Of a stretch of DNA of 64,000 nucleotides, positions 1 through 64,000 are shown piece after piece; positions within the stretch are counted from its first letter, which is position 1; each line of letters opens with the position of its first letter. This DNA is from Alkalicoccobacillus plakortidis (GTDB lineage Bacteria; Bacillota; Bacilli; Bacillales; Bacillaceae_D): positions 124,001 to 188,000 of the forward strand of contig NZ_JAMQJY010000004.1 in assembly GCF_023703085.1 (NCBI RefSeq). Direction: 5' to 3'. Both the position numbers and the translations under genes were made by a program. The notes under the pieces were generated by a model. That model made no database searches and was not told the origin of the DNA. It saw nothing but the letters and a program-made list of their open reading frames with translations.

Positions 1-696
1 AATCGTTTATTCTATGAAGATGCGCGATGGTTTATAGGGAAACTACTTTTAATGTATATTACGCTACCCTTGGCCATTGCATGGACCATTCTTGCAGTGT
101 CGGTAGATTTGGGGGACACACTCACGTCCATTGTTGGACCAGCTTATTTTTTCTTTATACCCGCTTATGGAATTCTAGCCTTTAAAGGACTTTTGCCAAT
201 TGCCATGGGTATTGGCAGCACAAGAACTCAACTTTTGAAGACCTTTTATCTAATTGGAACATCTGCCATACTCGCATATATTCTCTTCTTGAATGTGTTT
301 CAGTTGGTCATCGCATCCCTATATCATCGTGGAATCGCATCCTCTTCTATTTTGCATCCAGGATTGCTGCACTCACAAGAGTATCTATTCCTTCCTTACT
401 TATGGATTGATTTAATGTTTGCGCTGGCAATGTTTGGAGGAGCTTTCTTTATCTATTGTCTAACCTATCGAGTAGGAATCACTCAAACCCTAATAGCTAC
501 AATGGTGATTGGGATCTCTGCCATGTTTTTATACTATTCAGGTATGCTAGAAGGACCAATCGAATGGCTGTTATCACTTGATATGAGCGCTATAGCTATT
601 TTTACCGTGGCTGGTGTTGTAGGTCTAAGTGCATTATTAGCTACTTACCCACTAATGAAAAACGCTTCACTTCTGCCAAAGGGGAAAAAAGAGTAA
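1..696 (+). CDS. Multi-pass membrane protein, 5' end outside window
   Basis: The frame is open from the first base, so the gene probably begins upstream; an internal ATG at 52 is a less likely start because the residues before it (FYEDARWFIGKLLL) look like a normal cytoplasmic lead-in to a membrane segment. About six hydrophobic segments follow, and a lysine-rich tail (PKGKKE) ends the protein. The overall look is that of an uncharacterised Bacillaceae membrane protein or ABC-2 type permease-like subunit, but I see no diagnostic motif and assign no function. It is followed by a possible small transcription unit and then a tandem repeat array. Confidence 0.6.
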   Translation, partial: NRLFYEDARWFIGKLLLMYITLPLAIAWTILAVSVDLGDTLTSIVGPAYFFFIPAYGILAFKGLLPIAMGIGSTRTQLLKTFYLIGTSAILAYILFLNVFQLVIASLYHRGIASSSILHPGLLHSQEYLFLPYLWIDLMFALAMFGGAFFIYCLTYRVGITQTLIATMVIGISAMFLYYSGMLEGPIEWLLSLDMSAIAIFTVAGVVGLSALLATYPLMKNASLLPKGKKE

Positions 697-727
697 GAAT
701 TTAAAAATAAATTCCGATAAAAAAGGT

Positions 728-756
728 TTGACAAATCAGTTTTATTGGTTTAAATT
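728..756 (+). promoter_or_regulatory. Candidate sigma-A promoter of a short transcript
   Basis: A perfect TTGACA (728-733) is followed after 17 bases by TAAATT (751-756). The next strong signal is a terminator at 809-846, with no start codon in between, so a transcript of roughly 80 nt is implied. Confidence 0.45.
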
Positions 757-808
757 AATGACAACCCTTTTTATACTCCCCATTAAAAGCCGACTTGACC
801 TCAAGAGG

Positions 809-846
809 CCTGGACTCAGATGATGCTGAGTCCAGGATTTTTTTTG
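809..846 (+). terminator. Intrinsic terminator
   Basis: Ten-base perfect inverted repeat CCTGGACTCA / TGAGTCCAGG (809-818, 827-836) with an 8-base loop, followed by A and a run of T. Confidence 0.85.
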
Positions 847-867
847 TTCTCCCAAGATTTTTTCCTA

Positions 868-1225
868 GAAGTAAGGTAAGTGATTAAGAGCGAGAAGCAT
901 TTTAGGAAGAAGCATTAGATAGATCAGCAAGAAGCAAGGTAAGGTAGCAAGGAGGAGTAGCGTTGAACCAAGAAGTATGGCAAGAGAGCAAGAGCAAACA
1001 ACGTTGATCCAAGAAGCAAAGTAAGACAGCAAGAGCAAACAGAGTTGAACCAAGAAGCGAGGCAAGACAGCAAGGAAGAAAGGCGTTGAACCAAGAAGCA
1101 AGGCAAGACAGCAAGAACAAATAGCGTTGAACCAAGAAGCAAGGCAAGACAGCAAGAACAAATAGCGTTGAACCAAGAAGTGAGGCAAGACAGCAAGAGC
1201 AAATAGCCTTGCACCAAGAACTTCA
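868..1225. repeat. Tandem array 1, 41-bp period, purine-rich plus strand
   Basis: The anchor GTTGAACC or a near copy recurs at 962, 1003, 1044, 1085, 1126, 1167 and (degenerate) 1208, exactly 41 bp apart. More degenerate units extend back to about 868. The core of each unit reads CCAAGAAGCAAGGCAAGA. Because 41 is not a multiple of three, the repeat opens long reading frames on the minus strand in several frames at once, which is why these are not genes. The array fills the space between the terminator at 846 and the small gene at 1339. Confidence 0.9.
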
Positions 1226-1338
1226 ATTTTATTTTCCGATTGTTCACAATCGTTCATATTAATATTGGAATAATTAGGTTGGAAATGGTAGGCTAAGAGT
1301 GAGAATAGATTTTCATGATGGAGTTTTTGTAGGTTCGA

Positions 1339-1602
1339 ATGAAGGTTTGGTATTCGTATGTTTTTCTTATCCTTATGATCATAATCTTTTCTCGCTCTTT
1401 TGTTGATACCGGACTACATGTTACGGTTCTTTTTTTATTCTTGGTTAATCTAATTTGTTTTGTTAGGGAAGTTACGATGATTCGAACGCTTAAACAGAAC
1501 CCTGAAAGGGATGTCACCGTAGCTTATGTATTCTTGATCATCAGTCAGTTTTTCCTCACTTTAGTTATATTTTTTTGTTTCTTTTTATTTTTCGTTAGGT
1601 GA
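1339..1602 (+). CDS. Small membrane protein of unknown function
   Basis: An 87-residue protein with three hydrophobic segments (roughly residues 4-18, 25-43 and 60-86) and a charged stretch REVTMIRTLKQNPERD between the second and third. I do not recognise a family. The stop codon lies 15 bases before the ATG of the next gene, whose Shine-Dalgarno sequence begins right at this stop, so the two are likely co-transcribed. The ribosome site of this gene is weak. Confidence 0.5.
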   Translation: MKVWYSYVFLILMIIIFSRSFVDTGLHVTVLFLFLVNLICFVREVTMIRTLKQNPERDVTVAYVFLIISQFFLTLVIFFCFFLFFVR

Positions 1603-1616
1603 AAGGAGTGAGAACC

Positions 1617-1916
1617 ATGCCTACTTGCCAACAATGCGGCAACAAATGGAGCTGGAAACAAACATTAAAAAAGACGTTTGTTTTATATCCTGGGTTTGAC
1701 TGTCCGTTCTGTGGTAAGAAGCAATATCAAACCAACAGGTCAAGAAAAAAAAGTGCGGCTTTAGCCTTTATCATTCCAACACTCATTTTTATATTTAATA
1801 TATTGCAAGTTCCCTTTTTAACAATTATTGTCGTTTCAATTATTGTTTTCACTTTAATGATAAGTATCTACCCATACCTCGTTGATTTATCCAATGAAGA
1901 AGAATTCCTCTTCTAA
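1617..1916 (+). CDS. CXXC-20-CXXC family small membrane protein
   Basis: A 99-residue protein starting MPTCQQCGNKWSWKQTLKK, with two CxxC pairs at residues 4/7 and 29/32 about 20 residues apart, followed by two hydrophobic segments. This is the pattern of the Firmicutes 'cxxc_20_cxxc' family: a zinc-ribbon-like head joined to a membrane anchor, with no known function. The ATG at 1617 is chosen over an in-frame GTG at 1599 because AAAGGAG lies at the right distance before it. Confidence 0.75.
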   Translation: MPTCQQCGNKWSWKQTLKKTFVLYPGFDCPFCGKKQYQTNRSRKKSAALAFIIPTLIFIFNILQVPFLTIIVVSIIVFTLMISIYPYLVDLSNEEEFLF

Positions 1917-2006
1917 ACACCTGAATTGCCTAAATCCTTAAGCATGTATTCCTTTTTAGTTGATTCCCGCATAGAATAATTGACTAATACGAAGGGGAGT
2001 TTTTAC

Positions 2007-2273
2007 ATGAAGCAGAGCAGAGATCAAGGGAATGAGATCAGAGGTCGCTATCCTCCAAATTTTGCTAATCAACTTGCGCTGCTTGGTGGAATTTTAGCAA
2101 CAGTTGGTGATGCACTAGCAACGTTTGGGGTGGCAGTTGATATAGAGCAAAGTCAAATTGAAGAAGCTAATCTAGCCCAGCAGAGTCAAAATCAAGATCA
2201 ACAGCTGATTGCGCTACAAGATCAACTTAAAGCCTTGGAAAAAGAAGTTCATTTACTGAAAAGTAGGAAATGA
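2007..2273 (+). CDS. Small coiled-coil protein, unknown function
   Basis: An 88-residue protein from the ATG at 2007, which has GAAGGGGAG upstream; an earlier in-frame TTG at 1980 lacks a ribosome site. The middle is a short apolar Gly/Ala-rich stretch (GGILATVGDALATFGVAV). The C-terminal half is rich in Gln and Leu with heptad-like spacing (LIALQDQLKALEKEVHLL), indicating a coiled coil. Such small proteins are common in Bacillaceae and may be spore- or envelope-associated, but I cannot assign a role. Confidence 0.55.
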   Translation: MKQSRDQGNEIRGRYPPNFANQLALLGGILATVGDALATFGVAVDIEQSQIEEANLAQQSQNQDQQLIALQDQLKALEKEVHLLKSRK

Positions 2274-2291
2274 AACGGATTCGTTTCATTT
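2268..2291. terminator. Hairpin between convergent genes; also an operator look-alike
   Basis: Perfect 10-bp inverted repeat AAATGAAACG / CGTTTCATTT with a GATT loop, overlapping the stop codon at 2273. It may serve as a weak terminator for both convergent genes. Its core GAAACG-N4-CGTTTC is identical in form to the two putative TetR operators at 18441 and 18484. Confidence 0.5.
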
Positions 2292-2308
2292 CTGAAACAG
2301 GGTGGATT

Positions 2309-2683
2309 TCACCCTAATGACTCCCATGAAAAATAGAAAGTATATAGCTCTTGAAAAATAAGGTCGGAATCCTCTGTAATAATGGCTCCTTCAAGCTTTG
2401 AGAGACTTAAACTAATGTCGATCATTTCATCTCTCTCTACGCTGAATTGAACTCGTTTTGAGATGGTATCCCAAGCAGATTTGGCTTTTCGTAACTCTTT
2501 GCGGGCTTCTTGCCAGCTATCCTCTTTTGAATAGCGTTCAACATTTTGAACATGCATTAACACGTTATTTTCTTCATTCCCATAGGCTTGTTTTAATAAT
2601 GAGCCACTGTTCATCAAAAAAATAGACACTATAAGAAATAAAGCAGGAATAAAGTAAAATAAAAACTTATTTATGACTCTCAC
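2309..2683 (-). CDS. DUF4363 family protein
   Basis: A 124-residue protein with one N-terminal hydrophobic segment (FLFYFIPALFLIVSIFLMNSG) and a helical extracytoplasmic domain with W and E/K-rich stretches (DSWQEARKELRKAKSAWDTI). This matches the DUF4363 family, which in Bacillaceae is typically encoded straight after a DUF421 gene. Here the DUF421 stop codon is only 12 bases before this start, so the two form an operon. Function unknown. Confidence 0.75.
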   Translation of the reverse strand: MRVINKFLFYFIPALFLIVSIFLMNSGSLLKQAYGNEENNVLMHVQNVERYSKEDSWQEARKELRKAKSAWDTISKRVQFSVERDEMIDISLSLSKLEGAIITEDSDLIFQELYTFYFSWESLG

Positions 2684-2695
2684 CTCAAAAGTAAG

Positions 2696-3427
2696 TTAGT
2701 AAGGACCTGGATAATCACTAATGTTCAATTCATCTCCAATCCCGTCTTCATACCTATCAACATAGATGCTATCATTTGGAAGAATAGCGGCATACATAAT
2801 TTCAGAAAGATCTTTAATTCCTAATGTATCCAACTGTTTCATCAGCCAGTCGATATCTTTCTGTCGTTGTTTTAAGTTTTGTGGGATGATTTCTCCTTCA
2901 ACAACAACTTCGGTAGTCAATTTTGCTAGTTTTAATGGTATATTTAGATCTTTTTTTTGGACTGGCTGAAAAGAAGAAAACGGCATGACTGATATAGAAC
3001 CGTCTGGCTCCAAAATTGCAGTATTCACTTCAGCTGGCGAGAAGATGTTTTTCACTCGTAATTGAGTCATTAGTTCATCCATCGTAATTCTTGATTTTCT
3101 AAGATTATTTTCGAGGATTTTTCCATTTTCCATTATTACAACGGGTTCAGAGTTTTGTACCTTAGATAAAAACCGGCTTTTAATACCGATGAATTGAAGG
3201 ATAACCGTTAAGATAATAAATACGGTTAATGCAACCCAATGAACAAATGCTTTGGATGTAAGGTCTGTAGCAAGGGTTGCTGCAATGGATCCGATTGTTA
3301 TTCCATTAATGTAGTCAAACATGGTGAAGTTACCGAGCTGTTGCTTTCCAATAATACGAGCATATAAAAGAATGGTCATAAATGTTATCAGTGCCCGAAC
3401 TGCAGCAACTAATGGTTCTTGCATCAT
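2696..3427 (-). CDS. DUF421 (YetF-type) membrane protein
   Basis: Protein of about 243 residues with three N-terminal membrane segments and a soluble C-terminal domain (residues ~80-240). The stretch TMFDYINGITIGSIAATLAT is the signature region of DUF421 proteins (B. subtilis YetF, YrbG, YkjA). Several starts are possible (TTG 3439, GTG 3436, ATG 3427, ATG 3424). GGTGGGG just upstream favours one of the two ATGs. It leads the two-gene operon with the DUF4363 gene. In B. subtilis such pairs are associated with spores, but nothing in the sequence proves that here. Confidence 0.8.
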   Translation of the reverse strand: MMQEPLVAAVRALITFMTILLYARIIGKQQLGNFTMFDYINGITIGSIAATLATDLTSKAFVHWVALTVFIILTVILQFIGIKSRFLSKVQNSEPVVIMENGKILENNLRKSRITMDELMTQLRVKNIFSPAEVNTAILEPDGSISVMPFSSFQPVQKKDLNIPLKLAKLTTEVVVEGEIIPQNLKQRQKDIDWLMKQLDTLGIKDLSEIMYAAILPNDSIYVDRYEDGIGDELNISDYPGPY

Positions 3428-3514
3428 GAACCCCACCAACTTTTCATCAAGTTATCTATACAGTTCGCTGAAAACGAATTAATTATGTAAAAAGAGAGTG
3501 AAGGCAGTGATTAA

Positions 3515-3991
3515 ATGTTACGTACATACACAGTAGAGGATAGTCAGTATATAGAGGAGTCTCATTACGAACTGTATCATCAAGAATTTCATTATGATTT
3601 ATCGTTTAAAGAATTCATTAATGAACGTGTTGCTGGTTTTGTTAGCAGAGATAGTCATGAAGAGAATATTTGGATTGTTGAACACGATGGAGAAAGAAAA
3701 GGGTCCATTTCAATTCATAAAGTGGACAATGAGATCGCACAGCTAGGGTTATTTTTAGTGAATCCTAGTGTGAGAGGGCATGGATACGGTCAAAAATTAA
3801 TGGAAACAGCTATTCAATTTTGTGAAGGTTTGAGCTATAAATCAATTGTGTTAGTCACAAATCAAGAATTAAAAGGTGCTAGACGCATCTATGAGAAGAA
3901 TGGATTCAAACGGGTTGAGGTATGGACAGAAACAAAGTCAAACAAAATGTTAAATGAAGAAAAGTGGGTGTTAGAATTAGAAAAATATTAG
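3515..3991 (+). CDS. GNAT family N-acetyltransferase
   Basis: A 158-residue protein with the GNAT fold. The acetyl-CoA pyrophosphate-binding loop is visible as RGHGYGQKLM after the beta-strand LGLFLVNPSV, followed by the motif B region RIYEKNGFKRV. The substrate cannot be deduced. It stands alone between the minus-strand DUF421 operon and the cupin gene. Confidence 0.85.
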   Translation: MLRTYTVEDSQYIEESHYELYHQEFHYDLSFKEFINERVAGFVSRDSHEENIWIVEHDGERKGSISIHKVDNEIAQLGLFLVNPSVRGHGYGQKLMETAIQFCEGLSYKSIVLVTNQELKGARRIYEKNGFKRVEVWTETKSNKMLNEEKWVLELEKY

Positions 3992-4062
3992 GAGCTGGCT
4001 ATTGAACCATTTTTCCTTTACTGCATAGGCTAACACATAGATGTAGTAAAAGGAGTGGAAGG

Positions 4063-4731
4063 ATGGCCATTTTAGATATTGATTTTAGTTCACCAGATGT
4101 CGAGTATTTTTCAGATCTAAGCAAGAATAACTTCTTCACACTTGATGAGAATAATCTAATAAATGCTTTAGGCAGAAATAATTTAAATTCTCTTGGGAAT
4201 GTCTCACTGCTTGATATCTTCTTAAGTGTTGAAAAAGTGGTGGAGCCACATTACCATCAGAATGCATCAGAGCTTGTGTATTGTATTACAGGCAGTGCAT
4301 TGGTGTCACTCATCAATCCGTTCACAAAAGAGTTAAATGAATTCACCATTGAACCAGGGCAGGTTGCAAATGTTCCTCAAGGTTGGTGGCATTATGAGAT
4401 TGCTAAAGAGGATAATACTCATTTATTAGCGATTTTTGATGCGCCTTATCCTCAGGTGATTCTAGGTTCAGACCTTTTACGACTTACTCCTAAAGATGTG
4501 CTAGCACACACATATTGCTTAGATGAGGATCAGATTACAGAAGCTCTTTCACCAATACAATCTTCAACGATTATTGGTCCATCAAATGATTGTGCAAACC
4601 CTGCTGAGCTGCAACGGACGCAACAACCTATGTTCAATCAATATTCGAGGCAATATCCTGTAACCCCTTATTACCCTGGATATGCACCATATCCTCAAAA
4701 TCCATATCAACAACCTAATTACAGATACTAA
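4063..4731 (+). CDS. Cupin-domain protein with Pro/Tyr-rich tail
   Basis: A 222-residue protein with a single cupin barrel. The metal-binding histidines and glutamate of cupin motif 1 appear as PHYHQNASELVYCITG and motif 2 as PGQVANVPQGWWHYEI, so the fold resembles one half of oxalate decarboxylase. The last 40 residues are low-complexity Pro, Tyr, Gln and Asn (PYYPGYAPYPQNPYQQPNY), a tail type seen in Bacillus spore-coat proteins, so a spore-surface cupin is plausible. RBS AAAGGAG precedes the ATG. A bidirectional terminator separates it from chrA. Confidence 0.7.
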   Translation: MAILDIDFSSPDVEYFSDLSKNNFFTLDENNLINALGRNNLNSLGNVSLLDIFLSVEKVVEPHYHQNASELVYCITGSALVSLINPFTKELNEFTIEPGQVANVPQGWWHYEIAKEDNTHLLAIFDAPYPQVILGSDLLRLTPKDVLAHTYCLDEDQITEALSPIQSSTIIGPSNDCANPAELQRTQQPMFNQYSRQYPVTPYYPGYAPYPQNPYQQPNYRY

Positions 4732-4737
4732 TAAACG

Positions 4738-4788
4738 AAAAAAAGACCATCAACACCTTTTATAAAGGCTAGCTGATGGTCTTTTTTA
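4738..4788. terminator. Bidirectional terminator between cupin gene and chrA
   Basis: Inverted repeat AAAAAGACCATCA / TGATGGTCTTTTT (4740-4752, 4774-4786), A-run on one side and T-run on the other, between convergent genes. Confidence 0.85.
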
Positions 4789-5961
4789 TATGGACGCGAT
4801 AAGCTGGCCACCAATCGCACCTGCTACAACGATGGTCCAAGGGGGAAGCTTCCAATAGACAAGCATAAAAAATAATAGTGCAGCTAACGAAAAATCAATT
4901 GGAGTTATAATGGCACTCATCCAAATTGGCTGGTAAAAAGCAGAGATTAAAATGCCCACCACTGCTGCATTCACACCAAATAATGCGGCTTTGATATGCT
5001 GGTTTTGACGTAGTGCAGACCAAAATGGCAAGGTGCCAAATATCAGTAAAATTGCTGGTAAAAAGATGGCGACAGTTGCGAGTAAGCCCCCAGTCCAACC
5101 TGCAATATCAGCACCAATATAAGCAGCAAACGTAAATAATGGACCAGGTACTGCCTGTGCGACACCATATCCTGCAAGAAACGATTCCTCGCTTATTAAT
5201 CCGCTTGGAACAAATTCACGTTCAAGCAGTGGAAGTACTACATGTCCTCCACCAAAAACTAACGACCCTGCACGGTAGAAGCTATCAAACATACTAATCC
5301 AGGTAGCAGAATTGAGAGTACTTAATAATGGGAGGCCAACCAGGAGTGCAAAAAATAGTGTTAAGCAAATCGTGCCGAATTTTTTTGACAGAGGGATCTG
5401 CATGTTATCTGTTTGGTCACTTTGAGAGCCTTTAAATAAAACCCATCCAATCAGTCCCGCAAATAGTATGACACTTATTTGAGTAAGTAAATAAGGAACG
5501 AGTAGTGTAACAAGTAAGGAAAAAAGAACGATTGTTTTTCGTTTTAAATCTGGAGCCAAGTTAGCTGACATTCCTAAAATAGCATGAGCCACTACGGCTA
5601 CGGCTGTGATCTTAAGGCCTTGAATAAAACCCGAATTCATTAGATTAAATTGCTCAGCTACATAAACAAAAAGAATTAAGGAGATCACAGAGGGTAAGGT
5701 GAATCCGATAAAAGAAACAAGTCCCCCGATTGCTCCAGCCCTTGTTATTCCGATTCCAATTCCAACCTGACTACTTGCAGGACCAGGCAAGAACTGACAG
5801 AGTGCTACTAAATCAGCATACGCTTTATCGGTCAGCCACTTTCTTCTTATGACGTACTCATCTCGAAAATACCCGAGATGAGCAATGGGACCACCAAATG
5901 AAGTGAGTCCAAGTTTTGTTGAGAGTACTAAAATTTCAAGAAGTCTTTTGAAATAATTCAT
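4786..5961 (-). CDS. chrA: Chromate transporter ChrA
   Basis: A 391-residue, two-domain chromate transporter (CHR family) that exports chromate from the cytoplasm, probably as a chromate/sulfate-like anion antiporter. The N-terminal half has the family signature FGGPIAHLGYFRDEYV...WLTDKAYADLVALCQFLPGPASSQ, and the C-terminal half repeats it as FGGGHVVLPLLEREFV...AVPGPLFTFAAYIG. About ten hydrophobic segments are visible. The ATG at 5961 is chosen over upstream in-frame starts because AAGGAGG precedes it. It follows the PadR gene by 13 bases, an arrangement common in Bacilli where the regulator controls the transporter. Confidence 0.9.
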   Translation of the reverse strand: MNYFKRLLEILVLSTKLGLTSFGGPIAHLGYFRDEYVIRRKWLTDKAYADLVALCQFLPGPASSQVGIGIGITRAGAIGGLVSFIGFTLPSVISLILFVYVAEQFNLMNSGFIQGLKITAVAVVAHAILGMSANLAPDLKRKTIVLFSLLVTLLVPYLLTQISVILFAGLIGWVLFKGSQSDQTDNMQIPLSKKFGTICLTLFFALLVGLPLLSTLNSATWISMFDSFYRAGSLVFGGGHVVLPLLEREFVPSGLISEESFLAGYGVAQAVPGPLFTFAAYIGADIAGWTGGLLATVAIFLPAILLIFGTLPFWSALRQNQHIKAALFGVNAAVVGILISAFYQPIWMSAIITPIDFSLAALLFFMLVYWKLPPWTIVVAGAIGGQLIASI

Positions 5962-5974
5962 GCAAGCCTCCTTA

Positions 5975-6283
5975 TTAATCTTTAATTTCCTTAAATAGTT
6001 CATATGCTTTATTTCGGGCTTCACGTAAAATTTGTTCGCCTTGATCTGTAATTGAATAATACTTTCGAATCTTGCCTTCCACGTTCCGGTCTTCTCTCAT
6101 TAATAATCCATCTGCTTCCATGCTGTGAAGAATCGGGTATAACGTACCGCTGCTAATTTCGTACCCATGTTCTTTTAGCTCATCTACCATCCAAACACCA
6201 TAAACGGGATGTTCTTTGGCATGATGTAAAATATGAATTTGGATGAATCCTAAAAATAATTTCCGAATAATTTTTCCTTCCAT
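5975..6283 (-). CDS. PadR family transcriptional regulator
   Basis: A 102-residue winged-helix regulator. The motif HPVYGVWMVDELKEHGYEISSGTLYPILHSMEADGLL is the classical PadR DNA-binding region, and KIRKYYSITDQGEQIL is the wing. As the first gene of the padR-chrA operon it probably represses its own promoter and responds to chromate or a related stress. A consensus-like promoter with overlapping repeats lies upstream (6310-6352). Confidence 0.9.
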   Translation of the reverse strand: MEGKIIRKLFLGFIQIHILHHAKEHPVYGVWMVDELKEHGYEISSGTLYPILHSMEADGLLMREDRNVEGKIRKYYSITDQGEQILREARNKAYELFKEIKD

Positions 6284-6309
6284 GTTATAGTCCCCTTATT
6301 TAATAGCTA

Positions 6310-6352
6310 AAGTCGATATCGAAAGTCTATATCAGGGAGTGCTTAAAGTCAA
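6310..6352 (-). promoter_or_regulatory. padR-chrA promoter with repeat operator
   Basis: Read on the minus strand: TTGACT (6352-6347), 17 bases, TAGACT (6329-6324). The -10 lies inside a near direct repeat (AAGTCGATATCG / AAGTCTATATCA on the plus strand, 13 bp apart), one copy of which holds the palindrome CGATATCG. This is a likely PadR binding region. Confidence 0.6.
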
Positions 6353-6426
6353 CTCAGTGTAAGGGGGGGCTTGACAAGGGAATGGTACAATAAAAGATAG
6401 GATCGTATATTTAGGAGAAAAAGTAG

Positions 6427-7068
6427 GTGCTAGTCATGAATATCGTAAAACCAAAAATACCACAAAGCTTAGAACCAGGTAATTTTCAACAAATTTTTAA
6501 CGAAGAGGATCCGCATTTGAGTCAATTAGACATTCACGGATCTGTATTTGAGTATGAAGCTGTTGATAGAGTCCATCTATCAAATATGAAGATTTCAAAT
6601 TCCTCTTTCCAACATACGCAATTTAAGCAAATCGATATAACAGACGTACATTTCGAGAATTGTGATTTTTCGAATGCTAATTTAAGTGAGGCAAGTATTC
6701 ACCGCGTAACATTTAAAAATTGTAAGCTGATGGGTGTGGATTTTTCAGACGGACGATTTGGTGATGTCTTATACGATCAGTCTCTATTAACCTTATGCAA
6801 TTTTGGAGATTCAAAGATGGAGAAAGTTCTTTTTAAAGAGTCGAACTTAAAGAATGCTGATTTCTTTCATTGTAAGTTGAAGAAAATCGATTATTCATTA
6901 AGTGATATTGACGGAGTGAGCTTTGATACTACAAAATTAAAAGGAATAGATATAAGTACAGCTCAGTTTGAATCACTTGTTGTTTCGCTAGAGGATCTTA
7001 AGGGATGTATTGTGTCAGAGTGGCAGGCCATTGCCTTTGCTAGAATGATGGGACTAGATGTTAGGTAA
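6427..7068 (+). CDS. Pentapeptide-repeat protein
   Basis: A 213-residue protein dominated by pentapeptide repeats of the A(D/N)LXX type, for example NANLSEASIHRVTFKNCKL and ESNLKNADFFHCKL, which fold as a right-handed quadrilateral beta-helix. The C-terminal stretch SEWQAIAFARMMGLDV is a helical cap. Some relatives (Qnr) mimic DNA and protect gyrase, but no feature here proves that. The GTG at 6427 has AGGAG eight bases upstream; an ATG three codons later is also possible. TACAAT with an extended TG (6383-6391) is a likely -10. A 41-bp repeat array begins directly after the stop. Confidence 0.75.
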   Translation: MLVMNIVKPKIPQSLEPGNFQQIFNEEDPHLSQLDIHGSVFEYEAVDRVHLSNMKISNSSFQHTQFKQIDITDVHFENCDFSNANLSEASIHRVTFKNCKLMGVDFSDGRFGDVLYDQSLLTLCNFGDSKMEKVLFKESNLKNADFFHCKLKKIDYSLSDIDGVSFDTTKLKGIDISTAQFESLVVSLEDLKGCIVSEWQAIAFARMMGLDVR

Positions 7069-7069
7069 G

Positions 7070-7485
7070 GATGAGAAAGCAAGAGCAAATTGAGGTTTAC
7101 CAAGAGCAAGGGTAAGAAAGCAAGAGCAAAATGAGATTCACCAAGAGCAAGGGCAAGAGAGCAAGAGGAAAGAGAGATTCACCAAGAGCAAGGGCAAGAG
7201 AGCAAGAGGAAAGAGAGATTCACCAAGAGCAAGGGCAAGAGAGCAAGAGCAAAGTGAGGTTTACCAAGAGCAAGGGTAAGAAAGCAAGAGCAAAATGAGC
7301 TTCACCAAGAGCAAGGGCAAGAGAGCAAGAGGAAAGAGAGGTTTACCAAGAGCAAGGGCAAGAAAGCAAGAGCGGAATGAGGTTCACCAAGAGCAAGGGC
7401 AAGAGAGCAAGAGCAAAGAGAGATTCACCAAGAGCAAGGCTGAGAAAGCAAGAGCTTAGCCTGGTTCAACAAGACGCAATCCTAC
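7070..7485. repeat. Tandem array 2, ten units of exactly 41 bp
   Basis: The anchor ACCAAGAGCAAGG recurs at 7099, 7140, 7181, 7222, 7263, 7304, 7345, 7386 and 7427, with a degenerate copy at 7468; every step is 41 bp. The unit core (CAAGGGCAAGAGAGCAAGAG) matches array 1 (868-1225), so the two belong to one repeat family. The array starts at the stop codon of the pentapeptide gene and runs up to a terminator, so it would be the 3' untranslated region of that mRNA. Confidence 0.92.
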
Positions 7486-7496
7486 ATCAAAGTAAA

Positions 7497-7539
7497 AAAA
7501 GGAGAAACGGGCTACTTAAAGTGCCCGTTTCTCCTTTTC
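7497..7539. terminator. Strong bidirectional terminator
   Basis: Fourteen-base perfect stem AAGGAGAAACGGGC / GCCCGTTTCTCCTT (7499-7512, 7522-7535) with T-runs on both strands, between array 2 and the convergent minus-strand operon. Confidence 0.9.
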
Positions 7540-7556
7540 GATATTAGTTTGATGTC

Positions 7557-7853
7557 TTAAAGCGAAACTTCCTCACCAACATAACCTTTGGCTTGAATTG
7601 GACCTGCTAAAAACTCAGGAGCTTTTTGTACAAAAGCTGTGAAGTGAGTGCTTGAGTTGTGAAGCTTTGTCGCTTCTTCATTTTCCCATGTTTCCATCAT
7701 TGTGTACGTGTACTCTTCTTCGATGTTTTTCACTAGTTCGTACGAGATATTACCCGTTTCTTTACGTGTCTCAGTAATTAGAGCCGTTGCTTCTTGGATA
7801 AATGCTTGTTCTTGCTCTGGTTTAATTTGAAAACGTACGTGTGTAATAATCAT
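7557..7853 (-). CDS. Antibiotic biosynthesis monooxygenase (ABM) domain protein
   Basis: A 98-residue dimeric alpha-beta barrel protein of the ABM/YgiN type: it begins MIITHVRFQIKPEQEQAFI and carries the ISYELVKN and FTAFVQKAPEFLAGP elements. Relatives act as quinol monooxygenases or stress-linked cofactor-free oxygenases. It is the last gene of a three-gene operon behind a MarR regulator and a nitroreductase, only 4 bases after the latter, which fits a quinone/electrophile detoxification unit. Confidence 0.8.
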   Translation of the reverse strand: MIITHVRFQIKPEQEQAFIQEATALITETRKETGNISYELVKNIEEEYTYTMMETWENEEATKLHNSSTHFTAFVQKAPEFLAGPIQAKGYVGEEVSL

Positions 7854-7857
7854 TTTG

Positions 7858-8493
7858 TTATCTCCATTCTACGATTGAGTCAGTATCAAGACGAACAGAA
7901 GAATATCCTTCGTCCACTGCTTTACCTATGGAAAGCAGCATAACCGGATAATAGCGCTCCTTATCCATACCAAAAGCTTCTGCAATTTGATCTTTTTCAT
8001 ACCCACCCATTGGATTCGTGTCATAGCCATAAGCACGGGCAACAAGCATTAGCTGCATTGAGATAAGGCTTGCATCTATTACGTTCATTTCTTTTAACTT
8101 TTCGTGATCCATTCCAGCGAGTAAACCAGATACAGTTTGTAGCTGTCTTTCTTTTACTTCTGCAGGCATAAATCCTTTATCAACTGCTTGAGTTAGAATC
8201 TCTTCCAAATAATCTGGGCTCTGCATGTCAGCAAATACAGCAATGACGGCTGATGACGTTTCTACTTGTGTTTTGTTGAATTTTGCAAGAGGTAATAGTG
8301 TTTCTTTTCCTTCAGGTGTATCAACAACAAGGAAACGCCAAGGTTGCAGGTTAACGGATGAAGGAGCTGTTGCTGCTTTAGTTAGGATTTCCTTCATTTC
8401 ATCGCGAGTAATCGTGACATTTTGATCATACGTGCGAATGGAGCGACGGCCTGTCATAATTTCATTAAAATCGTTCATCTTAGTTGGTTGCAT
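7858..8493 (-). CDS. ydgI: FMN-dependent nitroreductase, YdgI-like
   Basis: A 211-residue nitroreductase that probably reduces quinones or nitro compounds with NAD(P)H through bound FMN. The FMN-binding arginines sit in MTGRRSIRTYD; APSSVNLQPWRFLVVD and the C-terminal GYDTNPMGGYEKD and YYPVMLLSIGKA motifs match B. subtilis YdgI closely. It lies between a MarR-type regulator and an ABM protein in an operon with 4-5 base gaps. AGGGAGA precedes the ATG at 8493. Confidence 0.85.
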   Translation of the reverse strand: MQPTKMNDFNEIMTGRRSIRTYDQNVTITRDEMKEILTKAATAPSSVNLQPWRFLVVDTPEGKETLLPLAKFNKTQVETSSAVIAVFADMQSPDYLEEILTQAVDKGFMPAEVKERQLQTVSGLLAGMDHEKLKEMNVIDASLISMQLMLVARAYGYDTNPMGGYEKDQIAEAFGMDKERYYPVMLLSIGKAVDEGYSSVRLDTDSIVEWR

Positions 8494-8498
8494 GATTT

Positions 8499-8942
8499 TT
8501 ATATCTCCCTTTTTTGGATATTTTCTATATTATTTTGAACGTGCTGTAGCGTTTGATCTAACTGAAGGTATTCTTCTTCTGTTAAACCTTTAAATAATTG
8601 TTCAGTAAAGTATCTTCTTTCTTCACAATAGGCTTGTACTCGTGTTCGACCTGCTTCGGTCATTTTAACGAAAGTGACCCGATTATCCTCAGTGGATTTA
8701 CGTCTTGTGACCATACCCTTTTCTTCTAACTGTTTTAGATGGCGTGTCACAGCTGCATGGTCAATATTTACTTTTTGCTGTAGTTCCTTTTGACTTAATT
8801 CTTCAACGTTATAAATCGCATGGATGACTTCAAGACGGGACTGGCTTATACCTGTACACTGTTCAAACTTAGGTGTAAGGCGCTTGTTTATCTCATGTAA
8901 ACGAAGCAGAACTCGTGCTTTATTCGAATCTTGAGCAGTCAA
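8499..8942 (-). CDS. ydgJ: MarR family regulator, YdgJ-like
   Basis: A 147-residue winged-helix regulator with the MarR signature SQKELQQKVNIDHAAVTRHLKQLEEKGMVTRR and wing NRVTFVKMTEAGR. The start is taken as TTG at 8942 because GGAGGT lies seven bases upstream; an upstream in-frame start would read through that ribosome site. In B. subtilis the homologous ydgJ also neighbours ydgI. A 12-3-12 inverted repeat (8964-8990) just upstream is the likely autoregulatory operator, so the regulator probably represses the whole operon until a ligand or oxidant appears. Confidence 0.85.
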   Translation of the reverse strand: MTAQDSNKARVLLRLHEINKRLTPKFEQCTGISQSRLEVIHAIYNVEELSQKELQQKVNIDHAAVTRHLKQLEEKGMVTRRKSTEDNRVTFVKMTEAGRTRVQAYCEERRYFTEQLFKGLTEEEYLQLDQTLQHVQNNIENIQKREI

Positions 8943-8963
8943 ACTTATACACCTCCAAATTGT

Positions 8964-8990
8964 TTGATGGGTCAATCATTGACGTATCAA
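8964..8990. promoter_or_regulatory. Probable MarR operator
   Basis: Imperfect palindrome TTGATGGGTCAA / TTGACGTATCAA separated by TCA; 10 of 12 positions are symmetrical. It lies 20 bases upstream of the MarR start codon. Confidence 0.7.
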
Positions 8991-9169
8991 ATATTATTCC
9001 TTTTCTATCGATCTGTCAATACTTCTGCATCTAGAAGTGAGAAGTCACGATCAATCGCCTTTTTCTAATCCCTATTATGCTCAATTCGTGAGTGGTTTCC
9101 TTTGGTAAGCTGTGCTACTATTCTAGTAGAACATACTAATTTCAATTGTTTGGAAGGGAACCTTTATTT

Positions 9170-10342
9170 ATGTCTACAGAGTCTTTGCTTCAGTTAAGTG
9201 AAAGCGTTCTATTTATATCGTTTTTTATTTATTTAGTAGCTATTATTCCTTTGGGTTTGTCTATAAAGTCTAAGAAGAGAGTATATTCATATGCTGGAAT
9301 ATCACTAACTCTTATAGGCTTTATTCTTCAGTTGATTTATTTTGGGGCAAGGTGGTCTGTAGCTGGTCATGCTCCCGTCAGTAATTTATATGAGTTTATG
9401 ACGTTTTTTGGAATCATGCTTATTGCTGGTTTCTTGCTTATTTTCTTTATGTATCGCCAAACGATAATTGGGCTCTTTACGATACCCTTGTCATTAATTA
9501 TCTTAGGGTATGCTAGTGCCTTCTCTAGCGAAGTCTCACCATTAATTCCCGCACTTCAATCAAACTGGTTGACGATTCATGTGATGACTGTTGCCTTTGC
9601 TAGTGCTGTCCTTTCGATAGCCTTTGTAACAAGTGTTCTTTATTTATTGAAAACAAGTGTGCCAGATAAAAAGAACAAATCCAACTTTTTCTTAGAGCTT
9701 GTGATGTATGCTTTGGTTGTTGTTTGTGGGTTTATTATCTCAACAACTTTCTTTGGTATGGTAGGAGAAGAGCATGCTTTTCAGTTCCAAAACAAGGATG
9801 ATGTGACAGAAATCTATGAATATACAATGTATCCAATTACGGTTCCAAATCAATCTGAGGTCATAAATGATGGAAGTCAAACCGGGCTAGTTGAACTTCC
9901 TGTCTACATAGATTCTCATAAGGTTAATACTCTATTATGGTCATTTATTATTGGGACAATCCTGTATATCTTGATGCGACTTATAACAAGACGGAAAGTC
10001 ATTACACTTCTGAAGCCAATAACAAACAAACTCGATGCTTCATTAATGGATGAAATCTCTCACAGAACCATTGTAATTGGCTTTCCGTTGTTTGCATTAG
10101 GTGGGCTTGTGTTTGCGATGATTTGGGCACAAATGGCTTGGACACGATTTTGGGGATGGGATCCAAAGGAAGTCTGGGCGTTGATTACATTTTTGGTCTA
10201 CGCAGTTTACCTGCATCTCCGTTTAAATGATAAGTGGACACCTCAGAAAGCAGCGTGGGTTTCTATTATTGGATTTGCGACGATTATCTTTAACCAGGTA
10301 TTCGTAAACTTAGTGATTGCAGGATTACATTCATATGCATAA
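9170..10342 (+). CDS. ccsB: Cytochrome c biogenesis protein CcsB/ResC
   Basis: A 390-residue integral membrane protein of the system II cytochrome c maturation pathway, which delivers haem to apocytochromes on the outer face of the membrane. The tryptophan-rich haem-handling motif is seen as FWGWDPKEVWALITFLVYA near the C terminus, flanked by conserved histidines (HAPVSNLYEFM, HVMTVAFAS, YLHLRLND). Length equals B. subtilis ResC. ATG 9170 with GGAAGGGAA upstream is preferred over an in-frame TTG at 9146. No resA or resB lies beside it, so it is either a second copy or separated from its partner ResB. Confidence 0.85.
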   Translation: MSTESLLQLSESVLFISFFIYLVAIIPLGLSIKSKKRVYSYAGISLTLIGFILQLIYFGARWSVAGHAPVSNLYEFMTFFGIMLIAGFLLIFFMYRQTIIGLFTIPLSLIILGYASAFSSEVSPLIPALQSNWLTIHVMTVAFASAVLSIAFVTSVLYLLKTSVPDKKNKSNFFLELVMYALVVVCGFIISTTFFGMVGEEHAFQFQNKDDVTEIYEYTMYPITVPNQSEVINDGSQTGLVELPVYIDSHKVNTLLWSFIIGTILYILMRLITRRKVITLLKPITNKLDASLMDEISHRTIVIGFPLFALGGLVFAMIWAQMAWTRFWGWDPKEVWALITFLVYAVYLHLRLNDKWTPQKAAWVSIIGFATIIFNQVFVNLVIAGLHSYA

Positions 10343-10363
10343 CTAGTTGAAGAGTTAAACGTG

Positions 10364-10401
10364 GAATCCGTACCGCTATACATAGTGGTACGGATTTTTT
10401 T
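10364..10401 (+). terminator. Terminator after ccsB
   Basis: Thirteen-base stem AATCCGTACCGCT / AGTGGTACGGATT (one wobble pair) followed by a T-run. Confidence 0.9.
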
Positions 10402-10438
10402 GAATAGAGCAATGAATTAGCCCTTTTTTAGTCTCGAT

Positions 10439-11355
10439 CTATTGCTCATATAATATTTTTCCGCATTGTGCTGTGTTATAGCCGCCCAATGCTTTGATCT
10501 CTTGCTTGAACTCAGGTGAGTTGAGGATGGTAAGAGTTTGGTCAATAAAAGCTTGATTTGTTTTTGTTTTTAAAAGAACTAAATCATATTGCTCTTCTAT
10601 TAATGGAATAAAATCCGTATCAACAATTTTTGCTGCCTTCTCAATGCCTACTCCAACATCAGCTTTTCCCTGTTTAACAGTGCTTGCTACATTTAGATGA
10701 CTGGTTTCTTCATGTTGATATCCGAGAAGCGTACCGGGGTTAATCCCATGAATCTTTAATTGTTCATCCAATAGCACACGCGCCCCAGAACCCTTTTCGC
10801 GGTTCGCGAGAATTAAATCCTTTTTTTGGAGGTCACTCCATTTTGTAAGTTGCATTGGATTGTTTGTCTGTACATAGAAACCAAGCTTTTCCTGACGAGA
10901 AGATTCACTACTAGATAAGATCTACCTGTTAAAATACGATTTACAAAAGGTAGATTATACGCGCCCGTCTCTCCATCAAATAGGTGGACACTGACAATAT
11001 CGCCCTTGCCTTGGTACATGGATATTAAACTATTTAGGCTTCCTTGATAAGAGCGGAGTGCTTGTACATCTGTGCTTCGCTCAAGATGTGTGCCTAACAG
11101 ATCTAGACTCATATCCTGGCCACTAATGACGATTGAGCTTTTGGAGCTAGCAGAACTTTCAGGAACGGTTGATGGTGAAGAGGAAATCATTTTATTTTGA
11201 TTCTTATATGTGTTCAGGTCCCGAGCGTCTATCCGCATTTGTTTACCAACTCGATAGGCGGGAAGTGTGCCTTTTTTTATAAGGTCGTAAACTGTCAGCT
11301 TGGAGACTTTGAGTAATTTGGCGATTTCGTCTGTTGTGTAAGATCCTTCATTCAT
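10439..11355 (-). CDS. yvgK: YvgK-like HTH/periplasmic-binding-fold regulator, frame broken
   Basis: The N-terminal 50 residues form an excisionase-type helix-turn-helix (YTTDEIAKLLKVSKLTVYDL...GTLPAYRVGKQMRID). A Ser-rich linker follows, then a molybdate-binding-protein-like domain (VSVHLFDGETGAYNLPFVNRIL ... GFYVQTNNPMQLTKW ... NREKGSGARVLLDEQL). The frame changes near 10880-10935. One missing base, or two extra bases including an A in CCAAGC at 10890-10895, would restore it. In B. subtilis yvgK is likewise beside modA-modB (yvgL-yvgM). It is divergent from modA here and probably senses molybdate to control it. Confidence 0.75.
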
Positions 11356-11424
11356 CTGTATGACCTCACTTTCTCTTATTTCTATTCTATCAAACTTATA
11401 AAGGAAGAGAAGTACACATCCTAA

Positions 11425-11461
11425 TTATAACTAAATATATGTACTTATAACTACTTATAAC
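11425..11461. promoter_or_regulatory. Phased TTATAAC direct repeats between yvgK and modA
   Basis: TTATAAC occurs at 11425, 11445 and 11455, that is 20 and 10 bases apart and therefore on one face of the helix, in the divergent intergenic region. A likely operator for the HTH regulator, with -10-like AT-rich sequence next to it. Confidence 0.45.
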
Positions 11462-11506
11462 ATATAATAAATAGAAAATTGGGAAACTAAGACGGATGTG
11501 GTACAT

Positions 11507-12267
11507 ATGAAAAAATGGGTTGGACTGAGTTTTGTAATATCAATCGTATTAACTGGCTGTGGATCTGCTAGTTCTTCAACTGAAGAAATCCATGTAATGG
11601 CTGCGGCAAGTCTCACGGATGCGTTAGGAGAGATTCAAGAACTCTATGAAAAAGAAGAGAATGTGAAGTTGGTTATTAATTATGGGTCTTCAGGAAAATT
11701 ACGAGAGCAGATTACACAAGGAGCACCAAGCTGATCTTTTTCTTTCAGCTTCGATCGCTGATATGAATGATCTAGAAGAAGAAGGAGATGTCAATAAATC
11801 GGTTAACCTCTTAATGAATCAACTCGTTTTCATTTCAACACCGGAAGCGGCAGATACACTTCGTGAGTGGAGTGATTTAGTCAATGAAGAGATTCAAGGG
11901 ATTGCGATGGGGCAGCCTGAAAGTGTGCCAAGCAGGAAGGTATTCATTACAAGCATTAGAATCTTTAGAGATGTGGGACGAAGTAAAGGACAATGTCGTC
12001 TACGGTTCTGATGTTCGTCAGGTTCTTACTTATGTAGAAACGGGCAACACAGATGTAGGACTTGTTTATCAAACAGATGCCCTTTCTTCTAATGAAATTG
12101 AGATTATTGACTCTGCGCCTGAGGGGTCTCATGATCCCATTCACTACCCAATTGCATTACTAGAAGCGGCATCTGATAACATGGCAGCAAATCAATTTTA
12201 TCAATATTTGCAAACGGAAGAGCCTGTAGGAATTTTCGAATCATATGGGTTTGATCAAGGTAAATAG
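11507..12267 (+). CDS. modA: Molybdate ABC transporter substrate-binding lipoprotein ModA, two frame breaks
   Basis: Starts MKKWVGLSFVIS with a lipobox LTGC, then the ModA hallmark HVMAAASLTDALGEI. The protein continues (INYGSSGKLREQITQGA, DLFLSASIADM, VGLVYQTDAL) only if one A is removed from CCAAGC at 11726-11731 and another from CCAAGC at 11929-11934. The repaired length is 252 residues, normal for the family. It binds molybdate outside the membrane and passes it to ModB. Both lesions lie in the same hexamer; see the frameshift finding. Confidence 0.8.
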
Positions 12268-12269
12268 GG

Positions 12270-12926
12270 ATGGGGACAGAATTTTGGACGCCAATTCTCG
12301 TGTCACTAAGAGTGGTTGCTTTAGCCAGTATTTTATCCTTTATCCTTGCTGTGTTAGCAGCGTGGTTTTTAAAGAAAAAGAGCTTCAAAGGAAAAGTGTT
12401 TGTCGAAACAATTCTCATGCTGCCTTTGGTGCTGCCTCCAACGGTTATTGGTTTTGGTTTGCTTGTCATCTTTGGGAGAAGGAGTTTTGTAGGTCAATGG
12501 TTTGAGCTGTTATTTAATCAGACCATTGTGTTCTCTTACATAGCAGCAGTGATTGCAGCAACAGTTGTTGCCTTCCCATTAATCTATCAAATGCTAATGA
12601 ATGGCTTTGAATCAGTAGATGATGATCTTGAAGCAGCAGCAAGGCAGATGGGAGCAAGCGAGTGGAAGGTCTTTTATCATGTTACAGTGCCTTTAACTTG
12701 GCGATCCTTAGTATCTGGTTATATGTTAGGGTTTGCTCGTGCACTTGGAGAATTTGGGGCAACCATGATGTTTGCTGGTAGTATCGCAGGTCTAACCAGA
12801 ACAATCCCAACAAGCATCTATATAGCAGTCGAGTCAGGAAATACAGCGATGGCGTATTATTGGGTAATCTCGATTGTGATCTTCGCATTTGGTCTACTTT
12901 CAGTTGTACAAAGACTCAAAAAATAG
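12270..12926 (+). CDS. modB: Molybdate ABC transporter permease ModB
   Basis: A 218-residue permease with five or six membrane segments and the EAA loop LEAAARQMGASEWKVFYHVTVPLTW that docks the ATPase; ALGEFGATMMFAGSI is typical of ModB. It begins 2 bases after the modA stop. No modC ATPase gene is present in the window, as in the B. subtilis yvgLM locus, so an ATPase must come from elsewhere. Confidence 0.9.
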   Translation: MGTEFWTPILVSLRVVALASILSFILAVLAAWFLKKKSFKGKVFVETILMLPLVLPPTVIGFGLLVIFGRRSFVGQWFELLFNQTIVFSYIAAVIAATVVAFPLIYQMLMNGFESVDDDLEAAARQMGASEWKVFYHVTVPLTWRSLVSGYMLGFARALGEFGATMMFAGSIAGLTRTIPTSIYIAVESGNTAMAYYWVISIVIFAFGLLSVVQRLKK

Positions 12927-13011
12927 ATGATCACTCATTTAAAGCGTACTAACGGAGCTACGTGACGTTTGGTCCTCTGCTATTAGGGTAAACAAACCTT
13001 TATAAGATCGT

Positions 13012-13034
13012 CCCACTTATAATAGGTGGGTTTA
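13012..13034 (+). terminator. Possible weak terminator after modB
   Basis: Short stem CCCAC / GTGGG with a 9-base loop, followed by TTTAT. The stem is only five base pairs. Confidence 0.35.
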
Positions 13035-13114
13035 TCCATTGCCAATCACTAATTAATGTTACAGTTAAGGGCAGTGGTTCATTAACCAAAGTATGTTTTA
13101 GGGGTTTTTAAAAA

Positions 13115-13936
13115 ATGCAGGGATCCAGAGAAAATTTTCAATCGATTAAAGATGCAATCTTAACGAGAAAAGAAGATTTGATTAATATGCCTCCTGCTCA
13201 CTCTATTGTTAGTGACAATACCCTAACGATGCAGTTATCTCCATGGAGAAAGAAATTAATTGAAGTGTACGCAAATTCAATGACAACTGGTCCCAAGATA
13301 TCTGAGAGTGATATTGAAGAGTGGGGCACAGAAGTTTCAGGATTATTGGTAAATTTACAGTTTCCATTAGATGTTGGGTTAAACGAGATCTCTTATTATC
13401 GTAACAGTATAGGTGAAATTGTTAGAGACGAAGCAATTCGTCAAGAGCTAACACTAACAGAGTTTTATTCAATTATCTCTGAATTTGATACTGTGGTAGA
13501 TCATGCGATTCAAATTGTTAGTCGTTCTTATATGGAAGAATTTCATCGAACAATTGAGACAGCAAAGTATGCCATTGATGAGTTATCGGTCCCAGTAGTG
13601 CAGTTAACAAAGGATACTGGTGTGATTCCAATTATAGGAGAAATCGATACAAATCGAGCTCGATATCTTATGTTAAATGCGCTTGATCAAGGTGCAGAAA
13701 TGGGACTAGATCGACTTATTTTAGATCTATCAGGTGTCAGCGTGGTGGACACAATGGTTGCTGGTCAAATTTTCAAAGTCATGGATTCGCTACGCCTTAT
13801 TGGAATCGATTGTGTTCTTAGTGGTGTCCGACCAGAAGTGGCTCAAACGATGGTGAACTTAGGCATTAAGGTTGAAGGTAAGGTCTATTCAAGCTTACGT
13901 AAAGCGATTGAAGATAAGGCAATTGTTGCGAAATAA
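13115..13936 (+). CDS. RsbR-family stressosome co-antagonist
   Basis: A 273-residue protein: an N-terminal helical, non-haem globin-like sensor (residues ~1-150) and a C-terminal STAS domain (~160-270) with the phosphorylatable Ser/Thr region LILDLSGVSVVDTMVAGQI. This is the architecture of RsbRA-RD proteins, which with RsbS form the stressosome and gate sigma-B activation through RsbT. No rsbS, rsbT or sigB is adjacent, so it is a stand-alone paralogue. TAGGGG lies before the ATG and a strong terminator follows. Confidence 0.85.
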   Translation: MQGSRENFQSIKDAILTRKEDLINMPPAHSIVSDNTLTMQLSPWRKKLIEVYANSMTTGPKISESDIEEWGTEVSGLLVNLQFPLDVGLNEISYYRNSIGEIVRDEAIRQELTLTEFYSIISEFDTVVDHAIQIVSRSYMEEFHRTIETAKYAIDELSVPVVQLTKDTGVIPIIGEIDTNRARYLMLNALDQGAEMGLDRLILDLSGVSVVDTMVAGQIFKVMDSLRLIGIDCVLSGVRPEVAQTMVNLGIKVEGKVYSSLRKAIEDKAIVAK

Positions 13937-13942
13937 AAAGAG

Positions 13943-13974
13943 TGAACACAGTGTTTCTCCACTGTGTTTTTTTA
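13943..13974 (+). terminator. Terminator after rsbR-like gene
   Basis: Nine-base perfect stem AACACAGTG / CACTGTGTT with a 6-base loop and a T-run. Confidence 0.9.
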
Positions 13975-13991
13975 TATGGCTGAAGGATGTG

Positions 13992-14029
13992 TTGACAATT
14001 TATTTAGTTGTAACTATAATGGTTACAAC
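13992..14029 (+). promoter_or_regulatory. Consensus promoter with embedded Rrf2 operator
   Basis: TTGACA (13992-13997), 17-base spacer, TATAAT (14015-14020). The -10 sits in the 7-base spacer of a perfect inverted repeat GTTGTAAC-N7-GTTACAAC (14007-14029), so a bound dimer would block the polymerase. The same 8-7-8 arrangement recurs upstream of the next gene. Confidence 0.8.
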
Positions 14030-14043
14030 AAGAGGTGATTGAT

Positions 14044-14472
14044 ATGAAAATTAGTTCAAGATTTTCTGTTGCCGTTCATATTGGTACACTACTAGCATTC
14101 AACAACTCTTCTAGGATTACTTCAGATTGGATTGCAGGTAGTGTGAATACCAATCCAGTTGTGATTCGACGTATTCTCTCACAACTTAAAAAAGCTGATA
14201 TAGTAGATGTGAAAAGTGGCGCTTGGGGAGCAACCTTAAAGAAAGCACCTGAGGATATTCGTTTGCTTGATTTTTATCAAGCCGTACAATCTGTTCCTGA
14301 TGATGGATTATTTCATATCCATGAAAATCCAAATCCAGATTGTCACGTTGGGGCAAATATTCAAGGGATTCTTGATTTGCTGCTCACTAAAGCTCAATCA
14401 GCCATGGAGAATGTATTAGCCGAAATGACGTTGCAGGATGTATTGACGAGTTTTCCGGAAAAAATCAAATGA
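14044..14472 (+). CDS. ywnA: Rrf2 family regulator, YwnA-like
   Basis: A 142-residue Rrf2-type winged helix starting MKISSRFSVAVHIGTLLAF at the ATG at 14044 (AGAGGTGAT upstream). The recognition region reads TSDWIAGSVNTNPVVIRRILSQLKKADIV. It has no three-cysteine cluster; single Cys in PNPDCHVGANI. In B. subtilis YwnA precedes ywnB, as here. It probably represses both its own promoter and that of ywnB through the two matching palindromes. Confidence 0.8.
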   Translation: MKISSRFSVAVHIGTLLAFNNSSRITSDWIAGSVNTNPVVIRRILSQLKKADIVDVKSGAWGATLKKAPEDIRLLDFYQAVQSVPDDGLFHIHENPNPDCHVGANIQGILDLLLTKAQSAMENVLAEMTLQDVLTSFPEKIK

Positions 14473-14494
14473 GATTTTTTCTTTTTTTACCCCT

Positions 14495-14517
14495 TGTGTA
14501 ACCAAGGTAGTTACAAC
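14495..14517 (+). promoter_or_regulatory. Second Rrf2 operator, before ywnB
   Basis: TGTGTAAC-N7-GTTACAAC repeats the 8-7-8 geometry of the site at 14007, with the right half identical and the left half matching at 6 of 8 positions. Confidence 0.65.
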
Positions 14518-14537
14518 TAAAATAGGAGTGATATAGA

Positions 14538-15179
14538 ATGAAAGTAGCAGTAATTGGAGCAACAGGTAAAGCAGGAAATCTTATTGTAGAGGAATTAAAA
14601 GAACGTGGTCACGAGGTAACGGCAATTATTCGTAATGCAAAAAAACTTAATATAACAGGTGTACATGTACTTGAAAAGGATGCATTTGAACTAGATGCTA
14701 CTGATATAAAACCATTTGAAGCAGTTGTAAATGCGTTAGGGTTCCCACCTGATCAATCTGATAAGCATGTAACATTCGGACGTCATCTCATTGATCTTTT
14801 TAGTGAAGTGAAAAGCACACGTTTGTTAGTTGTGGGTGGGGCTGGTAGTTTGTATGTTGACAAAGAGCACACCACACAATTAATTGACACACCTGAATTT
14901 CCAGATGCTTATAAACCAATTGCAGCAGGTCAAGGGACTAACTTAGCTGATCTGAGAGAAGTTTCAGCATTCGATTGGACATTTGTGAGTCCGGCAGCTG
15001 ATTTTCGTGCGGATGGTTCTCGTACAGGTACTTATACAAAAGGCGCAGAGGAATTCTTCTTTAATAAAGCTGGTAACAGCTACATTAGTTATGCAGATTA
15101 TGCCGTTGCGATGGCTGATGAAGTTGAGAATGCATCTGTGCTTAAAGGTCGTTTTGCTGTAGTCGGAGAAGAATCATAA
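14538..15179 (+). CDS. ywnB: NAD(P)-dependent epimerase/reductase, YwnB-like
   Basis: A 213-residue short-chain, Rossmann-fold protein of the atypical SDR/NmrA-like type. The dinucleotide loop is MKVAVIGATGKAGNLIVEEL, and TRLLVVGGAGSL and FDWTFVSPAADF are typical of the family. It follows the Rrf2 gene and has its own matching operator, implying derepression by the same signal. The substrate is unknown. Confidence 0.8.
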   Translation: MKVAVIGATGKAGNLIVEELKERGHEVTAIIRNAKKLNITGVHVLEKDAFELDATDIKPFEAVVNALGFPPDQSDKHVTFGRHLIDLFSEVKSTRLLVVGGAGSLYVDKEHTTQLIDTPEFPDAYKPIAAGQGTNLADLREVSAFDWTFVSPAADFRADGSRTGTYTKGAEEFFFNKAGNSYISYADYAVAMADEVENASVLKGRFAVVGEES

Positions 15180-15188
15180 GAATGAAAA

Positions 15189-15220
15189 AGAAGCCTTGAT
15201 TTTGTGAGGCTTCTTTTTTG
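15189..15220 (+). terminator. Terminator after ywnB
   Basis: Stem GAAGCCT / AGGCTTC followed by a T-run. Confidence 0.85.
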
Positions 15221-15269
15221 TTTCTAATTGGGATATGGTAAGGTAAAAGAAAGTCTAGGAGGGTATGAT

Positions 15270-15602
15270 ATGGCTATAGGACAGTTAGAGAAATTATATC
15301 TTCTAAAATTAGTTGAAAATCAAGAAACATACACAAACTTTATAGTAAGCGAGATGAATGATCACGTTTTAAGAATTGCGGTAATGAATGGCGAGTTTCA
15401 TTGGCATAAGCATGATGATTGTGATGAAATGTTCTATGTTTTAGAGGGTGAATTATTTATCGATCTTGAAGAAAACGAAACAGTGTCTCTTAAAGTAGGG
15501 GATATGTTCACGGTTCCAGCAGGTGTTATGCATCGAACGAGATCTAATCAACGAACAGTCAATCTTTGTTTTGAGAAAAAAGAAAATGATATAAATGGAT
15601 AA
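15270..15602 (+). CDS. Small cupin-domain protein
   Basis: A 110-residue single-domain cupin from the ATG at 15270, which has AGGAGGG at ideal spacing. Metal ligands are visible in FHWHKHDDCDEMFYVLEGE (motif 1) and in VGDMFTVPAGVMHRT (motif 2). Such proteins are isomerases, dioxygenases or sugar-binding modules; the substrate cannot be read from the sequence. It is monocistronic and convergent with mgtE. Confidence 0.75.
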   Translation: MAIGQLEKLYLLKLVENQETYTNFIVSEMNDHVLRIAVMNGEFHWHKHDDCDEMFYVLEGELFIDLEENETVSLKVGDMFTVPAGVMHRTRSNQRTVNLCFEKKENDING

Positions 15603-15617
15603 GAAATAGTTATCTTT

Positions 15618-16603
15618 CTACAAATATGCTAATAGGGACGTTGCAATGTGAAAATAAATAAACAAACTTACGATGTCGCCAATCGCAGTTACAAAGGGAC
15701 CTGATGCTATTGCGGGGTCTAGCTTACACTTGTTAATGATTAATGGCGTGGCAGCTCCGACTAGACAAGTAATAGACAAGGACAAACATATAGATATGCC
15801 TACAATAACGCCGAGCAACCAATTCCCCTGTAAAAAAGGTGAAACTGTAATAATTAGCGCAATCACGAGACCGCAAAGTAGACCTGTAAGTATGCCAGTA
15901 CCGAGTTGTTTTTTTAATAAATGAAAGACACTTCCCCTATCAATTGATCCAAGTGTTAGTCCTCTAACCACTACAGCTAAGGACTGTGTGCCAATATTAC
16001 CTGCTGACCCCATAATCATTGGAATAAAGGTTGCAAGAATGACAACAGATTCTAATGTTTGTTCAAAATGTTGAATGACTCCACCCGTTAACAAACCTAA
16101 AAGCATTAAAAGTATTAACCATGGTGCTCTTTTTTTGCAGCCATAAATGGGGAAAGTGTTAGGTCCGTCGCTCCCCTCACAGCTGCTAGTTCTCCAATAT
16201 CTTCCGTTGTTTCCTCTTCCATAACATCTATGACATCATCAACTGTAATAATTCCGATTAACTGAGCTTGATCATTGATGACAGGTAAGGCTAATAAATC
16301 ATGCCTCTTAATGAGTTCTGCAACAATTTCTTGATCCTCGCCACTCCGAACGAAATGGATTGAGGGACTCATCATTTCTGTAACGACAATATGAGCATCT
16401 GAAATAATGAGCTGCCTTAACGACAATACACCTGCGAGCTTTTGCTGGTCATCTGTCACATACAAATAGTAAATCGTTTCAGCATCAGGTCTTTTCTTTT
16501 TTAACAAACTAATTACGTCTCCTACTGTGAATGAGGATGGGATGGAGAGATATTCATCTGTCATCAAAGAGCCTGCTGTTTGATCCTTATTTAATTCATT
16601 CAT
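15618..16603 (-). CDS. mgtE: Short MgtE magnesium transporter, frame broken in an A-run
   Basis: Residues ~10-130 are a pair of CBS domains (DAETIYYLYVTDDQQKLAGV, IIGIITVDDVIDVMEEE) and the C-terminal half is the five-helix pore domain (GNIGTQSLAVVVRGL, DPAIASGPFVTAIGDIVS). The frame breaks between them: PFMAAKK continues as RAPWLILLMLLG if the seven-A run (minus strand, near 16133) had eight. The repaired protein is about 328 residues; the usual N-terminal MgtE_N domain is missing. The first residues, NELNKDQ, are the remnant of that domain joined directly to TAGSLMTDEY. An M-box riboswitch controls it. Confidence 0.85.
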
Positions 16604-16635
16604 CTGGTTTTCCTCCTTTTTACAGATCTAAGGAA

Positions 16636-16672
16636 ACAGAAAAGAGGCATCTTCAACGAATGAAGACACCTC
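16636..16672 (-). terminator. Riboswitch-controlled terminator in the mgtE leader
   Basis: On the minus strand GAGGTGTCTTCA-TTCG-TGAAGATGCCTC, a 12-base stem with wobble pairs, then TTTT, between the M-box aptamer and the mgtE ribosome site (AAGGAGG). This is the expected off-switch at high magnesium. Confidence 0.8.
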
Positions 16673-16744
16673 CAGAAAAAACGTATAGAAAAATCATGTA
16701 CCTACATAGATAGACTATCATTTAAACGTTTATAGACCTCATTC

Positions 16745-16888
16745 GTAGAGCTTTAGCACTGTGTGGCATAGGGAATACCAGCTACGTTAAAAACCACCTT
16801 AGCTCGATGGTTCTTGTTGACCCGTTGGCGTCTTTCGATGTTTCCGGGCAGCAGCGTATCTCCAACACAGGAGCCTCACCTAACGATC
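16745..16888 (-). promoter_or_regulatory. M-box (ykoK) magnesium riboswitch aptamer
   Basis: Read on the minus strand, the conserved M-box blocks occur in order: ATCGTTAGGTGAGGCTCC, GGAGATACGCTGCTGCC, GACGCCAACGGGTCAAC, AAGGTGGTTTTTAACG, and CCACACAGTGCTAAAGCTC. These match the ykoK leader that senses Mg2+ and controls mgtE and other Mg transporters in Bacilli. A promoter lies upstream and a terminator hairpin downstream. Confidence 0.93.
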
Positions 16889-16908
16889 CTATATTCTGTT
16901 ACCCTTTT

Positions 16909-16937
16909 ATGGTAGGGAAATATAGTCATATTGTCAA
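16909..16937 (-). promoter_or_regulatory. Promoter of the M-box-mgtE transcript
   Basis: On the minus strand TTGACA (16937-16932), 17 bases, TACCAT (16914-16909), placing the start just before the aptamer. Confidence 0.65.
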
Positions 16938-16954
16938 TGGTTAAGCTGATTCAT

Positions 16955-18419
16955 TTACTTGAGCTTTTCTTGTTTGCTTCGACGAACCAAAAGTGCTAAA
17001 ACAACAGCAGCACAGGCAAAGTAAAAACCAGTAGAAAAGCTTAGCTGAGATCCAACCGTCAATGCGTCAGCTATATCAAGGTCTGTTGGGTTATTAATAT
17101 CAGCTAAATAATTTTGTTGTCCATTCTCCAATATTGCAATAAATAAGGCAGCACCGATTGCACCTGATACCTGCATCAATGTACTTGCAATCGCCGTCCC
17201 GTGTGGATAGAGCTTAGTAGGTAATTGATTTAACCCGTTTGTTTGGGATGGCATCATAATCATTGCAATAGAAATCATTAGAAATGAATGTTGCAAAATG
17301 ATGACCCAGATTGGTACACCTGGTGTTGAGAAACGGTATGTGAATACAGTTATTGCAAGAAGAATGGTTCCTGGAATAAGGATTGGACGTGGCCCAAATT
17401 TATCAAAAAGCCGTCCCATAATTGGAGACATGGCTCCGTTTATTAATCCTCCAGGTAGCATAACCAAACCAGTGGCAATCGCAGTAAATGCTAGAGCTCC
17501 TTGCATATACATCGGTAATACAAGCATCATGGCAAACATCGTCATCATGACAAGCATAATGAGAAGTAAACCAACTAAAAACATAGGGTACTTGAATACG
17601 CGTATATCGAGCATCGGTTTTTCTAACGTCAGTTGTCTCCAAGCTAAATAATGCGAGCGAAACAAATCCAACAATTAAACAAGAGAAAACAACGGGATCT
17701 GCAAAGCTGGCATCGCCCTTCCAAGCTGCGCTGAATCCATAGACAATACCTCCAAATCCAAGTGTTGATAGAATAAAAGAAAGCACGTCAAGTTTAGGTC
17801 TAGAAACTTCCGTAACATTTTTTAAGATTTTGATTCCAAATAATAATGAAAAGATGGAGATTGGAATGACAAAGTAGAACAACAAGCGCCATGATAGATT
17901 TTCAACAATTAACCCCGATACAGTTGGGCCAATTGCAGGAGCAAACATGATCACAAGGCCAACCATTCCCATGGCCGCACCGCGACGCTCAATTGGAATA
18001 ACTGATAAGATAACGTTTGTCAAAAGTGGAATCATAATGGCCGTTGCAATCGCCTGTATTAATCGACCAATCAATAATACGGAGAAAATAGGGCTGATTC
18101 CTGCTACTAGTGTACCTAGAGTAAATAAAGACATCGCCGTAATAAATAACTGACGAGTCGTAAATCGTTGCATAAAATAAGCAGAGATTGGGATTAATGT
18201 CCCAATAATAAGCATGTAGCCCGTTACTAACCATTGAACGGTACTGTACGCAACATTAAACTCACTCATAATTGCATTTAAAGCTACATTTAGAATCGTT
18301 TCATTTAAAATAGCCACAAATGCACCAGACAGTAATACAGCAAGTAGCGGTACCACTTTGATCTTTGGTATTTCTTTTTTTACATTTATTTGTTCTGTAT
18401 GTCCAACGTCCACATACAT
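16955..18419 (-). CDS. DHA2-family MFS multidrug efflux pump, one frame break
   Basis: A 14-segment drug:H+ antiporter of the EmrB/QacA (LmrB-like) type. Motifs: FNETILNVALNAIM-type helix 1 region (ILNETILNVAL), WLVTGYMLIIGTLIPISAYF, and GRLIQAIATAIMIPL (motif C area). The frame breaks in the middle: FVSLALF continues as WRQLTLEKPMLDIRVF if one base is removed from GCTTGG (minus strand; CCAAGC at 17639-17644). Repaired length is 487 residues. It is divergent from a TetR regulator with two matching palindromes between them, so TetR-repressed efflux is likely. Confidence 0.85.
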
Positions 18420-18440
18420 TCCTCCCTACATTACATTTAC

Positions 18441-18499
18441 GAAACGGTATCGTTTCCTAAAGTATCGTACCACCACTAATAATGAAACGCAATCGTTTC
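18441..18499. promoter_or_regulatory. Twin TetR operators GAAACG-N4-CGTTTC
   Basis: Two palindromes, GAAACGGTATCGTTTC (18441-18456) and GAAACGCAATCGTTTC (18484-18499), 43 bp apart in the divergent promoter region of the efflux pump and the TetR gene. Confidence 0.8.
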
Positions 18500-18569
18500 G
18501 TATTTTGTTTACAATAAAAAAATGGTATGATGGATTTGGTAAGTTCATGCTCAAAAGGGGGAATCAACA

Positions 18570-19200
18570 TTGAATGATAGCGTTCATCACCATGATGAAG
18601 AGAACAAACGGGGAAGACCAATGGATCTAACTCGTAATCAGGTCATCATAGACAAAACCCTAGAGCTCCTGGCAGAAGTAGGCTTTGACTCACTTACAAT
18701 TGAGGCCATTGCTCATCAAGCAAAGGTAGGAAAAGCAACGATTTATCGTAGATGGTCGTCAAAAGAAGAGCTCGTCATTGATGCAGTCTCATCTACTAGT
18801 CCGTTTGAGTCGTTTATGGATAGAATAGATTTTGATAAAAATATACGGGAGCAGTTAATTGATTTGCTTTGTTTTTGTTTCCGGGAAGAACACGAAGTCC
18901 ACCAGCAGGCAATGACAGCAATTGGTTCAGCACTGCCGCATAATAAGGAGCTAGAGCAAGGGCTTCATAATAACTTTTACCAAAAGCTTCGAGCTGCTAT
19001 TTTAACGGTTCTAGAACCATTTCTAAAGGAAGATCACGCGCTTGAACCAGATGAATTAGATTTGCTAGTCGATATTGGACCAAGCTTTAATCATCTATCG
19101 TATGTATTTAATGCGTAAACCTTTCGATCGTAAGTATATCGAGAATATTGTGGATCATTTGATGTTATCGATGCTAGAAACACATCTTAAAAGATCATGA
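18570..19200 (+). CDS. TetR/AcrR family regulator, one frame break
   Basis: TTG start with GGGGGAA upstream. The helix-turn-helix reads FDSLTIEAIAHQAKVGKATIYRRWSSKEELVIDAV. The frame closes early at 19118, but removing one A from CCAAGC at 19080-19085 restores a normal TetR C terminus (IIYRMYLMRKPFDRKYIENI ... LKRS) ending at 19200, about 209 residues. It probably represses the divergent efflux pump and itself through the twin palindromes. Confidence 0.85.
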
Positions 19201-19202
19201 TA

Positions 19203-19231
19203 AAAGCCCTCAACACAGTGTGTTAAGGGCT
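19203..19231. terminator. Bidirectional terminator
   Basis: Stem AAGCCCT-C-AACAC / GTGTT-A-AGGGCTT between the convergent TetR gene and the small gene at 19247; TTTT follows on the minus strand. Confidence 0.75.
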
Positions 19232-19246
19232 TAATAGTGTCCACGT

Positions 19247-19480
19247 CTAAACTTTATCAATGACATACGCATTTTTAGTGCGATAATATTTTTCTCCATC
19301 TTCTGCGGAGTGCTCAAAATAACCTTCAAATGCTTGTACAATTCTAAACTGTCTCTCAGGATTAGCGAACAGTTGATTCTCATTGGAAGATAGAATAACA
19401 GCATCTGATTTAGAAATAAATTGATCGATCTCTGCCGCTTTATAGTTTACTCCTACTTCGAGTTCATTTACCTTACTCAA
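19247..19480 (-). CDS. Small soluble protein, unknown function
   Basis: A 77-residue acidic protein beginning MSKVNELEVGVNYKAAEIDQ, from a TTG with AGGGAGGT at correct spacing. It has no membrane segment or known motif. The strong ribosome site and flanking terminators support a real gene; the function is not recognisable. Confidence 0.6.
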   Translation of the reverse strand: MSKVNELEVGVNYKAAEIDQFISKSDAVILSSNENQLFANPERQFRIVQAFEGYFEHSAEDGEKYYRTKNAYVIDKV

Positions 19481-19599
19481 AATAAAAACCTCCCTGTTAA
19501 TCTAATTCTTTATTCTATATTTATTGCCATTACCGTTTAAAGAAAAAATAAAACATGTAATAAGAAGTAAGAGTAAGTTGTTATATATAGGTCTATAAC

Positions 19600-19649
19600 A
19601 ATAAGTCATAAAACCTTTTCCGCAGTGGAAAAGGTTTTATAACTTATTG
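19600..19649. terminator. Long hairpin terminator
   Basis: An inverted repeat of about 22 bp (AATAAGT..ATAAAACCTTTTCC and its complement) with a GCAGT loop, overlapping the end of the minus-strand gene at 19644. Confidence 0.8.
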
Positions 19650-19955
19650 TTCGTTAGAAAGCCCATCAGCCCAAGCTTTAAGCTTCTTTACAGGGAAGTA
19701 CACTTGTCCATTAACTTTAATATGAGGAACAGAAGGATAGTCTTTCACAAGAGCCTTTGCATCTTCTTTTGAAATACCTATGTAATCGTGAACTTGATTT
19801 TCTTTTATTAGCTTCGGTGGTCCCCACTCATCATCCTCTGTAAAACGACTGAGAAGAGATTTAGCGTTTGGATTGTTAAAATTTTTTAATCCATCTCCTA
19901 TAAAATAAGCAGCCCCAACCATTCCAACTGCTAGCCAAAAAAATTCATGCATCAT
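19644..19955 (-). CDS. Membrane-anchored protein with excisionase-like HTH domain
   Basis: A 103-residue protein: a single N-terminal hydrophobic segment (FFWLAVGMVGAAYFIG), a linker with ESKDD-type charge (FTEDDEWGPPKLI), and a C-terminal domain YIGISKEDAKALVKDY...PHIKVNGQVYFPVKKLKAWAD that resembles the HTH_17/MerR-excisionase fold. AGGGGAATGAC precedes the ATG pair. A DNA-binding-like domain tethered to the membrane is unusual; alternatively it is a protein-binding winged domain. Function unknown. Confidence 0.55.
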   Translation of the reverse strand: MMHEFFWLAVGMVGAAYFIGDGLKNFNNPNAKSLLSRFTEDDEWGPPKLIKENQVHDYIGISKEDAKALVKDYPSVPHIKVNGQVYFPVKKLKAWADGLSNEQ

Positions 19956-20044
19956 GTCATTCCCCTAACCATTTATTTTTGTTAATCATACCATGTATAC
20001 CCATATTAAGGTAGAATGGATGTGGAAAGGGGTTGGGTGGAGAA

Positions 20045-20539
20045 TTGGATATTGTTGAGATACATGAGCTAGAAAGACATGAAGTTAAAGATTTTTTCAA
20101 AACACATTGGGGTTCAGATGAGATGGTTATATCAAGTGGAATCTTTACCTGCAGTGAACTAGATGGTTTTCTCACTCGAGACCGATCAGGCGATATAAAT
20201 GGTTTAATTACATATGTAATAAGGCAAGAGACATGTGAAATGATTTCTTTAGATAGTGTGATGGAGGGAAAAGGCATAGGCTCAGCACTTCTTCATGCTG
20301 TGGAGAATAGAGCACGAAACCAAGGTTGCTCGATTATCAAGTTAGTTACAACAAATGATAATATGAGAGCGTTGAGTTTTTATCAGAAGCGAGAGTATCG
20401 CCTTTCACGAATTATAAAAGATGCAGTGACAGAAGCAAGAAAACAAAAGCCAGAAATCCCATTGATCGGGTACCATGGGATTCCATTATTTGATGAGATT
20501 GAGCTAGTTAAGGAGCTTGGTGGCAATGAAACAAAATAA
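20045..20539 (+). CDS. GNAT family N-acetyltransferase
   Basis: A GNAT protein of about 164 residues: N-terminal HEVKDFFKTHWGSDEMVIS, the acetyl-CoA loop GKGIGSALLHAVENRARNQG, and the C-terminal NDNMRALSFYQKREY. The start is uncertain: TTG at 20045 gives the usual N terminus for this subgroup, while TTG at 20033 adds four residues. It overlaps the downstream methyltransferase gene by 14 bases, so the two are translationally coupled. Confidence 0.8.
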   Translation: MDIVEIHELERHEVKDFFKTHWGSDEMVISSGIFTCSELDGFLTRDRSGDINGLITYVIRQETCEMISLDSVMEGKGIGSALLHAVENRARNQGCSIIKLVTTNDNMRALSFYQKREYRLSRIIKDAVTEARKQKPEIPLIGYHGIPLFDEIELVKELGGNETK

Positions 20540-21260
20540 ATATGATGAACTAGATTTTTTTAACGCGTACGCACAGATGTCTCGTTCTATTCATGGATTG
20601 AAGGCAGCTTGGGAGTGGCATGTGTTAAAGGAATTAATGCCGAACCTGAAGGACAAACGAGTTTTAGATTTGGGCTGTGGCTATGGCTGGCACTGCGGGT
20701 ATGCTGAGTCAAATGGAGCAGCTTCAGTAATCGGCGTAGATTTATCAAAAAAAATGCTGGAGAAAGCGCAGGAATTACACGGGTCAAAAAACATATCATT
20801 TCTGAATAAGTCCATAGAGGAAGTTACTTTTCCACAGAGTTCATTTGATGTTGTGATAAGTTCATTGGCTCTGCATTATGTGAAGGATTATCGTGAAGTG
20901 GTCCATAATGTGTATGATCTGTTGGCGGAAGGTGGAACCTTTTTATTTTCCGTTGAACATCCAATCTTTACATCGCGTCCGGAACAAGACTGGTATGTGA
21001 ATGAAAAAGAAGAGATTCTACATTGGCCAATCGATTCTTATCAAGAAGAAGATAGAAGAGAGACAAGTTTTTTAACCAACGATGTCGTAAAATATCACCG
21101 AACCATCTCAACATATATAAATGAATTGATTAGTGCTGGTTTTATCATTCAGGCAGTGGAGGAACCAAAACCAACTGAAGAAGCACTTAAGGAATCGGTG
21201 GAAATGAGAGATGAGCTGAGAAGGCCGATGTTTTTGATGGTGTTGGTTCGTAAGGCGTAG
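20526..21260 (+). CDS. Class I SAM-dependent methyltransferase
   Basis: A 244-residue methyltransferase. The SAM-binding motif I is VLDLGCGYGWHCGYAESNGA, the acidic residue after strand 2 is in VIGVDLSKKM, and motif IV is FDVVISSLALHYVKD. The likely substrate is a small molecule. AAGGAG lies 10 bases before the ATG at 20526, inside the end of the GNAT gene. Confidence 0.85.
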   Translation: MKQNKYDELDFFNAYAQMSRSIHGLKAAWEWHVLKELMPNLKDKRVLDLGCGYGWHCGYAESNGAASVIGVDLSKKMLEKAQELHGSKNISFLNKSIEEVTFPQSSFDVVISSLALHYVKDYREVVHNVYDLLAEGGTFLFSVEHPIFTSRPEQDWYVNEKEEILHWPIDSYQEEDRRETSFLTNDVVKYHRTISTYINELISAGFIIQAVEEPKPTEEALKESVEMRDELRRPMFLMVLVRKA

Positions 21261-21288
21261 ACATAATTTTAGTATTGGGTGTGTGTTT

Positions 21289-22547
21289 ATGAAATGTAAT
21301 GCAACGTGTGGTGTTCTCTTTTTAGTTATGCTCAGTGGGTGTACAACTGCTAACACCGAGCAACTAGAAACTACGGAACAAGATAATATTTATAATGGAA
21401 GTGGAATTGTATACCAATATGAACCGATTGAGCATACAAATTCTCCCCAGCCTTATCAAGTGATCGTGGATGAAGATTTTGAATTATTTAGCGATCACGA
21501 ACATGCAAACTATTACAATATGAAATTTTTATATAAACCTGATTTAGAGAATTATACGTTCCAATTAAAATCAGAGTTAGGTGATATAGAAAAAGAGGTT
21601 GCAACGTTTTCGATCTCAGGAGCAAATGCTATTGAAATGGGTCTGTTGAGTTCACCTGAGTATTATGATTTTGAATCAGCCCGCTCGGAAAAGGAACAGG
21701 CAGAGATCGAACATAATATAAAAGAAGAAATTAAACAGAATAAAGAATATGGATTAGAAGAGTTCAAAGATCAACTGATAGAATTGGCTGAATCAGAACC
21801 TGTAGTCGTAACAGACGAGGAAGAAGACTTGGGAATCTTTTCATTTATGGTAGAGACTATTGCGGAAAAAGGATATCATAAATTTCAATTAGCTGTAGGG
21901 AACAAAACGATTATATTTCTGCAGAGATGACGATTCCAGAAGGTCAAAAAGATCAGTTGCTTGACCAAATGTTGGAAAGTATTCAATCAGTAACGAATAA
22001 TCGTGATCGGTTTTTTGAAGAATTCACGGATGTTAAAATTCCATCTATCTATACATATGAACCACCAAAACATCATGATGAGTATTATCCTGAGATTGGA
22101 TATTCCTATCATGCACCCAAAACAGACCATTTCTTTTTAAATGATAGATATGGTAGCTATTATGGATATCGTTTTACCTTTTATGGGAGATACGATACAG
22201 AGATTGAAATGCCAATCCCAAAACTAGAAATTCGTTCTGCGAGAATAGAAGACGAGTCTTTTAGTGAAAATCAAATAAACAATCAAGAACCAGATGGATA
22301 TATGGGTTATGAGGACAAATTCGCGTATGCCGTTAGTGACTTAATGCTAGATGACACAGTAGATACAGGGATTTTTACAACGGCAAAGAAGGTCCTGTTT
22401 GATGGGTACAACGTGTACTGGTTTGTTACCGAAGTAGATGGATTTATTTATTCCATTAACTTTAATATCGCAGAAGATGCTCCTGGAGAAATTCTTGATA
22501 CATTTTTGAACGATGTCGTTGCTACTTTTGAATTGAAAGAAGGATGA
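21289..22547 (+). CDS. Putative lipoprotein, unknown function, frame broken in an A-run
   Basis: ATG at 21289 begins a lipoprotein signal (MKCNATCGVLFLVMLSGC). The first frame ends at 21930, but the second continues seamlessly (NDYISAEMTIPEGQKDQLLD) if the AAAA at 21906-21909 had one more A, giving about 419 residues. The body is acidic with no recognisable domain, and the C-terminal part repeats the style of the first (YNVYWFVTEVDGFIYSINF), so it may hold two similar lobes. It overlaps the following GNAT gene by 4 bases (ATGA). Confidence 0.65.
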
Positions 22548-23071
22548 GTATGAATCTAACTATTACAAAACTGAAAGCAGAAGATGAAGAGTCACTCTAT
22601 CAATTTGAACTAGAAAACCGTACTTATTTTGAAGAAATGATTCCTGGTCGTGGAGATGATTATTATGTTTATCGCGAATTCAGAAGAAATCACCGCACAT
22701 TATTACAAGAGCAGGAAGAGAACGGGTCGTACTTCTATTTACTAAAGAATGACCAGGCAGAAATCGTTGGCCGCATTAATCTTGTTGATCTGAATGAACA
22801 AGGGGTTGGATCGCTTGGCTATCGGATTGGAAAAAGATTTGTTGGGCAAGGTGCTGCTACACAGGCAATTAAGCTTTTATTCAAAGAATTAACCAATCTT
22901 CCACAAGTGCGTGTGATTGAAGCCAAAACGACCACCAATCATCTCTCATCTCAAAAAGTATTAATGAACAATGGCTTTGAAAAAGTAGGTGTTACTAGCG
23001 AAACCTATCGCAATGCTTCAGGTGAAGAATGGCCATTTGTTCATTTTAGAAAAGAGGTTTGTGAGAAATAG
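22544..23071 (+). CDS. GNAT acetyltransferase, RimJ/RimL type
   Basis: A 175-residue protein with the ribosomal-protein acetyltransferase pattern: LYQFELENRTYFEEMIPGR at the N terminus, GYRIGKRFVGQGAATQAIKL for acetyl-CoA, and SSQKVLMNNGFEKVG at the C terminus. It shares ATGA with the lipoprotein stop. Its 3' end overlaps the convergent Lrp gene by 26 bases. Confidence 0.85.
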   Translation: MSMNLTITKLKAEDEESLYQFELENRTYFEEMIPGRGDDYYVYREFRRNHRTLLQEQEENGSYFYLLKNDQAEIVGRINLVDLNEQGVGSLGYRIGKRFVGQGAATQAIKLLFKELTNLPQVRVIEAKTTTNHLSSQKVLMNNGFEKVGVTSETYRNASGEEWPFVHFRKEVCEK

Positions 23072-23468
23072 GTGTTGATAAATTAATAAGTGATGACGGC
23101 TTCCCGTACTCCATAGACGCATCAATAATTGTCTCTAAAGCTCCAACGGAAGTCGTCACTACTTTAATTAGGTAATCAAATTGTCCGGCAAGTCGTGAAC
23201 ACTCTACAATATCGGGTTGGTCTCTACAAAATTGCACAAAAGGTTTACACCTCGTTGTATTGTAAAGAATATGTGCGGTGATAGGTCTGCCTACTTTTTC
23301 TGCATTAATCACCGCTCTGTACCCCGTAATAATCTGCTTATCCTCTAGCTTTTTGACTCGTTCATTTGTGGCTGGATTGGATAGGCCTATTTTTTTTGCT
23401 AGTTCTGTAATTGAAAGACGCCCGTCCTCCTGTAAAAAACGTAGAATGAATGTATCGATTTCATCCAT
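23046..23468 (-). CDS. Lrp/AsnC family regulator
   Basis: A 140-residue protein with the AsnC helix-turn-helix (ILRFLQEDGRLSITELAKKIGLSNPATNERVKKLEDKQII) and the RAM ligand-binding domain (residues ~65-140). It is divergent from the isochorismatase-family hydrolase at 23628, which it may control. Confidence 0.85.
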   Translation of the reverse strand: MDEIDTFILRFLQEDGRLSITELAKKIGLSNPATNERVKKLEDKQIITGYRAVINAEKVGRPITAHILYNTTRCKPFVQFCRDQPDIVECSRLAGQFDYLIKVVTTSVGALETIIDASMEYGKPSSLINLSTPISHKPLF

Positions 23469-23627
23469 TTAAAACCCCTCCTTAAAATTGAAAGCAATGA
23501 TTCGTTATTTACAAGAATTTTAAAGTATTTTAGAAGAACAAGCTATGATTTCTTATTAAATATAGACGGAGGTCTCTTTATACTAATGTAGAAGTGAAAA
23601 ATTGATTGAAGGTAGGGTGGGGTAATC

Positions 23628-24173
23628 ATGAACAAAGCACTGATTGTTATTGATGTTCAGAAGGCCTTTGAACACGGAGCTTGGGGAGAAAGAAATAATC
23701 TGCAGGCTGAAGAAAATATCTTAAGACTTGTGGAGAAGTGTCGTACGCAAAACCAAATGATTATTTTTGTCCAGCATACTTCAACGAATCCTAAATCTCA
23801 TTTTTATATCGAGGATGAGTGTGTGAAATTCAAGGATTATATGAAACCACTTAAAGATGAAGTGGTTATTCAGAAACAAGTAAATAGTGCGTTTATCGGA
23901 ACGGATTTAGAGAAGATTTTACACGAAAATAAGGTCGATGAGGTGGTCATCGTAGGATTAACCACTCCACACTGTGTCTCGACTACCACAAGAATGAGCG
24001 CGAATCTCGGCTTTAAAACAACTTTAATATCAGATGCCACAGCAGCTTTTGAGTTAACGGACCAAAATGGAATAACGTATGATGCCAAAACCATTCATCA
24101 AGTGTCGCTTGCTACATTACATGAGGAATTTGCGGAAGTGAGGACGACGGAGGAATGGTTAGGCGAGAATTGA
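23628..24173 (+). CDS. Isochorismatase-family cysteine hydrolase
   Basis: A 181-residue hydrolase. The catalytic triad of the family is visible: Asp in LIVIDVQKAF, Lys in VVIQKQVNSAF, and Cys in VGLTTPHCVSTTTRMSANLG. Relatives hydrolyse isochorismate, nicotinamide, or N-carbamoyl and similar amides. GGTAGGGTGGGG precedes the ATG. A short degenerate repeat tract begins at its stop codon. Confidence 0.85.
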   Translation: MNKALIVIDVQKAFEHGAWGERNNLQAEENILRLVEKCRTQNQMIIFVQHTSTNPKSHFYIEDECVKFKDYMKPLKDEVVIQKQVNSAFIGTDLEKILHENKVDEVVIVGLTTPHCVSTTTRMSANLGFKTTLISDATAAFELTDQNGITYDAKTIHQVSLATLHEEFAEVRTTEEWLGEN

Positions 24174-24265
24174 AGAAAGAGTGGAGTACATCGGAAAGAG
24201 AGGAAATACATCGGGAAGAAGACCTGTTACATAGGGTAGAGAAGAAATACATCCGCAACCTCCAA
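24171..24265. repeat. Degenerate array 5, ~20-bp period
   Basis: TACAT (three times as TACATC) recurs at 24187, 24207, 24228 and 24248 (steps 20, 21, 20) in a purine-rich tract. The first unit, ACATCGGAAAGAGAGGAA, resembles the array 4 unit ATATCGGTAAAGAGAGCC. It lies between the isochorismatase stop and a terminator. Confidence 0.6.
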
Positions 24266-24277
24266 ACGAGATCAACA

Positions 24278-24302
24278 AAAAACCCCCTCTCCCAAGGGGG
24301 CT
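24278..24302 (-). terminator. Terminator of the fadR-etfBA operon
   Basis: On the minus strand CCCCCTT-GGGAG-AGGGGG followed by TTTTTTG, just after the etfA stop. Confidence 0.8.
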
Positions 24303-24310
24303 ACGCTACT

Positions 24311-25297
24311 TTAAACTTTCGACGAGGACAATACACTTTTAAATTCCTCTGTCAAAAGGGGCACTACTTCAAATAAATCGCCTACGATTCCATAGTCAGC
24401 AAGCTTAAAGATAGGTGCTTCGGGATCTTTGTTAATGGCGATGATTAATCGGGATTGGCTCATTCCAGCTACATGCTGAATGGCACCGCTGATTCCGCAC
24501 GCAATGTAAATCTCTGGTGTGACAACTTTTCCCGTTTGACCAATTTGCAAAGCGTAATCACAGTATTCGGCATCACAAGCGCCTCGGGAGGCACCAACTG
24601 CTCCGCCCAAAACTTGAGCAAGCTCTTCTAGTGGTTTGAAGCCATCTGAACTTTTTACTCCGCGACCACCGGCGATGACAACTTTGGCTTCGGCGAGGTC
24701 GATTTTTCCGGTTGATTTCTGAACGACGTTTTTAATTACGGTTCGCAACGAATCTGGTTGCTTGTATTCGATTTCCACGTGTGTAGCGGTATTCTCTGAT
24801 GTTTCTGCTGCTGGAATATTGTTTGGTCTAATGGTAAGAACCCATGGTGTGCTGCGAAATGTCTTTTGTTCAAAGGCTTTTCCGGCGTAAATGGGTCGCG
24901 TGTACAGCACCTGGTCTGCTGTTTGCTCAATCGCCGTGACATCTGATATTTGTCCGGCATCAAGGTTTGCTGAAATGATAGGGGAGAGATCACGGCCGAT
25001 GGTGGTATGGCCAAAAATAATGCCTTCAGCTCCGGATTGCTCAATAATCTGTGTTAATACTTTTGCATAAATCTCAGGGTTGTAGTGTTTGCAGTCTTCA
25101 TGATCCACTGAATAAATAGTCGTTACGCCGCTTGAGCTCAATTGCTCGGTTATATCATGTAGCTCATGCCCAATTAAGGCTAAATGAATAGGTGTTTCAT
25201 CTAATGACGACTGTCTGGCTGCTTCAATGGCTTCGTACGTAACCTGTTTGATACTTCCATCTCGATGCTCGGCAACTACCAGTATGCTTGTTGTCAT
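24311..25297 (-). CDS. etfA: Electron transfer flavoprotein alpha subunit EtfA
   Basis: A 328-residue FAD-binding subunit. The C-terminal FAD signature is plain: GGRGVKSSDGFKPLEEL, GASRGACDAEYCDYALQIGQTGK, YIACGISGAIQHVAGM, AINKDPEAPIFKLADYGIVGD. With EtfB it takes electrons from the acyl-CoA dehydrogenase FadE. The ATG at 25297 (MTTSILVVAEHRDG) has GGAGGAGG upstream and is preferred over an earlier in-frame start. Third gene of fadR-etfB-etfA. Confidence 0.93.
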   Translation of the reverse strand: MTTSILVVAEHRDGSIKQVTYEAIEAARQSSLDETPIHLALIGHELHDITEQLSSSGVTTIYSVDHEDCKHYNPEIYAKVLTQIIEQSGAEGIIFGHTTIGRDLSPIISANLDAGQISDVTAIEQTADQVLYTRPIYAGKAFEQKTFRSTPWVLTIRPNNIPAAETSENTATHVEIEYKQPDSLRTVIKNVVQKSTGKIDLAEAKVVIAGGRGVKSSDGFKPLEELAQVLGGAVGASRGACDAEYCDYALQIGQTGKVVTPEIYIACGISGAIQHVAGMSQSRLIIAINKDPEAPIFKLADYGIVGDLFEVVPLLTEEFKSVLSSSKV

Positions 25298-25318
25298 ATT
25301 GATTACCTCCTCCATTTT

Positions 25319-26090
25319 CTAGTTAAAAATATTAGATTTGCTTCTTAACTGTGATACCAGTTCTTTTACTTGTTCTCCGGGTTCACCTGTAAGCTTCTGT
25401 CCTGCCTGCCTCTTCTCGGGTAACGATAGCTCTATACGTGAGGTTTTAGGTGAAAGTTCATCATCTGATACGTTGAGATCATCAAGTGTTAGAGTGGTAA
25501 ATGGTTTTTTCTTTGCTTTCATAATGCCCGGTAAGCTTGGGTAACGGGGTTCATTTAGCCCTTGTTGAGCAGTGAATAAACCAGGAAGGCTGACCTCAAT
25601 CTCTTCGGTATCTCCTTCTGCGTCACGTTTCGTTAGTGCTTTTCCAGATTCAATTGTTAGCTCAGTAATCGAGCCTACATGTGGAATGTCTAAAAGGTGG
25701 GCAAGACGAATACCAACTTGACCAAGCGCCATTATCAACCGAGAAGTATCCGCCTAAAATCAAATCATAGGATTGTGTCTTTAGATAGGCTGCTAGCACT
25801 TTGGAAATACTACTTTCATCTGTTCCAATGCGCTCGTCGTTGATTAATACCGCTTCATCAGCACCCATAGCAAGTGCTGTTCGCAGAGCCTCTGCACTTC
25901 TGTCGGGTCCCACTGAAACTACGTAAACGCTTCCATTTGTTTGGTCCTTAAGTTGAATGGCTTCTTCAACGGCGTATTCGTCATATGGATTGACAACAAA
26001 CTGGACACCATCTTCTGAGATAGTGCCATTTTCAATTGTAATTTTCTCCTCTGTATCAAACGTCTGCTTTAACAGTACAATGATATTCAT
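25319..26090 (-). CDS. etfB: Electron transfer flavoprotein beta subunit EtfB, one frame break
   Basis: Starts MNIIVLLKQTFDTEEKI and carries the family motif FVVNPYDEYAVEEAIQLKD and the ADEAVLIND region. The frame breaks at GCTTGG (CCAAGC at 25722-25727 on the plus strand): YFSVDNGA continues as GQVGIRLAHLLDIPHVGS after removal of one base. Repaired length is 256 residues, the normal size. Forms the AMP-containing partner of EtfA. Confidence 0.93.
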
Positions 26091-26118
26091 TTAACATTCT
26101 CCTTCCTGGATTAGGGTC

Positions 26119-26708
26119 TTACTCGTTTGCCTGTAATCCTCTGAGAAAAAACTCAACCGTTTTATCGACTTGTTTTGATAGAGAATACTTTTGACCTGAG
26201 ATTAGCCAGGTTGTTACCACCTCATCCATTGCACCAAACAGCAGGAGGCGAGTCAGTTTGACGTCGAGATCTGCTCGGAACATCCCCGCTTCAATTCCTT
26301 GATTAATCACGTTTTCTAGCAGCTGAATATATGGTTTTACCACTTGCCCAATGGCAACCCGCATGTCCATATTGCTTTGTCTTAGTTCAATTTGAGTCAC
26401 ATATGCAAAGTCAATGTTGGCTTCGAGTTCGGTATAATGAATACGGCAAATCTCTCGAATGGCTTCTTCTGCATTAGTTATATGCTCTAGGCTCGTATGA
26501 AATTTCTCAACGAGTTCGCCAAGCTTTTCGCGAAACAAGGAGATTAAGATGTCATCCTTATTTTTAAAATAAAGATAAATCGTCCCGTCGGCTACACAGC
26601 AACCTTTGCAATCTTGGAAACTTGTGACTTGTGATAGCCATTCTCCGCAAAAACTTTTACAGCTGCGTCAAGGATTTGGTGATATTTTTCTTTTTTTCTA
26701 CTTGTCAT
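26119..26708 (-). CDS. fadR: Fatty-acid degradation repressor FadR (TetR family), one frame break
   Basis: Starts MTSRKKEKYHQILDAAVKVF; the HTH region GYHKSQVSKIAK..GVADGTIYLYFKNKDDILISLF is nearly that of B. subtilis FadR. The frame is interrupted by a stop at 26596-26598, where GCTGTGTAGCC should read GCTGGTGTAGCC: one base is missing in a GCTGG site. Repaired length is 196 residues. FadR represses beta-oxidation genes until long-chain acyl-CoA binds. A consensus FadR box lies 35 bases upstream. Confidence 0.92.
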
Positions 26709-26742
26709 GGTTACACCTCGATGTTAAGATTCAACTAATCAA

Positions 26743-26760
26743 TGAATGAATAGTCATTCA
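26743..26760. promoter_or_regulatory. FadR operator
   Basis: TGAATGAATAGTCATTCA fits the B. subtilis FadR box TGAATGAMTANTCATTCA at every position. It lies between the divergent fadR-etfBA and fadF-N-A-E-lcfA operons and can control both. Confidence 0.95.
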
Positions 26761-26900
26761 TTTTTTATCATCTTATTCGAATTTAAGGTCGATGTCAACG
26801 AAACAGAACGCGATTTTTGTAGTCTTTTTGTGAATAGGAGGTAATATCTTGGTGATAAGGTGAAGTTCGTGGAATCTAAGATGGAGCATTTTATATCTCC

Positions 26901-29078
26901 ATGAAAGGACTGATTCACGTGGTGTTGCAGTGGACTCAATTTTTAGCATTTCTTATTGTAAGCGGTTTCAGCTTGTATATATTCGCAATGGTCATGTATA
27001 GCCGCTATCTGAATGTGAAATTGGGGCAGCCAGTAAAATTAGAAAAGAATTTAGGCAAACGCTTTAAGACTTTTTTTGTGCAGGTGTTTGGTCAAACCAA
27101 ACTAATGAAGGATCCAAAAAGTGGTATCATGCACATCGTTGTCTTTTATGGATTTATCATTCTTCAGTTTGGCGCCCTTGATATTATCGTAAAAGGGTTT
27201 GGGAGTGAGGGGTTACCAATACCCGGCTACGATGTGTTTGTTTTGACGCAAGAAGTAACTGTGTTTCTCATTTTTCTATCAGTAGGTTATGCAGCTTACA
27301 GGAGATATGGGGAGAAGCTACCTCGTCTAAAGAAAGGCTTGGAAACCGAGTATTGTGATCTTCCTCATTCTATCTCTGATGCTTTCTGTTTTGGGAACAC
27401 TTGGATTTGAACGAGTGTTTCACGACATGCAGGCATCTTGGTACGCGCCACTCTCATCAGCGATTGCTGCTCCTATTCAGGGGATGGGCACAACTGTTGG
27501 CGCCATTGGGTTCTATTTTTTTTGGTGGGTACACCTATTGATTCTGTTAACCTTTTTGATTTATGTCCCGCAGTCAAAGCATTTTCATCTCATTGTTGCT
27601 CCAATTAATATCCTACTTGGTCGCACAGGCCCGGTTGGAAGGTTACAAAAGCTTGATCTTGAGGATGAGGAAGCTGAGTCATTTGGAGTTGGCAAAATTG
27701 AAGATTTCACTCAGAAACAAATGCTCGATTATTATGCCTGTGTAGAATGTGGACGTTGTACGGATGTATGTCCGGCTTCGAATACTGGAAAGCTCCTGTC
27801 TCCGATGCATTTAATCGTTAAGCTACGTGATCATTTAACAGAAAAAGGAGCAGTTACGTCAAAAACACCATGGACACCTGCTTTTGCGTTTCCACAGTCA
27901 ACGACTCATAGTGTGCAAACAGGGGAACCGCGTGCAGCGGCTTATGATTGGAGTCAAGGTGCAATCACCAATATTGAGCCAACTCTACAGATGCAAAAGC
28001 AAATGTGGTCGCAGGATGGCAAGGATGTTGGAGATCTCAATCTCATTGGTGATGTGATGACCGAGGACGAAATATGGGCTTGTACAACGTGTAGAAATTG
28101 TGAGGATCAATGTCCCGTTGGAAATGAACATGTGGATAAAATTATAGACCTTAGGCGCCATCTTGTTTTGATGGAAGGTAGTGTGCCAACTGATGGACAG
28201 CGGGCGATGCAAAATATCGAACGACAAAGTAATCCATGGGGAATTAACCGAAACAGTCGGGCAGATTGGACAGAGGAGCAGGATGTGCACTATGTGCCAA
28301 CGGTTAAAGAAAATCCGGACTTTGAGATTCTCTATTTTGTTGGTTCGATGGGGTCTTACGATAACCGTAGCATCAAGGTTTCGCAGGCACTTACAAGGCT
28401 AATGAATAAAGCTGGAGTTAATTTTGCGATCCTTGGAAATGAAGAAAAGAACTCTGGCGATACGCCAAGACGTATGGGAAATGAGCTGCTTTTTCAAGAG
28501 CTTTGTGCGGAGAATATATCAATCTTTGAAAAGTATAACGTGAAAAAGATAGTCACAGCTTGTCCACATACCTACAACACATTCAAAAATGAGTATCCAG
28601 ACTTTGGTTTGGATGGTGTAGAAGTTTTGCATCACACAGAGTTACTTGATCAATTAATAAAAGCAAAAAGATTAGTTCCGCAATATGAACTAAAAGAACG
28701 AATTACCTATCATGATTCCTGTTATCTCGGAAGATACAACAACATCTATGACCAAGCCTAGGGATATTCTTCGAGCAATTCAAGGGGTGGATGTCATTGA
28801 AATGGAGCGAAGTCGAGAAAACGGAATGTGCTGTGGAGCTTGGAGGTGGAATGATGTGGATGGAAGAAACCGCAGGCAAGAGAGTCAACATAGCTCGCAC
28901 AGAGCAGGCGCTGGCAGTGAACCCAACTGTTATCAGCAGCGCGTGTCCATTCTGTCTTACCATGCTAGCAGATGGCACAAAATCAACAGAAGCGGAAGAA
29001 GTAAAAACCAAGGATATTGCCGAGATTCTAGATCTTGCGGTGTTTGGTGATGCAAAAGAAGACTCGGCTATTCATTAA
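26901..29078 (+). CDS. fadF: FadF-like membrane iron-sulfur oxidoreductase, three frame breaks
   Basis: An N-terminal five- or six-helix membrane domain (cytochrome b/NarI-like) is followed by two 4Fe-4S clusters (CVECGRCTDVCPASN and CTTCRNCEDQCPVGN) and two CCG domains (CYLGRYNNIYDQ, ENGMCCGAGGGMMW, ISSACPFCLTML), like B. subtilis FadF (YwjF). It probably passes electrons from ETF to menaquinone. The frame breaks three times: GCTTGG at 27338-27343, CCAAGC at 28753-28758, GCTTGG at 28839-28844. Removing one base from each gives 724 residues in a single frame. The ATG lacks a ribosome site; a 14-codon upstream frame overlaps it. Confidence 0.88.
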
Positions 29079-29094
29079 TAGGAGGTTATCTCGT

Positions 29095-31489
29095 ATGGGA
29101 AAAACGATTAAACGAGCAGCGGTCATCGGATCTGGAGTAATGGGAGCGAGTATTGCCGCACATCTTGCTAATGCGGGAATTCCAACGTTACTTTTGGATA
29201 TCGTGCCAAAAGAACGAACAGAAGAGGAGAGAGCAAAGGGAATAGAAGTGAATCACCCATTATATCGAAACCGGTTAGCAACCTCTGCTATTAAAAAGTT
29301 GAAAAAGGTGAATCCGGCTCCTTTTTTTGATCCACAGTTGGCTTCCCTCATTACACCTGGAAATATTGAAGATGATCTGGCTCGAATTAAGGAAGTTGAT
29401 TGGGTCATTGAGGTGGTTGTTGAGAATCTGTCAATCAAGCAACAGCTCTATCAAAAGCTAGAGCAGGTATGGGAGAAAGGCATCATCGTAAGTTCTAATA
29501 CTTCTGGGATCTCGATAAATGAAATGTCTGCTAACTGTAGTCAGGAGTTTCAAGAACACTTTCTAGGCACCCACTTTTTTAATCCACCACGATACATGAA
29601 GCTGCTGGAGATTATCCCAGGTCAACATACCAATCAGGAAATACTTGAGCAAATGAAACAGTTCTGCGAACGAGATTTAGGCAAAAAGGTAGTGCGCGCC
29701 AAAGATACACCAAATTTTATTGCAAATCGCATTGGGACACACGGCATGCTTGTGACATTAAACGAGATGATTAAAGGTGGTTATACGATTGAGGAGGTAG
29801 ACGCGGTCACCGGTCCAAGCGATGGGCAGGCCTAAAAGTGCAACCTTTCGCACTTTAGATCTGGTCGGAATTGATACTTTTTATTTTGTCTCCAATAATG
29901 TTCACGAAAAACTAACGGACACTTCGGAAAAGCACATTTTTAAGGTGCCGCAGTTACTTGAGGATATTGTTTCAAAAGGCTGGATTGGCGAAAAGGCAGG
30001 TCAGGGCTTTTATAAAAAAGTGAAAACCGATCAAGGAAAACAAATTTTCTCCTTAAATCTTAGGACATATGATTACGAGTTATCCACAAGACCAAAAGAC
30101 GCATCACTTGAAGCGGCAAAGCTCGCAAAAGGAACACCGAAGAAACTCAAAGCACTACTTTCTGGCGGCGATAAATATTCAGAACTAGCCTGGAATGTGT
30201 TAAAGCATATGCTGATTTATTCAGCAGAAAAGGTAGGAGAGATTGCCGACTCAATTGTGGAAATAGATGAAGCAATGAAGTGGGGTTTTAACTGGGAGCT
30301 TGGTCCATTTGAAACGTGGGATGCGATTGGACTGGAACGTTCCGTCAAACGGATGGAATCAGAGGGGCTTACAGTACCTAACTGGGTGAAAGCTTGGATA
30401 GAAGAAGGCAATCAAACATTTTATAGACAAATAGAAGGAACGACTTTCTACTATGCGGATGGATCGTTGCATGAATCGGAACGAGCAACAGAAGAAATTA
30501 GCCTGTCTTCTTTAAAAGAGCAAAACAAGGTTGTGCTCTCTAACAGTGGTGCAAGCCTCATTGATCTAGGTGATGGTATTGCCTGCCTTGAGTTCCATTC
30601 GCCAAACAATGCAATCGGAGCAGATATCTTAACAATGATTCAGCAGTCCACGGAGGAAGTGCGGAACAATTTTGAGGGGCTAGTCATTGCTAACCAAGGG
30701 CGAAACTTCTGCGTGGGTGCAAATATCATGATTCTGTTGATGGAGGCTCAGGACGAGGAATGGGATGAAGTAGATCAAATCATTCGCATGTTCCAAAACA
30801 CCATGTATGACCTTAAACATTTTGAAAAACCGGTCATTGCGGCACCGCATCGAATGGCACTTGGTGGAGGGGTAGAAGTTTGCCTTCCTGCTGATCAGGT
30901 TGTTGCTTCTGCTGAGACTTACTATGGATTAGTTGAGGTAGGCGTTGGTTTAATTCCTGCAGGTGGTGGTTGTAAGGAATACATGCTGCGTGTAAGTCCA
31001 GAGTCTGCCCCAGCAGATCGTGACGTGCAGACTGAAGTCAATCGTGTATTTGAAACGATTGCCACAGCAAAGGTGTCAACAAGTGCAACACATGCTAAGA
31101 AGTTAGGCTATATGCAGAAATCAGATCGATTAGTTATGAACGAAGGGCATCTCATTTATGAAGCGAAACAAGCAGCATTAAAACTAGCTCCAAATTATCT
31201 GTCTACAGCTAGGGAGAACATCCGCGTAACTGGACGAGAAGGAAAAGCGATTATGAAGCTTGGAGCGAGGCAGATGCAGATGGCGGGATTTGCGAGTGAT
31301 CACGATGTCTTAATTGCCGGAAAGCTAGCCCATGTATTAGCTGGTGGAGATGTCCCATCAGGAACCTTGGTTAGTGAACAATACATGCTTGATTTGGAAC
31401 GGGAAGCATTTCTCAGCTTGTGCGGGGAGCCAAAAACCCAGCAGCGCATGCAGCATATGCTCAGTAAAGGAAAACCATTACGTAATTAA
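29095..31489 (+). CDS. fadN: 3-hydroxyacyl-CoA dehydrogenase/enoyl-CoA hydratase FadN, one frame break
   Basis: The N-terminal NAD-binding domain starts MGKTIKRAAVIGSGVMGASI, with the catalytic region FLGTHFFNPPRYMKLLEIIP. The C-terminal hydratase-like domain has NQGRNFCVGANIMILLM and ALGGGVEVCLPADQVV. The frame breaks at CCAAGC (29817-29822): AVTGP continues as AMGRPKSATFRTLDLVG after removing one A. Repaired length is 797 residues, as in B. subtilis FadN. Catalyses hydration and NAD-linked oxidation of acyl-CoA. AGGAGG precedes the ATG. Confidence 0.93.
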
Positions 31490-31507
31490 GAGGAGAGGTG
31501 AAACCAC

Positions 31508-32689
31508 TTGAGAGAAGCAGTGATTGTATCAACAGCAAGGACAGCGTCAGGCAGAGCAAAAAAAGGCAGTTTGGCCGAAACGAGGGTGGAGGATCTAGGC
31601 AAAGCCGTTCTTGAAGCTGTGATGGAACGTGCTCCTGGATTGAAAAAGGAAGACGTGGAGGATGTCATCTTAGGCTGCGCAATGCCTGAGGGAGAGCAAG
31701 GCTTAAATGTGGCTCGAATTATATCGTTGTATGCAGGTTTTCCTGTGACGACACCAGCACTAACCATTAATCGTTTCTGTTCGTCTGGTCTTCAATCCAT
31801 TGCCTTTGCAGCTGAGCGAGTGATGCTTGGGCACGCAGATGTTGTGATAGCTGGTGGAGTAGAGAGTATGAGTCATGTACCAATGACCGGCTTCAAATTT
31901 TCTCCTCACCCACAAATTGCCGAAGAAATGCCAGAAGCTTATATGGGCATGGGTTTTACAGCAGAGGAAGTGGCAAGTCAGTTTGATGTGTCGCGTGAGG
32001 ACCAAGACGCATTCGCTGCCAGAAGTCATCAAAAAGCCTATGAAGCGGCACACAAAGGATTGTTTAAAGACGAAATTGTGCCTGTTCATACTTCAAAGAG
32101 TGGTGTAACAGAAGAAGGCAAACGCTTGGAAGAGACGTATGTATTTGATCAGGATGAAGGAATTCGCGGAGATACAACAGGTGATATTTTATCGAAATTA
32201 AAACCTGCTTTTAAGCGAAATGGATCGGTTACGGCAGGAAATTCATCACAAATGAGTGATGGCGCAGCAGCCTGTGTGGTGATGAGTAAGGAGAAAGCGG
32301 AAGAATTAGGGTTAACCCCTCTTGCAACATTTAAGTCATTTGCTGTCGCAGGAGTTGAACCAGAGATAATGGGAGTTGGACCCATTAAGGCGATCCCTAA
32401 AGCATTAGAGATGGCAGGTATTGGTCAAAATGATGTTGATCTTTTTGAGATCAATGAGGCGTTTGCTTCTCAGTGTCTGCAGATTATTCGGGAATTAGAA
32501 ATCGATGAAGATAAAGTGAATGTAAACGGTGGAGGAATTGCACTTGGTCATCCACTGGGATGTACGGGAGCAAAGTTAACAGCAACGCTTATTCATGAAT
32601 TAAAACGTCGTGGTGGTGGATACGGAGTGGTGTCGATGTGTATCGGTGGTGGAATGGGAGCCGCTGGTGTGCTTGAGGTTCACGCGTAA
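31508..32689 (+). CDS. fadA: Acetyl-CoA acyltransferase (3-ketothiolase) FadA
   Basis: A 393-residue thiolase. The acyl-enzyme cysteine is in [16 protein letters not shown], and the active-site His and second Cys are in [12 protein letters not shown] and [12 protein letters not shown]. It cleaves 3-ketoacyl-CoA to acetyl-CoA. TTG start with AGAGGAGAGGTG upstream, 18 bases after fadN. Confidence 0.95.
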
Positions 32690-32722
32690 CGAACGTTATA
32701 AAACTTTGGGAGGCTGTTTAGA

Positions 32723-34495
32723 ATGTTAAAATCAGTGACTGGTGGAAGTTTTATTATTGAGGAAGTTGATTATGCATCGGTTGTCACACCGGATCATCTA
32801 ACCGATGAGCAGCGTATGATCGCTGATACCACAAGGGATTTTGTAGAAGGTGAAGTTACGCCTCATGATGAGCAGCTAGAAAAACTAGATTATGAGCTAA
32901 CAGTTGATTTAATACGTAAGGCTGGTGACCTGGGCTTACTAGGGGCTGATGTACCGGAAATGTATGATGGGTTAGAGCTTGATAAAGTGAGCTCTACATT
33001 GATTAACGAACGCTTAGCCAAAGCGTCCTCCTTTGCCTTATCAGTAGGTGCACACGTAGGCATTGGTACACTTCCAATCGTTTATTTTGGCACAGAGGAG
33101 CAAAAGAAGCGTTATCTTCCTGATCTTGCCTCTGGTCGAAGAATTGCTGCCTATTGTTTAACAGAGCCATCTTCTGGTTCCGATGCTCAAGGAGCAAAAG
33201 CAAACGCCGTTTTATCAGAGGACAAAACCTATTACTCGTTATCTGGAACAAAACAGTTTATTACCAATGCTGCATTTGCGGATCTATTTATCGTCTATGC
33301 AAAGGTAGATGGAGAAAAGTTCAGTACATTTATCGTGGAACGAACGATGGACGGTGTAAGCATTGGACCAGAAGAAAAGAAAATGGGGATTAAGGGCTCA
33401 TCTACATGCCCGTTGATTCTAGAAGATGTCAAAGTGCCTGTTGAAAATCTATTATGGGAGGAGGGCAAAGGTCATTTAATTGCGTTTAATATCCTGAATA
33501 TTGGTCGGTTCAAACTGGCTGCAGGAAGTGTTGGCGCAGCAAAAGAAACCATTGAGCTATCAGCTGATTATGCAAATGAGCGGACTCAATTTGGTCGTCC
33601 GATTTCATCTTTTCCTCTAGTAGGTAAAAAGTTGGCGGAGATGAATATTAAAACGTATCTGCTTGAAAGTATCGTCTATCGAACAGCGGGTCTGATGGAT
33701 GAGGCAATGAAGGATATTGATTTTAGCAAACCAGATGCAGGAGTTGTATCAGCCAAGGCCATTGCAGAATATGCACTAGAGTGTTCGATTAATAAGGTAT
33801 TTAGTTCTGAAACGCTTGATTCAATTGCAGATGAAGGAGTTCAAATTCATGGAGGATACGGTTATATTCAAGAATACAAGGTTGAGCGTATTTACCGTGA
33901 TTCACGGATTAATCGTATTTTTGAAGGAACAAATGAGATCAACCGCTTATTAATCCCAGGCACATTAATCAAACGAGCGATGAAAGGGCAATTACCACTA
34001 ATGGAAAAAGCGCAAGCCCTTCAATCTGAGTTGCTATCAATGGTACCCGGCAGAACGTTTGAAGGAACACTTGAACAAGAAGCTCATCTAATTGAGATGG
34101 CGAAAAAGATGTTTCTTATGGTTGGCGGTCAGGCTGTACAGAAGTATCAGCTTGAATTAGAAAAGGAACAGGAAATCCTTAGTCATCTAGCTGATATGAT
34201 GATTCAAGTGTATGCTGTTGAAAGCGCATACGCCAGAACGAAACAATTAATTGATCAAAAGGGTGAAGATAAAGCAGCCAATGCGATTGCTATGACTGAG
34301 ATCGCCGTTCATGAAGCCTTTGATACGATTGAACAATTAGCTAAGGAATCGCTTGCGTCGATGGAATCAGGGGACTCACTGCGTACTCAGCTATCTGTGC
34401 TTAAAAAGCTTGGGCGGAGAACACCAATTAACCTCACATCAAGAAAACGCCAAATCGCTGAAAAAGTCGCGTATTCAAGTAAATATGTTGTGTAA
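32723..34495 (+). CDS. fadE: Acyl-CoA dehydrogenase FadE
   Basis: A 590-residue, long-form acyl-CoA dehydrogenase. Signatures CLTEPSSGSDAQG and QIHGGYGYIQEYKVERIYRD are intact, and IFEGTNEINRLLIPGTLI follows; the C-terminal ~170 residues form the extra helical domain of the FadE subfamily. It makes trans-2-enoyl-CoA and hands electrons to EtfAB. Start ATG with GGGAGG upstream. Confidence 0.95.
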   Translation: MLKSVTGGSFIIEEVDYASVVTPDHLTDEQRMIADTTRDFVEGEVTPHDEQLEKLDYELTVDLIRKAGDLGLLGADVPEMYDGLELDKVSSTLINERLAKASSFALSVGAHVGIGTLPIVYFGTEEQKKRYLPDLASGRRIAAYCLTEPSSGSDAQGAKANAVLSEDKTYYSLSGTKQFITNAAFADLFIVYAKVDGEKFSTFIVERTMDGVSIGPEEKKMGIKGSSTCPLILEDVKVPVENLLWEEGKGHLIAFNILNIGRFKLAAGSVGAAKETIELSADYANERTQFGRPISSFPLVGKKLAEMNIKTYLLESIVYRTAGLMDEAMKDIDFSKPDAGVVSAKAIAEYALECSINKVFSSETLDSIADEGVQIHGGYGYIQEYKVERIYRDSRINRIFEGTNEINRLLIPGTLIKRAMKGQLPLMEKAQALQSELLSMVPGRTFEGTLEQEAHLIEMAKKMFLMVGGQAVQKYQLELEKEQEILSHLADMMIQVYAVESAYARTKQLIDQKGEDKAANAIAMTEIAVHEAFDTIEQLAKESLASMESGDSLRTQLSVLKKLGRRTPINLTSRKRQIAEKVAYSSKYVV

Positions 34496-34530
34496 TCATT
34501 GTACGAAACACCAAAAAAGGGGTGTTGATA

Positions 34531-36211
34531 ATGCAGGACAACGTCTGGTTAACCCATTATCCACAAGAAGTTCAACCAACCTACGAATACCCAAAACAGC
34601 ATTTGGCACGTTTTCTAATTGATAGTGCCGAAAAATATCCAGAGCACGATGCCTTGTTTTTTCTCGGAAAAAAAATGACCTTTAAGCAGCTGTTAGATGC
34701 AACCTATCGTTTGGCAAACAGCTTACAGGATCTTGGTGTAAAAAAGGGTGATCGGGTAGCAATTATGCTACCCAATTGCCCACAAGCGGTTATTGCCTAT
34801 TATGGTGCATTACTCACCGGCGCAATTGTTGTGCAGACAAATCCACTTTATACCGAAAGAGAACTGAAACATCAGCTGAATGATTCTGGCTCCATTCTGC
34901 TCATCACATTAGATATTTTATCAAAACGGGTAAATAAGGTCCTTGATCAAACGAATGTAAGGCACACGATTTTCACCTCGGTTAAGGATTATTTACCATT
35001 TCCAAAAAATATTTTGTATCCGCTTACACTAAAGAAGGATGGATTATCCACAAAGGTAGATTATTCAGCCACACAGCATTCCTTTAAACAACGCTTGGCT
35101 AATGCTCCTAGCACCCCTGTAATGGTAGAAGTTGATTCAGAGAATGACCTGGCTCTTCTTCAATATACAGGTGGGACTACTGGTGTTTCAAAGGGAGTGA
35201 TGTTGACGCACTATAATTTAATCGCAAACACCCATCAAACCAAAGCATGGTCCTACCAGACCGAAGAAGGCAAGGAACGGTATCTAGCAGCTCTTCCTTT
35301 TTTTCATGTCTTTGGCATGACGGTACTAATGAACCTAGCGATGCTTCAAGCTGGCATGATCATTCTGCTGCCGAAGTTTGATGCGGAGGCCACATTAAAG
35401 GTCATTGATAAAATGAAGCCAACGGTTTTTCCGGGCGCACCAACCATGTATATTGCCTTGCTTCATCATCCGAATATTCGCCAATACGATTTATCCTCTA
35501 TTAATATCTGTATCAGTGGTGCCGCGCCATTACCTGGTGAGGTACAGGAGAAGTTTGAAGCCGTTACAGGAGGCAAGTTAACAGAAGGATACGGTCTGAC
35601 AGAGACATCACCTGTTACACATGCCAATAACATTTGGGGAAAAAGAAAGCTTGGCTCAATCGGCATTCCGTTTCCTGATACAGAAGCAAAGATTGTTCAA
35701 TCTGAAACGGGAGATGAGTTGGATGTTGGGGAAGTCGGTGAACTAATCATCAGAGGTCCTCAGGTTATGAAAGGATATTGGAATGCCAAGGAGGAAACAA
35801 CACGGACCTTAAAGGATGGTTGGTTTTATACCGGAGACATGGCACAGGTTGATGAAGAGGGTTATTTTTATATCATGGATCGAAAAAAGGACATTATTAT
35901 TGCAGGTGGATTTAACATTTACCCAAGAGAGGTAGAAGAAGTTCTATTTGAGCATCCAAGCCGTGATGGATGCTGTCGTAGCTGGAATTCCAGACGAGTA
36001 TAGAGGCGAGACGGTTAAAGCTTTTCTAGTGTTAAAAGAAGGTGAGAAACTAGATGAAACCGAAATCGATCGTTTTTGCCGAGATAGACTTGCAGCCTTC
36101 AAAGTACCTCGCAGTTACGAAGTGCGCGAAGCCTTACCAAAAACATTAATCGGCAAAACACTACGCCGTAAAGTTGTTGAAGAAGAGCTAGCCAAACATA
36201 AAAACGCGTGA
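34531..36211 (+). CDS. lcfA: Long-chain acyl-CoA synthetase LcfA-like, one frame break
   Basis: An AMP-forming ligase. The P-loop LLQYTGGTTGVSKGVMLTH, EGYGLTETSPVTH and GWFYTGDMAQVDEEGYFYIM are present, with the C-terminal lysine region LPKTLIGKTLRRKVVEEE. The frame breaks at CCAAGC (35956-35961): EVLFEHP continues as AVMDAVVAGIPDEYRGE after removal of one A. Repaired length is 559 residues. ATG at 34531 with AAAAGGGG upstream. It activates fatty acids for the pathway encoded beside it. Confidence 0.92.
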
Positions 36212-36232
36212 CACAAAAAGGAGTGGAGAACC

Positions 36233-36652
36233 ATGGCAAACACATCATCAACCCAAAGAGATGTTTTTATAGAGAAAGCAACTGAGCTCGCAGAGAGGAC
36301 TTTTTGGGGTCATGTTGGCTGTGAAATGATCGAATTAGAGGAGCGACAGGTGACCGTTGAGCTTGATGTGAAGTCGCATCATCTCAACCTCATTGGAATT
36401 TTGCACGGTGGCGTTCACGCCACCATGTTAGATAGTGCGATGGGAATCTTAGCAATGGCATCAAATCCCGAAGACAAAATGGTTACGACAAACCTCAATA
36501 TTCATTATTTAGCCCCAACCAAAGAAGAAAAGGTAAGGGTGCAGGCCAAGATCATTCATGAATCAAACTCGATGATGACGACAGAGGGAACATTAGTAAA
36601 TGAAGCAGGAGAGCTTTGCGCCTTCGCTACAGCAACCTTCAGGAGGAGCTAA
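36233..36652 (+). CDS. PaaI-family hotdog thioesterase
   Basis: A 139-residue hotdog protein. The family core LNLIGILHGGVHATMLDSAMG has the usual HGG motif and a downstream acidic residue. It is the last gene of the fad operon and probably releases CoA from stalled or excess acyl-CoA intermediates. AAAGGAGTGG precedes the ATG. Confidence 0.85.
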   Translation: MANTSSTQRDVFIEKATELAERTFWGHVGCEMIELEERQVTVELDVKSHHLNLIGILHGGVHATMLDSAMGILAMASNPEDKMVTTNLNIHYLAPTKEEKVRVQAKIIHESNSMMTTEGTLVNEAGELCAFATATFRRS

Positions 36653-36662
36653 TTATACATCT

Positions 36663-36699
36663 GCCAGCTCAACTCGTAAGCGCGAGTGGGCTTTTTTTG
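36663..36699 (+). terminator. Terminator of the fadF-lcfA-thioesterase operon
   Basis: Stem ACTCG / CGAGT extended by outer GCC..GGC pairs, followed by TTTTTTT. Confidence 0.7.
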
Positions 36700-36728
36700 T
36701 GGTATAAAGGATAAAAAGGAGAGAAGAC

Positions 36729-37064
36729 ATGCAGCATACACTTGAGCTATACGACGTTCCTTTTTATTCAATTAAAAGTGGACGTAAAACAATAGAAGTT
36801 CGCTTAAACGATCAAAAAATGAGAAGCATTCAACCAAATGACATACTTACATTTGTTTATCAAAAAGAAACAATCATAACAACAGTTGTGGAGCTTTTAC
36901 CATACGATTCATTCCTAGACCTTTATCAGACCATTCCTTTTGTTGAAATGGATTGTGAGAATTGGACGATGCACGAGATGCTTGCAGCTACGTACAAATT
37001 CTATACAAAGAGTGAGGAAGAAAAATGGGGAGCCGTGGCTATTAGAATCACGACTGCCCTTTAA
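36729..37064 (+). CDS. ASCH-domain protein
   Basis: A 111-residue protein of the ASCH fold: HTLELYDVPFYSIKSGRKTIEVRLND is the typical first half, with the conserved G-K-T-x-E-x-R region, followed by the beta-barrel strands ILTFVYQKETIITTVVELLPY. ASCH proteins bind RNA or nucleotides; some are amidohydrolases of modified cytidine. Its 3' end overlaps the convergent transporter gene by 17 bases. Confidence 0.8.
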   Translation: MQHTLELYDVPFYSIKSGRKTIEVRLNDQKMRSIQPNDILTFVYQKETIITTVVELLPYDSFLDLYQTIPFVEMDCENWTMHEMLAATYKFYTKSEEEKWGAVAIRITTAL

Positions 37065-38009
37065 TCTTCGGTTTAATCCGAAGCAACACTTGTGCAACTA
37101 TCGCCAATACAGGTAATTCTATAAGCGGGCCAAAGACCAAGGCTAGCGCGATAATTGGCTTGTCTGGGAATGCTGTTATGGCAATGGCTAGGGCAACAGG
37201 CGAGTTACGGGCAATAATAGTGAAGTGTAAGCTAACAGAATCCTCGTACGACATGTTTAACCATTTACATAAAAGTTGTCCCAATCCGAAGTTTATTATG
37301 AAATAAAAGAGGATAGGTATAAGTAAGACATAGATGATTTCCAAATTAGACCAAAGATAGCTTCCTTGAGAGGCGAACATCGAAATAATAGCTAAGCATA
37401 AAAAAATGAGTTGTGCAGATGCAAAAAACGGAATCACTCTTTTCTGCAAAAGCTCCTGGTTTTTTCTAAATACAACCCTCGTAAGCTGTGCGAGGGTAAA
37501 AGGGAAAAGAAAGACAAGTAACACACTTTCAAGAATGGTAGAAAGGGCAATGGTCTCTACAGTACAGCAAAAATTAACAAATACACCGGTAGTAACAGCA
37601 CTTGAAGGATGAGGTTAATTGGAAGGACAGACGCGGCGAGAGGTACATTCCCCCGAGCAATGGAGGTGAAGACCAAATACCAATCGGTGCAAGGAGTTAC
37701 CATTAACATAATGAATGCAATCCATAAGGCTGGATGATCTGAAAGAAACGCCGCACCTAGACCCCAGGCAAGTAATGGAGTCCAAATAAAATTAATAATA
37801 GTACTTGTTCCTAAGAATCGAACATGAGTGAATGAATTTTTTAACTGATCAAGAGGGATCGTTAAGAAGAGGCCATATAACATAACCAGTAAAAAAGGAA
37901 TGATCAGTGATTCTGAATAAGTTGAAATGAGCGGAATTTGACCAAGCCCAAGCCCAATTAGTACCGCTGCAAGGATAATGAGGGTTTGTTGTTTTTCGAG
38001 AGTATCCAA
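37048..38009 (-). CDS. SBF/ACR3-like transporter (arsenic-resistance type), one frame break
   Basis: A ten-helix protein of the bile acid:sodium symporter superfamily. The segment MVTPCTDWYLVFTSIARGN is the conserved Cys-containing region of the ACR3-like subgroup, and HFTIIARNSPVALAIAI is the second. It closes prematurely at 37557: GCTGTACTGTAG should read GCTGGTACTGTAG, a base lost in a GCTGG site. The repaired protein has 320 residues. TTG start at 38009 with AAGGA upstream. The substrate (arsenite or another anion) is not proven. Confidence 0.75.
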
Positions 38010-38053
38010 TGTAAACAGTCCTTACGAAAGAAATTCTTTAATATGAAAGGTGG

Positions 38054-38245
38054 GTGAGTTACTCTTTGAGAAAAATAGATGGTCATGAAAGACATCATAA
38101 AACAAAAGAGACATTCGGTGAAACAATTGATCGAGCGAGAGTTGGTCGTTGGCAAAGCCTAACGGAAGGAAGCTGCCTCACACGAATCTTGACGTTTGTG
38201 CTTATTATCGCTTTTATGGTGGTGCTTGGCTACTGTTATGGGTAG
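38054..38245 (+). CDS. Small membrane-tail protein, unknown function
   Basis: A 63-residue frame starting at a GTG, with a charged N-terminal half (KIDGHERHHKTKETFGETIDRARVGRW) and one C-terminal membrane segment (ILTFVLIIAFMVVLGYCYG). The composition is that of a real tail-anchored small protein. The start is uncertain, since a TTG four codons later is equally possible. No family recognised. Confidence 0.5.
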   Translation: MSYSLRKIDGHERHHKTKETFGETIDRARVGRWQSLTEGSCLTRILTFVLIIAFMVVLGYCYG

Positions 38246-39156
38246 TTATTTTGATCTAATTCTGTTAAACGAATACGATAAAACGCTTTTCTGAATTCCG
38301 ATGGTGTGATGCCCTCGGATTTTTTAAATACTCTCATGAAGTATTTTTCATCTTCAATGCCAATCGATAAAGAAATATCACGAATACTTTTTCTTGTTCG
38401 TGAGAGAAGGTCCTTGGCTTTTGTGACTTTTACTAGAGTTATGTATTTTTGAAGTGACATTCCAATTTGTGACTTAAACTGCCTTGAAAGATAGTTAGGG
38501 TTATAGTTAAAGTGTTCGGAAATTTGTTGAACAGACTTAGCCTGATCCGTATGTACTCGAATCCATTCGATCATATGAGAAAGATCATGAGCAGGTGAGA
38601 GCTTCTGCTGTTCATGTTTATATGAGTCTAATGTTTGATTGGAAAGTTCAATAAGTAAAGAGGTCATGATATAGCTAGCAGCCAAATAAGAATGTGCTCC
38701 TGCTTGAGAAATATCTAATAACTGATTAAAGAGAATTGTTAAGCGTTCAATTTTAATGGGTTCTGAGAATGTTGGAATGTAAATAGTAGAGCTAAACGAT
38801 TGGCTAGTGGGTTCTTGGATAATGGTGACCATCTCATCAGCCATCTGATCGTTTGTCTGATAGCTAGCCCGTTTGTCATCAAGATAAAAATGAAACCAAT
38901 AATAAGATAGCCGTGAATTTGAATGACTGACCCCATGATGCTGTATGCCTTTTTTTAACAATAAGGTTGTACCTGGCGCTAAATCATAGGTTAGATTTTC
39001 TTGTGAGATTTGTAAGCAACCCTCAATGCCGATCAGTAAAACATAGCTATCAAGAGTTCTAGTAGGGTGAAGAAATGGAGTAGACGTTTCGACTCGACCA
39101 CAAGAAACAAATTGAACGGGCTGAGTGGCTTGAATCGCTAAATAGTCATTCCTCAT
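38236..39156 (-). CDS. AraC family transcriptional regulator
   Basis: A 306-residue regulator with an N-terminal cupin-like sugar-sensing domain (YVLLIGIEGCLQISQENLTYDLAPGTTLLL) and a C-terminal double HTH (VQQISEHFNYNPNYLSRQFKSQIG and IRDISLSIGIEDEKYFMRVFKKSEGITPSEFRK). It is divergent from the GH127 gene and is the likely activator of it in response to an arabinose-containing sugar. GGAGG precedes the ATG. Confidence 0.9.
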   Translation of the reverse strand: MRNDYLAIQATQPVQFVSCGRVETSTPFLHPTRTLDSYVLLIGIEGCLQISQENLTYDLAPGTTLLLKKGIQHHGVSHSNSRLSYYWFHFYLDDKRASYQTNDQMADEMVTIIQEPTSQSFSSTIYIPTFSEPIKIERLTILFNQLLDISQAGAHSYLAASYIMTSLLIELSNQTLDSYKHEQQKLSPAHDLSHMIEWIRVHTDQAKSVQQISEHFNYNPNYLSRQFKSQIGMSLQKYITLVKVTKAKDLLSRTRKSIRDISLSIGIEDEKYFMRVFKKSEGITPSEFRKAFYRIRLTELDQNNYP

Positions 39157-39269
39157 TACCTAACCTCCGAAATAGTTTATTTTCAAATCGTATAAAATTA
39201 ATGTGAAAAAGTCCACCTATTGTGTAAATTGAGCTACCGACAACATGGAAAAGGTTTGATAAGATCAAC

Positions 39270-39292
39270 TGTAAGCGATTTCATAATATAAT
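39270..39292 (+). promoter_or_regulatory. cre site and -10 of the GH127 gene
   Basis: TGTAAGCGATTTCA (39270-39283) fits the catabolite-responsive element TGNAAGCGNWWNCA without mismatch, and TATAAT follows at 39287-39292. CcpA would block the promoter when glucose is plentiful. Confidence 0.85.
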
Positions 39293-39309
39293 TAGAGAGG
39301 CTGATGATT

Positions 39310-41241
39310 ATGACGATTCAGCAAAAAACTGAAGTAAGTGTCACTGATTCATTTTGGAGTAGATATATAGATTTGGTTAAGGACAAAGTTATTCCTTATC
39401 AATGGGACGCACTCAATGACCGAATTGCTTGGAGCAGCACCTAGTCATGCAATTAAAAATTTTAGAATAGCAGCAGGTGAAGAAGAAGGGGAATTCCACG
39501 GATTTGTGTTTCAGGATAGTGATGTAGCAAAGTGGATTGAAGCAGCCGCATATACGTTGCAGGAGAGACCGGATCAGCAATTAGAAGAAACGTGTGACGA
39601 TGTCATTGAGTTAATTGGAAGAGCGCAGCAGCCTGATGGGTATTTGAACACGTATTATACGGTTAAAGAACCAGGGAAGAGATGGACTAACCTGAGAGAT
39701 AATCATGAACTCTATGTAGGTGGGCATTTTATTGAAGCGGCGGTCGCCTATTACGAAGCAACAGGAAAGCGTAATCTACTTGAAATCATGTGTCGATTTG
39801 CCGATTATGTGGACTCCATTTTTGGCTTAAAGCAGAACCAACTAAGAGGATATGATGGCCATCAAGAAATTGAACTAGCTCTGCTTAAATTATATCGAGT
39901 AACACATGAAGAGCGTTATTTGAGGCTTGCTCAATTTTTTATTGATATCCGAGGAGAGCAACCACACTTTTTTGATATCGAGGCCAAAAAGCGTGGAGAA
40001 GAGCCTCATAGATGGTTCCATAATAGCTACAGTTACTCGCAATCACACGCTCCAGTAAGAGAACAGAAAACAGCTGCAGGGCATGCGGTTCGAGCTGTCT
40101 ACATGTACACAGCGATGGCAGATTTAGCGAGTATTTTAGACGATGAGAGTCTTAAGAAAACCTGCAAAACACTGTGGAATAATGTCGTTCAAAAACAAAT
40201 GTATGTCACCGCGGGAATTGGTTCGGCAGAGTTTGGAGAGTCTTTTAGCTTTAATTATGACCTTCCAAATGACCTCGCCTATACAGAAACATGCGCCTCG
40301 ATTGGACTTGTTTTCTGGGCAAAAAAAATGATGGAGTTAGAGGCAAATGGTGAGTATGCAGACGTGGTTGAACGAGCGATTTACAACGGTACAATTAGTG
40401 GAATTCAATTAGACGGGACAAAATTCTTCTATGTAAATCCGCTAGAAGTATGGCCAGAACAAGCAAATCATCGCCACGACTATAAGCACGTGAAGCCAGA
40501 ACGACAGCCTTGGTTCGGATGCGCTTGTTGTCCTCCTAATATTGCTCGGTTAATTGCCTCCATTGGCTCGTATGTTTACTCCGTTAAGGACCATATCGGA
40601 TTTGTAAACCTTTATATCGGCAGCGAAACAACGCTTGGAGTTAGGGGAAACAAAAGTCCATATTAAGCAAGACTCTGAATTCCCGTGGAATGGTGAAATA
40701 AACTTCTCTGTTAACCCTGAACAAGTCTTTGAAGGCACCCTTGCGTTTCGCATTCCTGGCTTGGGCAAAGTCCTTCACTCTGTTAGTGAATGGAGAGGAA
40801 TCATCAACTCAGCTAGTTAATGGCTATGTATATGTAACCCGGAAGTGGCAAGAACATGATCAAGTTCAACTGCAATTCCCAATGGAAACAGAGATCCTGT
40901 TTGCTCATCCTGATTTGAGAGAAAATGCTGGAAAAGTTGCGCTTCAGCGAGGACCAGTCGTGTATTGCCTAGAGCAAATTGATAATGGAGAAGCCTTATC
41001 TAGCTTATCCATAGATTGTAGTCAACCTATTGAGGCATCTTTTGAGAGTGACCTTTTAAATGGGATCATGGTACTTAAGGGAAAAGCACTTAGAACAGAA
41101 GTGGCAGACTCATCTAAGCAATCGCTCTATTTGACAAGTGGGGAATTAAAAAGACAAGAAACAAGCTTTAAGGCCATTCCGTATTATGCTTGGGCGAATC
41201 GTGGAGTTGGTGAGATGGTTGTTTGGATGGCTTATAAGTGA
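39310..41241 (+). CDS. GH127 beta-L-arabinofuranosidase, three frame breaks
   Basis: About 642 residues after repair. It starts MTIQQKTEVSVTDSFWSRYI and carries the DUF1680/GH127 core. The zinc and catalytic residues of the family are visible: Glu and Cys in YTETCASIGLV and the Cys pair in FGCACCPPNIARLIASIGSY. The frame breaks three times, each at GCTTGG: 39424-39429, 40632-40637 and 40761-40766; removing one base from each joins everything in one frame. It releases L-arabinofuranose from plant glycans or glycoproteins. No signal peptide, so it acts inside the cell on imported oligosaccharides. Confidence 0.9.
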
Positions 41242-41261
41242 TAGTTTGACTAGGAAATAGG

Positions 41262-41292
41262 AAAAACACTGGAGAAATTCAGTGTTTTTTTG
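41262..41292 (+). terminator. Terminator after GH127
   Basis: Stem AAACACTG / CAGTGTTT with an 8-base loop and a T-run. Confidence 0.85.
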
Positions 41293-41522
41293 CGATAAAA
41301 ATGTCCTATATGGTTATACTACGACTAAAATCAGATAGACAATTCGACATAATTCGATAGTATTAGCGAGTAATTATACGAATGACTACTGCTAAAGTTA
41401 TGTCCTCATCGATTAAGCGTGTTTTATTAAGCTTTATCATCTTATTACACATTTGTTTGAGATTTAGATTACCCGTATAGTTAGCAGAGTTAACCACTAG
41501 AGAGACAAGGAGCTTGGAAGAA

Positions 41523-42380
41523 TTGAAAAAGAGTATGATGATTGTTACAGGTATCATTTCGGCAGCTGCATTATCAGCATGTGGAACAGATGATGCTAAT
41601 CAAGGAACACAAATAGATGAAATTATCGGGGTAGATCCTGGAGCAGGCGTCATGATGAATACAGAAGACGCAATTTCTGAATATGGATTGGATATTCACC
41701 TTCAGCCAAGCTCAGACCCAACCATGACAGCAGCTCTTGGAGAAGCTTATGAAAATGAAGAGCCTATTATTGTAACAGCGTCATACCCTCACTGGATTTT
41801 TCTTGCCTATGATCTAAAATATTTGGATGATCCTAAAGGCGTATATGGTGAAACAGAAAACATCCACACCTTTACAAAAAAGAGCCTTGAGGAAGAAGCA
41901 CCAGAAGCATACACCGTTCTTGACAACTTCTACTGGGAGCCAGACGATATTGGTGCAGTGATGCTTGATGTTTTTGAAGGAAAAGAACCAACCGAAGCAG
42001 CAGCTAGCTGGGTAGAAGAGCATCAAGAAAAAGTGTCTGAGTGGACGGATGGCGTAGATTCAGTATCTGGAGATGAGATTACTCTTTCATACGTAGCGTG
42101 GGACTCCGAAACAGCTTCGACACATGTAGTCGCAAAAGTCTTGGAAGACATAGGATACAATGTTACTCTCACTCAACTTGAGCCAGCATTTATGTGGGCA
42201 TCAGTAGATTCTGGAGATGCAGATGCAATGGTAGGTGCATGGTTACCCAAAACGCACGGCGCTTATTATGAAGACTATAAAGAAAACATCGTCGACCTAG
42301 GTCCAAACTTAGAAGGAGCCCGAATCGGACTCGCAGTACCAGAATATGTAGATATTGATTCGATTGAAGATCTGAAATAA
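41523..42380 (+). CDS. opuAC: Glycine betaine/proline betaine-binding lipoprotein OpuAC
   Basis: A lipoprotein of about 285 residues (MKKSMMIVTGIISAAALSAC, lipobox LSAC) with the OpuAC order of lobes: EIIGVDPGAGVMMNTEDAI first and ITLSYVAWDSETASTHVVAK second, as in B. subtilis OpuAC. The aromatic betaine cage residues lie in YPHWIFLAYDLKYL and related Trp positions. It catches compatible solutes outside the cell. TTG 41523 is favoured over TTG 41514 because AAGGAG is 11 bases upstream. The opuAA ATPase and opuAB permease are absent here, so it is an orphan subunit. Confidence 0.88.
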   Translation: MKKSMMIVTGIISAAALSACGTDDANQGTQIDEIIGVDPGAGVMMNTEDAISEYGLDIHLQPSSDPTMTAALGEAYENEEPIIVTASYPHWIFLAYDLKYLDDPKGVYGETENIHTFTKKSLEEEAPEAYTVLDNFYWEPDDIGAVMLDVFEGKEPTEAAASWVEEHQEKVSEWTDGVDSVSGDEITLSYVAWDSETASTHVVAKVLEDIGYNVTLTQLEPAFMWASVDSGDADAMVGAWLPKTHGAYYEDYKENIVDLGPNLEGARIGLAVPEYVDIDSIEDLK

Positions 42381-42395
42381 ATGATGTTGCTTGGA

Positions 42396-42425
42396 AACCG
42401 CCTCTGTTGGAGAGGCGGTTTTTTG
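42396..42425 (+). terminator. Terminator after opuAC
   Basis: Ten-base perfect stem AACCGCCTCT / AGAGGCGGTT, GTTGG loop, T-run. Confidence 0.92.
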
Positions 42426-42429
42426 TGTG

Positions 42430-43770
42430 GGGTTGATTGGTGGGTGATCGGGATTGAGGATGAGAGTGAGGAATCGGGAAAGAGGGGGCGGAATCGAGGA
42501 AGAGAGGATGAGACTGAGGAATCGGGGGTGAGAGCGGGATATCAGTAAAGAGAGCGAGATATCAGTAAAGAGAGCGGGATATCAGTAAAGAGAGCGGGAT
42601 ATCAGTAAAGAGAGCCAGATATCGGTAAAGAGAGCGAGATATCAGTAAAGAGAGCAGGATATCGGTAAAGAGAGCGGGATATCAGTAAAGAGAGCGGGAA
42701 ATCGGTAAAGAGAGCCGGATATCGGTAAAGAGGAGCAGATATCAGTAAAGAGAGCCAGATATCGGTAAAGAGGAGTAGATATCAGTAAAGAGAGCGAGAT
42801 ATCAGTAAAGAGAGCGGGATATCAGTAAAGAGAGCCAGATATCGGTAAAGAGAGCAGGATATCGGTAAAGAGAGCCGGATATCGGTAAAGAGAGCCGGAT
42901 ATCGGTAAAGAGAGCGGGATATCAGTAAAGAGAGCGGGAAATCGGTAAAGAGAGCAGGATATCGGTAAAGAGAGCCGGATATCGGCAAAGAGAGCCGGAT
43001 ATCGGCAAAAGAGAGCCGGATATCGGCAAAGAGAGCGGGATATCGGCAAAGAGGAGCAGAAATCGTTAAAGAGAGCGGGATATCAGTAAAGAGAGCGGGA
43101 TATCAGTAAAGAGAGCGGGATATCAGTAAAAAGAGCGGGATATCAGTAAAGAGAGCCGGAAATCGGTAAAGAGGAGCAGATATCAGTAAAGAGAGCCGGA
43201 TATCGGCAAAGAGAGCCGGAAATCGGTAAAGAGGAGCAGATATCAGTAAAGAGAGCCAGATATCGGTAAAGAGGAGTAGATATCAGTAAAGAGAGCGAGA
43301 TATCAGTAAAGAGAGCGGGATATCAGTAAAGAGAGCAGGATATCGGTAAAGAGAGCCGGATATCGGTAAAGAGAGCCGGATATCGGTAAAGAGAGCGGGA
43401 TATCAGTAAAGAGAGCGGGAAATCGGTAAAGAGAGCCGGATATCGGTAAAGAGAGCCGGATATCGGCAAAGAGAGCGGGATATCGGCAAAGAGGAGCAGA
43501 AATCGGTAAAGAGAGCGGGATATCAGTAAAGAGAGCGGGATATCAGTAAAGAGAGCGGGATATCAGTAAAAAGAGCGGGATATCAGTAAAGAGGAGCAGA
43601 TATCAGTAAAGAGAGCCGGATATCAGTAAAGAGAGCGAGATATCAGTAAAGAGAGCCGGATATCAGTAAAGAGAGCCGGATATCAGTAAAGAGAGCGAGA
43701 TATCAGTAAAGAGAGCGGGATATCAGTAAAGAGGAGCAGATATCGGTAAAGAGGAACAGATATCAGTAAA
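42430..43770. repeat. Tandem array 4, about 62 units of 20 bp
   Basis: Consensus unit ATATCRGTAAAGAGAGCSRG. The 20-bp register holds from about 42539 to 43770 with a single extra base near 43009. A further ~100 bp of decayed units (42430-42539) precedes it. Nearly every unit boundary contains the palindrome GATATC. Two-state positions (A/G after ATC, C/G after GAGAGC) vary between units. A ~350-400 bp block starting near 42770 is repeated, with one unit missing, starting near 43271 (offset 501), so the array also grew by segmental duplication. No unique spacers and no cas genes. Frames across it are repeat translations, not genes. Confidence 0.95.
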
Positions 43771-43926
43771 AGGCCCCACAAATAACCTACAAGCCACGGA
43801 ACCCATTAATCATCAACCTTGCGTTCGGTGTTCTCCGCCTATCTAAAAAAAGGAATGCACCGCCCGCTGTAGAAAGAGTTATACATAGACCGAGACATAT
43901 ATGACTTAATGTAGAGGAGTGAGAGC

Positions 43927-44910
43927 ATGAAGGCTGTGATCATAAATCGTTATGGTGGGCCTGAGGTTTTGGAGTATACGGATATTCCTCGGCCAGAACC
44001 ACAGGCTGATGAGGTGCTGATTCGGGTTTTAAAGACAAGTGTTAATTTTGCAGATTTAAAAAGTAGGAGAGGGAAGAAGGGGAAGGCAGAGTTTCCGGCT
44101 ATTTTAGGTCTTGATCTAGTTGGTCGTGTTGAACAAGTTGGGCAACATGTACGGGATGTTGAGGTTGGTCAGAAGGTGATCGCGTTCCCAAAACATGGTT
44201 CTTATGCTGAGTATGCGATAGCTAATGAGCAGCTTGTTTATGCGATTCCTGATGATATGGATCTTACTTGTGCGGCGGCGAGTCCAATTGTGGCGTTTTT
44301 GTCTTATAAATTGTTAAAAGATATTGGTGGAATCCAACCTGATCATTCAGTGCTAATTCACTCAGGTTCAGGTGGAGTGGGTTCGACTGCTATTCAACTT
44401 GCAAAGCATTTTAATGCACATACCATTTTTTCTACTGTTGGTGATTTGGAAAAAGCTCATGTTCCTATAGTATACGGAGCGGATGAGGTGTATTCCTATC
44501 AGGATTTTTCTCAACAAATCCTGAATGAAACCAATGGGAAGGGTGTTGATCTTATTTTAGATTCTGTGGGTGGAGAAGTGACTTCCCGCAGTTTGGAATG
44601 CTTAGCTCCGTATGGCAGACTTGTTCATTTTGGTCAGTCAAGCGGAGAACAAGCAAATGTGAGTAAAGATGATGTCCATTCGAGTTGTCGTTCGTTTTTG
44701 GGGTATAGTTTAGGAACAACCAGAAAACTAAGACCAAATCAGCTACAAGATATCTCGCATAAGGTAATTCAGCTTCTTCATCTCGGTCTCATAAATGTGC
44801 ATGTAGGTCATGAATTTCTTTTAGAAGATGTTGCAGAAGCCCATAGGTTAATGGAAAAACGGCAACACACCGGAAAAATCATTCTAACCGTTCATGAGGA
44901 GGAATCATAA
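43927..44910 (+). CDS. Zinc-free quinone oxidoreductase-like MDR dehydrogenase
   Basis: A 327-residue medium-chain reductase: MKAVIINRYGGPEVLEYTDIPRPEP at the N terminus, the NADPH loop HSGSGGVGSTAIQLAKHF, and no zinc-binding cysteines. It probably reduces quinones or enones with NADPH. GAGGAGTGAGAGC precedes the ATG. Its stop overlaps the next start (TAATG), making a three-gene operon. Confidence 0.88.
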   Translation: MKAVIINRYGGPEVLEYTDIPRPEPQADEVLIRVLKTSVNFADLKSRRGKKGKAEFPAILGLDLVGRVEQVGQHVRDVEVGQKVIAFPKHGSYAEYAIANEQLVYAIPDDMDLTCAAASPIVAFLSYKLLKDIGGIQPDHSVLIHSGSGGVGSTAIQLAKHFNAHTIFSTVGDLEKAHVPIVYGADEVYSYQDFSQQILNETNGKGVDLILDSVGGEVTSRSLECLAPYGRLVHFGQSSGEQANVSKDDVHSSCRSFLGYSLGTTRKLRPNQLQDISHKVIQLLHLGLINVHVGHEFLLEDVAEAHRLMEKRQHTGKIILTVHEEES

Positions 44911-45296
44911 TGGAAGGGAAATTGATCTATCAATTTGTTCCTGTAAAAGATCTTGTAACAGCAGTTGATTTGTATCGTGATACTCTAGGTTTTACTGAAT
45001 CATGGCGTGAAGGTGATCTGACGGTTGCCTTTGATCTTCCAGGCTCTGAGGTGAAATTGTTGATCGAACAGGTTGAAGCGGGACGGATAGATGCGGCGGG
45101 TCCTGTATTTTTGGTTCCTTCTGTTCATCAGACCCTCATTCGTTATAAGGATCACTTGACCTTTATTGGTGAACCGGCGGAGACGCCAGATGGATTATGG
45201 GTAGGTGCAAAGGATGATTCAGGAAATGGAATATATTTTACGGATGAATCTAAGCTAGAGGCAGGATATACAAGCATAAAGGGTGATGTGGGATGA
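44910..45296 (+). CDS. VOC family (glyoxalase fold) protein
   Basis: A 128-residue protein with the paired beta-alpha-beta-beta-beta modules of the vicinal oxygen chelate fold: FVPVKDLVTAVDLYRDTLGFTESW, and the second module ending SGNGIYFTDES. The metal-site residues are only partly conserved, so it may bind rather than transform its ligand. Translationally coupled on both sides. Confidence 0.8.
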   Translation: MEGKLIYQFVPVKDLVTAVDLYRDTLGFTESWREGDLTVAFDLPGSEVKLLIEQVEAGRIDAAGPVFLVPSVHQTLIRYKDHLTFIGEPAETPDGLWVGAKDDSGNGIYFTDESKLEAGYTSIKGDVG

Positions 45297-45496
45297 TTGA
45301 TCTTGAAGATTTGCCGCAAAATATCGGAAACCCAGCGAGAAGAGCATTAAAAGAATTGGGGTATACCCATTTGGAGCAGTTAACAGAGTGGACTGAGAAA
45401 GATCTTTTAGCGATACATGGTGTTGGTCCTAAGGCTGTTCGTATTATACGTGAAGCATTGCATGAGCAGAATTTATCTTTTACTACTAAGACGTAA
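45293..45496 (+). CDS. Helix-hairpin-helix protein resembling RNA polymerase alpha CTD
   Basis: A 67-residue protein consisting of one HhH unit: IGNPARRALKELGYTHLEQLTEWTEKDLLAIHGVGPKAVRIIREAL. The same motif forms the C-terminal domain of RNA polymerase alpha. It overlaps the VOC gene by 4 bases (ATGA). Such small proteins are often found beside metabolic genes in Bacillaceae and may bind DNA weakly. Confidence 0.8.
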   Translation: MIDLEDLPQNIGNPARRALKELGYTHLEQLTEWTEKDLLAIHGVGPKAVRIIREALHEQNLSFTTKT

Positions 45497-45581
45497 ACAA
45501 AACACATAGGATGAAAAAAGAGTTAGCCGGAAAGACTAAATGGAGGTGTAAAACAGCGACGTTATAAAAGAGGGTGGGATC

Positions 45582-46454
45582 TTGAGGACTACAAAAATTG
45601 CGTTTTTATCTGTAATGAGCAATACATTTGTTGTTGCAATTAAAATAGTAGTAGGTATTATAACGGGTTCAGTAGCTGTACTATCAGAGGCGATTCACTC
45701 TTCATTAGACTTGATGGCTTCATTAATTGCGTTCTTTTCCGTACGGATCTCAAAAAAACCGGCTGACTCAGTTCATCCATACGGACATGGAAAGGTCGAG
45801 AATTTATCAGGTACCATTGAAACGATTTTGATTTTTGTTGCGGGTATTTGGATTATCTATGAGTGCGTGCACAAGATCATTCATCCAGAACCATTACAGC
45901 TTCCCTTGCTTGGTGTTCTTGTCATGGTCGTGGGAGCAACCATTAATTTTATTGTTTCTAAGGTAGTACGTAAGGAAGCGGATCGTGTACACTCAGTGGC
46001 CATGAAATCTAATGCCCTACATCTTTTAACAGATGTGTATACGTCACTCGGTGTAGCTGTCAGCTTATTGCTTGTTACCTTAACTGGTTGGTATATTCTC
46101 GATTCCATTATTGGTATGATTCTTGCCATTTATATCATGATTGAGGCGTTTAAGTTAATGAAAGAAACCTTCCCTCCATTAATTGATTCTCGTTTGACTG
46201 AAAATGAAGAGTCAGCTGTCTTGAAGATTATTGAATCCTTTAAAGACGAATATCTAGAAGTCCATAATTTTAGGTCTAGAAGATCCGGTCCTCAAGAATA
46301 TATCGATTTTCACTTAGTTGTACCTTCTGAAGCGAGTATGGGAGAAGTCCACGAGCTTTGTGATCGAATAGAAGAAAAAATAGAAAAAGAATTTCCGCGT
46401 GCAGAGGTTTTTATTCATCCAGAACCTGAGCATGAGAGGGAGAATCGTAAGTAA
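45582..46454 (+). CDS. Cation diffusion facilitator (metal exporter)
   Basis: A 290-residue, six-helix CDF protein. The metal-site signatures are HSSLDLMASLIAFFSVRISKKPAD with HPYGHGKVENLSG, and the second-site HLLTDVYTSLGVA. The C-terminal ~80 residues form the cytoplasmic dimerisation domain (VHNFRSRRSGPQEYIDFHLVVP). Exports Zn2+, Fe2+ or Mn2+ in exchange for protons. TTG start with AGGGTGGGA upstream. Confidence 0.92.
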   Translation: MRTTKIAFLSVMSNTFVVAIKIVVGIITGSVAVLSEAIHSSLDLMASLIAFFSVRISKKPADSVHPYGHGKVENLSGTIETILIFVAGIWIIYECVHKIIHPEPLQLPLLGVLVMVVGATINFIVSKVVRKEADRVHSVAMKSNALHLLTDVYTSLGVAVSLLLVTLTGWYILDSIIGMILAIYIMIEAFKLMKETFPPLIDSRLTENEESAVLKIIESFKDEYLEVHNFRSRRSGPQEYIDFHLVVPSEASMGEVHELCDRIEEKIEKEFPRAEVFIHPEPEHERENRK

Positions 46455-46484
46455 AAAACCAGGGCCAAAGCTTCTGGTTTTTTT
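46455..46484 (+). terminator. Terminator after CDF gene
   Basis: Stem AAAACCAG / CTGGTTTT with a T-run. Confidence 0.85.
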
Positions 46485-46627
46485 GTTATATCAAGATTTT
46501 ATATATAGATGTTTCTCTTTTGGTTTCAATGGGAACAGTACTTTACGTAACAAAATATAGAGAGACTTAGCTGTGAAGTTACTATTTTATCAGTAAAACA
46601 GACAAGTCATAGAGTTGGGATGGTTAG

Positions 46628-46900
46628 ATGAAAACAAGTAAGGTAATATGGATTACGCTTCTTTTTGCAATTGGAGGAGGAGTATTAACAGGTTTAATAG
46701 GGTCTGGCGTTCTTTTTATCGTAGAGTCCATTTGGCCAGACGGTTTAATAGCTGATTTATCAGTTGGGGCTACATTTCTAGTAACAGTATTACCTGGTAT
46801 AGTGGCATCGTTTTATTGGTCATACTTCTACATTAAGAAGAGAAAAAATGAAACAAAGCATTTAGATGATCATGTTCCGGAAGATGAAGATAAAATATAA
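46628..46900 (+). CDS. Small two-helix membrane protein
   Basis: A 90-residue protein with two membrane segments (VIWITLLFAIGGGVLTGLIGSGVLFIV and SVGATFLVTVLPGIVASFYWSYFYI) and a highly charged tail (KKRKNETKHLDDHVPEDEDKI). Function unknown. Confidence 0.6.
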   Translation: MKTSKVIWITLLFAIGGGVLTGLIGSGVLFIVESIWPDGLIADLSVGATFLVTVLPGIVASFYWSYFYIKKRKNETKHLDDHVPEDEDKI

Positions 46901-46907
46901 AATGGTT

Positions 46908-46937
46908 AAAAGATTCCTAATCATAGGGATCTTTTTT
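46908..46937 (+). terminator. Terminator
   Basis: Imperfect stem AAAAGATTCCTA / TAGGGATCTTTT with an ATCA-type loop and T-run. Confidence 0.8.
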
Positions 46938-47011
46938 GAATGTAAGAAAACGTCACAGTTACACTTGATGAGATGTATAAAAAAAGTAAAATAACAGATG
47001 GAGGTGCAACA

Positions 47012-47515
47012 ATGAGTGTACATATACAAGAGCTTCTAGCCATTGATCGATACAAACAAGAACTTTGCGAACTTATTCAGGTAACTGTGAATAACGGAGC
47101 ATCCATTGGATTTTTGCTACCTATGCAAAAGGAAGAAGCTGAAGATTTTTGGGAGAGCCACAAACCGAATGAATCTCGAATCCTACTGGGGGCTTTTATA
47201 AATCAGCGACTAATAGGTGTGGTATACATAGAATTAGTTGAAAAACCGAATGGATCACATCGAGGAGAAATTTGTAAACTAATGGTTCATCCAGATGCAC
47301 GTCGCTTAGGTGTTGCAAAGGCATTAATGAAAGAAATTGAAAAGAAAGCACTTGAACAAAACAGAAGTTTACTCGTTTTAGATACTCGAGATGGTGATCA
47401 TGCTAATGAGCTCTATAAAAGCTTAGGCTTTGTTTTTGCAGGAGCCATTCCTCATTTTGCACGTAACGAAAAAGGAATACTCGAAACAACAAACTTATAT
47501 TACAAAATGATTTAA
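47012..47515 (+). CDS. GNAT family N-acetyltransferase
   Basis: A 167-residue GNAT from the ATG at 47012, which has GGAGGT at ideal distance. The central strand and loop read GEICKLMVHPDARRLGVAKALMKEIEKKAL, followed by LLVLDTRDGDHANELYKSLGFVF. Related to N-acetyltransferases annotated as antibiotic-resistance-like (aminoglycoside/phosphinothricin type), but the substrate is unknown. Confidence 0.85.
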   Translation: MSVHIQELLAIDRYKQELCELIQVTVNNGASIGFLLPMQKEEAEDFWESHKPNESRILLGAFINQRLIGVVYIELVEKPNGSHRGEICKLMVHPDARRLGVAKALMKEIEKKALEQNRSLLVLDTRDGDHANELYKSLGFVFAGAIPHFARNEKGILETTNLYYKMI

Positions 47516-47518
47516 CAG

Positions 47519-47549
47519 CCAGCACGTAACAATCGTGTTGGTTTTTTTG
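47519..47549 (+). terminator. Terminator
   Basis: Stem CCAGCACG / CGTGTTGG (one wobble pair) followed by a T-run. Confidence 0.8.
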
Positions 47550-47601
47550 TGCAGGAATTATGAATATCATATGGAAAGTAAATGAGACAGGAGGGTTTAT
47601 T

Positions 47602-47988
47602 TTGAACGAGAACTGTGTATTTTGTTACCCAAATATAGAGACAGACAAGCAAATCATTTTTAGTCATTCGAGCTGTATGTTTTTGCAGTTGAAGTCCGCT
47701 CAGAGAGAGGGTGTAGCTTTGAATGGGGCTGGTGTCATTGTTCCAAAACAACATCGAGAGACGGTATTCGATTTAACATCTCAGGAATGGGAGGATACCT
47801 TTGAATTACTTAAGCAAGTAAAGAACTGGCTCGATACAACATTACAACCTGCTGGCTATAACATTGGCTGGAATTGTGGAAGTGTCGCCGGACAGCATAT
47901 CCCCCACGCTCACATGCATGTGTTACCACGATATGAACATGAAGAAATGGCGGGGAAAGGAATTCGCTATCTGTTTAAAAACCAATAA
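47602..47988 (+). CDS. HIT family nucleotide hydrolase/transferase
   Basis: A 128-residue HIT protein. The histidine triad HIPHAHMHVLPRY is intact, and an N-terminal CVFCYP provides a zinc-type Cys pair. It cleaves dinucleoside polyphosphates or adenylated compounds. TTG at 47602 with AGGAGGG upstream is chosen over an earlier ATG at 47560. It starts a closely packed group with the nitrilase-fold and three GNAT genes. Confidence 0.88.
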   Translation: MNENCVFCYPNIETDKQIIFSHSSCMFLQLKSAQREGVALNGAGVIVPKQHRETVFDLTSQEWEDTFELLKQVKNWLDTTLQPAGYNIGWNCGSVAGQHIPHAHMHVLPRYEHEEMAGKGIRYLFKNQ

Positions 47989-47998
47989 GAGGTGATAT

Positions 47999-48637
47999 AT
48001 GAACATCTTAATCATGCAGCCTAAGTTAGAGGAATCCATATTACAATTAGAAAAAGTATTAAAGAGTAACGCTAACGTTGATATGGTTATATTTCCTGAA
48101 GGGTATCTAAATGAAAATGTTGAACAAGCCTGTCAACTGGCAAAGGATACGAGAACCATCTTAGTAGGAGGCTATCGCCGGATGAGTGATCATCCAAAGG
48201 ATTATGCCGTTTTGATTGGGGCGGATGGCCATGTATGTATTGATCGTCAAAAGTACACAAAAACACAAATTGCAACTGTTGAAGGTTTGAGAATAGGGCA
48301 TATCTTATGTGATGAACTTTTGCTTCAAGGGTTAAAAAAGGAACCCAACCAGCTTCTTGATCTCATCGTTCATCCGATTGGTGTAGGCATGTATAGTATC
48401 GAGCAATTTAATGAATGGATAGGAAAAGCAAAAGAAATTGCTGTTAATCATCAAGTGATGGTGATCGGTGTAAGTCATGCCAATGGAATATTTAAAGGCG
48501 CGGATCAATCTATTCCAATTGCTTATTGTCTTAACTCAGATGGCGGCAGCGTGTTTGTAGCCCAAAATGATACTCGCACTCGTCTAGTGGATTTAACAAC
48601 AAAAAAAGTCTCTATTTTAGAGGAATTAACCCAATGA
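47999..48637 (+). CDS. Carbon-nitrogen hydrolase (nitrilase fold)
   Basis: A 212-residue member of the nitrilase superfamily. The catalytic Glu is in MVIFPEGYLNENV, the Lys in DRQKYTKTQIA, and the Cys in RIGHILCDELLL, so the triad appears complete. Shorter than the usual 260-280 residues. It probably hydrolyses a small amide. Overlaps the next GNAT gene by 4 bases (ATGA). Confidence 0.8.
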   Translation: MNILIMQPKLEESILQLEKVLKSNANVDMVIFPEGYLNENVEQACQLAKDTRTILVGGYRRMSDHPKDYAVLIGADGHVCIDRQKYTKTQIATVEGLRIGHILCDELLLQGLKKEPNQLLDLIVHPIGVGMYSIEQFNEWIGKAKEIAVNHQVMVIGVSHANGIFKGADQSIPIAYCLNSDGGSVFVAQNDTRTRLVDLTTKKVSILEELTQ

Positions 48638-49068
48638 TTCGACCGGCAGAAATGAAAGATGCTCCTGCGTTAGCGACGTTATGCCTTCAATTAGGCTATA
48701 TAGTCGATCGCGATTTAGCTGAAGTCCGCCTTGATCGAATGTTATCCAATAAAACTCACGGTATCTTTGTGAATGAAGAAGCAGATCACCTGATTTCAGG
48801 CTGGGCTCATGTCTATGGAAAATATCTTATTGAGTTAGAGTATGCTGAAATCGGAGGCATTGTGGTCGATCAAACAGTTAGAAGATCAGGAGTAGGCCAG
48901 AAGCTCATGATGGCATGTGAAGAATGGGCTCGTGCAAATGCTTTTACAGAAATGAGATTACGGTCAGGGTCACAAAGAAATGAGGCTCATATTTTTTATC
49001 ATCATTTAGGTTATGAACATACTCGTGATCAGAAAGTGTTTAGAAAGAAGTTTGAGGAGGTTGATTAG
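48634..49068 (+). CDS. GNAT family N-acetyltransferase
   Basis: A 144-residue GNAT: MIRPAEMKDAPALATLCLQLGY, core EIGGIVVDQTVRRSGVGQKLMMACEEWA, and HIFYHHLGYEHT. The start overlaps the nitrilase-fold stop and the end lies one base before the next GNAT start, so all are co-translated. Confidence 0.88.
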   Translation: MIRPAEMKDAPALATLCLQLGYIVDRDLAEVRLDRMLSNKTHGIFVNEEADHLISGWAHVYGKYLIELEYAEIGGIVVDQTVRRSGVGQKLMMACEEWARANAFTEMRLRSGSQRNEAHIFYHHLGYEHTRDQKVFRKKFEEVD

Positions 49069-49069
49069 T

Positions 49070-49603
49070 TTGCACTCAACAAACATCTCCTTACGTGAAT
49101 TCCGATACGATGATTGGAAGGCTATTAATCAATATGCGCGCCTGGCAAGTGTGAGTCAATACCAAGCATGGCGCGTGCAGACCGAGATTGACTCGCAGTC
49201 ATATCTGGTTCAACTTATACAAGATTCAGCCTGTGAACCAAGAAGTAGATATGCATTTGCAATCATCGAGAATGAGACACAATTCTGCATCGGATCGGCG
49301 GAACTAAACATTAGAGATCGACATAATAGGGTGGGAGAGTTGGCATATATTTTACATCCTAATTATTGGGGAAAGGGCTTTGCTACCGAAGCAGCAAAGC
49401 AAATGCTCTCGTATGGATTTTCTGAACAAAAGCTTCACCGTATATTTGCAACATGTGATCCTCGTAATATAAGTTCAGAGCGAGTGATGCAGAAGGTAGG
49501 TATGCAAAAGGAAGGTAAGCTGCGTGAAAACCTTCTGCTAGATGAAGGCTGGAGAGACTCGCTTATTTATAGCTTGCTGGAAAATGAAGTTAATTGCTTT
49601 TAA
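49070..49603 (+). CDS. GNAT acetyltransferase, RimJ/RimL type
   Basis: A 177-residue protein with ISLREFRYDDWKAINQYA, ELAYILHPNYWGKGFATEAAKQML and ISSERVMQKVGMQKEGKLREN, the full RimJ/RimL signature. TTG at 49070 has AGGAGG eight bases upstream; an upstream in-frame ATG would overlap the previous gene by 56 bases. Confidence 0.88.
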   Translation: MHSTNISLREFRYDDWKAINQYARLASVSQYQAWRVQTEIDSQSYLVQLIQDSACEPRSRYAFAIIENETQFCIGSAELNIRDRHNRVGELAYILHPNYWGKGFATEAAKQMLSYGFSEQKLHRIFATCDPRNISSERVMQKVGMQKEGKLRENLLLDEGWRDSLIYSLLENEVNCF

Positions 49604-49618
49604 GGGGGAGGAAACACC

Positions 49619-50467
49619 TTGTTTGAGATACGCAAACTAAACAAAGCTGAGCACGATTTTCTAAAAGAAATGCTCTACGAATCGATTTTTATTGACGAAT
49701 CAAAGAAACCACCATTAAAACAATTACTCGATACTAAAGATATGCTCAAATATCACATAAATTGGGGGAGGCCAGGAGACCAGGCGTTCATTGCTTTAAA
49801 TAGTGAGGATAAACCAGTGGGGGCGGTTTGGTTTAGACTTCTTCAAGGAGCAGATAAGGGATATGGCTATGTAGATGAATGCACACCAGAGCTTGGTATT
49901 GCAGTGAGTAAAGAGGGACGAGGCCAAGGCTTGGGACGTAAGTTAATGCGAGCATTAATGGAACAAGCTAAAATAGATGGGTTTCTTAAGCTCTCGCTCA
50001 GTGTGGACCCAGATAATATCAGTGCAGTAAAACTATATCAAAGCTTAGGATTTGTAGAAGTTGGAATGGAAGGAACATCGATTAGGATGGTCGCCAATGT
50101 AGGTGAGAGTTCGTTTATGAATATGATTCGAGAGCTTGAGGAAAGCCACTTACATCCTGATATTCGCAAGTCTAGTGAAAAGCTTGGACATATTTTAGCG
50201 GATAATTTTGTTGAAATTGGCTCGTCAGGTAGAATGTTCGGTAAAGAAGAGTGTCTAGCTGATGGAGTTAGCCCTGACGAGATGACGATTCATGATTTTG
50301 CGATGCGTCGTTTATCGGAGGGGATTGTATTAACAACCTATCAAATAATGAACAAAACAAATAATAGAAGAACCTTACGCAGCTCCATTTGGAAGCAGAT
50401 TGACGGACGCTGGCAACTCTATTTTCATCAGGGCACGATAAAGAGCTCTGAAACTGAATATCTCTGA
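49619..50467 (+). CDS. GNAT-DUF4440 (NTF2-like) fusion protein
   Basis: Two domains in 282 residues. Residues ~1-165 are a GNAT (LGIAVSKEGRGQGLGRKLMRALMEQAK, NISAVKLYQSLGFVEVG). Residues ~170-282 are a DUF4440/SnoaL-type NTF2-like barrel (FMNMIRELEESHLHPDIRKS, FVEIGSSGRMFGKEECL, SIWKQIDGRWQLYFHQGT). Usually these are separate proteins. The TTG start has GGGGGAGG upstream. It is the last gene of the group and is followed by repeat array 3. Confidence 0.82.
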   Translation: MFEIRKLNKAEHDFLKEMLYESIFIDESKKPPLKQLLDTKDMLKYHINWGRPGDQAFIALNSEDKPVGAVWFRLLQGADKGYGYVDECTPELGIAVSKEGRGQGLGRKLMRALMEQAKIDGFLKLSLSVDPDNISAVKLYQSLGFVEVGMEGTSIRMVANVGESSFMNMIRELEESHLHPDIRKSSEKLGHILADNFVEIGSSGRMFGKEECLADGVSPDEMTIHDFAMRRLSEGIVLTTYQIMNKTNNRRTLRSSIWKQIDGRWQLYFHQGTIKSSETEYL

Positions 50468-50477
50468 TCGGTTCTGG

Positions 50478-50812
50478 CAACTTTATCAATCAAGGGAAAA
50501 CCCCAGTAACAAGTAGGAACATAAAAGAACCAAGGCCTAATGGATCCTTACTAAGAAACAGAGCCACTTACGAAGAGGTGTTGTGGGTTCAGCAAGAGGA
50601 AGGCCAAGTTAACAAGAAAGAACATAAAAAAACCAAGACCGAATGGATCGTTACTAAGAAACAGAGCTAATTACGAAGAGATATTGAGGGTTCAGCAAGA
50701 GGAAGTCCTATTTAACAAGACCGAATGGAACTTCACTAAGAAACAAAATCTCTTACAAAGAGGTTTTTTGGATTCTGCATGAGAGAATCTAATTTAGCAA
50801 GAGTACAGTTCA
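50478..50812. repeat. Tandem array 3, ~20.5-bp half-units
   Basis: AAG-centred half-units start near 50550, 50570, 50591, 50611, 50632 and 50653, a mean step of about 20.5 bp. ACTAAGAAACA recurs at 50550, 50653 and 50735 (steps 103 and 82, i.e. about five and four half-units). Words CCAAG, GCAAGAGGAAG and AACAAGA link it to arrays 1 and 2. It lies between the GNAT-DUF4440 stop and the split hairpin at 50818. Confidence 0.75.
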
Positions 50813-50839
50813 AAAAACCAGGCGTAACAGACAATATAA

Positions 50840-52235
50840 GTAGAGTCCATATAATTGTGTAAAAGTAAAAATAAAAAAAGGCCAATGGCCCATCCTCGTG
50901 ATACACTATTTTCGCCAAGAAAATCATCAACAGGAGGAATGGGACATGACCCAATTTAATTTTAACGTAGATATGGATGTAATTAAAGAGGAATTAATCG
51001 GCTCAAATTTAAATGCCACCATTAAATCTTCGATTATTCTGATTCTCAATCAAATGATGGAACAGGAGCGCGATGAGTATCTGAAATCCAGCTCTTATGA
51101 ACGCACTGGAGATCGGGTTGATTATCGTAATGGGTACTATGAGAGAGATTATATGCTTTCAATTGGGAAGATCACTCTTAAGGTGCCTCGTTCGCGTAAT
51201 GGAAAGTTCTCTCCGTCTCTTTTTGAGCGCTATCAACGAACAGATCAAGCACTGATAGCAACGATGGTTGAAATGGTTGTCCAAGGGGTTTCAACACGCA
51301 AAGTGACTCAAGCGGTCGTGAAACTGTGCGGAGAAAATGTGTCTAAATCCTTTGTATCAAGTCTAACAGAAAGGTTAGATCCTTTCGTCAAAGAGTGGTC
51401 GAGTCGATCTTTAGTTGGAAAAGAATATCCTTATATCTATACTGATGCGCTTTATATTAAGGTACGCGAGTACCAAAAAGTCGTGTCCAAAGCAGTCTAC
51501 ATCGCTGTGGGCGTGAATGAAGATCACAAAAGAGAAATCATTGGTTTTCATATTACACATGATGAAACGAAAGCTGGATGGGAATCTTTCTTCGAAAGTC
51601 TTCAATCACGTGGGCTTTTATCTCCAAAACTCGTGATTTCAGATGCCCACAAAGGCTTAAAAGCAGCGATCCACGAAGCATTTACAGGCTCAAGTTGGCA
51701 GCGGTGCACCGTTCATTTTAAACGAAATATCTTTAGTGCCCTTCCAAAAAAAGAAACGGAAACGTTTCGCTCATTGGTTAAAGATATCTTTACTCGCCAA
51801 ACTCAAAAAGAAGCACGAGCCCTTTATCAAGAAATCGCATCCAATTACGAAGGACAGAAGAAGTATGAGAACGCGTTAAATAAACTTGAAGAAGGACTTG
51901 AAGATGCCATTCAATACATGAGTGAGCAGAAATCATATCATCCGTTACTGCGGAGCACAAACAACCTAGAGCGGTTGAATTCAGAGGTTCGCCGTAGAGA
52001 AGGAGTCATACGTATTTTCCCTAATCAACAATCTGCGTTCCGTTTGATTGGAGCGGTTCTGAAGGATTACGACGAATTGAGGTTGTGTAAGAGAAAGTAT
52101 TTGCCTGAAACGTGAAATGAAATAGAGGAGCCGACGGCTCCTCTACCCTAAACTGATAATGAAAACAAATTATTCATTAAGATCAAGACTTGAAAATAGT
52201 GACGAGGTATTTTACACATAAATTAGGACTTGACC
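50840..52235 (+). mobile_element. IS256-family insertion sequence
   Basis: A complete element of about 1396 bp: one transposase gene and imperfect terminal inverted repeats (left GTAGAGTCCATATAATTGTG, right complement GGTCAAGTCCTAATTTATGT, both followed by TAAAA). It is bordered by a 9-bp direct repeat ACAATATAA (50831-50839 and 52236-52244), the target duplication size expected of IS256 elements. An internal hairpin (GAGGAGCC-GAC-GGCTCCTC, 52125-52143) follows the transposase gene. Confidence 0.9.
50946..52115 (+). CDS. IS256 family transposase
   Basis: A 389-residue transposase (mutator type). The DDE residues are visible: Asp in PYIYTDALYIKVR, Asp in KLVISDAHKGLKAA, Glu in STNNLERLNSEVRRRE. 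The zinc-like C-x2-H motif WQRCTVHFKRNI is intact. ATG 50946 with AGGAGG upstream is chosen over an in-frame start at 50898. The frame is unbroken and both element ends are present, so it may be active. Confidence 0.93.
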   Translation: MTQFNFNVDMDVIKEELIGSNLNATIKSSIILILNQMMEQERDEYLKSSSYERTGDRVDYRNGYYERDYMLSIGKITLKVPRSRNGKFSPSLFERYQRTDQALIATMVEMVVQGVSTRKVTQAVVKLCGENVSKSFVSSLTERLDPFVKEWSSRSLVGKEYPYIYTDALYIKVREYQKVVSKAVYIAVGVNEDHKREIIGFHITHDETKAGWESFFESLQSRGLLSPKLVISDAHKGLKAAIHEAFTGSSWQRCTVHFKRNIFSALPKKETETFRSLVKDIFTRQTQKEARALYQEIASNYEGQKKYENALNKLEEGLEDAIQYMSEQKSYHPLLRSTNNLERLNSEVRRREGVIRIFPNQQSAFRLIGAVLKDYDELRLCKRKYLPET

Positions 52236-52273
52236 ACAATATAAATTGTCGTTACGCCTGGTTCATTTCCTAC

Positions 52274-54481
52274 TTAATTTTCTTTCTCAATCGACTTCTC
52301 TGCCATCTGCTTAGAAGGCCAAAATGCCCATTTTCCAAGTAAACTTGTAATAGCTGGCACAAGTAATGGTCGAACGATAAAGGTGTCTAGTAGTACACCA
52401 ATCGCTGTGATAAGACCGAATTGAACAAGAACTTGAATTGGAAGAGTTGTTAGAACAGCAAATGTTCCTGCTAGGATGACACCTGCTGAAGTAATAACAC
52501 CACCACTTTGTCCTACCCCTTCTCTTATCGCTTGTTTTAGCGGCAGACTTCGTTTCTTCTCCCAGATATTTGAGATCATGAAGATATTATAATCTTCACC
52601 AAGCGCCACAATAAATACAAAGGCATAGATAGGGATTAAAGCAGAAATTGACGGTACATCAAAACCATAGTGCAGTATCACCCAGCCAAGCCCAAGTGCA
52701 CTTGTATAGGAGATTAGAACTGTTGCAACTAAATAAAGCATAGCCGTGATTGATCGTAAATATAAAAGAAGTAAAATAGAGACGATCACAACAACCAACG
52801 CAATTATTTTCCCCTCGTCGGCTTCAATGATACTGCGTTGATCAACTTGTTCAGCGGTTTGACCGCCAATCCATACATCAGCTAACTGGTGTTGATCTTT
52901 GATTTCGATTGCACTCGCTTGAATAGCTTCAAGATCATCCATTGCTTCGTTACTATATGGATTCTCCTCTAATTCTATTTGATACATCACAATATCATCG
53001 TTTACTTCACTAACTTCTGGTTCCTCTACTTTATATACACCACTTAGGCTCTCTAAGTCCTCAGTTAAATCGACGTCTTCTCCTGCCACATCAAATACAA
53101 TTTGAACTGGCGCTAAATCACCGGAACCAAATGCATCAGTGATAAGAGCAAACCCTTCGCGGGAAGGTGTATCTTCTGGAAAAGAGGATAGGGTGTCATA
53201 AGAATATTGAACCTGTGTCACAAAGAACGAACTACCAATTAATAGAACGAGTGTAATAAGAATGGTTCGAATTGGCTTTTGGGCAGCAAACTGTCCAACA
53301 CTATGCCAAAAGCGCGATTGTTTATGAAGTTTCACTTTTTTTTTTTTTTCTTTGCTCGTTTGTGCTCCATTTCTTCCGTTCTTGGAACAAATGGGTAAAA
53401 TGCTGTTCGACCAATTAAGCTTAATAAAGCTGGTACTAATGTTAAGGATGAAATCATCATCACAAAGATTGATAATCCAAATGGAACAGCAAAGTTATGG
53501 ATCGTACCGTATTGTGAGACCAAAAGTGCCATAAGAGCAGAGACCACCGTTAATCCACTAACACCTATGACTCCAGCGGTATCAGATAAAGCGAGTCGAA
53601 TGGCCTTAAGTCGATTTTGTTCTTCATATAAAAATAGTCGGAATCTCGCAATTAAAAATAAGCAATAATCTGTGCCTGCTCCAAATAATAGAACGGTCAT
53701 AATGGCAATTCCTTGTGAATCATATGAGATGATTCCTGATTTCGCCATCCATCCGAGTATTGGAGTTGCTACTGCATAAGCCGCACCAACTGCAAGTAGT
53801 GGAACAAGCGGTAGGATAGGAGATCGGTAGATTATAAGTAGAAACACAAGTACTAATAGGACCGTTCCAATTAATAAGGAAACATCGGCGTCTGCAAATA
53901 ACTCCGTTGCATCTACACTTATACCCGCAGGACCAGTAGCTCTAGTGACTAACTCATTAGAATCTAGTGCTTGTTCGAATGGGTTTTCTCCTAAGATGTC
54001 GCTAGCTCTCTCTTCTAGTTCCGTCAGTCCAGCCTTTGTTTCATCAGCTGTTACGTTACTTTTAAAAAGAATGGCTTGTATAAATGTGGTGCCATCTTCA
54101 GAAATCATTTCTTGTAAGGCAGGGAGAGGGATTTCCTGATAAGGGACGGCCATCTCTTGTGCATTTAGTTCATTATCTGTGAGGCTTTGAGAAAGCTCCT
54201 GTATAGCTGTGATATCTTCCTCTTCTAAGCCTGATTCGCGGTACCAAGTAATGAGACCAGGAAGCCCATCACTATTCGGAAAATACTCCTCCATCGTGGC
54301 GGCAGCCTGAATAGAAGGTTGATCAGAAGGCAAAGGTTCTACGGTATCATCGGTATAATCACCAGATGCTGGTAGCAAGAGTTGAAAGCTGATAATAGCT
54401 AGAATCCAAATGCCTAATGTAATCCAAGCGGCCTTTTTTGCCAACAATCGCATGTGCGGTTTTTGTCAGTCCGTTTTTCAT
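52274..54481 (-). CDS. MmpL/RND-type membrane transporter, two frame breaks in A-runs
   Basis: An RND-superfamily exporter of about 735 residues with two sets of six helices, each preceded by a large outer loop. The motifs GAGTDYCLFLIARFR and ALGEDYNIFMISNIW mark the proton-relay helix in each half, as in MmpL and B. subtilis YdgH. The first true start is ATG 54481 (AAAGGAGACTAAC upstream). A six-A run near 54433 must lose one base and a 14-A run (T14 at 53336-53349) must gain one to give a single frame. Likely drug or lipid export. Its promoter carries two palindromes. Confidence 0.85.
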
Positions 54482-54509
54482 GTTAGTCTCCTTTAAATTT
54501 GTGATCATA

Positions 54510-54578
54510 CTTATCAATCGATAAGCTGAAGGTCTAATAGGGTTATATCATGATCATGCAAACTTATCAATTGATAAG
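54510..54578 (-). promoter_or_regulatory. mmpL promoter with twin palindromic operators
   Basis: CTTATCAATCGATAAG (54510-54525) and CTTATCAATTGATAAG (54563-54578). On the minus strand TTGATA (inside the upstream palindrome) is followed after 17 bases by TATAAC, so one operator covers the -35 and the other lies downstream of the start point. The regulator gene is not in the neighbourhood. Confidence 0.75.
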
Positions 54579-54713
54579 GTGTTGAGATGAATATAGAGGA
54601 TTAGTAAAATCACAACAGGGTTAGTAAATGAGTTCCACTCAATACTCTAGAAAGGGTCGCATCTGTCGATGTTATCTAGTATAATATTGGAAACAATCTT
54701 TAGGAGGTATCCA

Positions 54714-54906
54714 ATGTTCCATCCGATTCTTATGGGGTTTCTCATTGCTATGATTGTAGCGGTAGATGTATGGGCATTTGATCAGGATCAAAAAAGATGG
54801 GGCTTGGTTTAAAGCTTGGCCGAAGCCCGCAAAAATTATGGCTTTCATAGGCTTAACATTCGTTATGACCGTTTTTTGGTCAGCAGTTAATTGGAAGTAT
54901 GTATAA
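54714..54906 (+). CDS. Small two-helix membrane protein, frame broken
   Basis: A strong TTAGGAGGT precedes the ATG; TATAAT lies at 54680-54685. Translation stops after 32 codons, but removing one T from GCTTGG at 54808-54813 gives a coherent 63-residue protein: MFHPILMGFLIAMIVAVDVW, a charged turn DQDQKRWGWFKAWPKPAK, then IMAFIGLTFVMTVFWSAVNW and a stop at 54906. Two membrane helices, no known family. A good terminator follows directly. Confidence 0.65.
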
Positions 54907-54910
54907 TGGA

Positions 54911-54950
54911 AAAACGCCGGGTCCTACACTACAGGGCTGGCGTTTTTATT
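54911..54950 (+). terminator. Terminator after the 63-residue protein
   Basis: AAAACGCC / GGCGTTTT stem followed by TTATTTTT. Confidence 0.8.
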
Positions 54951-54992
54951 TTTAGTGAAAAAAATTATACTAAGTGTTAAGACTAAAGAGTG

Positions 54993-55168
54993 TATAATAA
55001 GATATTAGAATACATTCTCTAGATAAGTTATCATAGAGATTATTGGAAAGTAGGTGATTTGATGGTGGAGAGGCCGTAGTTAAAACCATTCAATTGAATA
55101 GCTTAACAGCAGGTTCTTTAGACTTAAAATCATTTACGGAGGTGAATCCCTTTTATTAAGGGAACTTA
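54993..55168 (+). promoter_or_regulatory. Promoter and long leader of the CNNM gene
   Basis: TATAAT at 54993-54998 implies a leader of about 165 nt before the TTG start at 55169. It holds ATTCAATTGAAT, and a small hairpin CCCTT-TTATT-AAGGG directly before the start. I do not recognise a riboswitch class in it. Confidence 0.4.
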
Positions 55169-56497
55169 TTGGAGATTGGAACGATTATTAATTTATTAGG
55201 TGTGGCAATGCTTATTGCCTTAACTGCTTTTTTTGTGGCTTCTGAATTTGCGATTGTAAAAATTCGGAGCACTCAGCTTGAACCGCACATTGAAGGTGGA
55301 AGCAAGCGCGCGTTGGCAGCTAAAAAAGTGGTATCTAATTTAGATGAATACTTATCTGCCTGCCAGTTGGGTATAACAATAACAGCACTAGGTATCGGGC
55401 GACTAGCCGAGCCAACGTTTGAACGAATGCTACATCCGATTATAGGTGAATTAGGTGTTAATGAAGCGATTGTTACAACCGTTTCAATTATTATTTCTTT
55501 TTCGATTGCAACATTTTTGCATGTTGTGGTTGGAGAACTTGCGCCAAAAACACTTGCTATCCAAAAGGCTGAACAAGTTACACTTTGGATTTCACAACCA
55601 TTGATTTTGTTCTATCGTTTGTTGTATCCATTCATTTGGGTATTAAATGGATCGGCTCGAATTTTAACACGATCATTTGGGTTACGTCCGATGAGCGAGC
55701 ACGAAGTCACGCATAGTGAAGAAGAATTAAGACTCATTCTTTCTGATAGCTATAAAAGTGGTGAAATAAATCAGTCAGAGTTTAATTATGTTAGTAAGAT
55801 CTTTGATTTTGATGAGCGGGTTGCTAAGGAAATTATGGTGCCACGTCCAGAAATGGTGACAATCTCAATTGATGATCCTATGGAAGACATTATAAAACTG
55901 ATTCGTACCGAAAAATATACGCGATATCCTGTCGTTAATGGTGACAAGGACCATATTTTAGGTATTATTAATGTTCGAGAACTCCTTTCAAATCTGGTTG
56001 ATGATCATAATAATGAATTATTAATTGATGATTATATCAGACCTGTTATCTCAGTTATTGAATCCGTACCAATCAAAGATGTACTGATACTCATGCAGAA
56101 AAATCAGAACCATATGGCGATTTTGTTTGATGAATACGGCGGTACTGCTGGTCTTTTAACAATGGAAGATATCATTGAAGAGATTGTTGGCGAGATCAAC
56201 GATGAATTTGATGAAGAGGAAGAACCAGATGTTACTCAACTTGATGATGACTATTATCGTATTAGTGGTCAAACGATGATTACCGAGGTCAATGAACTTC
56301 TTCAACTACACATCGAAGAGGAAGATGCGGATACAATCGGTGGTTGGATGATGACACAAAAATACGATATTAAAGAAGAAGAAGAGTTATTCTTTGGGAG
56401 ATATGCTTTTAAAATCAACGAGTTTGAAGGTCATCAAATCAAAACAATTGATGTGTATCTTAAACCATTAGATGAAGAAAATATAGATGATGAATAA
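55169..56497 (+). CDS. CNNM/CorC (hemolysin C-like) transporter
   Basis: A 442-residue protein: DUF21/CNNM membrane domain (LLGVAMLIALTAFFVASEFAIVKIRSTQLEP, residues 1-200), two CBS domains (EIMVPRPEMVTISIDDPMED and HMAILFDEYGGTAGLLTMED), and a CorC_HlyC C-terminal domain. Homologues (B. subtilis YhdP, YugS, MpfA) export Mg2+ or otherwise balance divalent cations. The TTG start is weak: AGGAGG-like ACGGAGG lies 30 bases upstream with a small hairpin in between. Confidence 0.88.
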   Translation: MEIGTIINLLGVAMLIALTAFFVASEFAIVKIRSTQLEPHIEGGSKRALAAKKVVSNLDEYLSACQLGITITALGIGRLAEPTFERMLHPIIGELGVNEAIVTTVSIIISFSIATFLHVVVGELAPKTLAIQKAEQVTLWISQPLILFYRLLYPFIWVLNGSARILTRSFGLRPMSEHEVTHSEEELRLILSDSYKSGEINQSEFNYVSKIFDFDERVAKEIMVPRPEMVTISIDDPMEDIIKLIRTEKYTRYPVVNGDKDHILGIINVRELLSNLVDDHNNELLIDDYIRPVISVIESVPIKDVLILMQKNQNHMAILFDEYGGTAGLLTMEDIIEEIVGEINDEFDEEEEPDVTQLDDDYYRISGQTMITEVNELLQLHIEEEDADTIGGWMMTQKYDIKEEEELFFGRYAFKINEFEGHQIKTIDVYLKPLDEENIDDE

Positions 56498-56500
56498 AAG

Positions 56501-56534
56501 AACACCGTGTCCACTATGGATGCGGTGTTTTTTT
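56501..56534 (+). terminator. Terminator after CNNM gene
   Basis: AACACCG / CGGTGTT stem with T-run. Confidence 0.85.
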
Positions 56535-56653
56535 GAGGGCAATAAACTTGAGAATGAGCAGAAATTTGGACATGGAAATCAGCTAAGCTGTATAGTAGTG
56601 AAACTTAGTAAAGTAAAGAATGGTACGTATAAAGAAATAGGGAGGTTTTTTTA

Positions 56654-57775
56654 ATGAGTTTAATTAAAGATCAAGACGTATTATTTCATCCAGTTCCATT
56701 AGGTAACTTAATTATACCAACACGGATTGCAATGGCACCTATGACAAGGGCTTTCTCTCCTAATGGAGTGCCTGATGAGAACGTGGCTGCTTATTATCGC
56801 AGAAGAGCTGAAAATGGGGTTGGCTTAATTATTACAGAAGGAACAGCGATTAATCATCCATCAGCTGTAAGTCATCAGGATATTCCACGTTTTCATGGAG
56901 AAGACGCACTTGCAGGATGGAAGCAGGTAGTAGATGAAGTACATCAAGCAGGCGGCATGATTATCCCGCAAATCTGGCATGTTGGTGGAGCGCGTAAAAT
57001 AGGAGACCTTCCTAATGAGAAGGAACTGCCAATAAGTCCATCAGGGCTTGATTTAACTGGAACTAAAGTGACGGATCCTTTAACGGAAGAAGAGATCAAG
57101 CAAATCATTGCTGCGTATGCGCAAGCTGCATCGGATGCCAAAAAAGTTGGTTTTGATGGAATTGAGCTACACGGAGCGCATGGCTACTTAATCGATCAAT
57201 TTCTCTGGGAGAAAACTAACAAACGAACGGACAAATATGGCGGTGATTTAGTCGAACGTACCACATTTGCCCAAGAAGTGGTTAAAGCTTGCCGAGAAGC
57301 TGTTGGACCAGATTTTCTAATTGTTTTCCGTTATTCACAATGGAAGCTTGGAGATTACGGAGCGAAGCTAGCGCATAATTCAGAAGAGCTTAAACAACTA
57401 TTACAACCAATATCAGAGGCAGGCGTGGATGTGTTTCATGCATCGACCAGACGTTTCTGGGAGCCTGAATTTGCTGAGGAATCAGATACATGGAACCTGG
57501 CTGCTTGGACAAAACAAGTAACGGGAAAACCTACGATCACAGTCGGTTCTTTAGGTTTAGATCATGCATTTAGAGATGAAAATGGGGCAGCTAATGAAAC
57601 ATCGATATCAGAGAATATCGAAAAGCTGATTTCAAAAATACAGCAGGATGAGTTTGATCTAGTGGCGGTTGGTCGTGCACTCTTAGCAGATCCGGAATGG
57701 GCTTCAAAGCTTAAGGATGGAGCATTGGAGAAAGCTGTACCGTACTCCCAAGAGTCAATTAAACAATTGACTTAA
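56654..57775 (+). CDS. NADH:flavin oxidoreductase, old yellow enzyme family
   Basis: A 373-residue FMN-binding TIM barrel. Recognisable parts are IAMAPMTRAFSPNGVPDENV, the FMN-contact QIWHVGGARK, the substrate-binding His pair HGAHGYLIDQFLW, and the C-terminal VAVGRALLADPEWASKL. Reduces alkenes conjugated to a carbonyl or nitro group with NAD(P)H. GGGAGG precedes the ATG. Confidence 0.9.
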   Translation: MSLIKDQDVLFHPVPLGNLIIPTRIAMAPMTRAFSPNGVPDENVAAYYRRRAENGVGLIITEGTAINHPSAVSHQDIPRFHGEDALAGWKQVVDEVHQAGGMIIPQIWHVGGARKIGDLPNEKELPISPSGLDLTGTKVTDPLTEEEIKQIIAAYAQAASDAKKVGFDGIELHGAHGYLIDQFLWEKTNKRTDKYGGDLVERTTFAQEVVKACREAVGPDFLIVFRYSQWKLGDYGAKLAHNSEELKQLLQPISEAGVDVFHASTRRFWEPEFAEESDTWNLAAWTKQVTGKPTITVGSLGLDHAFRDENGAANETSISENIEKLISKIQQDEFDLVAVGRALLADPEWASKLKDGALEKAVPYSQESIKQLT

Positions 57776-57815
57776 TAGCTTTTTATAAGAAGGTCGAAGG
57801 GTTTTTTTAGCGTAA

Positions 57816-57852
57816 TGAAAACACTTGCATATTTTTATATGTATGTTATGAT
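57816..57852 (+). promoter_or_regulatory. licT promoter with cre-like site
   Basis: TTGCAT (57825-57830), 16 bases, TATGAT (57847-57852). TGAAAACACTTGCA (57816-57829) overlaps the -35 and resembles the cre consensus with mismatches in the central positions. Confidence 0.55.
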
Positions 57853-57875
57853 CTTGTTATAAAATGATATTCATT

Positions 57876-57963
57876 AGGAATTGTGACTGGTAAAGCAGGC
57901 AATACCCTAGATTAATTGGACTTGAAATAAGTCTAATTCATTAGGGTAGTGTCTGTTTTTTTG
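57876..57963 (+). promoter_or_regulatory. RAT antiterminator/terminator module before licT
   Basis: AGGAATTGTGACTGGTAAAG begins a ribonucleic antiterminator (RAT) of the BglG/LicT type, continuing as CAGGCAATACC. It overlaps a terminator with TACCCTA / TAGGGTA base and a T8 tail (57955-57962). LicT binding the RAT should melt the terminator, so the gene is autoregulated. Confidence 0.9.
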
Positions 57964-58007
57964 TTTATACTAACAAGATCATTTATCTCGGTTGAGGTGA
58001 ACCAATT

Positions 58008-58853
58008 ATGAGAATCCATAAGATTCTTAATAACAATGCTGTAACCATTTTGGATGCTTCAGGAGATGAAGTAATTATCATGGGGCCAGGTGTCGGATTT
58101 CAGAAAAAGAAAAAAGACAAGCTGGACGAATCAAAAATAGAAAAACGATTTCGGATGGAAGATAAGCTTACGTTTGCGAAGCTGGAGGAATTACTAGAGA
58201 AGATTCCATCTGCTTATATGGAATTGTCTGAAGAGATTATTAAAGAGGCACGCATAAAGTTTGCAAAACAACTTCAGGAAAGTATCTATATCTCCTTAAC
58301 AGATCATATTCATTTTGCAGTGGAGAGACATAATCAGGGGCTGCCGATAAAAAACGGTCTAATTTGGGAAGTAAAACGATTTTATCCTGACGAATATGCA
58401 ATCGGAGTAAAGGCACTATCTATTATTAAAGACCGTTTAGGTGCAGAGCTTCCAGAAGATGAGGCTGCCTCAATTGCCTTACATTTTGTGAATGCCCAAA
58501 TCGGAGAAGAAATTCCTACTGTGGTTTCAATCACAAAAATTATTCAAGAGGTTCTAAAGGTAGTCTCCTATCATTTTCAAATGGAGTTTGATGAACAGTC
58601 GTTAAGCTATTATCGATTTGTCACACACCTTAAGTTCTTTGCACAGCGTTTAATCAATGGTGATCATATGGAAAGCCATGAAGATAGTTTATATCCGATT
58701 GTGAAAGAGAAATTTCCAAAAGCGGCAATTTGCGCAGATAAAATAAAGCAATTTCTGTTGAAAAATCATTCGTATACATTAACAGAGGATGAAACCTTAT
58801 ATCTAACTTTGCATATTCAACGCATTGTAAGAGAGCATCAACATACGAATTAG
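58008..58853 (+). CDS. licT: BglG/LicT family transcription antiterminator
   Basis: A 281-residue protein: CAT RNA-binding domain (MRIHKILNNNAVTILDASGD...GVGFQKKKKDKLD, residues 1-56) and two PRD domains with the conserved histidines in LTDHIHFAVERH, IALHFVNAQ, YRFVTHLKFF and LYLTLHIQR. Phosphorylation of these by the PTS sets activity according to beta-glucoside supply. The sequence tracks B. subtilis LicT throughout. It controls its own transcript and bglP through the two RAT modules. Confidence 0.92.
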   Translation: MRIHKILNNNAVTILDASGDEVIIMGPGVGFQKKKKDKLDESKIEKRFRMEDKLTFAKLEELLEKIPSAYMELSEEIIKEARIKFAKQLQESIYISLTDHIHFAVERHNQGLPIKNGLIWEVKRFYPDEYAIGVKALSIIKDRLGAELPEDEAASIALHFVNAQIGEEIPTVVSITKIIQEVLKVVSYHFQMEFDEQSLSYYRFVTHLKFFAQRLINGDHMESHEDSLYPIVKEKFPKAAICADKIKQFLLKNHSYTLTEDETLYLTLHIQRIVREHQHTN

Positions 58854-58947
58854 GATTGTGACTGGTAAAGCAGGCAAGACCTAAGTTTCTATTTGAAGAC
58901 ACGATTATTTGTTGTGTTTTGAAATAGGTACTTAGGTCTTTCTTTTT
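58852..58947 (+). promoter_or_regulatory. RAT antiterminator/terminator module between licT and bglP
   Basis: AGGATTGTGACTGGTAAAGC continuing as AGGCAAGACCT (58852-58882) is a second LicT-type RAT, overlapping the licT stop. The competing terminator pairs AAGACCTAAGT (58876-58886) with ACTTAGGTCTT (58930-58940), followed by TTCTTTTT-type sequence. Confidence 0.9.
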
Positions 58948-59016
58948 GCTCTAAGTGCTGACTAAATAACGAGTGCACGCGTTGTTTGGATGTTCAATTA
59001 AAAGGAGAAGCGAGCT

Positions 59017-62356
<3,340 letters not shown>

Positions 62357-62369
62357 AAATTCATACAGA

Positions 62370-62408
62370 AAAAGCGCGACGAGTTTTTAATTCACTCGTC
62401 GCGCTTTT
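62370..62408. terminator. Bidirectional terminator after bglH
   Basis: Fourteen-base perfect stem AAAGCGCGACGAGT / ACTCGTCGCGCTTT with T-runs, between convergent genes. Confidence 0.92.
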
Positions 62409-62416
62409 GTTCTATA

Positions 62417-63083
62417 TTATATCCATTTCACAATGTCAGACAATGCCTGTCTTGTTTTTGGTTTTACCGGTTCTGTTACTCTATAGCCATACGCGGCCAT
62501 CACAGAGACCTTCCATGTATCCGTGTCAATGCCTTCTTGCTTCAAGATCTCGTTTACTTTATCCGGTTGGAAGCCTTCGATCGGGCAGGAATCAGCCAAT
62601 TTGCGCAGCAGATGTCATCATATTTCCTAATGCAATATAGGTTTGCTTACTAGCCCAGTCAAAAAGTGTACGTTCTGATTCGAATAAATTTTGATTGTCC
62701 TGTTGAAAAGCTTTATATCGTGGAGCAAGCTCGTTAATCGTTGCTTCAGGTAGATTTTTAACACTCTTATTAATATAGGAGACATACTCCGAATCAAAGC
62801 GCGCCTCTGTATGTGCAAGAGTGATAACAAAGTGACTTGCAGATGTTAACTGACGAATAGCACCTGAGCAGACATCCTTTAGTTTGTTTCGTAGTTCTGG
62901 GTCTTGAACAACAATAAATTTCCACGGTTCATAGCCAACAGAGCTTGGAGAAAGTCTGCCAGTTTCCAAGATGAATTCAAAGTCGCTATCGGATATTTTT
63001 TTTGTTGAATCGAACTCTTTTGTTGCATGTCTAAAATAAAAAGCGTCTAAAATCTCTTGTTTCTTGTCATTTGTATTGGTCAT
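62417..63083 (-). CDS. yfkO: NfsB-type nitroreductase, YfkO-like, frame broken
   Basis: FMN-dependent nitroreductase of about 222 residues. ILDAFYFRHATKEFD carries the FMN-binding Arg, with SPSSVGYEPWKFIVVQD and the C-terminal DSCPIEGFQPDKVNEIL. The frame breaks at 62598-62602: NMMTSAAQIG reaches TGA, but the next frame continues ADSCPIEGF. Two missing bases, or one extra, would explain it. Start at ATG 63083 (MTNTNDKKQEILDAF) with AAAAGGAA upstream; the open frame upstream is not coding. Confidence 0.82.
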
Positions 63084-63240
63084 TGGTTTCATTCCTTTTT
63101 TAGATGATCTTATGTAAAGGGTAGCTAAGAATGGATGAATAAACAAGGGAACCGGCTTATGAAGATACTTAATTTTAAGGAAGGAATTGGCTGAATCATC
63201 TAGAAGGCTTATAGAGCAGAAATTATTGGAGGGTATGGTA

Positions 63241-63426
63241 GTGAGTAGTTTTACAAGATACATCATAGTAAGTTTATCTACAGTTCTGTTTATCGTCTTG
63301 GTGTTTATGAATTTTATTGGTCAGTGGAGCGCGGATCCGGTCATTCAGGTTCTTTTCTTTTTTATCATGATTATTTCCGTTTTTAACGTTGGAGTTATGA
63401 CCAGTCAAAGGTTTGAAAAATCATGA
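63241..63426 (+). CDS. Small two-helix membrane protein
   Basis: A 61-residue protein from a GTG with GGAGGG seven bases upstream. Two membrane segments: YIIVSLSTVLFIVLVFMNFIG and VIQVLFFFIMIISVFNVGVM. It overlaps the peptidase gene by 4 bases (ATGA), suggesting co-expression. Unknown function. Confidence 0.6.
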   Translation: MSSFTRYIIVSLSTVLFIVLVFMNFIGQWSADPVIQVLFFFIMIISVFNVGVMTSQRFEKS

Positions 63427-64000
63427 GACAGATTATTGCGCTTGGTGGAGGTGGTTTTTCAATGGAGCCAGACAACCCCACTTTAGATGACTACATTTTG
63501 AAGCAGGCTAGAAAAGCAACGCCTAAGGTTTGTTTTGTCCCAACAGCTTGGGGAGATCAAGATCAGTACATTAAACGTTTCTACAATGCGTTTCGATCAA
63601 AGTCTTGTATTCCAACTCACTTGTCGTTGTTTGATGCTAATTTTACGAACTTAGAAGCTTTTGTTTTTGACCAAGATATTATGTATGTAGGCGGCGGCAG
63701 TACAAGGAATATGCTAGTTCTTTGGAGAGAATGGGGATTAGATGATATTTTTAAGAAAGCTTATCAACAAGACATTATCTTAGCAGGTTTGAGCGCCGGT
63801 GCGATTTGTTGGTTTGAGCAAGGCTTAACTGACCCACTTAATGGACCACTCTATGCAATTGACGGGCTAGGATTATTAAAAGGGAGTGCTTGTCCTCATT
63901 ATGATGGAGAAGAAAAGAGACGCCCTTTTTATGAAGCGCTAATTAAGGAAGGTAAAGTGATGGAGGGTTATGGAATTAATGATGGCACGGCTCTTCATTT
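63423..64000 (+). CDS. Peptidase S51 (dipeptidase E-like), 3' end outside window
   Basis: 192 codons are visible and the frame is still open at the window end. The start MRQIIALGGGGFSMEPDN and the nucleophile elbow LAGLSAGAICWFEQ, with Ser in G-x-S-A-G, identify the S51 family (E. coli PepE, B. subtilis YgaJ). PKVCFVPTAWGDQDQYIKRF and MYVGGGSTRNML are also typical. It hydrolyses Asp-X or similar small peptides in the cytoplasm. Confidence 0.88.
   Translation, partial: MRQIIALGGGGFSMEPDNPTLDDYILKQARKATPKVCFVPTAWGDQDQYIKRFYNAFRSKSCIPTHLSLFDANFTNLEAFVFDQDIMYVGGGSTRNMLVLWREWGLDDIFKKAYQQDIILAGLSAGAICWFEQGLTDPLNGPLYAIDGLGLLKGSACPHYDGEEKRRPFYEALIKEGKVMEGYGINDGTALH

Follow-up and report, generated by a model that had tools for sequence, protein, structure and literature searches.

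Frameshifts at CCAGC/GCTGG in the Alkalicoccobacillus plakortidis genome assembly: probable basecalling errors at a modified motif

Introduction

Errors of Oxford Nanopore (ONT) sequencing at the pentanucleotide GCTGG (CCAGC on the complementary strand) have been described in Listeria monocytogenes R20-0026, where whole-genome amplification lowered the number of mismatches from 5670 to 16. The authors inferred a modification on which the basecaller had not been trained; seven strains sequenced beside R20-0026 were of high quality (Chiou et al. 2023, PMC10687267). This report was the only match in our search of the literature on GCTGG methylation and nanopore sequencing in L. monocytogenes. The type III methyltransferase ModD1 of Neisseria meningitidis modifies the same pentamer, as CC(m6A)GC (PMC13248616). 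In the BceSIII system of Bacillus cereus the asymmetric pentamer ACGGC is protected by paired methyltransferases, one enzyme per strand (PMC3526280), and LlaJI, which targets GACGC/GCGTC, consists of two adjacent 5mC methyltransferases, an McrB-like protein and an McrC-like PD-(D/E)XK subunit (PMC1459862).

Here we analyse a 64,000-nt stretch of the A. plakortidis genome (NZ_JAMQJY010000004.1, positions 124,001 to 188,000; hereafter, the window), in which a first-pass annotation had listed 16 frameshifts, all at CCAGC/GCTGG. These were ascribed to basecalling errors at a modified base, with a true site-specific mutational process as the alternative.

Results and Discussion

Frameshifts in the window

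In order to ascertain the frame changes, open reading frames (ORFs) of three genomes of the same genus (G001–G003) were aligned to the window, and an event was counted when it lay no more than 12 bases from a listed site. A frame change relative to at least one sister genome was found at 15 of the 16 sites, whereas the site at 54808 was aligned to none. The events were +1 at 13 of the 14 listed insertions and −1 at both listed deletions. The sites are as follows.

11726..11731, plus strand: CCAAGC, +1, gene named modA in the first-pass annotation; against G002, the sole relative aligned there
11928..11933, plus strand: CCAAGC, second +1 in the same gene; against G002, the sole relative aligned there
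17639..17644, plus strand: CCAAGC (coding strand GCTTGG), +1, MFS transporter gene; all three relatives; MFS_1 in one piece
19080..19085, plus strand: CCAAGC, +1, TetR-family regulator gene; all three relatives, flank identity 0.65–0.72; TetR_N
25722..25727, plus strand: CCAAGC (coding strand GCTTGG), +1, electron-transfer flavoprotein gene etfB; ORF alignment; ETF domain
26590..26606, minus strand: −1 beside ACAGC/GCTGT, fadR-like TetR-family gene; all three relatives; TetR_C_4
27337..27342, plus strand: GCTTGG, first +1, fadF-like Fe-S protein gene; ORF alignment; Fer4 and CCG domains
28752..28757, plus strand: CCAAGC, second +1, fadF-like gene; ORF alignment
28838..28843, plus strand: GCTTGG, third +1, fadF-like gene; ORF alignment
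29815..29820, plus strand: CCAAGC, +1, fadN-like gene; ORF alignment; 3HCDH and enoyl-CoA hydratase domains
35956..35961, plus strand: CCAAGC, +1, AMP-binding (lcfA-like) gene; ORF alignment; domain match
37558..37570, minus strand: −1 beside ACAGC/GCTGT, SBF-family transporter gene; against G002, the sole relative aligned there; SBF
39427..39432, plus strand: GCTTGG, first +1, GH127 gene; all three relatives; GH127 domain
40633..40638, plus strand: GCTTGG, second +1, GH127 gene; three relatives, weaker alignment, flank identity 0.60–0.77
40759..40764, plus strand: GCTTGG, third +1, GH127 gene; G002 and G001, weakest alignment, identity 0.55–0.79; no event against G003
54802..54819, plus strand: two GCTTGG copies near 54808, read from the sequence; none of the three relatives aligns

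Immediately downstream of the gene at 11726..11731 is a fragment of a BPD_transp_1 permease.

The assertion that all frameshifts share one pentanucleotide is true of the listed sites, but a stricter alignment against G002 revealed another four frameshifts within the window, at 16133, 21903, 53338 and 62595, none of which is at the motif. The stricter list also contains the sites at 11726, 11928, 25722, 27337, 28752, 28838, 29815 and 35956. The weakest of the aligned sites are those at 40632 and 40761 (flank identity 0.55–0.79), and both, together with 19080, are absent from the stricter list. In the assembly both −1 sites read ACAGC, in place of a presumed CCAGC. Intact CCAGC/GCTGG is indeed common, with 13 copies in the first 5.1 kb (at least eleven had been reported) and 76 across the window.

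Motif specificity and genome-wide excess

To pool the frameshifts, 195 kb of aligned coding DNA from two regions of the genome were considered. CCAAGC/GCTTGG accounted for 31 of the 61 net frameshifts and for 31 of the 42 +1 shifts, and for none of 32 frameshifts in six comparisons among the sister genomes themselves. A blind k-mer count round the 42 +1 shifts ranked CCAAGC first (31/42 against a 0.7% background; binomial 2e-57), so that chance is excluded as the source of the clustering. Mean identity on either side of the 31 frameshifts was 0.82. Of 234 sites that read CCAGC in a relative, 15 read CCAAGC in this genome, whereas five control comparisons yielded none at 547 sites; no frame-preserving substitution at CCAGC was clearly in excess (CAAGC, 14/234 versus 17/547 in controls).

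As had been proposed, the event occurs in either orientation: on the contig strand the 31 matches comprise 15 CCAAGC and 16 GCTTGG. The recurrence of one hexamer at frame changes might suggest programmed translational frameshifting. This reading is contradicted by the coding strand, on which 13 of the hexamers are CCAAGC and 18 are GCTTGG, with five of the six codon phases represented, and by the 547 control sites, none of which has CCAAGC opposite the partner's CCAGC; we consider it to have next to no likelihood.

The excess extends over the genome, in which CCAAGC is found 728 times per Mb against 507–544 in four congeners (~37% denser), while the density of a reversed control hexamer is no different from that in the congeners. 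In sampled DNA the observed/expected ratio of CCAGC is 0.81, as opposed to 1.02–1.04 in relatives, and CCAAGC ranks only fourth among over-represented hexamers. Among 29 other genomes one, G028 from another family, has a higher density (about 970 per Mb), and density alone is therefore weak proof outside the genus.

Comparison of the flanks of the 31 frameshifted and 205 intact sites indicates that about 13% of CCAGC is affected, in agreement with the earlier suggestion that only a fraction is hit. A longer recognition motif, also suggested, is unsupported: no flanking base is fixed among the frameshifted sites, although A three bases upstream is scarce there (p = 0.0004 in 48 tests). This small flank effect would fit errors caused by sequence context alone, that is, by a weakness of the chemistry or the basecaller at CCAGC irrespective of DNA modification. 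However, the Listeria errors at CCAGC were confined to one strain and were removed by amplification, so that modification is the cause there (PMC10687267), and we regard context alone as improbable.

Broken genes and the origin of the frameshifts

The genome contains one copy of the seryl-tRNA synthetase gene serS over the family cut-off, and a GCTTGG interrupts this copy, although the cell could not survive a true loss of the gene. The gene of the chromosomal replicative helicase is likewise split. A real mutational process inserting a base at CCAGC would be in line with the motif specificity and with the lack of such frameshifts in the three aligned sister genomes. Nevertheless, it would need roughly 700–850 insertions genome-wide and would have left three frameshifts in one gene and two each in two others with identity kept on both sides. 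Since the sole serS gene is split, such a process is very unlikely.

By far the most probable explanation is that the frameshifts are consensus basecalling errors at a modified CCAGC/GCTGG motif. This confidence covers the artefact at a modified motif; the choice of the enzyme that writes the modification is graded apart. The artefact part of the original proposal is borne out by motif specificity, genome-wide occurrence, the broken serS gene and the ONT precedent; the modified base itself is inferred. The assembly would be a long-read one, most likely Oxford Nanopore, in which genomic CCAGC/GCTGG is misread. CCAGC would be methylated, and its altered signal would be misread at the affected minority of sites, the consensus gaining one extra base in most detectable cases.

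Several observations weigh against this explanation. In sampled DNA, A/T runs show no clear shortening against those of relatives, so that the homopolymer sign usual for Nanopore is missing, though 6 of the 19 −1 shifts in the pooled set fall on A6. The partial penetrance at CCAGC is accounted for only by the shortage of A three bases upstream, and the Listeria errors were mainly mismatches (PMC10687267). In addition, CCAAGC is not obviously in excess (311–530 per Mb) in nine genomes that encode homologues of the candidate writer described below, although their sequencing platforms and the targets of these enzymes may differ; same-genus comparisons of CCAAGC copies for two of the homologue-bearing genomes gave 1666 versus 1616 and 1962 versus 1845.

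The genome record probably holds hundreds of false frameshifts and pseudogenes, by which annotation and completeness estimates are misled. Errors that recur at one motif of an assembled consensus can also point to an uncharacterised DNA modification, for which candidate genes are named here.

Candidate methyltransferases

The first-pass annotation postulated an unseen methyltransferase elsewhere in the genome. Four PF00145 genes are present, of which two lie side by side within a restriction cluster; none is tied directly to CCAGC. The candidates considered are the following.

G000:C1:2593245-2595666 (L164:13245-14489, 14500-15666), outside the window: adjacent cytosine-5 methyltransferase pair, both PF00145
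G000:C1:16836-17897: prophage solitary cytosine-5 methyltransferase, 353 aa, PF00145, single open frame

A type III Mod enzyme resembling ModD1 was our first idea, CC(m6A)GC being a published target, and was rejected because PF01555 has no match in the genome (E 0.001). PF02086 (D12) has no match either, PF07669 (Eco57I) matches only below the cut-off, and the single 39-bit match to PF02384 (N6_Mtase) is no stronger than those in all four congeners (34–40 bits).

The adjacent pair is a tentative choice of writer, with somewhat less than an even chance of being right; each enzyme would mark one strand of the asymmetric site. Such a pair in a LlaJI-like cluster was not found in the four congeners. 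Homologues occur in nine other genomes and are adjacent in all eight loci fetched. The pair is flanked by genes for an HNH protein and for a separate 232-aa protein that lacks a family match and precedes an AAA protein of 494 aa. The latter, which PADLOC assigns to PDC-M26A and for which all Pfam matches fall below the cut-off, was considered as a possible counterpart of the McrB-like GTPase, a subunit that has a DNA-binding N-terminal half of its own in LlaJI-type systems. A 602-aa protein of the cluster matches DUF2357 and PDDEXK_7 over the cut-off, as a PD-(D/E)XK nuclease subunit. For M1 of the pair, sequence searches against the PDB returned only HaeIII/DNMT1-type relatives and other cytosine methyltransferases. 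The HNH protein had a single weak HNH match there and the AAA protein weak matches to unrelated entries, while the proteins of 232 and 602 aa had none. No record stating a specificity was present among the listed plasmid matches to M1 and M2 or phage matches to M1, and passages of PMC12898733 and PMC11779793 give no target for the pair.

A variant that keeps the artefact and a real modification assigns the writing to the prophage enzyme. A ParB-like gene adjoins its gene, homologues occur in 99 phage records (43–46% identity among the 40 matches listed), and PF00145 matches are absent from three congeners, while G001 has just one, at only 27% identity. However, a lone enzyme is expected to mark only one strand of an asymmetric site, and paired enzymes with a nuclease cluster suit an asymmetric pentamer better, judging by LlaJI (PMC1459862). 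We find the prophage enzyme a less likely writer than the pair.

Comparison with known systems

As in Listeria R20-0026, the errors are numerous in what is most likely a long-read consensus, strain-specific and at the same pentamer; those in Listeria are mostly mismatches, whereas the ones detected here, from the assembly alone, are one-base insertions (PMC10687267). ModD1 shares the pentamer with the error motif but is an N6-adenine type III enzyme (PMC13248616), a class for which this genome has no PF01555 match. The BceSIII enzymes are N4-cytosine methyltransferases, whereas the candidate pair is of the C5 type (PMC3526280).

It is conceivable, though less likely than not, that the pair belongs to a LlaJI-like system of a new specificity, CCAGC/GCTGG, with one strand per enzyme. 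Were this so, the target of an enzyme could be read from the frameshifts of a deposited assembly without raw signal. The GCTGG errors of Listeria might then be due to a related enzyme. The locus differs from LlaJI (GACGC/GCGTC) in the HNH and 232-aa genes that flank the pair, and its CCAGC target would be deduced from the error motif. It resembles LlaJI in that two adjacent 5mC methyltransferase genes are clustered with a PD-(D/E)XK nuclease and in the asymmetric pentamer that would be its target (PMC1459862).

Frameshifts within the window

The genome under study (4.37 Mb in nine contigs; completeness 96.9%) belongs to a genus of environmental alkaliphiles, and the window corresponds to bases 124001-188000 of its contig 4 (210,633 bases). 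The nearest named relative found was Alkalicoccobacillus murimartini DSM 19154, with an acyl-CoA dehydrogenase 93% identical, in a search that may omit the genome's own records. Four congeners were used for comparison; over a 3 kb probe, DNA identity was 83% for G002, 79% for G003, 78% for G001 and 76% for G004.

The first-pass annotation listed sixteen frameshifts in the window, all assigned to the pentanucleotide CCAGC/GCTGG. ORFs of the relatives were aligned to the contig carrying the window and lasting changes of reading frame were recorded. A change was seen at 15 of the 16 sites (13 of +1 and two of -1), the remaining one lying where no relative aligns. For 11 of the 13 +1 sites, flank identity reached 0.65 or more with each relative that aligned; it was weaker at 40632 and 40761. 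These 15 sites stood, but not the exclusiveness of the motif: four further frameshifts (16133, 21903, 53338 and 62595) are located away from CCAAGC. Those at 53338 and 16133 sit on A runs. An extra one-base length change at GCTTGG, absent from the original list, appeared in a looser alignment at 54426, near the start of the ORF 53332-54453. Domain searches with ten unmended pieces agreed with the labels TetR, ETF, fadR-like, fadF-like, fadN-like, AMP-binding, SBF and GH127; the pump piece matched MFS_1, and the piece searched beside the putative modA turned out to be its permease neighbour.

The window also contains repeats. A tandem array spanning 42530-43770 repeats a 20-base unit ∼62 times (88% matches); A. 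murimartini (L001) aligns there through only ∼135 bases. Two arrays, at 7074-7455 and 928-1220, are built of 41-base units (∼9 and ∼7 copies), and 50507-50802 holds imperfect repeats of period 103 and 82 bases, each unit occurring about twice.

Motif specificity of the frameshifts

Comparison of contig 4 with G002 yielded 29 frameshifts in 90,544 aligned coding bases, 15 of which were within 10 bases of the hexamer CCAAGC/GCTTGG (1.3% expected); against G003 and G001 the hexamer was found at 9 of 12 and 10 of 17, respectively. In an independent stretch, on the origin side of contig 1, compared with G003 (104,780 aligned bases; 36 frameshifts before filtering, 32 retained), 16 of the 32 fell on the hexamer over a background of 1.2%. 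With both regions pooled, the hexamer is present at 31 of 61 frameshifts and 31 of 42 +1 shifts, the latter 31 being referred to below as hits (CCAGC/GCTGG plus one base). CCAAG is found close to 31 of the 42, as is CAAGC, and both ends of the pentamer therefore seem to be required. The proposed motif specificity thus holds in two regions, whereas among three sister genomes (three pairs compared both ways; 493,808 aligned bases) the hexamer was at none of 32 frameshifts. When G003 was searched against this genome's ORFs, the count was 0 of 35. A relative's CCAGC reads CCAAGC here at 15 of 234 sites (0 of 547 in five control comparisons), and a length change affects 18 of the 234, whereas for 13 other pentamers the rate does not exceed 2.5%.

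Only a fraction of the sites had been thought to be hit, and the aligned genes bear this out: 31 hits and 205 intact CCAGC sites (∼13% affected) together approach the 234 sites of the relatives, the two sets being filtered differently. A longer motif, also suggested, found no support, since no flanking position is fixed among hits versus intact sites. Only one flank bias survives correction: A is scarce three positions ahead of the motif (2 of 31 hits versus 78 of 205 intact sites; p = 0.0004, 48 tests). This bias probably stems from the context met by the basecaller and not from an extended recognition site. The -1 shifts differ from the +1 shifts: 6 of 19 fall in stretches of six or more A, 3 of 19 are near ACAGC and one, in a helicase gene, adjoins an intact CCAGC. 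Per base they are about four times commoner than among the relatives (19 in 195 kb versus 12 in 494 kb).

A genome-wide count, recommended in the first-pass annotation, gave 3178 copies of the hexamer (728 per Mb); the four congeners have 2029-2375 (507-544 per Mb, values resting on rounded genome sizes). The reversed hexamer, used as a control, occurs at 252 per Mb here versus 233-284 in the congeners. The excess amounts to ∼850 copies by density and to ∼700 when the 31 hits in 195 kb of alignment are extrapolated. Outside the genus the density varies more, and a single one of 29 other genomes, G028, exceeds this genome at about 970 per Mb.

Assembly artefact or mutation

A basecalling error at a modified motif and a true site-specific mutational process had both been put forward. 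The gene serS is split at GCTTGG, and in this genome the seryl-tRNA synthetase family exceeds the cut-off at a single place, as two overlapping pieces, the first with an internal stop; two other places match at only 38 and 28 bits. The chromosomal replicative helicase gene is likewise split, but serS is the cleaner case because another helicase gene, in one frame, stands at C1:6387 near phage-like genes. The hits are spread over 27 genes (three in one gene, two in each of two), and identity beside them averages 0.82 on either side. Both the broken serS and this preserved identity argue against real mutation. The motif is found in both coding orientations, with five of six codon phases represented, a distribution that is evidence against programmed frameshifting as well. 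Given the motif specificity, the genome-wide excess and the broken serS, the frameshifts are an artefact of the assembly; the original observation is borne out and holds more widely than was claimed. Modification of CCAGC is the best-supported cause of this artefact, and the modification itself, the sequencing platform and the enzyme are inferred.

Candidate methyltransferases

The suggestion that a methyltransferase be sought elsewhere in the genome led to four cytosine-5 methyltransferase (PF00145) genes, any of which would only putatively target CCAGC. The candidate pair, M1 and M2, belongs to a cluster on contig 1:

C1:2587875-2597107 (L164:7875-17107), cluster resembling LlaJI, with an HNH protein and a 232-aa protein in addition
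C1:2593245-2595666, M1 and M2, adjacent PF00145 genes, 414 and 388 aa
Beside the M1/M2 pair, HNH protein, 377 aa
After the pair, 232-aa protein, AAA protein (494 aa) and DUF2357/PDDEXK_7 protein (602 aa)

The C-terminal part of the HNH protein resembles, below the cut-off, a phosphorothioated-DNA restriction endonuclease model, and the 232-aa protein has no match in Pfam, NCBIfam or PADLOC families. By eye, the cluster adjoins genes resembling rlmH and a HtrA protease. The remaining two PF00145 genes sit among phage-like genes, also by eye, and one spans only half the profile. One phage-like region (L085:12614-19188, contig 1) has a ParB-like gene next to a cytosine-5 methyltransferase; of the latter's 99 homologues in phage records, 72 come from Erwinia and Flavobacterium phages.

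Profile searches of this genome returned no match to PF01555 or PF02086, one to PF02384, as strong as in every congener, and only matches below the cut-off to PF07669. PF00145 has no match in three of the four congeners; G001 has one such gene, which shares 41% identity with M1 and neighbours a PF01555 gene (L168:10252-11991; G001:C23:465252-466991).

M2 was matched at E < 1e-80 in 10 of 397 genomes of the order, this one included. All eight loci fetched from the nine others carry homologues of M1 and M2 side by side, and one of them, in G047, has the full set (M1, M2, 232-aa, AAA and nuclease proteins). These nine genomes (M2 homologues 53-76% identical) contain 311-530 CCAAGC per Mb, with no obvious excess; same-genus comparisons at similar genome size gave 1666 versus 1616 and 1962 versus 1845 copies. 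Since sequencing platforms and enzyme targets may differ among them, these densities speak neither for nor against a link between M1/M2 and CCAGC.

Comparison with known systems

The plan of the candidate cluster resembles that of LlaJI, described as having two 5mC methyltransferases, McrB-like and McrC-like subunits and the asymmetric target GACGC (PMC1459862). BceSIII, as reported, also has an asymmetric pentamer as its target, with a separate enzyme for each strand (PMC3526280).

A/T runs of the assembly display no clear truncation in the DNA sampled. Chiou et al. described low-quality ONT-only Listeria genomes in which mismatches dropped from 5670 to 16 upon whole-genome amplification, the mechanism being left unclear in the part of their account drawn on here (PMC10687267). 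The motif in that case is identical to ours; the errors reported in Listeria are mainly mismatches, whereas here, in a genome known as a consensus alone, insertions are the visible event.
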